Of a stretch of DNA of 64,000 nucleotides, positions 1 to 64,000 are shown piece after piece. The notes beneath the pieces are model-generated. The model was given only the letters and a program-made list of their open reading frames with translations, made no database searches and was not told where the DNA came from. A program made the translations under genes and the position numbers. Source of the DNA: Apium graveolens (Eukaryota; Streptophyta; Magnoliopsida; Apiales; Apiaceae); the NCBI RefSeq assembly GCF_009905375.1, contig NC_133648.1, forward strand, positions 29,171,552-29,235,551. Reading direction: 5' to 3'. Each line of letters opens with the position of its first letter. The first letter of the stretch is position 1.

Positions 1-731
1 TCCTTAGTATATGATATGTAAATCTCTATCTCTAAGTACGTGACTTAGAAATAAGATTATAAGAATAGTATTGAAATTCCTAAAGGTCCCTAGTCAAGTA
101 TTATTGTTAATGGACGATAATAATATATTGAGACTAGTGTGTTTGTTGACTGATGATCACATCTCATTGATCATGGGTATGGTGATATCATAGTAAAAAA
201 CACAGGCACATGTACTAGATACATGGTGTTAGATTGACCCATTTTGAGATACTACATGTTTATAGTGTCATAAGTTAATCTCACAGTGATAATGATGCAT
301 TGGTCCTTAGACCTGAATTCATTATATTTCTATACGAGAATTGATACACTTTGATTCTATTTAAAGTTATCATTGATTGGATAATAATAAAAGTAAATAT
401 TGGGTATATGATGAATCGTATGAGAAATATGAATGATCTGGATGTGATTTAGCCCTCATATATTAAAGAGTGATATTTTTGGCCTCTTGATTGAGTGAGA
501 CTATAAAATGCATGGTCGTGCTAAAATACTGATTTGTTTAATAGTTTACTCATTAATCAAGGAAACCTGGATTAAACATTACAGAGGATTACACAATGCA
601 TACCTCGAAATTGATCTACAATATAAGGTTAAAGGAATTATATTACATTGTACATTATTCACGAAAAGTTTAATTAGATCACCAATTATTATTATTACTT
701 GGGTAACAATGATGTATTACTAGATACTGCT
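1..731. repeat. Unclassified AT-rich repeat H, left segment
   Basis: This stretch has no convincing gene. The only longer reading frame (508-723) has no recognisable domain and is AT-rich. The sequence stops at the left LTR of Copia element A. The text after A's right LTR (13769-14047) looks like its continuation, so A probably inserted here. The right segment ends in a TATA-rich, promoter-like stretch, which suggests that H is itself an LTR or LTR-like element. I do not recognise the family. Confidence 0.35.
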
Positions 732-1766
732 TGTTAGTCCCTAACAGTACAACACGAATTACACGGGGGGGGGGGGCTGGATGTAATTCTGGCTACTTTT
801 TGAGATTAATTAAAAGTGGTTCTAACTTAACAATATATAAGTGTTTGATTTGCAAAATGCGAAATGAAGAGTTAGATAAATCAAAACACAAGTAATTAAA
901 AACACAAGTCTTTAAAAACTTTCTGGTGGATTTGAATGTATCCACCATATATATATATATATATAAAGACCCATGTGAAGCTTGAATAGCTCACAGCTGC
1001 TTACAAATATGAACAACTAAACTTACAGAGAAATGCTACATGATACAGCTTACAATTGTTTCTCTGAGAATGTATTTGCTTAGTCTTCTCGTTGTTCTAC
1101 TTGCTACTCTTGGTTTATATATCACCAAGATTACATAGTAATAAGACAAGATAATAAAACAAAATCTATCAAGTCTAATACCATGCTGCTTCACTACTCT
1201 ATTCCAGCATCTTTGAATATCTTCATAATAGCATGGAAATGGTAATGCTTCTTTGTTCTCAAAAACCCAGTTGAATAGGATGCCACATTCCTTTTGCAAA
1301 CACTCGACGCATGTGACTGTGTTGTCACTGTCAACAGATGTTTGAATTGATCATTCGTCGGGTACATGATTATTATCCGTCGGGTTGCCTTGTTGATCAT
1401 CCGTCAGTAGCTTTGTTGATCATCCGTCGAGTAGCTATTTGACACTTGACTTCATTTTACTTATGCAGAATTACAAGACATCTTATATTTACAATTAATC
1501 AGCCTATTCTACATATCTAATTAAAGTCAACATGATTTATATGCTACTACAGAATCTATACAAAGGTGTTTGCAGAAATGTGCTAAATGACTTATTATTA
1601 CATAAGCTACTCACTCGATGGATGTCAAATCATCATCCGTCGGGACTATATTGAGTCATCCGTCGGGACTATATTTGGTTATCCATCGAGTGCTACATTT
1701 CACTAAATTGAATCTACTAAGGTGTTTTGTTAATGAAATCATCAAGTTGACAACATATTCCCAACA
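732..1766 (-). repeat. 3' LTR of element A
   Basis: This pairs with 12718-13768 along its whole length. It begins with TGTTAGTCC and ends CCCAACA on the plus strand. It contains a poly-G run near 765-775, a TA microsatellite near 947-965, and clusters of the word ATCCGTCG and its variants at about 1350-1430 and 1615-1690, in both orientations. Scattered substitutions and small indels relative to the partner LTR indicate an older insertion than element B. Confidence 0.9.
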
Positions 1767-1784
1767 ATCTCCCCCAATTTATGT
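1767..1784 (-). other. Polypurine tract of element A
   Basis: Directly inside the 3' LTR the minus strand reads AAATTGGGGGAGATTG, a purine run in the place expected for plus-strand priming. The same GGGGGAGATTG core abuts the 3' LTRs of B, C and D in this window. Confidence 0.8.
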
Positions 1785-3627
1785 CTACTAGAATTATAAC
1801 CATAAATTAAGAGAAACTTGATGATAACAAAACACTCTAAAAATACAGATTTAAAGAGTAGTTGATAAAACTGAAAAGTGTTGCATGATTTCCTGAAAAA
1901 TTTACAAGACAAAGTGTACAAAGATTTGCTCACAATTTTTTAAGGTGCTCCTCTAGTCTGAGCAGATTGATCTATTTCTTTGATTATCTGGATTTCTTCC
2001 CAAGTTTCCTATTATTTTCTTCTATCTGATTTCGGAGCTGTCTGTGGAATTCAAGTTCATCAGATTCTGAAAGATCCAGCATTCCTTGCATTTCCAGAAG
2101 AGTCTCATTGCTAGAGATGCTCAACTGGTCCTCTAATCTGAAGAATCTTCTAACTCCCTTATCATCCATGAATTCCATCAGCCAGTAGGGCCTTAGATGC
2201 ACTCTACTCCCTGTGTAAGGAATAGTTAAGGTCTTTGGGAGTGCATCTTTGGCTCTAATACTCCCCAGTTCTTCAATCTTCTTTAGAAATAGTCTTCAAG
2301 TTGTCACATTGAATCCAAAGTTCTTCTTGAAGGATGAATAAACTTTTATCAGTACAGATTGGCTCTCTTGAAGAATCCTGTGAAGTGGCCATGATATCTC
2401 TTTTCCTTCCTTGTACTTGATACTAACCTTTCAGGTAGATTCATGTAAGCATCAATCCGTCTAACTTCTTCCAATTCATCTATCTAAAGGTTTAGTTCAG
2501 ATAATTCCTTGATGTCACAGATGTACATGATATCTCCCTTGTTGATCTTGGTTTGAGATTTGGTTAGGGACTTGGATCTGAGAGTTGAGGGTTTCACTTT
2601 CTTGACTGCTCTGGTCTTTGTCTTCTTTGGCTTCATGAAATGAGGTAGATTGAGTTCAGGAATTGGTAGACTATCCCAGTCTATTGGCTCATCCTTTGGA
2701 ATGATAGGTTCACCATGGAAATTCTTGGATGAATCTATCTTGAATTCTTCATGTGCCACAGAAGGCATGGATGTTTGAGTTGTTGCAGAAGTAGACTTTT
2801 TGGGAAAATGATCTTCCAATTCCTTTTCATCAAAGTTCACTTTTCTCTTTCCATGAAGTTTGTATCTAAACCTTTTTGTCTGCTGTGATTCTTCTTGCAT
2901 TTTCAGATCCTTAGATCCAGTGGTTTCAGATGATTGTTCAGGAATTTGTTGTGTAGGTTTCACAGCTTGCAGCTTGGCCAAGATAGCAGCTTGCTCCTTC
3001 CTTTGTTTGAGTTTTTTAGCATCTAGAGCAGTTTGCTTCTTTTCTTGCTTCAATCTTGCCTTTTCTTCCCTTTTTTCTTTAGAAAATTGAGGGTGTCCAG
3101 CCACCACACAAATTTCCTTACCATTTCTGAAAACCTTGGCAATTCTCCTTTTCAATGCTGAATCAGCTGGATCCTTGTAGAATGCAATAGATCTTGACAA
3201 TATTTTTCTTCTCATCAGGCTTTGGTGTCTCATACACTGTGTCCAAAGGATTCTTTAGTGAAGATTTTGGATAGTTCACCTTTGGCTTCATGATTAGATC
3301 TGCCTTTGGAGATTTGATGCAGGATGTTTGGCCTCTTTCCACATTGTTCATGCTCATATCATTCACAGAAATTTTCCTGATTTGAGAATGATGAATGGCT
3401 GATTTTTCTGGCTCCTTTGCTAGACCAAACTTCTTTTGAATATCCTCATCAATTTTCTCCCAGTTTATTGGCCTAAACTGCTTCTTCTCAGTTGCTCTTA
3501 AAGTGGCTGCTACTTCATTGATCAAATCAATTCTATTCTTAGCTGGTGGCTTTGTGAAAGTAATTGTAGGCACAATTACTTTGCTAACTTGAATGTTGAG
3601 CTGTTTCTCCCCCTCACTTGAGCCTTT

Positions 3628-3650
3628 CTACCCCTTTTTGTTATCATCAA
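3628..3650 (-). other. Degenerate internal polypurine tract in ORF3 of A
   Basis: The minus strand reads GATGATAACAAAAAGGGGTAG. Compared with B and C, the core GGGGGAG has become GGGGTAG. A second GGGGGAG lies nearby at about 3607-3613. Confidence 0.6.
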
Positions 3651-4734
3651 GTTGTATGGGAGGGAGTCGAGCAGCCACCAACTGTTGGAGTAGAGCAGTC
3701 TGAGTTTCTTGATTGGTAAGTATCTTGGCCATTGACTTCTCTACAGCAGATAATCTTGAGTCCATGACCTCAACTTTCCTATTGAGATTAGCCTCCTTCC
3801 TTAGCTTTTGAACTATTTCAGTCATGGTGGTTGCAGGAAGTCTAGCATCCAACCTTGCTATGACATCTTGTTTTACTTCAGAAATTTCTTGCTTGATTTC
3901 ATCCACACTCTGACTGTGTTGGAGAGCTTGAATTTTATACAGCTGGAGTGCTTCAAGGTGTGCTGTAAGTAGCTTCTTTGTGATGGCATTAGAAGATGCC
4001 TGAATGGCTGCTTGGGTGTCATGAATTAGCTTGAATAGTGTTGATTGGAGATGTGAGTAGGAACATTCTTTTGTTAGCATCCAGGTAGGAACATCTGCAT
4101 CTTCCCCTATGCTCATGCTATCTTCCTCATCATCTCCACCAGCATCCCCAAAAGAATTTTCATCCAGTTCAAAATCACTGCCAATGGTAGAAGGCATAGC
4201 AGTGATTGCATCATTTGCTCTCTGTAAAGATTGTATAGTATGCACCAAGTTTATTATTCTTTCAGCCTCCTTATTGCCCTGTAGAGCTAGAGTTTGGTAA
4301 ACTGTAACAGGGTGAGTAAATATCTCATTATCAAGGGAAATAGAATCTATAACAACTTGATATTCTTGCTGAAATAGCCTTTTCCTTTCTGCATCATTGA
4401 CATTCATTGACTCACTTGCAATGGTTTCCATCATTATCACTCCTGTACCTGCATTTCTATCATGATCTCTCTTTTCTTGCATCAAGGTCTCACCTTGGCT
4501 CCCCACCCTCATACCCTCACCTTCACCATCTAAGGTGGGACTCCTCACACTCACTTTTGCCAGTCCTGAAGAAATGGACTGCATTGGATCATCACTCTTT
4601 TTCTCTCCTTTTTCCTGGAAGCAACCCAGACTCTCACTCAAGTCACTACCTTCCCTCAATCCTAATAGTGATTGCACAATTACTAAGTCATCTGCACTTG
4701 TGACTATAGATGAACTTTGGAGTTGTGCAGAGAC

Positions 4735-4856
4735 ACCCGACGGATGAGAAATATCCATCGGGGTAGTAATTTGGCTAACCGACGGATGACTGCTATTAGG
4801 CACATCCGTCGGGATACAATCACTACTCGACGGATGAAAAATATCCATCGAGTGAG
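4735..4856. repeat. CGACGGAT word cluster inside ORF3 of A
   Basis: Several copies alternate in orientation, for example CCGACGGATGAG followed by ATATCCATCGGGG, and CTCGACGGATGAA followed by ATATCCATCGAG. The pairs can form short hairpins. They lie in a Ser/Pro-rich, probably disordered part of the protein. Confidence 0.8.
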
Positions 4857-6600
4857 TAGAAATAAATGAGTTTAGAGTGGAGACTATTGTGGACTCTATG
4901 CAGATTGAGGAGAATTTTGGCACAGATGTCTCAACAGTCTCAGAAAGAAATGGCAAGTGAGCCAACAAATCATCTAGAAGATGATGCTCACTTGCATGGA
5001 TTTTTGGCTTCTCCAACAAAGTTAAAGATGGAGAATATGTTTGTGATGTTTGAATCATGTCAACATCCAAAAATTGTGTGGGAGAATTTGGTATTTGAGG
5101 TGTTTCAATTTGTACAGATTTTGGCTGTGACTCCACATTTATTGAAGCCACATCAATTTGACTTTGAGATGGTGCTGTGACTGGGTCTTTAGCTCCAATT
5201 TGCACTGTATGTGTACCCTGTGCATCCCCAAGGGTTTTGGATTTCTTCTTTCTTGTGTAGGTTTGTTGTGAACTTGTGTCCCTACCCCTCTTGGCATGTG
5301 CTCTTGGCTGAGAGCTTGTTTCAATGGTAACATCCTTTTGGGAGGATGAAACCAGTAATGAGCTAATGTCCTTATTAAGCACTGCAGTTTGTTGAGAAAC
5401 TGCAGTGTGGCTAGGCTGAGAAAACTAACCTCTCCAACCTTATCCTTAGGGCTTCTTTGATTTTCACCCTGTCCCTCATCAGTCTTTCCCACCTTCACAC
5501 TCCCCTCTTTGTGTTTACTGGATTTTACAACTGGCATCTTTTTAGAGACACCAGAGGAGGCTTTCTTTGTCTTTGATTTTGAAACTTTGGATTTGGTAGC
5601 TTGGGTAGGCATCTGTCTGGTCATTGACACAGATGCCACTGCTACACTAGAAGGCAAAGAAATGATTGAGGTTGGAAGAGTAGAGACAGTTGAGATTAAC
5701 TCACTTACCTGAGGTGCCTCAATTACTGGAAAGTAGAAGAGTGGCACCTCTTTGTGGTGGTTTGCTCTGTTTAAATCTGCAATAATTCTTCTTTCTTGAA
5801 CCCAACAATCTAACTTGTTGGTTGGGTTCTCAAGCACAATGTCCTCAGAGAGGTGGTTAGCAAGCATCATGAAAAATCTAGCATAATAAACATTCTTACC
5901 CCTCTTATTAAGCTCCCCTAACTTAAACCCCAACTCAAATAAGACTAGATCACTAAAGTTGAAGAATTTATCAGCATGTAAAGCATGTTGAGCATGAAGA
6001 TATTAACTGAATCAAAATTGCTAATTTTACCAGAAAATACTTTAGTAACTACATCACACAGATAACTTCATTCCTTCCTAAGACCCAACCTCCTAATTTC
6101 ACTAAATTTAGAAGTAGAGAGTGTATAACCCATGGAATTAAGCATATTAACAATGTCAGTGTCTATGTGTGGAGAAGTTACAGTATTATCAGGAAACTTG
6201 AAGCATGCTTTAACAATATCACTATTAACACATAATTCCTTACCTTTAATCGTGAACGTGATGGTCTTGTCGGTTGAGTTGTACACTGTAGTTGTCCACA
6301 TTTCTTCAACAACCTCACAGTAAATGGTGGGTGATTCCAGCATGGCATAATTGAGTTTGCAGTTCTTCACAAAATCCATCATTTTGTGGTAATCGCTAGA
6401 TTGTTGAATCCTCTTGTTCACTAGAGCCGTGAAATTGTTCTTCTCATAGATAAAACCAGTTTGAGACATGATTTTGACGACTGGTGCCATTGTTAGAGAG
6501 TAAGAACTTGTAGAGAGAGAGAGTAATTGCTTTTGAGAAAGAGAGAAGTTAGAGCAGATGAATTGAGAGTGATAAAAGAAAAGTAATGAAAATGAATTTT

Positions 6601-6616
6601 GCTTTTATACTCTCTC
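6601..6616 (-). promoter_or_regulatory. Probable internal promoter TATA box for ORF3 (A)
   Basis: The minus strand reads GAGAGAGTATAAAAGC, about 115 bases upstream of the ORF3 ATG at 6490. A near-identical box lies at nearly the same distance in B (26771-26790) and G (62641-62660), inside an otherwise poorly conserved spacer. Confidence 0.5.
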
Positions 6617-6710
6617 AAAAATAACTGTAAAAAATAGTAAAGTAAAATAAAGTGACCAATAAAAATTGCCCAAAATAGCCGTTTAAAAATTAAATGTAAA
6701 AATTCCATTA

Positions 6711-6925
6711 CTTATCCGTCGTGTTATGCTTACAAACTGTAAGTATACCCGGTGGATAATGTTCAGAAAATCAACGACTAAGAATGAGACAATTCGACGG
6801 ATGAGGATAAATCAGTTATCCGTTGAGATATAAAATATTCCAGAAAAATAATTGATTTTCTTGACAAATTGTATATCGACGGATGATCGAACTTGATGGA
6901 TAATGATCATCCGTCGGGATGTAAA
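6711..6925. repeat. CGACGGAT word cluster in the pol-ORF3 spacer of A
   Basis: Copies and one-base variants of ATCCGTCG and CGACGGAT occur in both orientations, for example at 6714-6722, 6792-6800 and 6908-6918. This region is non-coding. The equivalent spacer of B carries the CAACGGAT variant. Confidence 0.75.
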
Positions 6926-7011
6926 TTTTGACTTAGCCAAAATTTCATCCAAGACTAAAAAATTAATTAAATTTCTGGCTGCATTACAACTTGCAAAATA
7001 TCTGAAAAGAT

Positions 7012-10000
7012 TCAAGAGTAATTAAGCATACCTAACTCACTTACCAACCTTGAAAAGGTGGATTCATCCAGTGGCTTGGTAAATATATCTGCAAGTTATT
7101 TTTCACTTGGAACAAAATGTAGTTCCACAGTACCATTCATCACATGTTCCCTTATGAAGTGGTACTTGATGTTTATGTGCTTTGTTCTTGAATGATGTAC
7201 TGGATTTAAATGATGGAAATTGCACTTGTGTTATCACAGAAAATAAGAATTCTTTCCACTTGCAGACCATAGTCTAGCAATTGGTTTTTCATCCACAAAA
7301 TTTATGCACAGCAACTGCCAGCAACAATATATTCAGCTTCAGCTGTAGAAGTAAAAACTGAATTTTGCTTTTTACTGAACAAGACACAAGCTTGTTTCCT
7401 AGAAATTGACAGGTTCCTGTTGTACTTTTTCTATCAATTCTACAACCTGCATAATCTGCATCTGAATAACCAGTTAGATCAAAACCAGAATCTCTAGGGT
7501 ACAAATGCCAAGTTTTGGTGTTCCCTTGAGATATCTGAAAATTCTCTTAATAACTATTAAGTGAGATTCTCTAGGATCGGCCTGAAATCTAGCACAAAGA
7601 CATGTAGCAAATATTATATCTGGCTTACTAGCTGTTAAGTACAGAAGTGAGCCAACCATGCCCCTATAACTTGAAATATCCACAGACTTTTCAGTGGTGT
7701 TTAATTCAAGCTTAGTTGCAGTGGCCATGGGAGTTTTTGCAGATGTGCAATCCATTAGATCAAACCTCTTTAAAAGATCATGAATGTATTTAGTTTGACT
7801 AATGAATATTCCATCACTAACTTTCTTAACTTGTAAACCAAGAAAGTAAGTCAGTTCTCCCATCATGCTCATTTCATACTTACTTTGCATCAATTTGGCA
7901 AACTTTTTGCAAACTTTTTCATCTGTAAAGCCAAAAATAATGTCATCTACATAAATTTGAACAAGTATGCTAGAGCCATTAACATTTTTAAAGAATAAAG
8001 TTTTGTCTACACTACCTCTAATGAAGTGATTCTCTAAAAGAAACTTTGACAAAGTGTCATACCAGGCTCTAGGTGCTTGCTTCAATCCATAAAGTGCTTT
8101 CAAAAGATAGTATACATGATCAGGTAGATTTGGATCTTCAAAAACAGGAGGCTGACTGACATAGACTCCCTCCTCCAAATCTTCATTTAGAAAGGCGCTC
8201 TTGACATCCATTTGATAGACCTTGAAATTGGCATGGGCTGCATAGGCTAAGAAGATTCTGATGGCTTCAAGTCTTGCAACAGGAGCAAAGGTTTCATCAA
8301 AATCTATTCCTTCTTGTTGACAATAGCCCTTAGCAACCAATCTAGCTTTGTTCCTGACTACTATGCCATTTTCATCCATCTTGTTTCTGAATACCCATTT
8401 GGTGTCTATAGGATTCTTCCCTTTAGGCTTGGGTACCAGCTTCCAAACATTGTTCCTTTCAAATTGGTTTAGCTCCTCCCGCATAGCTAAAATCCAATCA
8501 GGATCCAACAAAGCTTCTTCTACCTTCTTTGGTTCTTCCTTAGAGAGGAAGCTGCTATATAGACATTCTTCTTGAGTTATTCTCCTGGTTTAAACTCTAG
8601 AAGATACATCACCAATGATGAGCTCAAAGGGGTGATCCTTTGTCCATTTCCTTTGTTGAGGTAGATTAGCTCTAGATGAAGAGGCCTCATTGTTGCCTTG
8701 ATGTGTGATTGAGTTTTGATTATTGGAAACTCCCCCTGAGTTTGTGAATCTTTGATTTGAGAGAGGGGAATTTTCTGTAAGTGATCTATTTTGACTTTCA
8801 TCTTCTTTTGATGACCCAACGGATAGTGAATTTTAAGTTCCGACGGATGAAGCTGATTGTCTCGATGGATGATGCAGATTGTCTACCGACGGATGAGGCA
8901 TTTTGTAACTCGATGGATGGTGAGTTATTAGCTTCATTGGTTGTAGATTTTTCTGCACTATCCTTATTAGTAGTTTCTTGATCACTTTCATCATCACTGT
9001 CATCACTAACCATCTCCACATTGTCAAAGTTGAGGCTCTCATGGTAATCTCCATCTTGCAGTCCTTCAATCTTTTTATCATCAAACACATGTATTGATTC
9101 CATAACAAAGTTGGTTCTCAGATTGTAGACTCTTTATGCTTTACCAACATCATATCCAACAAAAATTCCTTCATTTGCTTTAGCATCAAACTTCTCATTC
9201 TGATCAGTTTGATTTCTCAAGATATAATATTTACAGCCAAAGACATGAAGAAAGTTTAGAGTTGGCTTCTTGTTCTTGAACAATTGGTAGGAAGTCATGC
9301 ATTTTTCCTGATTAACCAAAGAAATATTCTGAGTGTAGCATGCAATATTTACAGCTTCAGCCCAGAAATATGTTGGTAACTTTGATTCTTCAAGCATTGT
9401 CCTTGCAGCTTCAATAAGTGATCTGTTCTTTCTTTCTACTACTCCATTTTGTTGTGGAGTTCTTGCTGCTGAAAACTCATGCATAATCCCATTCTCTTCA
9501 CAAAATACTCTCATAACAGAATTCTTGAACTCATTTCCATTGTCACTTCTGATTCTTCTAACTTTGAAATCAGGATGATTGTTGACTTGCCTTATGTGAT
9601 TGATGATGATTTCACTAGCCTCATCTTTAGACTTTAGGAAATATGTCCAAGAGAACTTTGAGAAATCATCTACAATTACCAGGAAAAATCTTTTCCTTGA
9701 GATGGACAACACATTGACTGGTCCAAACAAATCCATGTGTAGCAATTGCAAAGGTTCTTCAATTGTTGAATCAAGCTTCTTTCTGAATGATGCTTTGATT
9801 TGTTTTCCCTTTTGGCAAGCATCACACAGTCCATCCTTAAAAAACTCCACTTGAGGAATACCTCTAACCAGTTCTTTCTTTACAAGCTCATTCATGGTCT
9901 TGAAGTTTAAATGGGATAGCTTCTTGTGCCATAACCACTTTGTTGTTCCTCTTCTTTGTCACAACACAGGCTTTTGTAGTGAAGGTTACTGAATTGCCTT

Positions 10001-10244
10001 TATCACAAAGCTGGCTGATACTCAACAAATTGTGTTTGAGACCATCCACTAAGGCAACCTCCTCAATGATGACATTGTCTTTTGAAATCAAGCCATATCC
10101 CACAGTATAACCCTTGCTGTCATCTCCAAAAGTAATACTTGGGCCAGCTCTTTCCTTGAACTCTGTGAGCAGGGTAGAATCTCCAGTCATGTGTCTTGAA
10201 CAACCACTATCCAAGTACCACAGATTCTTTCTGTTTCCTTGCAC
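7012..10244 (-). pseudogene. pol: Copia pol polyprotein of A, broken
   Basis: This is a polyprotein with protease, integrase, reverse transcriptase and RNase H, all of Copia order. The protease motif [11 protein letters not shown] lies at the start (9888-10244). Integrase is at 9134-9895 with [21 protein letters not shown] and [13 protein letters not shown] is at 7474-8511 with AFLNE and YVDDIIFG. RNase H is at 7289-7504 and onward with YSDADYAGC. Frameshifts separate these blocks. The RNase H region has a TAA where related copies have a Gln codon (CA-TAA-ILW), and element G shares that stop. The IN-RT linker (8820-8925) carries CGACGGAT words. Confidence 0.9.
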
Positions 10245-10258
10245 ACATTAAAATCAAA

Positions 10259-12657
10259 TCAATTTGATTTTGGTACCCAAGTTTCCTTGGATCCTGCCTT
10301 GTTAGATTTCTTCTTTTGTTTCTTAGGTTTGATCTCATTTGACTTGGGGATTTCAGATTCATCCTTAGTCATCTGAGTTTGACCTTTGAAACCATTCATT
10401 AAACAGAATTATCATGCACATTTTGATTAACAGGGAATGGCATGCTATTTGCAAACATGTTATTCCAGTAGGGCATGCTAAATGGCATTTGGGGCATATT
10501 AAATGCAGCATAATAAGGATTAGGTGCAAATGGCATATTAGCAAATTGTGCATTCATATTATGTGTAGTCATAACTTTCAAAGGCATAGAAGGCATAACA
10601 CTCATGTTGGGAAAAGAAAGTGGTGCAGTCATGGAAGTAGTCATGGCAAGTTTGCAATTAACAGACAGATGATTGACACTACTACACTTAACACAAATTT
10701 TTCTAGGAACATACTTATCAGGTGTGTAGTTGTTATGTTTGTTAATCCCTATTTTCCCATTTCTATTGTTTTTCTTTTTAGCCTCTGTTTTAACCTCAAT
10801 CTTTTCTAGTCTGTCATTCAATTGCTTGTTGGACAGATGACCAACATTCACTTTCTTCTCCTTCTTCACTTGACTAGATTCACCTGAAATAAAGTTTTTA
10901 GAAACTGATCCATATTTTTCATTTAACTTGGCAAGTTTGGCTTTACTCACAGGTTTGCTCACAGCCGACGGATGATGATTTATGTCACTCGATGGATAAC
11001 CTTTTTGATTATCCGACGAATAACCCTCATCATCCGTCGAGTCTACATCTGTTAGCAATCCTTCAACCAAATTGGATTCTAGCTTCTCTTTACTCTTTTT
11101 TTAGGCTACATCACAGAAGGACTCAATACCTTGAACTTTGGTGATTTGAGCATGGACATCTCTAGATGATTTCCATGCCTTAATCACCTCCTATTCACGA
11201 TCAAGCTTCTTCTTCAAAATTTCTTCTTTCTTCAAGGACTCAGTTAATTCATCCTTAGCAATCTTACATTCTATTCTCAATTTTTCAAATTCAATAAACT
11301 GAGACTCTAGCACATTATTCTTCTCACTTAAAAACAAATTGTTTTATTTGATTTTAGCATTTTCCTTAGTGAGGGACTTAAGTGTAACACGCAAATGATA
11401 TAATTCTGTAGACATGTCATTTATTGCATCATTACACTCAGCTTTAGATAAATGTGCAAGGTTAGTGGTGATTACCTGATTACTTAAAGAACTTGTCTCT
11501 GTTTCATCAGACTTGGCCATTAGGGCTAGATTTACATAGATGACACCTTCTTCTTCATCTAGACCATCTGCTGCCCAATCATTTTCTTGTGTAATAAAAG
11601 CCCTTTCCTTTTGTTTGAGCAACTCAAAATACTTCTGTTTATAATCCACAGGCTCAAACTTTTTCTTGCTGGAATCTAACTTTCTACACTCACTGGCAAA
11701 GTGCCCTGCCAAGCCACATTTAAAACATTTGAATTTTGATTTATCCACAATGTTTCTATTTGGCTTAGCTGCTCCAAAGTTCTTCTTCAACTTGAGCTTG
11801 GCAAATCTTCTGGAAAGAAATGCAAGATGTTCATCAATATCATCCATATCATCTTGGCTCAAAGAATCTTCATTTTCTGCTACCATCCCCTTGCCCTTGT
11901 TTTTACAGACCTTTGAAGTAGACTCAACAACTTCTATCTTTATCTCCTTCTCTTTCTCTAACTCAGTAACCAGTGCAATGGGCCCTCCTTTCTTTCTCCC
12001 TTTCCCCATTCTTTCATCTTGCTCTATTTCAAGCTCATAAGTCTTTAGAATGCCATACAGTCTCTATAGTGTAAACTCCTTGTATTCTTGTGAATTTCTC
12101 AAGGAGACTGTCATTGATTTCCATTCTTTTGGAAGGGATCTCAGGAATTTGAGGTTAGAGTCTTTGGTTTGGTAGACTCTTCCATGCAACTTCAGAGCAT
12201 TTAGTACCTTTTGAAATCTACTAAAGATATCAGTGAGAGTTTCACATTCTTCATAGTGGCAATGCTCATATTGCTGAATCAGTAACTGTATCTTGGTTTC
12301 TCTAATTTGTTCAGTGCCATCACAGATTATTTGAATGGTGTCCCAAACCTCCTTGGCTATCTTGCAATTGATGATGTTGTCAAACATGTCACCATCAACT
12401 CCATTGAATAAAATATTCATGGCCTTCTTGTCTTTCCTGACTTGTTCAATATCGGGATCTGACCATTCATGCCTTGGCTTGGGAACTGATGGCTCATTTC
12501 CAGTTCTAGCTCTCATTGGTACATGAGGACCTCTCTCTATGCAATCCACGTAGGCCTCATCTTGAGAAAGTAAATGAAAATGCATCTTTACCTTCCAGTG
12601 ATGGTAATTATCTTTGTCCAGAAAAGGAATCTTGACTCCAACATCCTTCTTGTTCAT
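10259..12657 (-). pseudogene. gag: Copia gag of A, broken
   Basis: The gene starts at the ATG at 12657 (MNKKDVGVKIPFLDKDNYHHW). It aligns with the intact gag of B (30561-32975) but is split by stops and frameshifts into 12064-12657, 11344-12009 and 10399-11070. It keeps the first CCHC knuckle (CFKCGLAGHFASEC) and the second (CVKCSSVNHLSVNC). A cluster of CGACGGAT words lies at 10965-11045 within the coding region. The expected end (WVPKSN then TGA) is at 10259. Confidence 0.88.
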
Positions 12658-12703
12658 CTTGCTGTTTGTTGTGATCTTTAAACTCTTTGTGCTTCAAGAG
12701 CTT

Positions 12704-12715
12704 GCTCTGATACCA
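12704..12715 (-). other. Primer-binding site of A (initiator Met-tRNA)
   Basis: TGGTATCAGAGC on the minus strand, two bases inside the 5' LTR. This is the standard plant Copia match to the 3' end of initiator tRNA-Met. Confidence 0.9.
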
Positions 12716-12717
12716 AT

Positions 12718-12928
12718 TGTTAGTCCCTAACAATACAACAAGAATTACAGAAGGGGGGGGGCTGAATGTAATTCTGGCTACTTTTTGAGATTAATTAAAA
12801 ATGGTTCTAACTTAACAATATATAAGTGTTTGATTTGTAAAATGCGGAATGAAGAGTTAGATAAATAAACACAAGTAATTAAAAACACAAATCTTAAAAA
12901 CTTTCTGGTGGATTTGAATGTATCCACC

Positions 12929-12964
<36 letters not shown>

Positions 12965-13768
12965 AGAGAACCCTGTGAAGCTTGAATAGCTCATACCTGC
13001 TTACAAATATGAACAACTAAACTTACAGAGAAATGCTACAGGATACAGCTTACAATTGTTTCTCTGAGAATGTATTTACTTAGTCTTCTCGTTGTTCTAC
13101 TTGCTACTCTTGGTTTATATATCACCAAGATTACATAGTAATAAGACAAGATAATAAAACAAAACCTATCAAGTCTAATACCATGCTACTTCACTACTCT
13201 ATTCCAGCATCTTTGAATATCTTCATAATAGTATGAAAATGGTAATGCTTTTTTGTTCTCAAAAACCCAGTTGAATAGGCTGCCACATTCCTTTTGCAAA
13301 CACTCGACGCATGTGACTGTGTTGTCACTATCAACAGATGTTTGAATTGATCATCCATCGGGTACATGATTATTATCCGTCGGGTTGCCTTGTTGATCAT
13401 CTGTCGGTAGCTTTGTTGATCATCCGTCGGGTAGCTATTTGACACTTGACTTCATTTCACTTATGCATAATTACAAGACATCTTATATTTACAATTAATC
13501 AGCCTATTATGCATATCTAATTAAAGTCAACATGACTTATATGCTACTATAGAATCTATGCAAAGGTGTTTGCAGTAATGTGCTACATGACTTATTGTTA
13601 CATAAGCTACTTACTCGATGGATGTCAAATCATCATCCTTCAGGACTATATTGAGTCATCCGTCGGGACTATATTTGGTTATCCGTCGAGTGCTACATTT
13701 TTTACTAAATTGAATCTACTAAGGTGTTTTGTTAATTAAATCATCAAGTTCATAACATATTCCCAATA
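12718..13768 (-). repeat. 5' LTR of element A
   Basis: Partner of 732-1766. The terminal CA of the plus strand has become TA (CCCAATA), a C-to-T change. A longer TA microsatellite is present at about 12931-12962. ATCCGTCG words occur at about 13350-13432 and 13613-13690. Confidence 0.9.
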
Positions 13769-14047
13769 TCGCTCATTGTTTATAATTTTATTTTTGGATA
13801 TTAAAATTATTTCCAACGTAATAATAACCTAAAGGGTCACAAACTAAGAATGTTTAAAAGGAGTTTTAATTTAAATTTCGAATTTAAATATATGATTATA
13901 AATTTAATATTGGTTATTTAATTAGAATTGAACTTAATTAATTAAATCATGATTTAAATATTAATATAATAACCCAATCAGTTTTGGTTTTACATGAAGC
14001 CCAAAACGGATTAGGGTTGAGCTCATACATCTCTCTCCCCTATATAT
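13769..14047. repeat. Unclassified repeat H, right segment
   Basis: This is AT-rich non-coding DNA ending in CTATATATACAC just before Athila-like pol sequence starts. It probably continues 1-731 after the A insertion. It may be the end of an LTR that landed in the Athila pol gene, because pol begins abruptly within its RT domain. Confidence 0.35.
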
Positions 14048-16700
14048 ACACGATGAGGTTGTGAAGGAGGAAATTCTTAAGTGGCTGGATGCAGGGATCA
14101 TCTATCCTATTTCTGACAGTTCATGGGTGAGCCCAGTTCAGTGTGTGCCTAAAAAAGGAGGTATCACAGTCATTGCAAATGAGAAGAATGAGCTTATTCC
14201 CACACGAACAGTCACGGGGTGGAGAGTTTGCATGGATTACAGGAAGCTAAACAAGGCCACAAGAAAGGATCACTTTCCTCTGCCATTTATTGATCAGATG
14301 CTTGACAGATTGGTTAGGCATGAGTACTACTATCTTCTGGATGGTTATTCTGGTTATAATCAAATCTGGATTGCTCCAGAAGATCAGGAGAAGACTATTT
14401 TATTTGTCCGTTTGGTACTTTTGCCTTTCAGAGAGTTTCTTTTGGACTATGTGGAGCACCAGCCATATTTTAGAGATGCATGATGGCTATCTTATCTGAT
14501 ATGATTGGTCAGAATGTGGAGGTATTCATGGATGATTTCTCTGTATTTGGTGATTCATTTGATGAGTGCTTGCAGAATTTAGGCGACGTTCTCAAAAGGT
14601 GTGTTGAAACCAATTTGGTTCTCAATTGGGAGAAATGTCACTTTATGGTACGACAGGGCATTATTCTTGGGCACAAGGTCTCTAGTACTAAGGGTCTTGA
14701 GGTGGACAAAGCCAAAGTGGGGGTCATCGAAAATCTTCCCCCACCAATTTCTGTCAAGGGGGTTCACAGTTTTCTTGGTCATGCGGGCTTCTACAGGCGG
14801 TTCATCAAGGATTTTTCAAAAATTTCTAAACCTTTGTGCAATCTTCAGGAGAAGGATATCCCGTTTAAGTTTGATGACGAGTGTGTGGCTGCTTTTGAGT
14901 TCTTAAAGAATAGTTTAATCATGACACATGTCATAACTGCACCTAATTGGAGTAAACCTTTTGAGATGATGTGCGATGCAAGTGACTATGCAGTTGGAGC
15001 AGTTCTTGGGCAGAGAAAGAACAACATATTTCATGTGGTCTACTATGCTAGTAAGACCCTAAATGGTGCTCAACTGAATTATACTACTACGGAGAAGGAA
15101 CTTTTGACTATCATTTACGGTTTTGAGAAATTTCGATCTTATCTGCTTGGGACAAAGGTGACAGTTTTCACTGATCATGCTGCAATTTGATATCTCGTCT
15201 CAAAGAAAGACTCGAAGCCTAGATTGATCAGATGGGTTCTTTTGTTTCAAGAATTTGAATTAGAGATCAAGGACCGAAAGGGGACTGAAAATCAAGTCGC
15301 TGATCATCTCTCGCGTTTAGAGGCTCCAAGTGCAACTTCACTAGATAAGACATTAATCAATGAGTCTTTTCCCGATGTGCAGCTGTTTGGAGTGCAAGAG
15401 GAAGAACCATGGTTTGCAGACATTGTGAACTACCTTGTGTGTAATATCATGCCTCCCGACTTATCATACGCTCAACGGAAGAAGTTTTTGCATGAAGTGA
15501 AGTGGTATATATGGGATGCGCCGTTTCTTTTTCGACAAGTAGCTGACCAAATCATCAGGAGATGTATTCCTTACAGCGAAACCGAGGGGGGGGGGGGATC
15601 TTGCGAGATTGCCACTCAACGGCTTATGGAGGACATTATGGTGGAGAAAAGACAGCAGCTCGTAATCTTCAAGCAGGTTTCTTTTGGCCGACTTTGTTTA
15701 AAGATGCTCATCAATTCATTTTAAAATGTGATCAATGTTAATGTGTGGGGAATATGTCCAAGAGGGATGAGATGCCTCTTAATGTGCTTCTCGAGGTTGA
15801 AGTCTTCGATGTTTGGGGAATTAACTTCATGGGGCCATTTGTCTCATCATATAACAATCAGTATATCTTGTTGGCGGTTGATTATGTGTCAATATGGGTT
15901 GAAGTTAAGGCATTTCCAACGAATGATGCGAAGTAGTGCTTAATTTTCTTCACAAGCAGATATTCATAAGGTTTGGAACTCCAAGAGTCATAATCATTGA
16001 TGAGGGGCCGCATTTTTGCAATCGCAAGTTCACTGCTATGATGCAGAGGTATAATGTTAATCATCGCATTGCTACGGCTTATCATCCTCAGACGAATGGT
16101 CAAGCCGAGGTATCTAACAGAGAGATCAAGCGTATTTTAGAGAAGGTGGTGTGTCCATCAAGGAAAGATTGATCTTTGAAGCTTGACGAGGCTGTTTGGG
16201 CGTATAGAACAGCATACAAGACTCCATTGGGAACGTCGTCGTTTCAGTTGGTTTATGGTAAGGGGTGTCATTTGCCGGTGGAGCTAGAACATAAAGCATA
16301 TTGGGCTTTGAAGAAGTTGAATCTGGACTTGGATGCAGCTGGAAAGAAGAGGATGCTTCAATTGAATGAACTCGATGAGTTTCGACTTCAAGCTTATGAG
16401 AATAACAAAATGTATAAGGAGAAAGTCAAGAGGTGGCACGATAGGGGTCTAGTGCTCAAATCTTTTGTGCAGGGGCAACAAGTTCTTTTATTTAACTCTC
16501 ATATTCGTCTTTTTCCTGGAAAGTTGAAGTCAAGGTGGTCAGGGCCGTTTGTTGTCAAAACTGTGTTTTCACATGGAGCGGTGAAGATTTTTGAGAATGA
16601 TCCGGGCCAAGCATTCAAAGTAAATGGTCAGAGGTTGAAGCATTACTATGGTGACACGGCAAACCGCGAGGTGGTTAGTGCCTTTTTATTGTCCGTTTGA
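14048..16700 (+). pseudogene. pol: Athila-like pol: RT, RNase H, integrase (broken)
   Basis: RT begins mid-domain with EEILKWLDAGIIYPISDS and includes VCMDYRKLNKAT and LDGYSGYNQI. A frameshift near 14410-14480 moves to the frame carrying VFMDDFSVFG. RNase H has MCDASDYAVGAVLGQR and TTEKELL. A TGA at 15188-15190 stands where an Arg codon is expected (AAI-stop-YLVSKKD). Integrase has [17 protein letters not shown] and ends at 16700, with further stops at about 15934 and 16173. A poly-G run near 15588 also disturbs the frame. The motif text fits the Athila lineage, which is recalled rather than searched. Confidence 0.88.
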
Positions 16701-17268
16701 TCTCGCATTTCTACATCGAGCTAACAATGTAAAATAAGCACTTCTTGGGAGGCAACCCAAATTTGTTGTACATTAGTAGGTAGAGGAAACAAGAAAAAAA
16801 CAGAAAAACAGAAAATTTCAGGGCCAACTTCAGAAGGTGAGCGCGCCCGTGCTGATCTAGCGAGCGGCCGCACTGGAATTCCAGAAACCAAGCGCGCCCG
16901 CGCTGATCTAGCGCGCGGCCGAGCCGATTTGGTAGAAGGTGAGCGCACCCATGCTGGTCTAGCGCGCGCCCGCGCTGGGGTCTCGAATCAGAAAAAAAAA
17001 TAGTTTGTGAAGAGAAAATCGAGGTTTTCAATAGAAAATCAATTTCCACCCAATTTTTACTCTTCCACATCCCAAATTTCCCTCTCCAAATCAAACCCAT
17101 TATTCCCACTATTCCCATAATCAATACCCATTTCTATTCCATATCTAATTCTCTTCTCACCTCCTATATATACATACACTTATACACAAACTTCTCCACC
17201 ACTTCACAAATTCTCAAACATAATTCTCTCTCAAACACTTATCTTTTATTCTCTCTTATTCAATCCCA
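16701..17268 (+). other. Athila spacer between pol and env-position ORF
   Basis: Non-coding. It includes the purine-pyrimidine palindrome CTTGGGAGGCAACCCAA at about 16742-16758, a GC-rich repeat block (16838-16980), a TATA-like CCTATATATACATAC at about 17163-17177 and an ATG in the CCAATGGCACC context at 17269. The last two suggest that the downstream ORF may have its own promoter. Confidence 0.5.
16838..16980. repeat. GC-rich GCGCGCCCGCGCTG repeat block
   Basis: Near-repeats of GCGCGCCCGCGCTGATCTAG and GCGCGCGGCCG stand out in AT-rich surroundings. The same words recur in the Athila 3' LTR at 53580-53695, with TGGTCAAG in place of TGATCTAG. Confidence 0.75.
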
Positions 17269-18005
17269 ATGGCACCCAAGAGACAAAGAACTCAAGTAAG
17301 CAGCAGCACCACCGATTCTTCGAGTGCGGGTGGTGTGAGGCCGAGGTTTTTAACTCCCGAGGATGAAGCGGAGTATACGAGGCTTCTCTCGAAGCCTATA
17401 GCAAAGGAGCAAGGTTTTCTACCATCAGGGAAGGATGGTAAGTTGGTGGAGATGATTCTGGAGATGGGATGGGTTCCTTTTTGTGAGCCACCCACTGCTG
17501 TGCCCATGAGTGTTGTTCGAGAGTTCTATGCTAATGCAAAGGCGGAGAAGAATGATTTCACTGTGGTTAGGGGGATGACTGTGGAGTATAGTGCTGATGC
17601 GATAAGGAGGGTGATTGAGCAGCCCGCAAGGAAGCCCGATCAGGACACTTGGAACGATAAGACTCCGGAGGACTTTGATCTGGATCTGATTGTTGCTACT
17701 TACTGTGTGCCTGAGACTCATTGGAAGTTCAAGAGGGGCACAAATGATTATTCCACGTTCCCTGTCTCGTACATGAACAGGTTTACACGTGCTTGGAATT
17801 CATTTATCTGTGCTAACATCATGTCATCTTCTCATGTGCATGAGATTACTGTGGAGCTTGCTCGTCTGTTATGGGGTATTCTTCAGGGGGACTATGTGGA
17901 TCTTGGGATGGTTATTTACCAGGGTATTTTAAGGTTCTTGAGAGGAGGTACTACGGGTTCTATACCCTATACATCCATTGTAACGAAGTTGTGCGTGGCA
18001 TTTGG
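17269..18005 (+). pseudogene. Athila env-position ORF, N-terminal half
   Basis: It starts MAPKRQRTQVSSSTTDSSSA at an ATG in a CCAATGGCAC context. A globular region contains VREFYANAKAEKNDFTVVRG, which resembles the domain annotated as a putative plant transposon protein (recalled as PF20167). The frame runs cleanly to 18005, where element C interrupts it. It resumes in the same phase at 51642. No signal peptide or membrane segment is evident, so an envelope role is not supported by sequence. The last few codons before the apparent stop at 18028-18030 belong to the LTR of C. Confidence 0.75.
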
Positions 18006-19047
18006 TGTTGTGTATATGTTGTGTACTTGATGATTTCATGAATAAAACACCTTAGTAGATTTTACTTAGTGAAATAATGTAGCACTCGACGTAAGATTTA
18101 TAGTCCCGACGGATGATTCATTATAGTCCGATGGATGATGACTTATTATCCATCGAGTGAGTAGCTTATGTAACAATATGTCTGTAGCACATTTCTGCAT
18201 TCACCATTGTTTAGATTATGTAAGTAGTATTCAAGTCATGTTAACTTTAACTAGATATGCAGAATAGGTTGATTAATTGTACATAGACGATGTCTTGTAA
18301 TTCTGCATAAATGAAATGAAGTCAAGTGCCCGTTTACTACCTGACGGATAACCTACAATGTAGTCAACGGATGATCAAATAGACAACCTGACGGATGATC
18401 AATAACTCGACGGATGATCATGAACCCGACGGATAAAGAATTTAAATATCTGTTGACAGTGACAACACAGTCACATGCGTCGAGTGGATGCAAATGGAAT
18501 ATGGTAGCCTATTCAACTGGGTTTTCGAGAACAAAGAAGCATTGCCATTTCCATGCTATTATGAAGATATTCAAAGATGCTGGAATAGAGTAATGAAGTA
18601 GCATTGTAATAGATTAGATAGTTTTTGTTTTATTATCTTGTCTTATTACTTTGTAATCTTGGTGATATATAAACCAAGTAGTAGCAACTAAGACTATCGA
18701 TCTAAGCAAGAAAGCAGAAAAACATTTGTAAGCAGGATTCTTAGAATTTCTCTGTAGTCTTAGAAGTTTAATAGTTGGAAGCAGCTGTGAGCATTTCTGC
18801 ACACAGAGTTCTCTCGATATATAATATATATCTCTGGTGGAATCATTCAAATCCACCAGAAAGTTTTTAAAGACTCTTGTTTTTAATTACTTGTTTTTTG
18901 ATTCACTTAAGTTTTTATTCCGCCGTGTGCTAATCAATACACCTATATTTATATTTGAGTTAGAACCTTTTTATTTCAAGAAAAAATTTCAAGAATTCCA
19001 TTCAACCCCCCTTCTGTAATTCTTGTCATATTGTTAAGGGACTAACA
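18006..19047 (+). repeat. 5' LTR of element C
   Basis: It runs TGTTGTGTATATG to GGGACTAACA and pairs with 50593-51636. CGACGGAT words lie at about 18085-18160 and 18345-18445. One copy in this LTR (18087-18096) has lost its GGA relative to the 3' LTR. Confidence 0.9.
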
Positions 19048-19049
19048 AT

Positions 19050-19061
19050 TTGTATCAGAGC
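19050..19061 (+). other. Primer-binding site of C, one mismatch
   Basis: TTGTATCAGAGC directly after the 5' LTR. The usual TGG is TTG, a single-base change from the sites of A and B. Confidence 0.8.
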
Positions 19062-19108
19062 AAGCTCTTAACTTACAAAGAGTTTAAAGATCAAAAGAAT
19101 ACATCAAG

Positions 19109-19179
19109 ATGAATAAGAAGGATGTTGGAGTCAAGATACCTTTTATGGATAAAGATAATTACCATCATTGGAAGGTAAA
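19109..19179 (+). pseudogene. gag: Copia gag of C, N-terminal fragment
   Basis: The ATG at 19109 opens MNKKDVGVKIPFMDKDNYHH, nearly identical to A's gag. Similarity stops after GGTAAA at 19179, where element F begins with TATTACACCC. Confidence 0.85.
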
Positions 19180-20965
19180 TATTACACCCAGCATTTCTGT
19201 GTAATATTAATTGTAAATTTAGTACAACTTTAAATGCCGAATGCCAATATATGCTACTATTGTATGCTTGTATGAATGAGAACTCTGCATCTTAAATTTT
19301 CGTTATGTGGTATATGAATTTTCAAAGCAAAAGTTTATTTATTTCTTTCATTTTTGATTTATAAGGAATATTTTAAACCTTGAATAAATATCTTTTTAAA
19401 AGTTATTTGTTCATAAAATTCAAAAGTGGTTTTATAAAATTTCTAAAAATCCAAGTTATTTTATGGTATAAATTTTATAATTTTTGAAGTTGTGTTTTAT
19501 TTTACAAAAATAAATCTTTATAAATGTTAATTGTTATAATTAGCAAATTACATAGTTGTCCTTGCATGCAAATCCTTTCTATTCAATCCGAAAGGGCTAA
19601 AGAGACAATTACCACCCCACTAACTCTTATTTTCTAGCCAAATTCCTCCTTTACCCTTGCATGCAAAATGATCCAAGTTTAAGTGGAAGGGTGGTCATGT
19701 CAATTCCTATTTCCACTCACATTTGTCAAAATAAAAAACCATAAAATAAGTAAAGACATGATCATTTCATACATCACTCACCACCACACTCTTTCTTCCC
19801 ACCCTCTTCACTCTCTCACTCTCGGTTTTCTCCCCCTCACTCTCGGGTTTTGCCGAGATCAACCCCCTTCCCATTTTCTTTCTTTCTCAATCAAATTCCA
19901 CCTTCTACAACAATTAAATGTTACTTCCCATACCATGATCACTTATATTTTAAAGAGTTTTGAGTAGGAAGTTTAAGTTTTAAGGTTGCATGTTAAGGTT
20001 TTAGTTGAAACTCAAAGTACAACCTTGATTCTTGTGAGTTTAAGGTTATTTTTGAGAGGACTACAAGGAATGGTGAAGTGCCAAGTCTTGAGAAGAAAAA
20101 TCTTGATGTTAAATGGCCATTCCCTTCCATTTCATTCGGCCATGACCATAGGGGAGCCGAATGAATGGTTCTTGAGACCATTCTTGTTGCTTTGTTCAAT
20201 TTTTGCATGTTTATGTGATAATGGCTTGAATTTTGTAGTAAAAATTTGATGAAACTCCTTGCATGCTAAGTGATCATCTAGATATAGCTCATGCTAGGCT
20301 TGCATGTAAATTTCTTGGTAAAACATATTTAGAAAACATGTTGTTTGTCTTGCAAAACTCGAAGACATGCATGCATGTGGATTTCACTTAGAATGTTATA
20401 AGATTTTGATCATTTGGAAAGATTTTATTAGTAAGTTTTAATTTCAGTAGGAATAATATGTTAATATTGATTAATGCTTCTTGATGCATGGTAATAAGTC
20501 GTGTATATCTTTTATAAAATGCATAATTTATTGTTTCAAAAACTTGATGATTTGTGAGTTGTGAAATGTGATATCTTTTGTTTTGCCATGATTGCACCTT
20601 AGGTAGGGATGATCTCCACCAAGATTATTTTGAGTTTAAGGGAGTTAGTTCAGTAGATCACCATGTTTAAGTCTTGGTTTAGGTATTGGGTTGTTGGTGG
20701 TTGAGTTTGTCAAGTCAAAACCTTGGAGGAAGGAGAGTTATAGTTTCTGCAGAAAATCAGTTTAGTACCCTGAGGTTTAGAGTGAGTTTTGACCATGTCA
20801 TTGATGTGCACTTTGAGGCCCAAGCCACCAGAAGTTAGTATTGGGAGTATATAAAAGGTTTTAGGTGTTGGTTGGAGGTTTGCATGTCATTTGGCTAGGT
20901 GCACAAGTAGAATAACAAAATCTGTCCAGCAGGGGACAGTTTTGTTGCAACTTAGAAATAGGGAG
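19180..20965 (+). repeat. Chromovirus-like element F, 5' LTR, left part
   Basis: The LTR starts TATTACACCC, which mirrors the LTR end GGGGTGTGACA at 36315, the usual TG having apparently become TA. The GTAAA before it is a likely target-duplication copy. It is non-coding and interrupted at 20966 by element B. The two parts together give a 4.0 kb LTR. Confidence 0.65.
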
Positions 20966-21971
20966 TGTTATTCCTAGTGGACTAACAATGAGATTTACAG
21001 AAGGGGGGTTGAATGTAAATCTCAAAACTTTTTCAAGTTTTGAGCAGTTTATGAAAGTTGTGTGTTCAAGAAGAACAAGTGTGTGAATTGCTTTAAGCTA
21101 ATACAGACAGATATATATTCAAGCACAAATGTAAAGAACACAACAGACCTTAAAAACTTTTCTGGTGGATTTGTTGTTCCACCAGAGATGGTATTTTAGA
21201 AAATCTGTGATTAAACAATGTTTATCACAGCTGCATCCTAGTACAAACTAGATGAATTTTCTCTCAATATTTTCTAAACAGCTCTGGAAAATCTCTCATC
21301 TAATTACTAGCTTCTACTTGGTTTATATATTACCAAGTGTACAGTGAAGAACAATATAAAATACAGTAATAAAATAAGATCTTCACTTGCTTCTTTTCCT
21401 GTTCACTCCAGTACTTTGTTGACTATTGCATCTTTGTACTAGAGAAGAACGGCTGCTTTTTCTGTTGTTCCTGAAATTCGGCTACCACATCTCAGTTGTC
21501 TCTATCAACCCATGTGCCTCTGTTTGTAGGTACAACTACCCCTTATCAACGGCTAATCATCAGAACATCCGTTGAAGCTTTCATCCGTTGATGCACTCAT
21601 CCGTTGAAGGATGTTATCCGTTGATGACTTTATCCGTTGAAGCTTTAGAGACATCCGTTGAAGCTTAGCTTCTCATCCGTTGATACCACTTCACTTATAC
21701 AAAATTACAAGGCATGAAGTATTTACAATTGGCCTTCCTATCTGCATATCATCTAGTAGTCAACATGACTCATAGTTTCTCTCAACTTCCAAGAATTACA
21801 TTTTAAATACAGAGACTGAAATATGCTACAACACTAGACTTATTTCTAAGTAAAGCTACACCATCAACGGATAGCCAAAGTGGTCTTATCCGTTGAGGCT
21901 ACAGACACTAAATTTCTACTTAAGTATTTTGTTAAACATATCATCAAACTAATGCACATACATTCCTAACA
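20966..21971 (-). repeat. 3' LTR of element B
   Basis: 1006 bp, TGTTATTCC to ATTCCTAACA on the plus strand. It contains an array of ATCCGTTGA words at about 21545-21690 and an inverted pair at 21870-21900. It is 24 bp shorter than the 5' LTR: one 22-bp unit between two ATCCGTTGA copies is missing, plus two single-base indels. Confidence 0.95.
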
Positions 21972-21990
21972 ATCTCCCCCTATTTATGTC
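21972..21990 (-). other. Polypurine tract of element B
   Basis: Minus strand ATAAATAGGGGGAGATT, immediately inside the 3' LTR. Confidence 0.85.
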
Positions 21991-22159
21991 TATAAGAATT
22001 GTAGGCATAAATTCAGGGTTAACTTGATGATAACAAAATACTTAACAGATATATGAATTGAAACTAAGTAGAAATTTAAAAATGCTGCAAAAGTGTATGT
22101 ACTAGGAGATAATTGAAGATTTACAGTGTTTCCAAGGACACTCCTTTAGTCTGAGCAAA

Positions 22160-25100
22160 TCATCTTTTTCTTCTTTGTTCCCTGGTTTTCTTTCCTAGCC
22201 TTTTGTCATTTTCCTCAATTTGGAGTTGGAGTTGTCTGAAGAATTCAGCTTCATCTTCAACACTGACATCCAACTTAGATTGCATTTCTTTGAGAGTTTC
22301 ATTGCTGGCAATCTTGAGTTGGTCTTCAAGTCTGAAAAATCTTCTGACTCCTTTATCATCTCTAAATTCCATCAACCAATGAGGTGATTTGAGAATTTTC
22401 ATTTCCCTTTCTTGAATGAGTAAAGTCCTGGGTAAAGCATTGGGCTCCCTCCAAGTTTTCCTTATATTGGCTATCTTGTTGAGAATTTCAGTCTTGGCAG
22501 TTCTGGTAAAGCCAGAATCCTTTTGTATAGCTGAATAGACTCTAATCAAGGTAGAGTAGCCTTCATCCAGAATCCTGTGGAGAGGCCATGTTCTTTCCCC
22601 AGCTCCTTTATATCTGAACACTAATCTCTCTGGTAACTGTCTGTAGGCAGCTATTCCCCTTACATCCTCCAGCTCATCCAGATAGAGTTCAATGTCTGAA
22701 ATTTCTTTTATGTCACAGATGTGAACATAATCATCTTTAGAAATGGGTGACTTAGGCTTAGGTTTTTGTTTTTGAGTGAATTTCTTAGAGGTTATGGGAG
22801 GTGTAGATTTTGGTTTTCTTTTCTGTTTCTTTGGTAGTGGAAGAGTGGTTAGAAAGGTAGGCAATTTGATAGTGTCCCAATCAATAGGTTCCTCTTTTGG
22901 AATGATTGGTTCACCATGGATGTTTATTGTGGGATCAGCAACAAGGGGTTCAGGTATGGAAGGTAGTGGTTTAGATATAGATTTGGTTACTTCAGTGTTA
23001 TCTCCACTCCTTCTATGTGCCTTGGCCTTTCTTCTGTTTCCCTTCTGCCATTCCTCTCTTTCTTCCATACTCTCACCAAATATACTCCCTAAAACCTCAT
23101 CTAGGTTTGTAGTCTTGTCTTCACCCCTGACTTCAATCCCTTTTTCTTTTTCAACTAGACTTGACTTTAGCTGTTGTTCAAGCTTTGCTTGTGCTCTTTT
23201 GTCAGCCTTTAATTGCTTGTCTTCTTCCTTCTTGGCTATTGAGAATTTGGGATGTCCTTGCATCACACATATGCTCTTTCCCTCTCTAATGATAATAGCT
23301 CTATTTCTCCTTACAGCCTCATCCATGGTCTTTTTGAGATAAGCAATACTTCTGCCTAAAATCTTGTTCTCATCAGCTTTTGGAGGAGGAAAGTCCACTT
23401 CTTTTAAAGGATTCTTTGTTGAGTCCTTATTGGATCTTTCATTGGGCTTGAGAATTATAGCTTGTAGTTCTTTGGAAGAAGCTTCTCCATCCTTATGACT
23501 CCCTACTGGCATGAGCTCCATGTTGATTGGTTCAATTTTTGTGCTGTATTTCACAGATGTTGATTTGTCTTGTGTAGAACCAAACAACAGTTGCAACCTT
23601 TCATCAATTCTCCTCCTTTGCTCTTTCACTTGAATTTCAGCTGCTGCTAGCTGAATCAAATCAATTCCATCAGGCTTGCCCTTGATTTGAATGATTGGAG
23701 AAGTAGTGATGGCAGGAACTAGCACTTTAGATATGTTGACTTTTGTAGATGGCTCTCCTTCCCCTTCCCTTTTACTCTCCCCCTTTTTGTTATCATCAAG
23801 GAGAGGGGTCAAGCCTTGTGCTTTTGCCAGCTGCATTAGGAGACTGGTTTGAGATTGTTGATTGTGAAGAATGGTGGCCACAGAATTTTCAATAACTTGA
23901 ACTCTGTCTTCTAACTTGGCCAACCGTTTTTCAGTAACAGATTCTTTCTTCAATCTCAAAACCAAGTCCTGCAATGTACCATAGGGCATGACTGAATCCA
24001 ATTTTTCTGAAGTATAGGTTTTCAAGTCAGCAATATCCTTCCTGAGATCATCCATACTCAGATTCTGCTTCACTTGCTGCAGCTTCATGAGATGCAGTGA
24101 GTCCAGGTGAGCTTGAAGGATAGCCTTGATACTTGCATGTGAAGTATTCTGAATGGCCTGTTGAATAATGTTGATTTGTTTGACTAAAGAGACATTGAAT
24201 TCCCCTGATCTGTACTCCTTAGTCAAGGCCCATTCAGGTAGATTTGGAATTGAACTAGGGCCTTCATCTCCCCCTAAGTTCATGCTTCCATCAAAAGAAA
24301 TAGAGTCATCATCATCAGAATTTGCTCCAAATTCCTCAGATGGCTCACCAGCTGTAGAAGGCATTTTGTTAATGGCAGCTTTATCCCTTTGAAGAGATTC
24401 TGTTGTGTGCACTAGATGTAGTGACCGTTCTGCTTTCTCATTGCCCTGAGCAGCCAACAGTTGATAGGCTGTCACAGGATGAGTAAAAGTGTCAGCATCC
24501 AAGGAAATGTTATCAATTACAGCTTTGTAATGTTGCTGAAATTGTCTTTCCTTTTCAGCATCATCCACAATCATTGACTCATTAGCAATGGCTGGTTCCA
24601 CCCTTGTATCTACTGTACCTGCTTTTCTCTCTTTTTCTCTATGTTCTTGCATCAGGGGCTCCCCCTGGCTCACACAACTCACTCCCTCACCTTCACCTAC
24701 TAAGGTGGTACTCCACTCACTTACTTTTGCCATGCTGGAAGAAATAGCATGCATTTTTGAGCTCTCAATCTCTCCTTTTGCCTGGGAGCAACCCAGCCTC
24801 TCACTCAAATTGTCACTCCCTTCCCTCAATCCTAAGAGTGATTGCACAGTATTCATGTCTTCTACACTTGGGATTAATTCAGTTATTTGTGTAGAGACTG
24901 TCAACGGATGTGGAATATCCGTTGAAGGTGAAACTGATGTTATCAACGGATAACTGCTGTTAAGCTTATCCGTTGAAGAACAACCACTTGTCAACGGATG
25001 AGTGATATCCGTTGAAGAAGGAAAAGAAGTTGAAATTAAAAGTGATATAACTGTTGAATCTGTGTAGATTGATTTGAGATGTGGTGACACAGATCCTTCA

Positions 25101-26665
25101 ATTATATCTGAAAGAATTTGCGGGTGATCCAACAAATCATCCAAGAGATGATGATCACCTGTATTTGAGTGGGGCTTCTCCCTGAGTTGTAAAGAGGGAG
25201 AATCAGGAATTGATGGGAATAACATATCCACATCCAGAGATGGTGATGAAGTGTTTGGTGATTGATGTGTGATTATTGTGAGAGAATGGGGCTGTGACTC
25301 CACATTTATTGGAGTCACATCAAACTGAGTTTGAGAAGGCATAGATACAGATGGATGTATCTGTGCAGTGTGTGCACCCTGTGTAGAAGATTGGGTTCTA
25401 GCCTTCTTTCTTCTAATAAAGGCTTTTGTTGGTGAGTGTTTGGCTTTAGTGTCCCTCCCTCGTTTGTTCTGTGTTCCTGGTTTGGAACTATTTTCAATAG
25501 TAACATCCTTTTGGGAGGATGCTACTAGGGATGTGCTAGATACCTTTTCAACCACCACAGCTTTTTGAGAAACTGTGGCTTGGCTAGCTTGGGAAGCACT
25601 CAACTTTCCTTCCTTATCCTGGGGGTTTCTTTGATGTTCACCTCTCCCCTCACCACTCACACCCTGTTCACTCACCTCAGGGTTAATAGTTGGTGTTACA
25701 ACTGTTGTCTTTTGAGAAACAACAGAGGTGGATTTCTTTGTCTTTGATTTTGAAAGTTTAGTTTTGGTGACCTTGGTAGAAATCTGTTGGGGCATCACAG
25801 ATTTCATGGCCACACTAGAAGATAAAGAAATAGAGGGGTTGGAAGAAGTAGGAGTTGTAGAAGCAATTACCTCACCTACCTGAGGTGCATTCATGATTGG
25901 TAAATATACCAATGACACACTGCTGTTAAGATCCATTCTCATCAAGTCTGCAAGAACTCTTTTCTCTTGTGCCCAGCACTTGAGTTTATTATTCTCATTG
26001 ATTATGACTAAACCTTCAGCAACATGGTTAGCCAATAACATAAAGAATCTAGCATAATAGATGTTATTAGGTCTATTAGCTTTGTTACCTAATCTAGTAC
26101 CTAATTCTAGCATCACATAGTTGCTAAAGTTAAAATACCTATTAGAAACAAGCATATAGAACATATTAACCAGAGATGAAGTTATGGCATCAAAATTACT
26201 AATTTTCCCAGAGAAAACCTTTATAAAGGCATCCCCAAGGAAACTCCATTCTTTCCTAAGGCCTTTTCTTCTAATACTCCCTAAATTAGCAGAGTTAAGA
26301 GAATAACCTATGGAATCTAACATGCTGGATACATCACTATCAGTGTGTGGTGTCATGGCATTGTTCTCAGGCAATTTAAAACATGCTTGTAAATCATCAC
26401 AGTTAATACAGTGAGTTTTACCTTTGAGAGTGAAGGAGATAGTCATATCCATGGAGTTGAACTCAGCAGTTGTCCAAATCTCCTCAACTACTTCACAGAA
26501 AATTGTTGGGGCTTCCAGCATTGCATAGCTAAGTTTACAGTTTTTGATGAAGTCCATCATTTTGTGATAGTCTGAGTGGGCTTCATTCTTTTCTACCAAA
26601 GCTATGAAATTGTTCTTTTCATAGATGAACCCAGATTGAGACATAATCTTCACGACTGGTGCCAT
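22160..26665 (-). CDS. ORF3 of element B, ~1501-aa protein of unknown function
   Basis: Open from the ATG at 26665 to the stop at 22160. An upstream in-frame ATG exists at 26764, but A and G begin at the MAPVVKIMSQ-type start, and the AACAATGGC context favours 26665. Residues 1-260 form a globular region with RKEWSFLGDAFIKVF, SNFDAI and IYYARFFMLL, also found in D's ORF3. About 260-840 is Ser/Thr/Pro-rich and contains CAACGGAT words (24898-25020). About 855-955 is predicted coiled coil, followed by DDNKKGE over the internal polypurine tract. Lys-rich stretches follow. About 1310-1501 is a conserved C-terminal domain with LPERLVFRYKG and DDKGVRRFFRLEDQL. No signal peptide or membrane helix is apparent from the 26665 start. 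It takes the place of the env-like gene of some Sireviruses. A DNA-binding or regulatory role is inference. Confidence 0.8.
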   Translation of the reverse strand: MAPVVKIMSQSGFIYEKNNFIALVEKNEAHSDYHKMMDFIKNCKLSYAMLEAPTIFCEVVEEIWTTAEFNSMDMTISFTLKGKTHCINCDDLQACFKLPENNAMTPHTDSDVSSMLDSIGYSLNSANLGSIRRKGLRKEWSFLGDAFIKVFSGKISNFDAITSSLVNMFYMLVSNRYFNFSNYVMLELGTRLGNKANRPNNIYYARFFMLLANHVAEGLVIINENNKLKCWAQEKRVLADLMRMDLNSSVSLVYLPIMNAPQVGEVIASTTPTSSNPSISLSSSVAMKSVMPQQISTKVTKTKLSKSKTKKSTSVVSQKTTVVTPTINPEVSEQGVSGEGRGEHQRNPQDKEGKLSASQASQATVSQKAVVVEKVSSTSLVASSQKDVTIENSSKPGTQNKRGRDTKAKHSPTKAFIRRKKARTQSSTQGAHTAQIHPSVSMPSQTQFDVTPINVESQPHSLTIITHQSPNTSSPSLDVDMLFPSIPDSPSLQLREKPHSNTGDHHLLDDLLDHPQILSDIIEGSVSPHLKSIYTDSTVISLLISTSFPSSTDITHPLTSGCSSTDKLNSSYPLITSVSPSTDIPHPLTVSTQITELIPSVEDMNTVQSLLGLREGSDNLSERLGCSQAKGEIESSKMHAISSSMAKVSEWSTTLVGEGEGVSCVSQGEPLMQEHREKERKAGTVDTRVEPAIANESMIVDDAEKERQFQQHYKAVIDNISLDADTFTHPVTAYQLLAAQGNEKAERSLHLVHTTESLQRDKAAINKMPSTAGEPSEEFGANSDDDDSISFDGSMNLGGDEGPSSIPNLPEWALTKEYRSGEFNVSLVKQINIIQQAIQNTSHASIKAILQAHLDSLHLMKLQQVKQNLSMDDLRKDIADLKTYTSEKLDSVMPYGTLQDLVLRLKKESVTEKRLAKLEDRVQVIENSVATILHNQQSQTSLLMQLAKAQGLTPLLDDNKKGESKREGEGEPSTKVNISKVLVPAITTSPIIQIKGKPDGIDLIQLAAAEIQVKEQRRRIDERLQLLFGSTQDKSTSVKYSTKIEPINMELMPVGSHKDGEASSKELQAIILKPNERSNKDSTKNPLKEVDFPPPKADENKILGRSIAYLKKTMDEAVRRNRAIIIREGKSICVMQGHPKFSIAKKEEDKQLKADKRAQAKLEQQLKSSLVEKEKGIEVRGEDKTTNLDEVLGSIFGESMEEREEWQKGNRRKAKAHRRSGDNTEVTKSISKPLPSIPEPLVADPTINIHGEPIIPKEEPIDWDTIKLPTFLTTLPLPKKQKRKPKSTPPITSKKFTQKQKPKPKSPISKDDYVHICDIKEISDIELYLDELEDVRGIAAYRQLPERLVFRYKGAGERTWPLHRILDEGYSTLIRVYSAIQKDSGFTRTAKTEILNKIANIRKTWREPNALPRTLLIQEREMKILKSPHWLMEFRDDKGVRRFFRLEDQLKIASNETLKEMQSKLDVSVEDEAEFFRQLQLQIEENDKRLGKKTREQRRKR
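23777..23800 (-). other. Internal polypurine tract within ORF3 of B
   Basis: Minus strand GATGATAACAAAAAGGGGGAG, coding DDNKKGE. The identical tract is present in C (48729-48750) and a close one in D (44780-44800). Multiple polypurine tracts are a reported Sirevirus trait. Confidence 0.6.
24898..25020. repeat. CAACGGAT word cluster inside ORF3 of B
   Basis: Alternating copies such as TCAACGGATGTGG then AATATCCGTTGAA form short inverted pairs. Translated on the coding strand they give both STD and HPLT, so the same DNA word is read in different frames and orientations. Confidence 0.85.
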
Positions 26666-26770
26666 TGTTGTGAGTAGAAATTGCAGAGAATAACTTGAAG
26701 TTTTTGCAGAGAGAAAATGGTAAATGCTTGAAATTTTAAGAAAGCGTAAAGTAAAAATGAACAATCAGAA

Positions 26771-26790
26771 GGACTTATATGCTTTCTCAA
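26771..26790 (-). promoter_or_regulatory. Probable internal promoter TATA box for ORF3 (B)
   Basis: Minus strand TTGAGAAAGCATATAAGTCC, about 110 bases before the ORF3 start. It matches the boxes in A and G in sequence and position. Confidence 0.5.
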
Positions 26791-26924
26791 ATTAATAAAC
26801 AAAAATATAAAATAAAGATTTATCAATAAATATGCGTTAGTGATTTTCAGCCGTTTTAAGAATAAACTGTAAGTATTCTAAAAACTACCTTTAAAACCAA
26901 TACATACAGATGTATGTATGAGTA

Positions 26925-27140
26925 TCAACGGTTAAGAGAATAGAATCAACGGCTGTTAAACACCTGAATCGATTGATGTGACATTTTAACGGATAAGGCA
27001 AATTGTCATCCGTTGAAAGGTACTTCAGTTTTATCCGTTGACGGATAAGAATTCCAGAAATGTATTTGTCTTTCAACGGATAATGATTATCCGTTGATAG
27101 AGCAATTTTGACTTTCAACGGATAGGGAACATCCGTTGAT
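26925..27140. repeat. CAACGGAT word cluster in the pol-ORF3 spacer of B
   Basis: At least eight copies or near-copies of CAACGGAT and ATCCGTTG in both orientations, for example at 27007-27016, 27033-27046, 27075-27099 and 27115-27138. The region is non-coding and upstream of the ORF3 TATA box. Confidence 0.85.
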
Positions 27141-27226
27141 GGAATAAACTATGTTAAAAGTCAAATTTGTTCTTAGCAACTAATATATTTCAGGCTTCAA
27201 TTCAAATTGCAATAAAGACATGAATT

Positions 27227-30200
27227 TTAAGAGTAATTAAGCATACCTAGCTCACTTACCAATCTTGTGAATGTTGATTCATCAAGTGGCTTGGTAAATA
27301 TGTCAGCAATTTGTTGTTCACTTGGAACAAAATGTAGTTCCACTGTACCATTCATGACATGCTCCCTAATGAAGTGGTACTTGATATCAATGTGCTTGGT
27401 CCTTGAGTGCTGCACAGGATTCTCTGTTATGGCTATGACACTTGTGTTATCACAAAAGATAGGAATTCTATCAACATGAAGTCCATAGTCAAGGAGTTGG
27501 TTCCTCATCCATAAAACTTGAGAACAGCAACTTCCAGCAGCAATGTATTCAGCCTCAGCTGTAGAAGTAGAGACTGAATTTTGCTTTTTGCTAAACCATG
27601 ATACAAGCTTGTTTCCCAGGAATTGGCAGGAGCCTGTTGTACTTTTCCTATCTATTTTGCAACCTGCATAGTCTGCATCTGAATAACCAATTAGATCAAA
27701 GCCAGATTCTCTAGGATACCAAATACCTAAATTTGGTGTACCCTTGAGATATCTGAAAATCCTTTTGATAGCAATTAAGTGAGACTCCCTAGGATCAGCT
27801 TGGAATCTAGCACATAGACATGTAGCAAACATTATATCTGGTCTGCTAGCAGTTAAATATAAAAGTGAACCAACCATGCCTCTATAACTTGTAATATCCA
27901 CAGACCTTTCAGTCTTATTTAATTCAAGTTTGGTGGCAGTGGCCATGGGAGTTTTTGCAGATGAACATTCCATTAAGTCAAACTTCTTTAAAAGATCATA
28001 AATATATTTAGTTTGACTAATGAAAATTCCATCACTAACTTGTTTAACTTGTAAACCAAGAAAATAGGTTAGTTCTCCCATTAGGCTCATTTCATAATTA
28101 CTTTGCATTAGCTTAGCAAACTTTTTGCAAAGTTTATCATCTATAGAGCCAAATATTATGTCATCTACATAAATTTGAACAAGTATACTAGAGCCATTAA
28201 CATCCCTAAAGAAGAGAGTTTTATCAACAGTACCTCTAGTGAAGTGATTCTCCAAAAGAAATTTTGATAAGGTTTCATACCAGGCTCTAGGTGCTTGCTT
28301 CAGTCCATAGAGTGCTTTCAACAGATAATACACATAGTCTGGAAAATTTGGATCTTCAAATCCTGGAGGTTGACTTACATAGACTTCTTCCTCTAATTTC
28401 CCTTTTAGAAATGCACTCTTGACATCCATTTGATAGACTTTGAAATTGGCATGGGCTGCATGGGCTAGAAATATTCTGATGGCTTCAAGTCTTGCAACAG
28501 GAGCATATGTTTCATCAAAATCTATTCCCTCTTGCTGAGAATAGCCTTTAGCAACCAGTCTGGCTTTATTCCTTATGATAATGCCATTTTCATCCATCTT
28601 GTTTCTGAATACCCACTTTGTGTCAATAGGACTCTTGTTCTTTGGTTTGGGTACCAGCTTCCATACTTGGTTTCTCTCAAATTGGTTCAGCTCTTCCTGC
28701 ATAGCTAATATCCAATCTGGATCCAATAGAGCTTCTTCCACTTTCTTAGGTTCCTCCTGAGACAGAAAACTACTATACAGACATTCATCTTGAGTGGCTT
28801 TTCTTGTTTGCACTTTAGATGATGCATCACCAATGATCAGTTCAAAGGGATGATTCTTGGTCCATTTCCTTTGTGGTGGAAGATGTGCTCTAGATGAGGT
28901 GGCCTCAGTATTGTCATGATGTGAGACAGAGTGTTGACTAGTTGAAACTCCCCCTGAGTTGTTGGTCCTTTGCAGGGAACTTGGAGTTCTATCAACTGAT
29001 GATGTAAATCGATTATCCGTTGATGAACTATGATCAACGGATGCTTCATTTTGTACTTCAACGGATGATGCACTATGTCTTTCAACGGATACTGCATTGC
29101 CTCTATCAACGGATGCAGTATTTTGTGCATTATCCAAGGGCATGTTTTGAATCCCTTTTGAAGTGTCATCTCCATCAGTCTCCTCTTCACTATCATCACA
29201 ATATATCTCAATGTTGTCAAATTTGAGTCTCTCATTATGTCCCTCATCTGTTAGTCCATCAATCTTTTTATCATCAAACACAACATGCACAGATTCCATA
29301 ACAATGTTGGTTCTTAGATTGTAGACCCTATAAGATTTTCCAGTTGAGTAACCAACAAATATCCCTTCATCAGCCTTTGCATCAAACTTCCCTTTATGGT
29401 CAGATTGATTCCTCAGTATAAAGCATTTACATCCAAAGACATGAAGAAAGTTTAGAGTTGGTTTTCTTCTCTTGAACAACTGATAAGGAGTCATGCCTTT
29501 AGCTTGATTGATCAAAGAAATATTCTGAGTGAAGCAGGCACAATTAACAGCTTCAGCCCAGAAATATGTTGGTAACTTTGATTCTTCAAGCATTGTTCTG
29601 GCAGCTTCAATTAAAGATCTGTTCTTTCTTTCAACAACCCCATTTTGCTGAGGTGTTCTTGGAGCTGAGAACTCATGCATGATTCCATTTTCTTCACAGA
29701 ACAGCCTTAATGTCAAATTCTTGAATTCAGTTCCATTGTCACTCCTGATATTTCTAACCTTCAAGTCAGGATGATTGTTGACTTGCCTGATGTGATTGAT
29801 AATGATTTCACTTGCTTCATCCTTTGATCCAAGAAAATAGACCCATGAGAACTTTGAGAAATCATCTACAATAACTAAGCAATATCTTTTTCTTGCAATA
29901 GACAATACATTGACTGGTCCAAACAAATCCATATGTAGCAGCTGTAATGGTTCATCAATTGTTGTTTCAAGCTTCTTTTTGAATGATGCTTTCCTTCGTT
30001 TGCCTTTCTGACAAGCATCACACAAACCATCCCTTGAGAATTCAACTAGAGGGATTCCTCTAACTAAGTCCTTTTTGACTAGATCATTCATTGTCTTGAA
30101 ATTCAAGTGAGATAGCTTCTTGTGCCATAGCCAACTTTCAACTGTGCTTGCTTTGCTGAAGAGACAAGTAATGGATTCTGCATCTGTAGAGTTGAAGTCA

Positions 30201-30547
30201 GCTATGTACACATTTCCTTTTCTAACTCCAGTTAGAACCACTTTGTTGTCTTTCTTACTAGTGACAACACAGGCTTCAGAATTGAAGGAAACTGTATTCC
30301 CTCTATCACATAGTTGACTGATGCTCAGTAAATTGTGCTTGAGACCATCAACTAATGCAACTTCATTAATGATGACATTCCTTGTTGAAATCAAGCCATA
30401 TCCCATAGTAAACCCTTTGCTGTCATCTCCAAAGGTTATGCTAGGGCCAGCTCTCTCCTTGAACTCTGTGAGCAGGGAGAAATCTCCTGTCATGTGTCTT
30501 GAACAACCACTGTCCAAGTACCATAGATTTCTTCCATTTCCCTGCAC
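27227..30547 (-). CDS. pol: Copia pol polyprotein of B, intact
   Basis: About 1106 residues from the GTG at 30547; the true N-terminus is uncertain. Protease: [15 protein letters not shown] at residues 8-22. Integrase: zinc region with HKKLSHLN and CDACQKGK (about 140-180), then catalytic MDLFGP (about 208), SDNGTEF (about 270) and NGVVERKN (about 306). Reverse transcriptase: [12 protein letters not shown] and YVDDIIFG near residue 794. RNase [19 protein letters not shown], and ADIFTKPL near the end. The IN-RT linker (29000-29115) carries ATCCGTTGA words read as SVD or SVE. The frame is +1 relative to gag, with 13 bases between the gag stop and the GTG. Confidence 0.95.
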
Positions 30548-30560
30548 ACCATAAAATCAA

Positions 30561-32975
30561 TCAATTTGATTTTGGTACCCAAGTTTCCTTGGGTCCATTC
30601 TTGTTAGCCTTTCTCCTAGACTTCATTCCTCCTGCATCTTTAGACTTAGGTAAGTTTGAGTCAACCTTGGTCTTAGATGTAGTTGGTTGAGGTGTAGGGT
30701 TAGTCACAGAATCATTTAGCACATTTGTAAAATTATTAGGCATTGATTGTGCAAACATGTTATTCCATATGGGCATATTGTATGGCATTTGAGGCATACT
30801 AAATGCAGCAAGATAAGGATTGTTAAAATATGGCATGTTTACAAAATGTGCATAAGGATTTTGTTGAGACATAACAGGCACAGCATGCAGAGGTGATGCA
30901 GACATATTAGGCATAGAAGAGGGTACATTTATGGGAGTCTTCTTAAAGGATTTACAACTAGCAGATAGATGATTAACACTACTACAATGCACACAGCTTT
31001 TTCTAGGAGCATACCTATCAGGTGTGTAATTGTTGTGTTTATTAACTCCTACCTTCCCATTTCTGTTGGATTTTCTTTTAGATTCCTTTTTATCCTCAAC
31101 CATCTTGAGCCTATTATTTAACTGTTCTAAGGTCATGTGCCCTACATTCACCTTACTGACATCTTTGGATGTGCTTGCTTCTTCTTTGACAAAGTTCTTT
31201 GAAGTTGAACCAAACTTTTTGTTGAGTTTCTTTAGATTCTCTCTTTTAGAAACATCTGCCTGTTTTGATTGAGGAACCTTCAACGGATGCTCCTTTTCTT
31301 CCTTCAACGGATAACTTTCATCATCCGTTGATTCCACATCCGTTGACAGCCCATCAATTAATTCCAGTTTCTTTTTATTTTTATCCCAGGCAGTTTCACA
31401 GAATGATTCAATTCCTTGGACCTTAGCAATTTGAGAACTTACATCCCTAGATGTCTTCCAGGCTTTAATCACCTCTTGCTCTTTCTCTAATTGATTGGAA
31501 AGTATTTCTACTTTCTTAACAGATTCAGCTAGTTCATTTTCAACAGATATACAATGCAACTTTGTTTTCTCTAGGTCAATCATCTTATCTTCTAACAAAG
31601 CATTTCTATTACTTAAAAACAGATTGTTCTCTCTAATCCTACTATTTTCTTTAGCAAGAGATTTAAGAGACACACGCAAATGATACAATTCGGTAGACAT
31701 GTCATTAAAAGCATCATTGCACTCTTCTTTAGTAAGCTGTGTTAAGTCAGTAGTGATTACCTGATTGCTTGATGAACTAACTTCATTTTCTTCAGAATCA
31801 GCCATGAGAGCAAGGTTGACATACTCCACATCTTCATCCTCTTCATCTCCATTAGCTGCCCAGTCCCTTTCTTGAGTAATGAAAGCCCTCTCCTTTTGCT
31901 TGAGTAGATCAAAATATTTCTTTTTGTAATCTACTTGTTCAAATTTCTTCTTTTCAGAAGTTGGCTTTCTGCACTCACCTGCAAAGTGTCCACTTATACC
32001 ACAATTGAAACACTTGAACTTGGATTTGTCCACAGTGTTTTTGTGAGGTTTAGTGGCTCTAGTGTTTTTCTTGAATTTCATCTTTGCAAATCTTCTGGAC
32101 AGAAATGCAAGATGCTCATCAATACCATCTGAGTCATCTTGGCTGGAGTTGTCTTCATTTTCAGCAACTTGCTCTTTCCCCTTGCTTGATTCCTGATTTC
32201 TTATACCATCTTTGGAGTTTGATGTAGATCTCGCAGTTTCTTGTCTGCATTTCCTCTCATCTTCAGCTACCAATGCAACTGAACTTCCTTTCTTTCTCCC
32301 CTTCTCCAATACCTCATCCTGTTCCAGCTCTAGTTCATAAGTCTTCAAGATTCCATACAATCTTTCAAGAGTGAAGTCCTTATAATCTTGAGAGTTTCTT
32401 AAGGAGACAGTCATGGGTTTCCATTCCTTTGGCAAGGATCTTAAAAATTTAAGATTTGAATCCTTCACCTGGTACATTCTTCCATACAGCTTCAGTCCAT
32501 TCAACAGCTTTTGGAACCTATTGAATGTTTCATTTAAAGATTCATTTTCTTCAAAATGAAAGTATTCATACTGTTGAATGAGAAGCTGCATTTTGTTTTC
32601 TTTCACTTGTTCTGTACCTTCACACAGTAGTTGAACTGTGTCCCAAACCTCTTTGGCAGTTGTGCAATTTATCACATTATCAAACATATCCATGTTAAGA
32701 CCATTAAACAAAATGTTCATAGCCTTCTTATCCTTGTGGACTTCTTCTGTGTCTTCCATTGTCCATTCTGCTCTAGGTTTTGGAATGGATTGACCAACAG
32801 CAACTGTGGCTGTAGCAACTGTTGCTACTTTGTGGGGAATGTGAGGACCATTCTCAATGCAGTTTACATAACCTTCATCTTGGGAGAGTAGATGAAGGTG
32901 CATTTTCACCTTCCAATGGTGATAACTGTCTTTGTCAAGAACTGGGATCTTTACTCCAATATCCTTCTTACTCAT
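30561..32975 (-). CDS. gag: Copia gag of B, intact, two CCHC knuckles
   Basis: 804 residues, starting MSKKDIGVKIPVLDKDSYHH at the ATG at 32975. Residues 1-215 resemble the Copia gag (UBN2-like) region. The first CX2CX4HX4C knuckle is at 322-335 (CFNCGISGHFAGEC). A long coiled-coil stretch lies at about 430-530 (SLAKENSRIRENNLFLSNRN). A second knuckle is at 661-674 (CVHCSSVNHLSASC). The protein ends ETWVPKSN. It should form the cytoplasmic virus-like particle and bind element RNA. CAACGGAT words at 31275-31345 are read here as YPLK, HPLK and STD, a different frame from that used in pol. Confidence 0.95.
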   Translation of the reverse strand: MSKKDIGVKIPVLDKDSYHHWKVKMHLHLLSQDEGYVNCIENGPHIPHKVATVATATVAVGQSIPKPRAEWTMEDTEEVHKDKKAMNILFNGLNMDMFDNVINCTTAKEVWDTVQLLCEGTEQVKENKMQLLIQQYEYFHFEENESLNETFNRFQKLLNGLKLYGRMYQVKDSNLKFLRSLPKEWKPMTVSLRNSQDYKDFTLERLYGILKTYELELEQDEVLEKGRKKGSSVALVAEDERKCRQETARSTSNSKDGIRNQESSKGKEQVAENEDNSSQDDSDGIDEHLAFLSRRFAKMKFKKNTRATKPHKNTVDKSKFKCFNCGISGHFAGECRKPTSEKKKFEQVDYKKKYFDLLKQKERAFITQERDWAANGDEEDEDVEYVNLALMADSEENEVSSSSNQVITTDLTQLTKEECNDAFNDMSTELYHLRVSLKSLAKENSRIRENNLFLSNRNALLEDKMIDLEKTKLHCISVENELAESVKKVEILSNQLEKEQEVIKAWKTSRDVSSQIAKVQGIESFCETAWDKNKKKLELIDGLSTDVESTDDESYPLKEEKEHPLKVPQSKQADVSKRENLKKLNKKFGSTSKNFVKEEASTSKDVSKVNVGHMTLEQLNNRLKMVEDKKESKRKSNRNGKVGVNKHNNYTPDRYAPRKSCVHCSSVNHLSASCKSFKKTPINVPSSMPNMSASPLHAVPVMSQQNPYAHFVNMPYFNNPYLAAFSMPQMPYNMPIWNNMFAQSMPNNFTNVLNDSVTNPTPQPTTSKTKVDSNLPKSKDAGGMKSRRKANKNGPKETWVPKSN

Positions 32976-33022
32976 CTTTGTTAGATTCCAAGATCTTTAA
33001 ACTCTTTGTATGTCAAGAGCCT

Positions 33023-33034
33023 GCTCTGATACCA
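33023..33034 (-). other. Primer-binding site of B (initiator Met-tRNA)
   Basis: TGGTATCAGAGC on the minus strand, two bases inside the 5' LTR. Confidence 0.95.
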
Positions 33035-33036
33035 AT

Positions 33037-34066
33037 TGTTATTCCTAGTGGACTAACAATGAGATTTACAGAAGGGGGGTTGAATGTAAATCTCAAAACT
33101 TTTTCAAGTTTTGAGCAGTTTATGAAAGTTGTGTGTTCAAGAAGAACAAGTGTGTGAATTGCTTTAAGCTAATACAGACAGATATATATTCAAGCACAAA
33201 TGTAAAGAACACAACAGACCTTAAAAACTTTTCTGGTGGATTTGTTGTTCCACCAGAGATGGTATTTTAGAAAATCTGTGATTAAACAATGTTTATCACA
33301 GCTGCATCCTAGTACAAACTAGATGAATTTTCTCTCAATATTTTTCTAAACAGCTCTGGAAAATCTCTCATCTAATTACTAGCTTCTACTTGGTTTATAT
33401 ATTACCAAGTGTACAAGTGAAGAACAATATAAAATACAGTAATAAAATAAGATCTTCACTTGCTTCTTTTCCTGTTCACTCCAGTACTTTGTTGACTATT
33501 GCATCTTTGTACTAGAGAAGAACGGCTGCTTTTTCTGTTGTTCCTGAAATTCGGCTACCACATCTCAGTTGTCTCTATCAACCCATGTGCCTCTGTTTGT
33601 AGGTACAACTACCCCTTATCAACGGCTAATCATCAGAACATCCATTGAAGCTTTCATCCGTTGATGCACTCATCCGTTGAAGGATGTTATCCGTTGATGA
33701 CTTTATCCGTTGAAGCTTTAGAGACATCCGTTGAAGCTTAGCTTCTCATCTGTTGAAGGTCTTTAAGTCATCCGTTGATACCACTTCACTTATACAAAAT
33801 TACAAGGCATGAAGTATTTACAATTGGCCTTCCTATCTGCATATCATCTAGTAGTCAACATGACTCATAGTTTCTCTCAACTTCCAAGAATTACATTTTA
33901 AATACAGAGACTGAAATATGCTACAACACTAGACTTATTTCTAAGTAAAGCTACACCATCAACGGATAGCCAAAGTGGTCTTATCCGTTGAGGCTACAGA
34001 CACTAAATTTCTACTTAAGTATTTTGTTAAACATATCATCAAACTAATGCACATACATTCCTAACA
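33037..34066 (-). repeat. 5' LTR of element B
   Basis: 1030 bp and near-identical to 20966-21971. The word array spans 33615-33780 with eight ATCCGTTGA-type units, one of them changed to ATCCATTGA and one to ATCTGTTGA. An inverted pair lies at 33958-33990. Confidence 0.95.
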
Positions 34067-34071
34067 GGGAG

Positions 34072-36315
34072 ATTTGACCATGTCATGGGTAGGCCCTCAT
34101 TAGGCCCTGTTGGGCCTTAGTTAGAGGGATTTTCAGAGAAGTTGTTTCAACCATATTTCATAGGATATGAGTTAGAACCATGTGTCACAAGTCAATTCAA
34201 GTTAGGGTGTTTTCTGCCCAGGAAAACAGGAGAACCATGGACTTTGAGCTTAGGCCCAATAAGGCCCAAGCCAGACCCTTGAGCCACATCAAGTTTGGGA
34301 GATGCCCTTAGGTCAGGAGAGTCTTGTGTAAGAGTTTTGAAGGAAAAAATATAGTTTAAGGGTGTCAAATGTACTCAAGAAACCATAGATATCATTCTGA
34401 AATTTGCACCAATGAGCACTTTTACTCATCACATAGTTTTAGAACACTTAGGAGTGAGGTCTTGGTTAACCACCATAGTTGTAAGATAGTATAAGGTCAG
34501 TAGAATAAAAGGCACAAGTGAGGGTCAATAGGTCTTGGATAGTTTAGTAAAGGCACATCGAGTTAGGAAACCAAAATTAGAAGACTTTGTCTAGTTTAGC
34601 GACCAAGAGACTTAAGTTGTGAGTCGAGATCATCCAAGCCTAGTGTTGCATTATGGTGTATATGGTGTTATTTAGTATTAATATATGATATGTGATTATG
34701 TGGCTATGTGTGTGCAATTATAAATTAAAGGTGAATATAAATTAAGTGCATATAGGCCTAAGTGCCATCCGTGTTTAAATTCGGGTTGTAAATAGGTTAA
34801 GTTGGTGAGAATATATTATAATGAGGATTATTATTATTTATGTAGGATCTCGAGATGAGGGAAAACTTGCCATAAAGGTCGAGTGAAGCTCCATTTGCTC
34901 CTACCAGTCAGACCAGACCAGCCTTTCTCAAGGCAAGTAATTCAACTTGCCCTTCATATTTACTGCTAATAGTTCATGCATTGCTGCAACTATCCCGAGT
35001 CATTTTGATATATATATATTTAAGTCAAGCGTACCTTATGTTTATCCTTGAAATGCCATGAACCCTTGAGTACGTATTGCAAGTAGTTCAAAAGTCTTAT
35101 CATGATAGTATATTAAAGTAATTTGAATGCCATGATAAAAGAAAGGGTAGTTACAACTCTTGGTTGATTCTCTTGATTAACATGCTGATGATTCCTAAGT
35201 ATTGATATCTCATCCTGATACTTGAACCCCTATAGAACATTACCTTGAACCCTAAAAGCCAAATACTTATCAAAGTGATTCATCATTGATTGATACTCCT
35301 CTTTCTTATCCTGAAGCTTGACAATTCTGATATATCCTGAGTTAAAGATCATTTCTGCATACCTTAACACCCTTAGTATCCATTAAGCTTATCTTCTTGA
35401 TGATCCAGCCCTTGAACCTTGATGAGAAACCATTGCTTTAAGCCCAATTTGGCATTTTCCTTTATAATATCCAATAGCCTCACTAAATCCCCTTGTCCAA
35501 TCTTTGATATATGAAAACCATTCAGTTACTTTAATAGAGTATAGTTTTGTGAATCATGGCCCTGAGATTTAGTACCATATTTCCCGTGTTTCGAGTTGAT
35601 CTATAATCCCTTGATAAAAAAAATGTTTACTGTAAAAGAGATTTTATTATAAATCGGCATCAGTTTTTGAAATAAATAAAATGTGGGTTTTCAGTCCCAA
35701 AGGGGGATAAATGTTTTTTTGAATAGTGGATCTGGACTGAGACGCGAGTCCTTTCCACACTTATATTACGCTTAAAAGTTGCTTAGGGATTCCCATTAAT
35801 GTTTTAGAACCCAGCGAGGCTCGGGATTACTTCGCGGCTGATCACCGGCTGTAATTCGTAGCGTCATAAAATGATTTTGATTAAGATATGATTTTGAAAT
35901 TATTTTGATACAAACGAAATGATGCCATCACCCAAAGTTTTATCTCTTGTTATCACTGGTTATGTCTTCCCATTGACATTCTTTAATATATATCTCGATT
36001 TATGATTTGTATCGTATTGTTTAGCACTTGTTGAGCATTTGGCTCACTCCTTGCTTTACCCTGATATTACAGCTAGCAGCTATGGTTAGATTCAAGCAGA
36101 CTGCCCGTAAGACTTGTGATGCTGATGCTTATGTTCGAGCTCAGGTAGAATAAGTGATAGTAGTTTGTGTGAGGACTCGGTATTTAAAATCAGTTGTAAT
36201 AGATGGTAGTGTTGGACTGTTCCAAACCCTAAACTGTAAGATCTTGGATTTGGGTATGTTTATTTATTTGTTGTAATAGTTATATTTAATTTGCTGTTTA
36301 AGTTGGGGTGTGACA
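34072..36315 (+). repeat. Chromovirus-like element F, 5' LTR, right part
   Basis: Continuation of F's LTR after element B. It is non-coding and ends AGTTGGGGTGTGACA just before a Met-tRNA-type primer site. I see no gene in it. Confidence 0.65.
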
Positions 36316-36320
36316 GGTTT

Positions 36321-36332
36321 TGGTATCAGAGC
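36321..36332 (+). other. Primer-binding site of F
   Basis: TGGTATCAGAGC five bases after the LTR end at 36315. Confidence 0.85.
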
Positions 36333-36442
36333 TACGATTTAGAGTCCCTGGACAGCCCAAATAGGTTAAAGGGTATATGTGTAGGTTATAGATAATATGC
36401 GAGAGAGTAGGTTAAGTAAGTTTATTATTAATACTCCTCTTA

Positions 36443-36799
36443 TTGGTTTGTCAGCAAAGGGTGCATTCCTCGTCATCCTCTGGTTCGGACGACACTATTG
36501 CTTTCACCGTGTATGCTGAGTTGAGGCACGAGTTTGATATACTTCAGGGAAAGTACGACCGATTGAAGAACGTGTACCCGGACAGCCGAAACTACGAAGG
36601 GAAGCCCAAGGAGCAGATGACTGCGAGACTTGAGACCTTGGTTCAGTACGTCAACACTAAGCTTGAGGAGATGCCAGCGCACCGGGACCGTACCAGCCAG
36701 TATGTCATTCAGATGGTGGCGGATGAGCTCCAAAGCATTGTGAAGACGCTTCGAGAAGAAAAGACTACCAAGCCCCGATCAGATGGAGTGGAGCCTTAG
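36443..36799 (+). CDS. Leader-region ORF of element F, unknown
   Basis: An open frame of 118 codons between the primer site and gag, without an ATG at its left end: the frame opens at TTG. The text just before CAAAGGGTGC is TTGGTTTGTCAG, which resembles a plant 3' splice site, so this may be an internal exon. The protein is charged and helical (YAELRHEFDILQGKYDRLKN). It has no domain that I recognise. Confidence 0.4.
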   Translation: MVCQQRVHSSSSSGSDDTIAFTVYAELRHEFDILQGKYDRLKNVYPDSRNYEGKPKEQMTARLETLVQYVNTKLEEMPAHRDRTSQYVIQMVADELQSIVKTLREEKTTKPRSDGVEP

Positions 36800-37116
36800 T
36801 TCTTTCCATTTACCTTTCATGTTGTTGTACTATCAGACTCCGTAGAATTTCCCAGTTGTTTCCGTTATTTCCTTTAAATAGGCCTGTTGATCCTAGAATC
36901 AGACTTTGTTCTAATCCCATGTATTGTGACCTTTAAATTTCAATAATCATGCTCTATTGTTCTAATTGCTCTCAACTCTTATTATACGCTTTTATATGCA
37001 TCATCATATCTGCTTAATTTGAAACCTGACCTTACATGTAAATAAGAATTCCATGCGATACCCTCGAATTGTTTTATTATTCATATCTGTTTTGACATAA
37101 CTCTTATTTCAGGATC

Positions 37117-37270
37117 ATGCCTCCCAAAAAGAAGAACCCAACAACCACATCCACCACAGACCCAAATATTTTTCGACTACTGGAAACTTTGCAACAACAA
37201 ACCAATGCTATAGCCCAACAACAACTAACTCTTCAACACCGAATTAAAAACCAAGATAACCGTGAACCAC
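37117..37270 (+). CDS. gag: Gag of chromovirus-like element F, N-terminal fragment
   Basis: MPPKKKNPTTTSTTDPNIFR followed by a Gln-rich helix, typical of the start of plant chromovirus gag proteins. It is cut off by the N gap. The text before the ATG (ACTCTTATTTCAGGATC) again looks like a splice acceptor. Confidence 0.65.
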
Positions 37271-37370
37271 NNNNNNNNNNNNNNNNNNNNNNNNNNNNNN
37301 NNNNNNNNNNNNNNNNNNNNNNNNNNNNNNNNNNNNNNNNNNNNNNNNNNNNNNNNNNNNNNNNNNNNNN
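37271..37370. other. Assembly gap of exactly 100 N
   Basis: 100 unknown bases join F's gag to the middle of a B-family gag. A fixed 100-N run usually marks a gap of unknown size. Parts of F, B2, D, E and C that should exist are missing around it. Confidence 0.97.
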
Positions 37371-38125
37371 TGATGTAGATCTCGCAGTTTCTTGTCTGCA
37401 TTTCCTCTCATCTTCAGCTACCAATGCAACTGAACTTCCTTTCTTTCTCCCCTTCTCCAATACCTCATCATGTTCCAGCTCTAGTTCATAAGTCTTCAGA
37501 TTCCATACAATCTTTCAAGAGTGAAGTCCTTATAATCTTGAGAGTTTCTTAAGGAGACAGTCATGGGTTTCCATTCCTTTGGCAAGGATCTTAAAAATTT
37601 AAGATTTGAATCCTTCACCTGGTACACTCTTCCATACAGCTTCAGTCCATTCAACAGCTTTTGGAACCTATTGAATGTTTCATTTAAAGATTCATTTTCT
37701 TCAAAATGAAAGTATTCATACTGTTGAATGAGAAGCTGCATTTTGTTTTCTTTCACTTGTTCTGTACCTTCACACAGTAGTTGAACTGTGTCCCAAACCT
37801 CTTTGGCAGTTGTGCAATTTATCACATTATCAAACATATCCATGTTAAGACCATTAAACAAAATGTTCATAGCCTTCTTATCCTTGTGGACTTCTTCTGT
37901 GTCTTCCATTGTCCATTCTGCTCTAGGTTTTGGAATGGATTGACCAACAGCAACTGTGGCTGTAGCAATTGTTGCTACTTTGTGGGGAATGTGAGGACCA
38001 TTCTCAATGCAGTTTACATAACCTTCATCTTGGGAGAGTACATGAAGGTGCATTTTCACCTTCCAATGGTGATAACTGTCTTTGTCAAGAACTGGGATCT
38101 TTACTCCAATATCCTTCTTACTCAT
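37371..38125 (-). pseudogene. gag: Gag fragment of B-family copy B2
   Basis: Near-identical to residues 1-251 of B's gag from the ATG at 38125. One base is missing at about 37498 (CTTCAGATT against CTTCAAGATT), which shifts the frame after LERLYGI. The rest of B2 is lost at the N gap. Confidence 0.9.
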
Positions 38126-38172
38126 CTTTGTTAGATTCCAAGATCTTTAAACTCTTTGTATGTCAAGAGCCT

Positions 38173-38184
38173 GCTCTGATACCA
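38173..38184 (-). other. Primer-binding site of B2
   Basis: TGGTATCAGAGC on the minus strand, identical in placement to that of B. Confidence 0.9.
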
Positions 38185-38186
38185 AT

Positions 38187-39265
38187 TGTTATTCCTAGTG
38201 GACTAACAATGAGATTTACAGAAGGGGGGTTGAATGTAAATCTCAAAACTTTTTCAAGTTTTGAGCAGTTTATGAAAGTTGTGTGTTCAAGAAGAACAAG
38301 TGTGTGAATTGCTTTAAGCTAATACAGACAGATATATATTCAAGCACAAATGTAAAGAACACAACAGACCTTAAAAACTTTTCTGGTGGATTTGTTGTTC
38401 CACCAGAGATGGTATTTTAGAAAATCTGTGATTAAACAATGTTGATCACAGCTGCATCCTAGTACAAACTAGATGAATTTTCTCTCAATATTTTTCTAAA
38501 CAGCTCTGGAAAATCTCACATCTAATTACTAGCTTCTACTTGGTTTATATATTACCAAGTGTACAAGTGAAGAACAATATAAAATACAGTAATAAAATAA
38601 GATCTTCACTTGCTTCTTTTCCTGTTCACTCCAGTACTTTGTTGACTATTGCATCTTTGTACTAGAGAAGAACGGCTGCTTTTTCTGTTGTTCCTGAAAT
38701 TCGGCTACCACATCTCAGTTGTCTCTATCAACCCATGTGCCTCTGTCTGTAGGTACAACTACCCCTTATCAACGGCTAATCATCAGAACATCCGTTGAAG
38801 CTTTCATCCGTTGATGCACTCATCCGTTGAAGGATGTTATCCGTTGAAGCTTTCATCCGTTGATGCACTCATCCGTTGAAGGATGTTATCCGTTGATGAC
38901 TTTATCCGTTGAAGCTTTAGAGACATCCGTTGAAGCTTAGCTTCTCATCCGTTGAAGGTCTTTAAGTCATCCGTTGATACCACTTCACTTATACAAAATT
39001 ACAAGGCATGAAGTATTTACAATTGGCCTTCCTATCTGCATATCATCTAGTAGTCAACATGACTCATAGTTTCTCTCAACTTCCAAGAATTACATTTTAA
39101 ATACAGAGACTGAAATATGCTACAACACTAGACTTATTTCTAAGTAAAGCTACACCATCAACGGATAGCCAAAGTGGTCTTATCCGTTGAGGCTACAGAC
39201 ACTAAATTTCTACTTAAGTATTTTGTTAAACATATCATCAAACTAATGCACATACATTCCTAACA
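38187..39265 (-). repeat. 5' LTR of B2 with duplicated word units
   Basis: 1079 bp against 1030 in B. The 49-bp difference is an extra copy of a block holding three ATCCGTTGA words (about 38790-38890). It inserted into the RT-RNase H junction of element D's pol. Confidence 0.93.
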
Positions 39266-40077
39266 CTTCTATTTGTCAAACTAAGTACACCAGAAACTTG
39301 CTGAAGAAATTTGGAATGCAAGATTGTTCAAGTGCATCCACTCCCATGGCCACTACAACAAAACTGGATAAGGATACTGGTAAATCAGTAGATATTACTG
39401 ATTACAGAGGTATGATTGGCTCTCTACTCTATCTAACTGCTAGTAGACCTGATATCATGTATGCTACCTGTCTTTGTGCAAGATTTCAAGCAGATCCAAG
39501 AGAACCTCACTTAACAGCCGTGAAAAGAATTTTCAAGTATCTTAAGGGAACAGCTGATCTGGGATTGCGGTATCCCAGAGAATCCGATTTTAAACTAATA
39601 GGTTACTCAGATGCAGATTTTGCAGGTTGCAAAATTGACAGGAAAAGCACAAGTGGAAGCTGGCAATTTCTTGGAGGCAGATTGGTTTCTTGGTTTAGCA
39701 AGAAACAAAAGTCAATTTCCACATCAACTGCAAAAGCAGAATATATTGTTGCAGGAAGCTGTTGTGCACAGATTCTTTGGATGAAGAATCAGTTACTGGA
39801 TTATGGGTTAACATACTTCAAAATCCCTATTTACTGTGATAATCAAAGTGCTATTGCTATGACAGGTAATCCAGTTTAACACTCTATGACAAAGCACATC
39901 AGCATCAGGTACCACTTCATCAGGGAACATGTGGATGAAGGTACAGTGGAATTGCACTTTGTTCCAACAGATCAATAACTAGCAGATATCTTCACAAAAC
40001 CATTGTATGAAGCTACTTTTACAAGATTGGTAAATGAACTTGGCATGGTTTCAGGTTCTTTCTCTAAATCTGCTTAG
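39266..40077 (+). pseudogene. pol: Copia pol of D: end of RT and RNase H
   Basis: It begins at CQTKYTRNLLKKFGMQDCSS, after the B2 LTR. RNase H shows [15 protein letters not shown] and CCAQILWMKNQLLDYG. Two TAA stops (39877-39879 and 39976-39978) stand where relatives have Gln codons. The gene ends at the TAG at 40075-40077. Confidence 0.9.
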
Positions 40078-41425
40078 TTTTGTTTTGATGCATCAGACTT
40101 TATGATCAGTATTTACAGAATTTACTCTCCTTGTGTATTATGTGCTTATTTGAAAAATGTGCTTGAGTACTGACTGTTGTCTGATAAATGTTACTAAACT
40201 CTGATAGTGATAAGTCTGTTTAGGTAACTATTCAATCCTATGAGCATAACTGTGCTAGATGCTGACCTAGTAGTCTTTAATAAACAAGGGATCCCATGTA
40301 AGAAGTAATCATTTCTGTGGAAATCTATTGACACAAGCAAATTCTGATAATTGAGCTTAGTTGAGTTTACTTGGTCTATCTTATTACTAAGTCACAAACT
40401 AGAATATTGCTTCTCATCTGTTAAGTTCTAATGCTAGTAAATCTGTTGAATATACTAAGTGCTGATAAACCTCTCTTATCAAAAGAAAAAGAAAATAATC
40501 ATGGATTAAAATCAGGTACTCCTTTGAGATCTAGAGTAAAAATATGGAAGGGACGACCCAAGTGCATGGCTGGTATTAAGTAAATATGCATTAGAAAAGC
40601 AAAATATTTCTTGGTGACTTTTCACACTCTATGATTACTGGAGAAATACTCTGATAATAGCATAAATTCTGATAAGCAGTCGTGACTCACTTACACTGAG
40701 AAGCCACTGTAAAATGGAATTTAAAAAGATGCACAAAATTAGCACAAAATAGTTGAGGTGGACTCAAGCATGAACTCATTCAATAGTAGGTTTCAGAATA
40801 ATGACAGCTTTTTAGCAAAGTTTTAGTTATGCCTTATTTCTAAGATGTACTGAAGTGAATCAGACTTTACTCCTTGACTGATATTTAGCTCAATGCACAC
40901 ACTAAACACTCCATATGAATGATGAAAATCACTGTGGTGATCTATGTTATTTTAGATGAACAGTCATTGTGTCACATTGCACAAATTCTGAGGACAAGTT
41001 CTGATTGCATGTTCTGATGATTAAGTTCTGAAGAATATAAATCAGAATTTGTGTGAGGACTTACTAAGATAGGCATTCATTTTTCGAGTTAAGAAATTAT
41101 GTTCTGATGACCGTTAAGTTCTGATATAAGTCTAAATTCTGATATTAAAGTCTGATTCTTTACTTGACTTATTTGTGGATAAAATTAAAAAACAGTCTCA
41201 TTTTAAACCTGTATATGTTGAAGTGGAAGATTAACAGTCACTACATTTTGGGATAGTGGTACTTGTACATGCACAGTCAATTTTTACTTGCTACCTGTGC
41301 GCATTAAACCATGTTTTACCTTTCCAATGACTTGTTTTTTTCTTTTTCCAAGTCTGGGGAGACGAGGTAGAATTAATTCTACCTGTCAGCATTCAATAAC
41401 TTTGCGTCTCCTGGCATTCTCTTGC
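40078..41425 (+). repeat. Spacer of D with dispersed TTCTGAT words
   Basis: Non-coding. TTCTGATA, GTTCTGATGA and similar words recur, densest at about 41000-41155, with some in the reverse orientation (ATCAGAA). This is the counterpart of the word-bearing spacers of A and B but is much longer. Confidence 0.7.
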
Positions 41426-41435
41426 CTATATAAAC
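41426..41435 (+). promoter_or_regulatory. TATA box upstream of the small ORF of D
   Basis: CTATATAAAC, a textbook plant TATA sequence, about 80 bases before the ATG at 41511. Confidence 0.5.
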
Positions 41436-41510
41436 AACCACTTCACATCAGCCTTCCCATCAAATCTTTTATCACAAACTCACCTTCATACTCTTTCTAT
41501 CAAAAACACC

Positions 41511-41780
41511 ATGGTCAATTACAACATATTTTTGAACTATGAAACATTCAACGTGGAGCTGAGCTGTGCTGATTGGCAGCAGGAATGGCACGTTACTGCC
41601 ATTCCTGATGAGATATGGGACTCCGTTCCCCAGGAGGTACTCATCCACCTCCTGTTCTTCTACATGGACTACCATCGCCATCTGGAGCAATTGGAGGAGG
41701 AAAGGCTGGAAGCTCTCCGCCAGCAAGAGCGAATCATACGACTCGCTATTCTGTTTGTCGAGAGTAGGAAGAAGAAATGA
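41511..41780 (+). CDS. Small ORF (89 aa) in the D spacer, unknown
   Basis: The ATG is in the good context AACACCATGG. The protein starts MVNYNIFLNYETFNVELSC, contains DEIWDSVPQEVLIHLLFFYM and ends in a charged helix with EEERLEALRQQER and RKKK. It is rich in Glu, Leu and Arg and probably all-helical. I recognise no domain. It lies between pol and ORF3 with its own TATA box, so it may be an accessory gene of D or a captured host fragment. Confidence 0.5.
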   Translation: MVNYNIFLNYETFNVELSCADWQQEWHVTAIPDEIWDSVPQEVLIHLLFFYMDYHRHLEQLEEERLEALRQQERIIRLAILFVESRKKK

Positions 41781-42502
41781 TTTATTTTCTTCTTCCTGTT
41801 TTTCTTCATCATCAGCCTTGCCATGCTTCTTGAGTTAGGACAAAGGCTGTTGACGTTAGGTTTAGCAGTTTAGGGTAATCTTGTAAAAAGTTCTGATGTA
41901 ATTTAAATTTCATGAATGTATTCTCTTGATATATTAATGAAATTTGTTTTTGTTTCAAGATCTTGTCTCTGAGATATGTTGTAATGCATTGATAAATCCT
42001 GATACATATTCATATTCTGATGACCATATAAATTCTGTTTTAACTTAAGTTCTGATTTTACTTTATCAGTACTTGCTCATCTGATTTATTATGGTCATTT
42101 TCACTCGAATTTTTTTTCAGAATATTGGTGTTGCAGTGAAAAATAATTGAATAAGTGGGAACAGTTTCAATTTTGAATTAAAACTGATTCACCTTGATTA
42201 ATGGAATAACTGGGTAAGTGGAACGATTTTTCCTTGAAAAACTGCAACTGGGTAAGTAATGATTACTGTTTTCTCGTGCCCATTAACTATCTGTTATTAC
42301 TGCATGTCTGACAGGTGTCCAACGGTTACATTTTTTTTCAAAAGTATAAGTAAGACAGAGAGAGGATTTTTTTTAATCTTTTATTCACTTTTATATTTTT
42401 TCTCTCTATTTGCTCTTACTCTCTTTCTTCTTCTTACGTTGGTTTTTCATATAGACATTTTCTCAAACACCTAACAGGCACTTATCAATCTCGATTAATT
42501 TC
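41781..42502 (+). other. D spacer before ORF3, with TATA-like box
   Basis: Non-coding, with more TTCTGAT words at about 41890-42085. AAAGTATAAGTAAG at 42341-42354 is a TATA-like box about 155 bases before the ORF3 ATG. It resembles the GTATAAAA boxes of A and G. Confidence 0.45.
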
Positions 42503-45500
42503 ATGGCACCTAAGGATTTAATCATTGATGGAGCTAAATTTGTTCCAAACAACTATGCTGCAATTCTTGATAATGCTGAAGCTCCGTCTAAATTGCATTT
42601 TGTGCAAGATCTTCTAGCACACAGTGAAATCGGGTATGCATTGACCCAACCTTCAGTCTTCTCAAGCCAACAAGTTCTGACACTTTGGAGGACTGGAAAC
42701 TTTGATAATGGTGGTCAAAATGGTACTCCTAGTATTGTTTTCGAAGTGGGTGATTCTCCATATACAGTCACTCCTGGTACAATACGCAAGGTTCTTCATC
42801 TCCCAGAAGGATGTACTTTTTCAATTCCAGAGGCATCAGCTCTTCAGGAGTTAATGGTCAGTTTGGGGTATGAACTGAGTTTGGCAAAGCTTGGGCAGTT
42901 GAAACAGGCTCATATCAGGAGGGAATGGAGCTTCTTCTTCGACTGCATCACTAAAGCCTTTGGGAACAAGTGTTCAAATTTTGATGCCATCCCTATAATA
43001 AGTCAGCACATCGGGTATGCCATCATTAACCAATCTCACTTTGATTTTGCAACTGCTATAATAGGTTTTATTGGGGATAGGATGACAGAGGATAGGAATG
43101 TTGTTTACTTTGCTAGATTCTGTCAGCTTATATATACTTTTTGTACTGATGAACCTCAATTAGCCAGTCCCTTAATTCCACCTTTCAAAGTTGCAAAACG
43201 TTACTTTAATGACCTGGTTAATGCTGACACTAAGAAATAAGTGGTTAGACCTTTACAGATTCCTCAGTCTGTAAAACAGATCTTAGTAAATGCTGATCCT
43301 GATTCCTATAGATCTGTTTATCCTGATGTCCAACCAACAACCACCTCCCAAACAGCACAACAACCATCAGCACATACCACCCATACTACTCAACCATCAC
43401 TCAGGCAATATCTCAAATCATATCTCTTCACTTCACAGACAGTTCAACCCTCATCCTCAGAACCTCCTGTGAAGCCTTCATCTTCCAAGTCTAAGAGGAC
43501 AAAGACTGTTCCTCAAACACCTCAAAAGAGAAGGAGGATTGCTTTGAGAGATGAATCTGATAGTGAGGAACAGGTTTCTACATCAGGACCTGTTGTCCAA
43601 GAAACTGAGAAAGTGACTTCTCAGAAGGATTCTGCAATTGGGGGATCTAGGCTTCTCAAGAGGCTTAGAAGAATGACTGTTCCTGAAACTCCCAAGGAAT
43701 CCATATCTACAAAGAGATACAAGAAACAGAGGGCAAAAAGGCCAGTTTTAGATGATGAAGAAGCAGCAGCTAAGGAAGAAGATCAGGAATCTCTGATCTC
43801 ACAAGAAAAGGAATATGCTCCAGTCACTACTTCTCCATTCAATCCAACTCAGGAAGCTGTTACTAAAAAGGCCAACACACAATCTGTGTCTCCTATTCAA
43901 AAATCTGTATCTCCTGTTAATACAGGCACAAGTGCTGATATTGATATCCAGATCTTGGTTGTGCCTGAAGTAATTCTCTTAGAAGCTCCAACAACAACTA
44001 ATCCATCAACACCTATTACTGATGCTGCTCAAACTCCAGAATTATCTACTACACCTTCTCTGCATCTAGATGCTGATGATCAGAATATAGGTGAACATCA
44101 GGATATGGCTGTTGATCAGAACATGGAACCAGATCAGCAATTAGAGGATGCTAAAACCTCCATTGCTACTCACACTGTTGGTTTATCAGAAGATACTGAT
44201 TCTGTAAGTTCTGATGCTGCAAATGCTGGAGATACTGGTGATGCTGCTCCAAATGCAGATGTTGATGAAGCAGATCCTTCAGGACATGCCCCTCAACAAA
44301 CTGTTCTTAAATCTGAACTTGTTAAGAAGTTTGTTACCAGAGAAGCACCAGTGCCTTGGAGTGAAACTCCTGCAGGACAGGAGTGGACTAAGGAATGGAA
44401 CTCAATTTCCTGTGTTCCAACTGCAAAGCATCTTGCTGAGCACTTGACTAAAGCTGATGAGATGTTAATTACTGATAATTTCAAAACACAGCTTAGAGTC
44501 ACTGCATTGAGTACTAAACATCTACAAGGTCTTCATTCAACTACTCATGCAGAGCTACACAAGATTCGGGAAGATTTAATCAAACAAGATCAAGTTCACA
44601 AGATTGATAAGAAACAGTTCTTCAAACCTACCTTTGACAGGATTGCTTATATTGAGAAGACTCAAGAGAAACAACAAGCTCAGATTGATGATATTCTGAC
44701 AAATCAAACTTCTCAGCAATCACAACTTAATGAAATTCAAGCCTCAGTGGAATTGCTTGTTTCTCTTATATTACCTGCTGATGCAAAAAGGGGGAGAAAG
44801 TAATTAAGTCCAAATGCAAAACTGATAAGACACTGAAAGGGAAGGATGATGAGAAGGATGATCAAGGAAACTCAGGAATGGGTAGAGGTCATAGTCAAGG
44901 TAGAGGTTTCTCATCAAGAAAAGCTGAAATCACAAGTCACAGGACAAGTTCTGATACTGGGAAAAGAATTAGATCTGCTACTGGTAAAAGGATAAGTTCT
45001 GATGAACTTTTAGATCTTGATGAAGAAATGTCAAGACAGTTATTTCTTCAGGAAAATCCAGGAATGGACTTGGAGAGTTTAATGGAAGAAGAAGCCATAC
45101 TTAAATCAGAGAAAATCACATCTAAATCCGAAGCTTCTGGTAAAAAGACACTTCCAAAACTCAAAGGCATTGTGATAAAAGAAAGGACAAATACTGAACA
45201 ACATTGGCTAAATCACAACCGCAGATAGATCCAAGAGAATGAAGAAATCACTGATGAAAAGGATGATCTTGCTCTGACTTTAAGAAAAGTTCTTAAAATA
45301 ACCTCTGACATGGCTCAAGTTGTTCAGAGTCAAGAGACAGTAAGTTTTGATATTCCAAAGAAGCAGGTAACCTCTGACATAGCTCAAGTTAACTTGATAT
45401 CAGAAGATAGACCAAAGACACTCCTACCAGGATTCACTAAAGCAAAACAGACTCAACCTTTGAAGACTGCTGCAAGTGGTTTTGAAGCAAGAGTAGTTAC

Positions 45501-46191
45501 CGGAAAGGAAGCAAGAGATAAAACTGGATTGGGAAGTGCTGATGAAAGAAGAATACAGAACACTACCAATGATCCAACTTCCTTGAGTGAACCAGGTATT
45601 GGAGCAACTCTTGAGAGATTGAATCAACTGGAATCTGTACAAATGGTTTACCATACCTACTTGTAAGAACACATCTTGTTGTACTTCATGACAGATGGTA
45701 GGGTTTATCATATAAGGCAAAATGCCATTCCTTTGAAGTATTTTGAAGAATTGGAGCATGTACTATTCTTACTTCAAGTGGATGACAGATTGACAGGAAG
45801 TGCTGCAAACTATTTGAAGGATCAGATTCTGAGACAGAAAAGGCTTTATTATGTTAAGTCTGACAGCACATATGTTCCAAAGTACAGAGATCACAAGGGT
45901 GATATAGTTGAAATGAAGCCCAACACTGCTAAAATTATAACTACCTTTCTGGGTTACAGGGTTGTGGAATTCAATCTTGAGTCTGATAAAGCTTATTTGA
46001 TCAGACTGGATCAGGATATAAGAAAAGCAAAGATTAATGATCTCAGGGCTGCAATCTTTCAAATTGGTGAAGATAATGCAGAGCTTAAAGATGCTAAAAG
46101 GAGAATGATTGATGAACTTAGATATGCTGAGAAATGTTTGTTGAAGAACTATCTCAGAACAACTCCTGACATCAGAGAGATCAGAAGATGA
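42503..46191 (+). pseudogene. ORF3 of element D, broken
   Basis: It starts MAPKDLIIDGAKFVPNNYAA. Residues 1-245 share with B's ORF3 the patterns IRREWSFFFDCITKAF, SNFDAI and NVVYFARFCQL. The middle is Ser/Thr/Pro-rich and carries GTTCTGAT words. A coiled coil (IEKTQEKQQAQIDDILTNQ) precedes the internal polypurine tract. The frame has a TAA at 43238-43240 and shifts by one base at that tract: the stop at 44801-44803 ends one frame, while the other reads on as KKGEK and matches B and C. Further stops are at 45226-45228 and 45664-45666. The C-terminal part (45676-46191) resembles the end of B's ORF3 only loosely. Function unknown. Confidence 0.78.
44780..44800 (+). other. Internal polypurine tract in ORF3 of D
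   Basis: GATGCAAAAAGGGGGAGAAAG, against GATAACAAAAAGGGGGAG in B and C. One base fewer before the A run explains the frame change here. Confidence 0.6.
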
Positions 46192-46378
46192 AGCCAAGTC
46201 AAGATCTACAACTGCTTAAATTCTGATATTTGTACAAACTGAAGCTGTTATCAGAAGTTAAATATTGGTAAAGCTTTAAGGACTGTAAGTTGTAGTTATC
46301 TAGTCTAATTCTCATGCATTTGTACTTAATGTTTTTGACATCATCAAATATCTGTTAAACTTGTATATTATGCTAATT

Positions 46379-46395
46379 TACAAGTTGGGGGAGAT
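46379..46395 (+). other. Polypurine tract of element D
   Basis: ACAAGTTGGGGGAGAT adjoining the LTR start at 46396. Confidence 0.8.
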
Positions 46396-46987
46396 TGTTA
46401 GATCTATTTGATAATGTCATGGCTAATGTGATTTATGTTTAGTTTTCAGATCTTACTTAAACAGGATAAATCAGTACTTACTGGAAGTCAGGACTTAAGG
46501 ATATCAGTACTTAAATTATCAGGAGATAATCATCAGAAGATGGATATCAGAACTTAAGTGCTGAAGGACGTTCAGATAAGGACAGTAGCTGATTAAAGGA
46601 AAGAAGATCGAGATAAACATAAGAAGAGATATGCATGGAGAAGGAATTCTATGAAGAATAGAATACTTGGAAGAAAAGATATCTGATTGATATATTTTAG
46701 GAAGCAGAATTATATTCCATATCAATTAGCGATTATCTTGTAACTGTGTAGTATATAAACACAGACATAGGGTTTACACTATAAGTGTTATCATATTCGA
46801 GAAGATTATTCATTGTAATCCTAGTAGCTCTCGTGATAATTATTCATCACTGAGAGGTAACAGTTCCATACTGTAACAGAGTTTATTGTTTCAATAAAGT
46901 TTGTTTTATGTTACTTGAGATATTAAAGTTCGATTTGATTGTACTTTACACTGTATTCACCCCCTCTACAGTGTGTGTGACCTAACA
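46396..46987 (+). repeat. 3' LTR of element D
   Basis: 592 bp from TGTTAGATCTATTTG to GTGACCTAACA. The first third carries TATCAGTACTTAA, ATCAGAAG and TATCAGAACTTAAG, the reverse complements of the D word. TATAC after it would be one target-duplication copy. The other is not in the window. Confidence 0.85.
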
Positions 46988-47921
46988 TATACCACTAAAA
47001 ACAAGGGCAAACTTATAATCTACTAATTCCATTTTATGCTCATTGTCCCTTTTCTTTTTACTCAAATGCAATAAAATTTAAATATAAAATATATCTCTCT
47101 CGGGAAGTCAAGAATTATTGAAAATGACGATTTTAATACGTAGATCTCGAAATTAGCTTTTTAACCATTACTCATAATAGATTTTTGAGCAGACGGTTGA
47201 TTTTATATGAATTTCGCAAGCTCGCTCTAATAATAACATTTTCCAAATAAAATCAATTTAAAAATGCAAAGCCCATCAAATAAATCCACTCATCATTTTT
47301 AAAATGTCTCTGGGACTACTAAGAAGATATCATAACAAATCCCATGTTTTTATCTTACTCGGATGTTTTTATAAAAATGCGCGAAGGTTAATTAAATCTT
47401 TATTTAAATCACATAATCCCTTTAAAATTCATAAAAATTATCACAGAACATATAGCCATGCACACAGACAACAATCTCACATATATAATCATATAACGAC
47501 TCAGGTCTGATCATAGAATTTATCCCTCTTTAATCTTTTATCCTTTTCTACGCGTACCGGGTCACGTTCAGCCTGACGGCCCGACGCTCAGCATTTCGAT
47601 TACGCTTCTCATTATCATTATCAATCAACACGTCACTTAGGACGAAATACTTTATTTAAACATTCATTTCATTCAGTCACACATAATTTACATTTTATAT
47701 TCTTTAACTCCTTATTAGGACGGGTTCCGTTCTACCTGACGGCCCGACACCACATCTTAACTTCTAAGCTGACTCTTTAAATTGGAACATTTTTATCCAC
47801 GCTCCTATACTCTAATATACAGAAAAGATAATTAATCAGCACTTAGTCACATAATTATAATCACATCACATAACACATACTTTATTGACTTAATTACGTC
47901 AAAAAATTCTCAGTCGTCACA
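46988..47921 (-). repeat. Chromovirus-like LTR fragment E, reversed
   Basis: Read on the minus strand from 47921 it opens TGTGACGACTGAGAATTTTT, a typical start of plant Tekay/Del-type LTRs (recalled). It contains GCCGTCAGG words twice. It is cut at 46988 by element D. There is no coding capacity, and the rest of E is absent. Confidence 0.6.
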
Positions 47922-50402
47922 TATGTCATTGCTAGTGAGTCAATGAATGTCCAGGATGCAGACAGGGAAGGACTATCTTAGCATCCTAAAGCTGTTATAG
48001 ATTACACTTCCCTTGATGCTGAGCCATTTACTCACCTTGTTCCAGCTTATCAACTTCTAGCTGAACAGGGCAATGACAATGCAGAAAGGATGCTGAATTT
48101 GGTGCATACCACTCAGTCTATAATGAGAGCTAAGGATGCCATCACAGCTTTGCCTTCTACAGCTGGTGATGTGGACTATGAGACTGGTGGTTCAGCTGAT
48201 TTCTTTGGAGATGGGAGTGGGGATAGTGAAGATGAAGCAATGGACATAGGGGGAGAAGTAGGCTCAAGTTCAAGGTCAGGTATGCCATCATGGGCATTCT
48301 CAAAGCACTGTAATGAGCATTACTTCAAGACAACCCTGATCCAATTAATCAATCAGACAAATACCGCTCTTCAAACCACTACCAATGCCAGCACCAAGAA
48401 GCTCCTTCAGGCACATCTAGCCTCCATGCAACTTCAACAAATCCAGGGCTTCCAGCATGCTAGAGATGTGAATACTATGAAGAATGATATTGAGGAGATG
48501 AAAAAGGCTATTTCAGAGAGGATAGATTCTAAACTTCCAGAAGCTACAATGCTTGACATCAAGAGGCAATTAAGGAAAAAATTTGATCTGTCAACCAAGA
48601 TAGATGCCTTGGACACAAGAATGCCAGCCATGGAAGCATCTTTAACTGCCATTCATCTCCATCAAGCCCAATAGACTGATCTACTTCAAAAACTGGTGGC
48701 TGCTCAAACCCCATCCTCTACTCAAATTGATGATAACAAAAAGGGGGAGAAAGGATCAAGTGAGGGGAAGAGGCTTCAGATTCAAATTAGTAAAGTAATT
48801 GTACCTTCAATTACTATCTCAAAGCCATCAGTTACAGACAGTATAGATCTGATCAATGCAGCAGCAGCCAACTTAAGAGCAGCTGATAAGGAAAAGTTGA
48901 GTTTAGTCAACTGGGAGAAGATTGATGAGGAAATACAGAAGAAGTTTGAACTTGTCAAGGAGCCAATTAAGTCAGCCATCCATCACTCTCAAGTCAAGCA
49001 AATTAGTGTGAATGAGATGAGCATGAATTATCTGGAAAGAGGACAACCTTCCTGCATCAAATCTCCAAAGGCTGAAACAATTCTGAAACCAAGGGTAAAC
49101 TACTCAAAATCATCATTGAAGAACCCTTTGGACACTGTGTATGAGACACCTAAGCCTGATGAGAAGAAGCTTCTGTCAAGGTCAATTGCTTTATACAAAG
49201 ATCCAGCTGATTCAGCTTCCAAAAGGAGAATTTCCAAGATTTTCAAAAATGGGAAAGAAATTTGTGTGGTGGCTGGACATCCTCAATTTGCTCAAGCAAA
49301 GAGAGAAGAAAAGGCTAGATTGAAGTAGGAAAAGAAGCAAGCTGCTCTGGATGCTAAAAAGACTAAATAAAAGAAAGAGCAGATTGCTATCTTGGCCAAG
49401 CTGCATGCTGTAAATTCATTACAACAAATTCCTTTTCAACCATCTGAAGCTATTGAATCAAAGAAGCAAGTTAAACAACAGAAGAAATCTCCAAGAAAGA
49501 AGGAATTGGCTAAAAGAACTAAAAGGAAACTGGATATTGTTGACAAAGAATTGGAAGATCAATTTCCTAAGGAATCCACACCATCTACAACCCAAGCGTC
49601 AAAGCCCTCTGTGGTATTTGAAGATATCAGGGTGGTGGATCCTTACAGGAATATTCATGGTGAACCTATTGTGCCCAAGGATGAGCCAATAGAATGGGAG
49701 AACATACCAATTCCTGACTTCAACCTACCAATCCTTAGGAAGCCAAAGAGAACAAAGTCAAGAGCAGTCAAGAAAGTGAAGATGTCACCTCTCAAATCCA
49801 AGTCTCAAGTCAAAGCTCAATCTAAAGTCAGTAAGGGAGACTATCTGTACTTGTGTGACATCAAAGAATTTTCTGATTTAAACCTCTATCTGGATGAACT
49901 AGATGAAGTGAGAGGAATTGATGCATACAGAAACCTACCTGAAAGGTTAGTGTTCAAGTACAAAGGAGGAAAGGAGATTCAATGGCCTCTTCACAGGATC
50001 CTTCAAGAGAGCCAAGCTGTACTGATTAAAGTTTATTCATCCTTCAAGAAGAACTTTGGGTTCAACATTACTGCAAGAAGACTGGTATTGAAGAAGATTG
50101 AAGAACTAAGGAGTGTTAAAGCTAAAGATGCACTCCCAAAGACTGTAATCATCCCTTACACAGGGAGAAGAGTGCATCTAAGGCCCTACTGGCTAATGGA
50201 GTTCATAGATGACAAAGGTGTGAGAAGATTCTTCAGATTAGATGACCAGTTAAGCATCTCTAGCAATGAGACTCTTTTGGAAATGCAAGGAAAGCTAAAT
50301 CTCTCAGAATCTGATGAACTGGAATTCCACAGGCAGCTCCAAAATCAGATTGAGGAAAATAATAGAAAGCTTGGAAAGAGATCCAGACCTTCAAGAAACT
50401 AG
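47922..50402 (+). pseudogene. ORF3 of element C, second half, broken by stops
   Basis: It begins within the middle region (SESMNVQDADREG). One reading frame is maintained but interrupted by TAG at 48672-48674, TAG at 49326-49328 and TAA at 49368-49370, each where relatives have Gln. An earlier TAG lies near 47980. It contains the coiled coil, DDNKKGEK over the internal polypurine tract (48729-48750), a Lys-rich stretch, and the conserved C-terminal domain with YLDELDEVRGIDAYRNLPER and DDKGVRRFFRLDDQL. It is closest to A's ORF3. Confidence 0.85.
48729..48750 (+). other. Internal polypurine tract in ORF3 of C
   Basis: GATGATAACAAAAAGGGGGA, identical to that of B despite differing surroundings. 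Confidence 0.6.
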
Positions 50403-50592
50403 ACAAATCTGCTCGGGCTAGAGGAGCATCTTGAAAAATTACTGTGAGCAAAACTTTGTACATTTCTGTTATTTGAAGCACTTTTTAGTAATATCTACTT
50501 TCTCTTAAAGTTATATTCTTAGGGTGTTTTGTTATCATCAAGTATCTCTTAATTTATGGCTACAATTCCAGTAGACATAAATTGGGGGAGAT
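50403..50592 (+). other. 3' untranslated stretch and polypurine tract of C
   Basis: A short non-coding stretch ending in AAATTGGGGGAGAT, next to the 3' LTR. Confidence 0.75.
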
Positions 50593-51636
50593 TGTTGTGT
50601 ATATGTTGTGTACTTGATGATTTCATGAACAAAATACCTTAGTAGATTTTACTTAGTGAAATAATGTAGCACTCGACGGATAAGATTTATAGTCCCGACG
50701 GATGACTCATTGTAGTCCCGACGGATGATGACTTATTATCCATCGAGTGAGTAGCTTATGTAACAATAAGTCTGTAGCACATTTATGTATTCACCATTAT
50801 TTAGATTCTGTAAGTAGTATTCAAGTCATGTTGACTTTAACTAGATATGCAGAATAGGTTGATTAATTGTACATAGATGATGTCTTGTAATTATGCATAA
50901 ATGAAATGAAGTCAAGTGCCAGTTTGTTACCCGACGGATAACCTACAATATAGTCGACGGATGATCAAATAGACAACCCGACGGATGATCAATAACTCGA
51001 CGGATGATCATGAATCCGACGGATAAAGAATTCAAATATCTGTTGATAGTGACAACACAGTAACATGCGTCGAGTGGATGCAAATGGAATGTGGTAGCCT
51101 ATTCAACTGGGTTTTCGAGAACAAAGAAACATTGCCATTTCCATGCTATTATGAAGATATTCAAAGATGCTGGAATAGAGTAATGAAGTAGAATTGTAAT
51201 AGATTAGATAGTTTTTGTTTTATTATCTTATTTTATTACTTTGTAATCTTGGTGATATATAACCCAAGTAGTAGCAACTAAGACTATCGATCTAAGCAAG
51301 AAAGCAGAGAAACATTTGTAAGCAGGATTCTTAGCATTTCTCTATAGTCTTAGAAGTTGAATTGTTGTAAGCAGCTGTGAGCATTTCTACACACAGAGTT
51401 CACTCGATATATAATATATATCTCTGGTGGAATCATTCAAATCCACCAGAATGTTTTTAAAGACTCTTGTTTTTAATTACTTGTGTTTTGATTCACTTAA
51501 GTTTTTATTCCGCAGTGTGCTAATCAATACACTTATATTTATATTTGAGTTAGAACCTTTTATTTCAAGAAAAAGTTTCAAGAATTCCATTCAACCCCCC
51601 TTCTGTAATTCTTGTCATATTGTTAAGGGACTAACA
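50593..51636 (+). repeat. 3' LTR of element C
   Basis: 1044 bp, partner of 18006-19047. CGACGGAT words lie at 50675-50745 and 50930-51030 and are better preserved than in the 5' LTR. Confidence 0.92.
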
Positions 51637-51641
51637 GTTGG

Positions 51642-52131
51642 TGTTCATTAGCCCGCACATGAGCAGCTGCAGCTTCCCAGTGCTCCTATCGACAGTTCGA
51701 CGTTGTTGAACATGACAGAGTGGTATGGTGGGAAGCCCGATCCTAAGGGGCTTGGATATTCTTATGACCATCTACTAGGTGGAAGGCCAGCTCCTCAGGC
51801 ATATGCTGGTGGTACGGTGCAGGCGAGCAAGGCAGCTTGGATAGTTGAGTTGGGTGAGGCTAGTCCATCGCAGCAGGAGCAGGAGGAAGCAGGAGCTGAT
51901 GTTAGAGTTGGTTTGAGCACAACGCAGTATAGGCGTCTAGCGAGGAGGATGTATGTGATGCATGACATCCATAGTCGATTTGCACGTGATCTCACCCAGG
52001 CACTTGGGACTGCATTCAGAGCCACGGGTGTTGATATCCAGTGGCTAGTATTTGGTGAGGACTCCGTTTATCCACCTCCAGACATGCCTGACACTCCACC
52101 CGTTGAGGGTGATGATCCTGATTCCGAGTAG
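51642..52131 (+). pseudogene. Athila env-position ORF, C-terminal half
   Basis: It continues the frame of 17269-18005 after C and one target-duplication copy. A TAG at 51649-51651 stands shortly after the junction, probably from CAG. The readable part starts MLNMTEWYGGKPDPKGLGYS and ends DDPDSE at 52131. It has charged helical stretches and no evident membrane anchor. Confidence 0.75.
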
Positions 52132-53328
52132 GTATGCCTGATTCCTTACTATTACCTTCACCGAGGATAGTGAATATTTTAAGTTTGGGGGTAGTAGTTG
52201 AAGGAATATGTTTTGTGTGAGTCACATATAGTTCATATATTCATGATAGTTCAATGCATATAGTTGCATATTTTGCCATGTAGTTTTTTTATTTTATTTT
52301 GATAGTTTTTATTTTATTTTATAGTTATTCATATAGTTTCATGCATTTGCATTATAACATGATCCCTTAGATGATTTTTCCGATCGACATGTGATATTGA
52401 TGTTACCGTGGTGATGTCATATTTTGTGATGTTAAGTCTTGTCGAATTGATTTGCATGCTAGAGACAATTGTATTTCACTAGGTCTTATAGGTTGCTTAA
52501 GTGCTAGATCATGATCATGGTTTGTTTGTGTGTCGAGGTTTAATCGTTTGTTTATATTTAGAATTTAGGATATTCTCTTAATGATAAAATAACATGGATT
52601 TTTAAAATTGGAGAAAATTGGGTTTCATTGCTAGTTGTTATGGCTAGTAGCCGGCTCATATTTATATGAGTAGGGTTGAGCGAGATGGAGTGAAACGCAC
52701 TCATTCAGAAATTTGTGAAACAAAAGAGAAAAAGGAAAGAAAAAGGTAATAATAAATGTTATGTATAACTGATCACGAGTGGGCTCTTTAGTACTCAAGT
52801 TATTAAGTTCTTAGGGGACTTTATGCCTAGTGACGTAAGGCTTTTATAGTCTGGGATCCACTAACCTAACGCTCGTTACATGATTACTATTTTATAAGTC
52901 TTTTGTGGACCTCACTCATTGCACGGTCAAATAAGCATACTTGTTATTTTGTTGTGAATAAAAGCATGAATCCATATAAAACTCCATAATAAGAATTGAA
53001 GTGTTATAAGTTATTTTAAGTCTAGCTTTTATTCTATTTATAACCTTGCGATTGCTTTGATGAGTAGTGAGTCATGATTATTGATCTAGTTGTGATAGTA
53101 TATCTGTAAGCAGTTGCACACACACACGTCTCTGGTTTGTAGGTTGATTTGTGAGGTTTGATTGATTTTTATGCGAATAACTGAAATTGTTGAAATGTTG
53201 CTTGTTGATTAGTTTAGTTATTCTATTGGGGATCGTTGCATTCATTTAGTTGCATTCATGCATTTTTATTTCTTGTTCTTTGAGTCTATTTATGCTTGAG
53301 GACAAGCATTGATTCAAGTTTGGGGGTA
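52132..53328 (+). other. Athila 3' spacer with two polypurine tracts
   Basis: About 1.2 kb of non-coding AT-rich DNA. TTTAAGTTTGGGGGTAGTAG at about 52177-52196 follows the ORF. A near copy, TTCAAGTTTGGGGGTATG (about 53313-53330), adjoins the 3' LTR and is the expected primer tract. No gene is seen between them. Confidence 0.6.
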
Positions 53329-54279
53329 TGTTGAGTGGCATTTGTGACACTTTATTACGCTTCATAAAGCTTTGAATTGGTGTATTTATACTCAAGTTAT
53401 TGGTGTTTTTACGTGTTTTTGTAGTGTTTTTGCATTGCAGGCATTTTTTAGGTAATTAGGTAATTTAGCATGATTGTAGTGCTAATTTGGTGTTTGGATG
53501 GTGTTGGAATAAAGGCTCATGAAAAGACCGGCTCAAATCAGCAAGAAGAGGAAAATAATTCAGAATTTTATTCAGGAGGATGGCGCGCCCGCGCAGGTCA
53601 AGCGCACCCGCGCTGGTCAAGCGCGCGGCCGCGCCTAAAGAACAGAAACTCAGTGCGCCCGCGCTGGTCAAGCACGCGGTCGCGCCAGGTCGGGGTAGCA
53701 GAATTCTGTTTCTATTAGGATTTTGAGAGTTTGAAGCCTGGTCAATTCTACAGCATATATATCCATAAATAATGATGTTTTGCATAAGGAGAGACATGCA
53801 AAGCTAAGGAAAAAGGAGTATAGAAAACCGAAGAGCACAATTCAAATAAGGCGAAGAAGATCTAGTTTATTCTTGTGATTCTTTGTTTAAGTTGCAACGT
53901 TGGATGCTAGTTTTCTTATTCTTAAACCTTTACTTGTGTTTCGTACTTGGTTTTATTAAGTATAAAGACTACGTTTATTATACCATGCTTTCATCGGAAC
54001 CCATATTGATGATGAGTCCGATTATGGGCTAATCATTACCGTGGGGTTCTAGCGGATTTATTTATGGATTTCTTTAGTTAATTTGTTTCGATGCCTTAGT
54101 GTGTGGTGATTGTATGATAACCTAGTATTGGTTGTGCTTATTCGTCTTATGAGCGTCGCGAACTTATAAGATAGTGTGTTAATTTTTAATATTTGTGTTA
54201 TATATTATTCAACTCTCTTTACTCTCTTTAGTGAACGCGTATACTTGCGTTAATTTTAGCGCGTGTTTAGTGACTAACA
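53329..54279 (+). repeat. 3' LTR of the Athila-like element
   Basis: 951 bp from TGTTGAGTGGC to GTGACTAACA. It carries the GC-rich block at 53580-53695 that matches the pol-ORF spacer at 16838-16980. The 5' LTR is outside the window. Confidence 0.8.
53580..53695. repeat. GC-rich GCGCGCCCGCGCTGG repeat block in the Athila LTR
   Basis: Repeats of CGCCCGCGCTGGTCAAGCGC and GCGCGGCCGCGCC, in a sequence otherwise AT-rich. Confidence 0.75.
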
Positions 54280-55121
54280 TGCACCCTGTGTATCCCCAAG
54301 TGGTTTGGACTCTTCTTTCTTGTGTAAGTTTGGGGTGAGTTTATATCCCTAACCCTTTTGGCCTATGCTCTTGGTTGAGAGCTTGTTTCAGTAGTGACAC
54401 CCTTTTGGGAGGATGAAACTAGTAATGAGCTTAAATCCTTATTAAGCACTACAGTTTGTTGGGAAACTGCAGTGTGGCTAGGCTTGGTTACACACACCTC
54501 TCCATCCTTATCATTAGGGTTTCTTTTATGTTCACCCTATCCCTCACCAAGCTTACTTCCCTTCATACTCCCCTCTTTGGTTTTGGTAGTTTTTGAAACT
54601 AGTCCCTTTTGAGAGGAACTAGAGTGGGGTCTTTGAGACTTGGTTTTGGAAACTTTTGTTTTAGTGGCTTGGGTAGGCACCTGTTTGGTCAATGTCACAG
54701 ATGCCATAGCCACAGTTGTCTGTAAAGAAACTGGTGGTAGAGAAGTAGTAGGGACAGAAGTATTTACCTCACTTACTTGAGGCTGCTCCATAATTGGCAT
54801 GTAGATGAGGGGAACCTCCTTATGGTGATTAGCCCTGTTAAGATCAACAATAACCCTTCTCTCCTGGACCCAACAATCTAACTTGTTTGTTGGGTTCTCA
54901 ATTGAGAGATTCCCAGAAACAAAATTAGCTATCATCATAAAGAATCTAACATAATAAATGTTCTTAGACCTCTTCTTAATATCTCTGAATTTACTCCCCA
55001 ATTCATACATCACAGAGGTGCTGAAATTGAAATACTTATCACTAAGAAACATATAAAGCATGTTGACAAGTGCATAAGTTACAGCATCAAAATTGCTAAC
55101 TTTACCAGAAAACACTTTAAT
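54280..55121 (-). pseudogene. ORF3 of G, inner fragment
   Basis: It continues from 62086 across the hAT insertion: the 8-bp duplication ACTTTAAT is at 55114-55121. It matches A's ORF3 (YYVRFFMMIANF, NPTNKLDCWVQERRVI). A frameshift lies near 54537. Confidence 0.82.
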
Positions 55122-55340
55122 TAGAGCTGTAAACGAACCGAACTCAGACGAACTCGAACGAACATTTTTCAAACACGGACAAAAAATAAATGAACCGAAC
55201 AATGTTCGTAAACTTTAGCGAACAATATTATTTGTCCGAACTCGAGTTCGGTTTTTATCGAACCGAACACGAGTTATTCGCGAACTTATCGAACCGAAAG
55301 AGTTCGGACAGATCGTTAAAAAAATGGCAAATATGTTTTA
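55122..55340. repeat. hAT left end: TIR and subterminal words
   Basis: TIR followed by repeated CGAAC, CGAACCGAAC and ACTCGAGTTCGG in both orientations, the usual layout of hAT transposase-binding regions. Confidence 0.7.
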
Positions 55341-55375
55341 CGTGCCTTAAATTTGAAAGCCCAATTAAAACTAAA

Positions 55376-55571
55376 TAACTGGATCGTTTATATTTCTGGA
55401 TCGTTTATATACCTAATTTCTGGATCGTCCAATTTCTGGATCGTTTATATTTCTGGATCGTTTATATACCTAATTTCTGGATCGTCCAATTTCTGGATCG
55501 TTTATATTTCTGGATCGTTTATATACCTAATTTCTGGATCGTTTATATTTCTGGATCGTTTATATACCTCA
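55376..55571. repeat. 57-bp tandem array, left block
   Basis: Two full 57-bp units (starting at 55417 and 55474) and two partial ones. Each unit is made of three TTTCTGGATCGT sub-units of 16, 17 and 24 bp. The block ends TATATACCT just before the viral copy. Confidence 0.92.
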
Positions 55572-56781
55572 CAACCCTAAAGAGGGAAGGCGCATTAAAA
55601 TACATATTCATATCGATTAATATTTGCATGTAAGTAAGCAGTAGACAAAAACGAATTCATTATTTTAAATGAAATCATCCCTATAACCTCATACTAATTA
55701 AACATCATAATCTTAGAGAACATTATTTTATAATGCTATCATACACAATAAGATTTAAATCAGAATTTTTACCTCTTATAATAGCTTTCTGGTCACCGGA
55801 AGTCTCAACTCACCCTTGCCCTATTATCCTCAACGCTCTCCAAGCTCCTTTGGATATTCTTGGCTGGATGCAGGAGTCCTCACACGGTCTCTTCCATATT
55901 GCTATTTCCCAAGGTATTATTTTCCTGAATTAATCCTGATTGTATATGAATACATATAAAATAATCTTTTCTATTATTATGATATATTCTTAGTAGAGTT
56001 TATAGAGAGTGAAGAAGTTTAGCCAGACATATTCAAAGAGAGAATTGAACTTCAGAAATTTTCAGATATCCTTTACATTTTATGTATGGACTTATTTATA
56101 GTAGTCCTTCTATATGGTTACAGATTACCGGGATAACCGGTTTCTTTTACATAATTACTAATAATTCTCTTTTGCAGGTTTTTTCCACGAATCTTTTTAT
56201 TTTCTTTGTCTGCCATTTCTTTGTCTGCCATTTCTTCTTTTATCGTCCCTTCATATTTTCTTCATCTTTATCTTCCGTGTCTGCCATGATATCTTGCAGG
56301 ATCTGTCATCTTTTCTAGGGAATCTGCTTTTCCTTTTCTTCTTTTCCATTTTTGTCATTTTGCCTTGATATTTTATTGTTGAAAGGAATCTTTTATCTTC
56401 TAGTAATATAGCTCTTTCATATTTTTTGGTTTTCACCATTCAATTTACAGTGTTTTGGTGTATCACACCATTTTTGTATCATACAAAGGGATCAGAATTC
56501 CCTTTATCATTATCTTTTAGACTGATAATAGGTCTCTTTCTAGGACCTGTTATTCTTTGTTAATATTTAGTAGTATGTTTTGCATGATTATATTTCAGGT
56601 TTTCTATTTTATCAAGCATTATCTCTAATGCCATAGTACCTGAATTTTGTATAGTATTATCATAATATAAGGTTATTATACTTTCGGTGAAACCTCCACC
56701 ATGGCTTTCAGAAATGATTATAACTTTCCGAGCTCGTAGTATATCTTGTATTTTGGACCTGAGGGTAGCTAGACCAATGGC
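55572..56781 (-). other. Viral intergenic region
   Basis: Non-coding and AT-rich. It holds a TATA-like box at 56091-56100 and a short direct duplication TTTCTTTGTCTGCCA at about 56206-56236. No supported gene. Confidence 0.5.
56091..56100 (-). promoter_or_regulatory. Possible viral transcript promoter TATA box
   Basis: TATAAATAAG on the minus strand within the intergenic region, in the place expected for the full-length transcript promoter. A guess from sequence and position only. Confidence 0.3.
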
Positions 56782-57510
56782 TCATTTTTCACATAACCAT
56801 TCTTGGAATTTGTTAATATCACAGGGATTTGGCAATTTCAAGCTTTTGGTTTCTCCCACAATATCTGTCATATTCCTTCCTAATTTAAATAGTTGGCATA
56901 TTACTATGGGTTTTCCAACCAGATCAGTTGATGCATCAAAAACTTGTATTCCGTATGAGCCTGCTCCCATTTCCCGCACCATAGCTTCCATGGATTTGAC
57001 AATTATACTAGGTAGTTTTGATATACAATACATGGTTTCATTTGTTAAGATCTTGTCAACAAAACCATGTATAAACAAGTTATAGACTATGTCAGGTTTT
57101 GCATTTTCACAACAAATATATCTAGGATATTTTGTAGATTTTGTTAGTCTGCAAACATCAGGGTTAGATTTATAATCATAATATTTCATCATTTACTCAT
57201 ATGTTTTCACTATCTCAGGTGAGTGTTTCAGCCAATCACTCATTGATAAATTTGACAGAGTAGTTGATATGTTGGTTGAAGGTGATGGCATGGTTGCAAG
57301 CTTTGATGAAAATATTATAGGTTTTATTGTAGGGATTGCAACTGAAGCTTGTAGAGTTGTTTTGTCTTTTATAGCTTCCATAATTTGTTTCAGAAAATGT
57401 TGGTTCTCCTGAACCAGGGTTTCTATCTCCTTTTGGAGTTTGGTGATTTTCTCATTATTGGTTGATATATGAGAAGTGACATCAGTGATATATTTCTCAA
57501 AATTTTCCAT
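56782..57510 (-). pseudogene. Viral 3'-side ORF, unknown (inclusion-body gene position)
   Basis: Two pieces in one frame (57193-57510 and 56782-57192) are separated by a single TAA at 57193-57195. The first piece starts MENFEKYITDVTSHISTNNE and is coiled-coil-like, then Ser/Thr-rich. The second has a globular look (YICCENAKPDIVYNLFIHGF). Its place after RNase H is where caulimovirids carry the inclusion-body/transactivator gene. The assignment rests on position, not motifs. Confidence 0.5.
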
Positions 57511-57533
57511 ATCCTGCTAAGAACAACAAACAA

Positions 57534-57836
57534 TTAAATTTTTCCTTTACAAAAACAAAATGCATGACATTCAATGGCATTTAATTTTCTAATAATTGAT
57601 ATTAATAATTCATCAATATACCTTCTATTAGGAGTGAAATAATAACCAATGTGTTTTTCTATTTCTAGAAATCCTTTATATGCTTCTTCTAGTTTTTCTG
57701 TATTATTTTCATCTAATCCTTCGAGAGCAAATTTTTTTATGAATTCTACAGCTTCTAAAGTAGTAGTCCATATTATTAAAGATCCCGATATTATTTTCCA
57801 TGGTTGAGCTTGTCTGCTAGTATATTCTATTTTCAT
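57534..57836 (-). pseudogene. Viral ORF after RNase H, unknown
   Basis: 100 codons, MKIEYTSRQAQPWKIISGSL, mostly helical with no recognised motif. It may be the upstream part of the same 3'-side gene as 56782-57510, in a shifted frame, or a separate small ORF. Confidence 0.4.
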
Positions 57837-57949
57837 TGTTTATTTTCTCTACTAAGATAGTCAGCTAACACATTTTTTGTTCCTGATATATTTTTTATTA
57901 CAAAATCATAACAACAGAAAAAAGATTGCCATTTTCTTCTTTTATTTAA

Positions 57950-59822
57950 TTATGGTAATAATTCTATTTTATTAGTAATAAAGACTTTTACTTGAGTATT
58001 ATATGTTCTTACTACAAATTTAACAGGCAATAAATGATAATGAAACTTCTTAATCCCATATTTTACAGCTAATAGTTCTTTTTCATTTATGTGGTAGTTT
58101 GATTCATTAGGTTTCCAAGTTCCTCCTGCATATCCACATATATGTGGCTTTTCTTTATCTATGTCATCCTTCTCATATGCTATTAGGACTGCTCCCCATC
58201 CTATATCGCTAGCATCAGTATATAATTCTAAATGATCTGTTTCTATGGGTATTCTATGTTTTGGTAAATCTTTCACCTTTTCCTTAAGAATTTTTATACA
58301 ATTTTCATGTTCTTTTGTCCATTTAAAAGGTTTATTTTTTGTTAGTTCCCTGTAATGGTTTTCTTAATTTAGGTAAGTCTTTAATATGATCTGAGGCATA
58401 ATTTACTATTCCTAAAAACTGTTGTACCTCTTTTTTGTTTTCTAATTTATCCTTAAAATTTACAATCTTTGTTACTATATGATCTTGTAATTGTATACCT
58501 TCTTTATCTATTTTGTATCCTAAATATTCTATCTTATTCTTAAAGATTTCAGATTTCTTTTCAGACAATAATATTCCATGCTGGTTTATTGTTTTTATAA
58601 ATTGCTCTAAATATTTTATATGCTCTTCTAGAGTTTCACTATATATTAATATATCGTCTACATATACTATGCAGAAATCTTTTAATTTTCTAAAGATTTG
58701 GTCCATTCTTCTTTGAAATATTTGTGGCGCATTTTTTAATCCAAAGGGTAATACTATCCATTCATAATGTCCTTGCGGAGCACTAAAGGCTGTTAAAGGC
58801 CTTGATTCTTTGGTTAATTTTATTTGCCAAAATCCACTTTTACAATCGAATTTACTAAACCATTTCTTATTTCCTAGTCTATTTATAAGATTTCTTCTAT
58901 ATGGTAAGAAATATCCATCAAATATAGTTTTCTTATTTAATTCTCTATAGTCTATTACCATACGGGCTTTTCCCCTTTTCTGTTCATTATGTTTTCTTAC
59001 AAGGAAAGCCGGGCTGCTATGTGGACTTTTACTTTCTTGTATTAATTTTAGTTTTAATAATTCATTGGTTTGATTATCAAATTCTTTTTGGTCTGAAGGG
59101 CTATACCTTATAGGTTTAGATCTTATTATATCATTAGGGTTTAATAATTTTATTTCAGCATATATCTTTTCCTTATCCCATAAACTCATAGGATTTTCTC
59201 CGAAGTTGGATTTTAATAAATTATTATATTTTTCAGTTAATTCTTGTAGATTATTATTTCTTTCTATTCTTAGATTGTCTATTCTTATAGTATTTATAGT
59301 ACTTATTGGCATAATTCTTTTTAATACTATCCACTTATTACACGGAGTTTGTAATGATAGGGTATTTGAAGTTATTATATGTGTTTTAAAATAATCTAAG
59401 AAGTTATTTCCTAATAATATAGATTGCTTCATCTTATTCTGATATACAATAGGTAGACTGAATAATGTTTTATTTAGCTTTATTCTCATGTTTTGCTATT
59501 ACATCTAATTCCTTCTTTTGTTCATTAAATCCTGATACCCTAGTTCTATGTGCATTAGATTTTTCCCATCTATATGAAGCTAAAACTTCCTTTTTTACTA
59601 GACATAGATCTGCTCCACTATCTATAAATATTTTTTGTTTTAGGAATTTATATTTTTTATATTCTACATCTGCTTCTATGTATATTGCTACCATTCCTCC
59701 CAATTGCTTTCACTAGATGATTCATAATTTATAAAGTTTATTTCATTATCAGTTTCACTAATATAAAACTCTTCATATTCATACCATCTATTGTCATCTT
59801 CTTTAATTTGTTCTATTTCCAT
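57950..59822 (-). pseudogene. pol: Caulimovirid protease-RT-RNase H, broken
   Basis: Likely start at the ATG at 59822. The aspartic protease shows FIDSGADLCLV (59470-59703). RT (58332-59489) shows MVIDYRELNKKT, FSKFDCKSGFWQIKL, LPFGLKNAPQIFQ and YVDDILIYS. RNase H (57950-58276) shows LYTDASDIGWGAVL and NEKELLAVKYG. There is no integrase. Frameshifts lie near 59703, near 59475 and between RT and RNase H near 58300. Family membership follows from the RT text and the absence of integrase. Confidence 0.88.
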
Positions 59823-59828
59823 TATGAA

Positions 59829-60547
59829 TTATGATGTATTTATATATTTTACTTTCTTTTCTTTCAGTTTAGGACATTTATTAGCATAATGTCCTTTTTC
59901 ATTACAATTCCAACATTTACATTCAATTATATCTTTCTTTTTAAAAGGTTTTCTTCTAAACTTTCTCTTATTTTTATATCTTCTCCTATTTTCTGGTGTA
60001 TTTCTAAATTTCCTAAATCTTTTTCTCTTATATCTGTTGTATTTATAAGGATAATTATTTCTATTTTTTTTGCTTCTGTACTTATCATATGATTTTTTCT
60101 TATTATACCTCTTCTTATAGTTCCTATAGGGTTTTTTATCTTCACATCCAAATACTAGTCTTCTTTCAGTGAATCCACATATTTCTCTTAATCCTAATTT
60201 TTTATCCTTTTTAACCTTCTGTTGTACCCTATATTTTCACATTTTCTCATTAGATATCCTCTTAGTACTCTTATTCTTTCACCCAGAGTGTTCTCACGAG
60301 GTTCTAACTTATTATATTCCTTAGTTATCTCAGTATTATAAGGTTCTGGTAAATGATCATAATATAATTGTTGATATATATGTCCTTCTTCGGGTAAGAA
60401 TCTAGCTTCATAAAAGAATTTAGTAAAACTTATAGTATATTCTGGTAACTTGTTAATTTTACAGCATTTCATGTTATTTAGATTTTTTATTAATTGCTTT
60501 AGTTTTCTATTATTTGTAGTTATTGCATTTGGATCTGTCCAATTCAT
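59829..60547 (-). pseudogene. Viral coat-protein-like ORF with CCHC knuckle, broken
   Basis: It starts MNWTDPNAITTNNRKLKQLI at 60547, overlapping the preceding ORF by ATGA. It continues to 60194, then in shifted frames through a strongly basic stretch to CWNCNEKGHYANKCP (about 59877-59912) and a stop at 59829-59831. A basic arm plus CX2CX4HX4C at the C-terminus is typical of caulimovirid coat proteins. Confidence 0.65.
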
Positions 60548-60864
60548 TTTTTAATTTTTTGTCTTAAATCGTCTATTAATCTATATTGTTCAGTTAATAC
60601 TTCTTTTAAGTATTTTATTTCGATTTCTAAATTAGTTTCTTTAATAAATTTTTCTCGTTTTAATAAAAGTTTTTCTTCCTCTAGTCTCCTAATTTTTTCA
60701 TCTCTTTCTTCCAACATTGTTTGTAATATAGCTATAATATCTAATTTTTCATTTATTATTTGCATGCTTATCTTACAACTTTCAATATGTTGATTTATTA
60801 GCCTATTATATGTTGGTTCTTTATCAGCTATATACTGAATTGATCGTATCCTTAAATCTTCCAT
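60544..60864 (-). CDS. Viral coiled-coil ORF, virion-associated-protein-like
   Basis: 106 codons, open. Heptad-rich text such as MLEERDEKIRRLEEEKLLLK and a Lys-rich end. Small coiled-coil proteins directly upstream of coat proteins in caulimovirids are virion-associated. Its TGA overlaps the next ATG (ATGA). Confidence 0.5.
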   Translation of the reverse strand: MEDLRIRSIQYIADKEPTYNRLINQHIESCKISMQIINEKLDIIAILQTMLEERDEKIRRLEEEKLLLKREKFIKETNLEIEIKYLKEVLTEQYRLIDDLRQKIKK

Positions 60865-61139
60865 AAGTCAGATTAATTGTCTGTATAAAATTTTCTTACA
60901 CATATGTTGTGTTACTTTGTTTTCTACTATAAATAAAATTAATACAGTTGCTATTATTTTAGATTTATATTTTTATTCCTTTCTCTATTTATTCTTGTCG
61001 GAGGTCTCATTTAACCTTCAAATTTTATTTCATTTTTACTATTCATGTACCTTTTACTATTCATTAGTTACTATTCACTGTCTACTATTCACGGCTACTT
61101 TTGCTACAGTGTTTTACTGTTCATTTCCCGCCTATTACT
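60865..61139 (-). other. Viral leader downstream of the primer site
   Basis: About 275 bases of non-coding AT-rich sequence between the primer site and the first ORF. It holds several TACTATTCA-type repeats (61037-61093). I see no movement-protein ORF here. Confidence 0.45.
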
Positions 61140-61152
61140 GGCTCTGATACCA
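61140..61152 (-). other. Viral minus-strand primer site (Met-tRNA)
   Basis: TGGTATCAGAGCC on the minus strand, at the very edge of the viral copy and abutting the 57-bp array. Confidence 0.85.
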
Positions 61153-61153
61153 A

Positions 61154-61324
61154 TTTCTGGATCGTCCAATTTCTGGATCGTTTATATTTCTGGATCGTTT
61201 ATATACCTAATTTCTGGATCGTCCAATTTCTGGATCGTTTATATTTCTGGATCGTTTATATACCTAATTTCTGGATCGTCCAATTTCTGGATCGTTTATA
61301 TTTCTGGATCGTTTATATACCTAA
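61154..61324. repeat. 57-bp tandem array, right block
   Basis: Three perfect 57-bp units at 61154, 61211 and 61268. Because 57 is divisible by three, long open frames run through it by chance. Confidence 0.95.
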
Positions 61325-62085
61325 TTGTCCATCTTTTCATGTTTGGGCCATCTTTTTATGTTTGTTCCCTGTGGTCCAGTTGTATAATCAAAGATTTAAA
61401 ACAAAAATAAATAAAAACAATTGATAGATACAGATATATACGGTTGCCAGAGATGAGTAGATGACCGCCAACCGAAACTGAGAAATTCAAAGATTGAGAG
61501 TTGAAGATCGACTCTATTATTAGGTAAGAATGTTCAAGCTAAAACAATCTTAAACTCGACTCTCATCAAGTTTTAGAATTTTATTAAACACTAATGCTTC
61601 TTCTTTGATTTACTGAACTCCGCACTTGAATTGTTGGATTGAAGTTTTGATATTTTTTGTGCGTTTAAGAGGCAGAACATGACTTTTTATGATTTGGGAG
61701 CTAGGGTTTAGAATATTTGTTTAACTTTTGTGGGTGTTGTATGTGTAAAATCCGGTTTATGTTTATGTTTAGCAATTGAATCAATGTTTTCGAAATGTAA
61801 TGGACAAATGTAATGAGATATAAAGTGGTTTTGATGAATGCAATCTTATCATTATTTATGAATTATGCTTTTTGTCCTCTCTTTTTCCGAACGAACTCGA
61901 GTTTAACGAATTCAAGCCAAACTCGAGCAAACTTTTGTCGAACACGAGTCAAACATTTGTTCGTTCGTTAAGTTTAACGGACAAAAATATTGGTTCAAAC
62001 TCGAGTTCAGTAGGGTGTCGAACCGAGCTTATCGAGCTCGAACTCGAGCGAGCTTAACGAACAGCTCGGTTCGTTTACAGCCCTA
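61325..62085. repeat. hAT right interior, subterminal words and TIR
   Basis: 61325-61885 is non-coding and AT-rich with no supported gene. 61886-62064 is dense in CGAACTCGAG, CTCGAGCAAAC and related words. The TIR occupies 62066-62085. Confidence 0.7.
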
Positions 62086-62537
62086 ACTTTAATAAAAGAA
62101 TCACATAGAAAGCTCCATTCTTTTCTGAAGCCTAATCTTCTAATCTCACCTAACTTGGTGGCAATAAGAGCATAACTCATAGAAATAAGCATGTTACTCA
62201 CATCAGTGTCTGTGTGTAGAGCAAGAGTGTTATTTTCAGGCAATTTAAAGTATTTTTCAATAGGATCATAGTTAATACGGTGTTCCTTACCTTTGAGAGT
62301 GAAGGTAATGGTTTTATCCTTGGAGTTGAGCACAGCAGTAGTCCAAACCTCCTCAACAACCTCACAGTAGATGATTGGAGACTCAAGCATTGCATAACTC
62401 AGTTTACAACATTGAATGAAGTCCATCATTTTGTGATAGTCTTCAGATGCAGGAATTTGCTTGTTCACCAAAGCTACGAAGTTGTTCTTTTCATAGACAT
62501 ACCCAGTTTGAGACATGATTTTGACTACTGGTGTCAT
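62086..62537 (-). pseudogene. ORF3 of G, N-terminal fragment
   Basis: The ATG at 62537 opens MTPVVKIMSQTGYVYEKNNF. It runs through LRKEWSF-type text (FRKEWSFLCDSFIKV) to the hAT insertion. Confidence 0.85.
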
Positions 62538-62640
62538 TACTGTGATTGAAAGCAGTTGCAGAAAGGGGATGTTTGCTTTGGAGATGAAGAGAGTTAGATA
62601 AATTGCTTGAGAAAGATAAAAGTAAAAATAAAAATTAAAT

Positions 62641-62660
62641 AGGATTTTATACTTTCTCAA
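62641..62660 (-). promoter_or_regulatory. Probable internal promoter TATA box for ORF3 (G)
   Basis: Minus strand TTGAGAAAGTATAAAATCCT, about 110 bases before the ORF3 ATG at 62537. Third instance of the conserved box. Confidence 0.5.
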
Positions 62661-62779
62661 AATTAAATGGTTAAAAAGTAAAATCAAAAATAAAGTAACC
62701 AATCAAATTAGCCCAAAATAGCCATTTTAAAAATAAGGAAAACTGTCAAAATTCTAATGCCTAGAATTAACGGCTAAGG

Positions 62780-62910
62780 TTGAGAGAAATTCGACGGATA
62801 AGGATTAAAAGTACCCAGAATAATATTTGATATTCCAACGGATAATGCAATGAAATTCAACGGATATTCATTTTCAACAGATAATGAACATCCATCGAGA
62901 TGTAAATTCT
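62780..62910. repeat. Mixed CGACGGAT / CAACGGAT word cluster in the G spacer
   Basis: TTCGACGGATAAGG (about 62790), CCAACGGATAATG (about 62836), TTCAACGGATATTC (about 62857) and ACATCCATCGAG (about 62889) occur within 120 bases. A/C-type and B-type words thus appear together. Confidence 0.75.
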
Positions 62911-62993
62911 GACTTAGCCAAATTTTCATCTTTGACAAGAAACATCAAATTTTATTCTCGCTGCATTTCAATTTTCTTAGACATGAAAATAAA

Positions 62994-64000
62994 TTAAGAG
63001 TAATTAAGAATACCTGACTCACTTACCAACCTAATAAAGGTGGATTCATCAAGTGGCTTGGTAAAGATGTCTGCAAGCTGCTTCTCACTTGGAACAAAAT
63101 TAAGTTCCACAATATCATTCATAACATGCTCTCTAATGATGTCAATGTGCTTGGTCCTTGAATGATGTACTGGATTTTCAGTAATTGTAATAGCACTTGT
63201 GTTATCACAGAAAATAGGAATCTTATTCACCTGTAGACCATAGTCCAACAGTTGATTTTTCATCCATAAAATTTATGCACAACAGCTACCAGCAACAATA
63301 TATTCAGCCTCAGCTATAGAAGTAGAGACTGAATTTTGCTTTTTACTGAACCAAGATACTAGCTTATTTCCTAGAAATTGACAGGTTCCTATAGTACTCT
63401 TTCTATCAATTTTACAACCTGCATATCTGCATCTGAATAACCAGTTAGATCAAAACCAGAATCTCTAGGAAACCAAATGCCAAGTTTTGGTGTTCCTTTG
63501 AGATATTTGAAAATTCTCTTAATAACTACTAAATGAGATTTATAAGATCAGCCTGAAATCTAGCACAAAGACAAGTAGCAAACATTATATATGGCCTACT
63601 GGCTGTTAAATACAAAAGTGAGCCAACCATGTCTCTATAGCTTAAAATATCCACAGACTTTTCAGTACTGTTTAATTTAAGTTTAGTGGCAATGGCCATG
63701 AGAGTTTTTGCAGATGTGCAATTCATTAGGTCGAACTTCTTTAAAAGATCATAAATATATTTGGTTTGACTAATGAATATTCCATCACTAACTTGCTTAA
63801 CTTGCAAACCAAGAAAGTAAGTTCTCCCATCATGTTCATTTCATATTTACTTTGCATCAATTTGGCAAACTTTTTGCAAAGTTTCTCATCTGTAGAGCCA
63901 AATACAATATCATATATATAAATTTGAACAAGTTTACTAGAACCATTAATTTTCTATAAAGTTTTGTCAACAGTACCTCTTGTGAAATGATTTTCTAAGA
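62994..64000 (-). pseudogene. pol: Copia pol of G: RT end and RNase H, broken, runs off window
   Basis: It ends GILNYS-stop at 62994. RNase H has CDNTSAITI and [12 protein letters not shown], with a small in-frame deletion after KHID (IREH, where B has IKYHFIREH). A TAA replaces Gln in the CCA-stop-ILWMKN segment, as in A. Part of the RT end is at 63529-63807, with further frameshifts toward the window edge. Confidence 0.85.

What the first reader, a model, noticed from the sequence alone, without database searches (positions are those of the whole stretch)
732..62910. Family-specific short DNA word dispersed through each Copia element, possibly co-evolving with its ORF3
In A, C and G the word is CGACGGAT(A/G). 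In B and B2 it is CAACGGAT(A/G). In D it is AAGTTCTGAT. Within each element the word recurs in LTRs and in the pol-ORF3 spacer. In A and B it also recurs in the pol IN-RT linker, in gag and in ORF3, and in D it recurs in ORF3. It occurs in both orientations. In pol it is read as SVD/SVE, in gag as YPLK/HPLK and STD, and in ORF3 as STD and HPLT, so selection or homogenisation acts on DNA and not on peptide. The word changes between families together with the long ORF3. Known precedent: VANC proteins of VANDAL transposons bind short family-specific motifs dispersed in their own element and counter silencing. Inference: ORF3, or a host factor, recognises the word.
Basis: partly seen in the sequence, partly recalled or inferred. 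Interest (0 to 1): 0.9.

Follow-up and report, generated by a model that had tools for sequence, protein, structure and literature searches.

The report
Retrotransposon families with private DNA tags
Families of a plant jumping gene carry their own ten-letter DNA tags scattered through the element, genes included, and the large extra protein they encode has, in the one family modelled, a front part that weakly resembles a known transposon protein that reads such tags to escape silencing.

Summary
CGACGGATR, CAACGGATR and AAGTTCTGAT occur 32, 56 and 8 times, with almost none expected. In B they cluster in both LTRs, gag, the IN-RT linker, the pol-ORF3 spacer and ORF3. Synonymous shuffles never reach B's coding counts (0 of 1000 each). 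Correction: G is mixed (1 CG, 2 CA).

The elements are Sireviruses (PPT and PBS sequences), so LTR and pre-envelope clusters are a known feature, RM boxes (PMC2829016). New here: clusters inside gag, pol and mid-ORF3; a concerted switch of the word at 13 of 19 aligned sites between A and B; one dominant word in 16 further CA or CG copies and a third word in 2 further D copies.

The parts
731..13766 (-). Element A: 3' LTR 731-1766, ORF3 1999-6490 (frame broken), spacer 6491-7014, pol 7015-10244, gag 10245-12657, 5' LTR 12717-13766
   Evidence: tblastn and self-blastn; PBS junction
1374..1665 (.). A word cluster, 3' LTR (CG class)
4738..4836 (.). A word cluster in ORF3 (4 exact words); all six B sites have an A counterpart, two of which read CGATGGAT
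6713..6916 (.). A word cluster in the pol-ORF3 spacer
8817..8895 (.). A word cluster in the pol IN-RT linker
10966..11039 (.). A word cluster in gag
13374..13688 (.). A word cluster, 5' LTR
20966..34066 (-). Element B: 3' LTR 20966-21971, spacer 26765-27226, 5' LTR 33037-34066
22160..26764 (-). B ORF3, 1534 codons open, conserved start at Met34 (MAPVVK); 33 homologues found, the 31 named ones all from Apiaceae
25730..26665 (-). B ORF3 N-terminal domain (312 aa modelled); best PDB match is VANC21 with its target DNA
27227..30547 (-). B pol (gag_pre-integrs, rve, SH3_retrovirus, RVT_2)
30561..32975 (-). B gag (Retrotran_gag_2, zf-CCHC)
21566..21895 (.). B word cluster, 3' LTR (CA class)
24902..25014 (.). 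B word cluster in ORF3 (codons about 584-622): 6 words, three converging pairs
27007..27138 (.). B word cluster in the pol-ORF3 spacer (6 exact words)
29014..29115 (.). B word cluster in the IN-RT linker (pol codons about 478-512)
31281..31345 (.). B word cluster in gag (codons about 544-566)
33655..33990 (.). B word cluster, 5' LTR (offsets 77-404 of 1030)
21970..21981 (-). Sirevirus PPT/attachment site AGGGGGAG-AT-TG at the B 3' LTR
33023..33038 (-). Sirevirus 5' LTR/PBS junction CA-ATTGG-TATCAGAGC in B (also at 12704 in A and 38173 in B2)
37371..39265 (-). Element B2 fragment: gag start and LTR 38187-39265 with 13 CA words; N gap at 37271-37370
18006..19047 (+). Element C 5' LTR with word cluster (gag start at 19109-19183)
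47900..51636 (+). Element C: ORF3 fragment 47928-50396 and 3' LTR 50593-51636 with 8 CG words
39266..47899 (+). Element D: pol fragment 39271-40059, spacer, ORF3 from 42503, AAGTTCTGAT words between 40996 and 46555
62643..62993 (-). Element G spacer with 1 CG and 2 CA words; ORF3 pieces at 54311-55200 and 62000-62642, pol from 62994

Best explanation
The words are binding sites, about 10 bp long, for a sequence-specific DNA-binding protein that must occupy the whole 13-kb element, not only its promoter. The most likely reader is the element's own ORF3 protein, through its N-terminal domain, working like VANC of VANDAL transposons: it would bind clusters set roughly every 2-3 kb and keep the cognate family free of silent chromatin. 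Word and reader change together, giving each family a private code. Shown: enrichment, DNA-level constraint, concerted switching, Sirevirus anatomy. Inferred: that a protein reads the word, that ORF3 is that protein, that its N-domain does the reading, and that the outcome is anti-silencing.
Confidence: 0.5

Rival explanations
1. The words are cis-regulatory boxes for host transcription factors, that is ordinary Sirevirus RM boxes, serving as LTR enhancers and as an internal promoter for ORF3. The B word contains AACGG, a MYB-type core (recalled, from no call).
For: LTR words lie in the upper half of the LTR (offsets 77-404 of 1030), upstream of TATA-like sites at 666 and 879 in B, as published for RM boxes; a second cluster lies upstream of ORF3, also as published (PMC2829016, sections 9, 10 and part 1 of 15 read).
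Against: Clusters also lie in gag, in the IN-RT linker and in mid-ORF3. The word changes in concert between families in one genome, and the A and D words lack AACGG, so one constant host factor does not explain all three.
Confidence: 0.25
2. The clusters are spread and homogenised by mutation alone: tandem duplication, slippage and template switching, with no reader.
For: Several clusters are tandem arrays with periods of about 16-24 bp, and VANC targets too grow as tandem repeats (PMC5735166, part 1 of results and discussion read).
Against: Exact words outnumber one-base variants: 214 exact and 86 one-off in eight CA copies, where the reversed word gives 0 and 59. Sites kilobases apart, in different frames and orientations, share the change while their flanks are 50-68% identical.
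Confidence: 0.1
3. The words act in the element's replication or packaging, for example as sites for gag or integrase, or as RNA structures that also feed small-RNA silencing, as proposed for palindromes in maize Sirevirus LTRs.
For: Converging word pairs could fold back (spacer and ORF3 of B). Small RNAs are reported to map to Sirevirus palindromes (Bousios 2016, seen only as cited in passages of PMC10760457).
Against: Words occur in both orientations and many are unpaired or in direct orientation, which suits double-stranded DNA better than RNA. A sequence that only attracts silencing should not be conserved in coding regions (inference). RNA structure was not tested here.
Confidence: 0.1

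Closest known systems
Sirevirus repeated motif (RM) boxes (Bousios et al. 2010, PMC2829016)
   Same: High-copy, element-specific motif with a CGG core; upper half of the LTR; second cluster upstream of the envelope-like ORF, present only when that ORF exists; in Osr10 and HOPIE a few copies at the start of that ORF.
   Different: Published boxes are palindromes and, in the sections read, lie in non-coding regions apart from those few. Here the unit is a half-site, paired only in places, with further clusters in gag, pol and mid-ORF3, and it switches in concert between related families; the D word has no CGG.
VANC/VANDAL anti-silencing of Arabidopsis (PMC5735166 parts read; PMC10398659 abstract read)
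   Same: A 9-10 bp family-specific motif, dispersed and often in tandem, diverging between related families, in an element that encodes an extra protein; weak fold match of the B ORF3 N-domain to VANC21-DNA.
   Different: VANDALs are Mutator-like DNA transposons; VANC21 binds mainly non-coding regions. Here the element is a Copia LTR retrotransposon with clusters inside genes; no sequence similarity detected; no binding or methylation data.
Envelope-like ORFs of plant Sireviruses (SIRE1 type)
   Same: Position between pol and 3' LTR.
   Different: The five ORF3 proteins tested here show no stretch above the hydropathy threshold and have basic runs; no other Sirevirus envelope-like protein was compared.

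Membership tests
Sirevirus | Terminal PPT AGGGGGAG, then AT, then TG of the 3' LTR | tested here: met
   B exact at 21970-21981; A and C have TGGGGGAG-AT-TG
Sirevirus | 5' LTR/PBS junction CA-ATTGG-TATCAGAGC | tested here: met
   Exact in A, B and B2; C has one change
Sirevirus | C-rich integrase signal near the LTR 3' end | tested here: met
   Runs of 6-9 C near the LTR ends of A, B and C fit the written description (by eye; the published figure was not seen)
Sirevirus | RM boxes in the upper half of the LTR and upstream of the envelope-like ORF | tested here: met
   LTR offsets 77-404 of 1030 in B and a spacer cluster
Sirevirus | RM boxes palindromic with a CGG-CCG core | tested here: inconclusive
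   Converging pairs in the B spacer and ORF3; LTR words mostly in direct orientation
Sirevirus | Several PPT copies clustered near the 3' LTR | tested here: inconclusive
   B has further copies at 23777, 24268 and 24659, inside ORF3 and 1.8-2.7 kb from the LTR, and one in pol at 28948
VANC system | Encoded by a VANDAL (Mutator-like) DNA transposon | tested here: not met
   Copia gag and pol domains with LTRs; therefore not filed as VANC
VANC system | Protein related to VANC | tested here: inconclusive
   Fold match rank 1 but weak; no sequence match
VANC system | Short family-specific motif dispersed in the element | tested here: met
VANC system | Protein binds the motif | not testable with these tools
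   needs EMSA or DAP-seq
VANC system | Protein removes DNA methylation from cognate copies | not testable with these tools
   needs methylomes or a reporter assay

The most novel reading that the evidence does not exclude
The so-called envelope-like ORF3 of these Sireviruses is a retrotransposon counterpart of VANC: a nuclear protein whose N-domain reads a private word embedded at 2-3 kb intervals, also inside the element's own genes, and protects that family alone from silencing, with word and reader co-evolving into separate codes within one genome.
Probability: 0.4. Interest if true: 0.93.

Novelty: new variant of a known kind. Interest (0 to 1): 0.78.

Why it matters
The function of envelope-like genes in plant retroelements had not been proven (so stated in PMC2829016), and a 2026 paper leaves open whether extra retrotransposon ORFs shape methylation (PMC12844716, passages read). 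This gives a concrete, testable answer with the target sequence already in hand: a binding assay on one domain and three oligonucleotides would decide it. If true, anti-silencing by private DNA codes would extend from DNA transposons to a very abundant group of plant retrotransposons, and could explain why Sirevirus RM boxes are element-specific and why those upstream of the envelope-like ORF go with its presence.

Tried and rejected
Gag peptide test: words can be read from database gag proteins as HPL/YPL, HPS/YPS or HQL. Of 61 proteins with the region, 46 have two or more readings and 24 are pure; shuffles give a mean of 14.1 and a maximum of 26, so it is not decisive; an HQL in the B group, perhaps unrelated, dilutes it. 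On a gag tree of 29 rows, all labels together need 11 changes against a shuffled mean of 15.6, as low in 1 of 200. In ORF3, 6 of 18 aligned proteins have readable words, all pure: 3 HPL, 2 HPS and 1 HQL (carrot, implying TCAACTGAT); the other 12, all hogweed, have none.

Domain swap: L073 seemed to have a foreign ORF3 C-domain, but its sister L086 is normal, so I dropped it. The mid-ORF3 piece M2a of three CG copies lies with the CA copies across a long branch; the same subfamily has somewhat more CA words (7 of 62 against 1 of 40, P 0.14), so M2a is not excluded as a factor.

Searches of little use: pol in viral contigs, none; the paired word gave 5 viral and 52 prokaryote stretches, which I did not examine further; plasmids, none; Pfam gives B ORF3 only matches below cut-off (relatives in 66); hhalign with a Transposase_32 protein, negative; C-terminal model, nothing convincing. 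A MYB-site explanation fits only the B word. Envelope judged unlikely for lack of membrane stretches.

Rows dropped: of 23 loci fetched by place, L068, L071, L080, L081 and L082 were left out of the copy table as nested, partial or without a full ORF3. The two D copies were chosen for long open frames. The CA-CA genome count used a narrower gap (5-9) than the others (5-14), so it is a lower bound and the mixed fraction an upper one.
Full report
What is there. The window lies in a 3.33-Gb genome; of 33 ORF3 homologues the 31 named ones are from Apiaceae, best from celery, so the host is probably celery or close kin (inference). It holds nested Copia elements: A and B nearly whole, B2, C, D and G as pieces. 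The PPT/attachment site and the PBS junction match the published Sirevirus sequences, exactly in B, and a C-rich run near the LTR ends fits the description (PMC2829016 sections 6, 7, 12 and 13 read). B encodes gag (804 codons), pol (1106) and a long ORF3 (1534 codons open, conserved start at Met34).

Is the word real? CGACGGATR, CAACGGATR and AAGTTCTGAT occur 32, 56 and 8 times. In A, B and D the same words come out on top when 8-mers are ranked without naming one; in the fragments of C and G they do not. Shuffled sequence gives almost none. In B the coding words (4 in gag, 5 in pol, 6 in ORF3) are never reached by 1000 synonymous-codon shuffles each, so the protein alone does not explain them. 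B has six clusters, at offsets 77, 2722, 4953, 6929, 9053 and 12172; A has six at nearly the same places. One part of the finding is wrong: G has 1 CG and 2 CA words.

Concerted change. Aligning A with B around gag, linker, spacer and ORF3, 19 of 21 B words align without gaps, and 13 of the 19 show the same A-to-G change at position 3; two more are CA words in A and four are no longer words. Flanks are 50-68% identical. In ORF3 all six sites show the change, two of them reading CGATGGAT in A, the CpG-decay form. Sites kilobases apart, in different reading frames and orientations, thus changed alike. That is what a change in a trans-acting reader would select for. A caution: the windows were chosen around the clusters, and the words help to anchor the alignment.

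The rest of the genome. Close pairs of words number at least 76,113 (CA-CA) and 54,466 (CG-CG), with 6 and 1 for the reversed patterns; mixed pairs 15,320 and 14,720; odds ratio 18.4, mixed fraction at most 18.7%. Nine further CA copies hold 242 CA and 1 CG words; seven further CG copies 94 CG and 8 CA. These copies were picked by the class of their LTR pairs, so the inside words are the test: in 12 copies they are 138 CA to 1 CG, and 44 CG to 3 CA (sums). Clusters lie in the same regions where the stretch covers them, except that L072 lacks the spacer cluster. Mixing is real: one CG subfamily carries CA words at fixed places in both LTRs. The D family is large (71,152 first-look candidates, 150 scored). 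Two of its copies, chosen for a 1264-codon open ORF3, have no CG or CA word and 10 and 12 AAGTTCTGAT, 5 of them in ORF3 in each, never reached by 1000 synonymous shuffles.

Does the word follow ORF3? The trees of N, M1, M2a, C and RT each need one change between CG and CA copies, and in IN every copy's nearest relative is of its class (18 of 18). Between classes RT is 88% identical and the ORF3 N-domain 59%; D pol is 75% identical to B and its N-domain 26%, with a quite different word. The carrot ORF3 implies a further word, TCAACTGAT, read from its peptides. This fits co-evolution but is also what co-inheritance gives; few independent switches are in hand.

What is known. Bousios et al. 2010 (PMC2829016; abstract, sections 6, 7, 9, 10, 12, 13 and part 1 of 15 read) described RM boxes: element-specific palindromes, nearly all with a CGG-CCG core, in the upper LTR and upstream of the envelope-like gene, with extra copies at the start of that gene in two elements. 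They proposed regulation and found no common binding factor. VANC21 binds a nine-base motif in non-coding regions and its targets form tandem repeats that vary between related elements (PMC5735166; abstract, part 1 of results and discussion read). I saw no paper linking the two in my search listings, which cover only open-licence papers; Bousios 2016 and Sasaki 2022 were not held.

Verdict. The LTR and pre-ORF3 clusters are known Sirevirus RM boxes. The clusters inside gag, pol and mid-ORF3, the concerted switch, and the VANC-like fold match of the ORF3 N-domain are not in the papers I saw. The best reading is a set of private binding sites, probably for ORF3, working like VANC; it is not filed as VANC, since the element is not a VANDAL transposon.

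Noticed in passing
L067, L070, L083 (ORF3 M2a piece): A mid-ORF3 segment of three CG copies is CA-like while N, M1 and C are CG-like: mosaic ORF3, probably by recombination.
   Followed up: partly
G000:C1:14936769-14948936 and other places: A CG subfamily whose two LTRs share alternating CG and CA words at fixed places.
   Followed up: partly
L008, L019, L021, L022, L028, L030, L031, L037, L040, L044, L045, L046, L049, L051, L053, L056: One Magnetococcales bin (DC0425bin3) gives 16 of the 52 prokaryote stretches with TCAACGGAT-gap-ATCCGTTGA, each match 23 bp long: perhaps a dispersed palindrome of its own.
   Followed up: no
P0047: A gag protein of this group is filed under Rhizophagus irregularis; possibly plant contamination of a fungal assembly.
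   Followed up: no
window:55317-55589 and 61111-61383: A different element (RVT_1 at 58332-59489) is flanked by 57-bp tandem arrays containing CTGGATCGT.
   Followed up: no
P0118 (Citrus sinensis): A Copia gag-integrase protein fused to a Transposase_32 domain (PF20167); three of 18 aligned ORF3 proteins match PF20167 weakly, best E 0.013.
   Followed up: partly
window:37271-37370: 100 N assembly gap next to B2.
   Followed up: no
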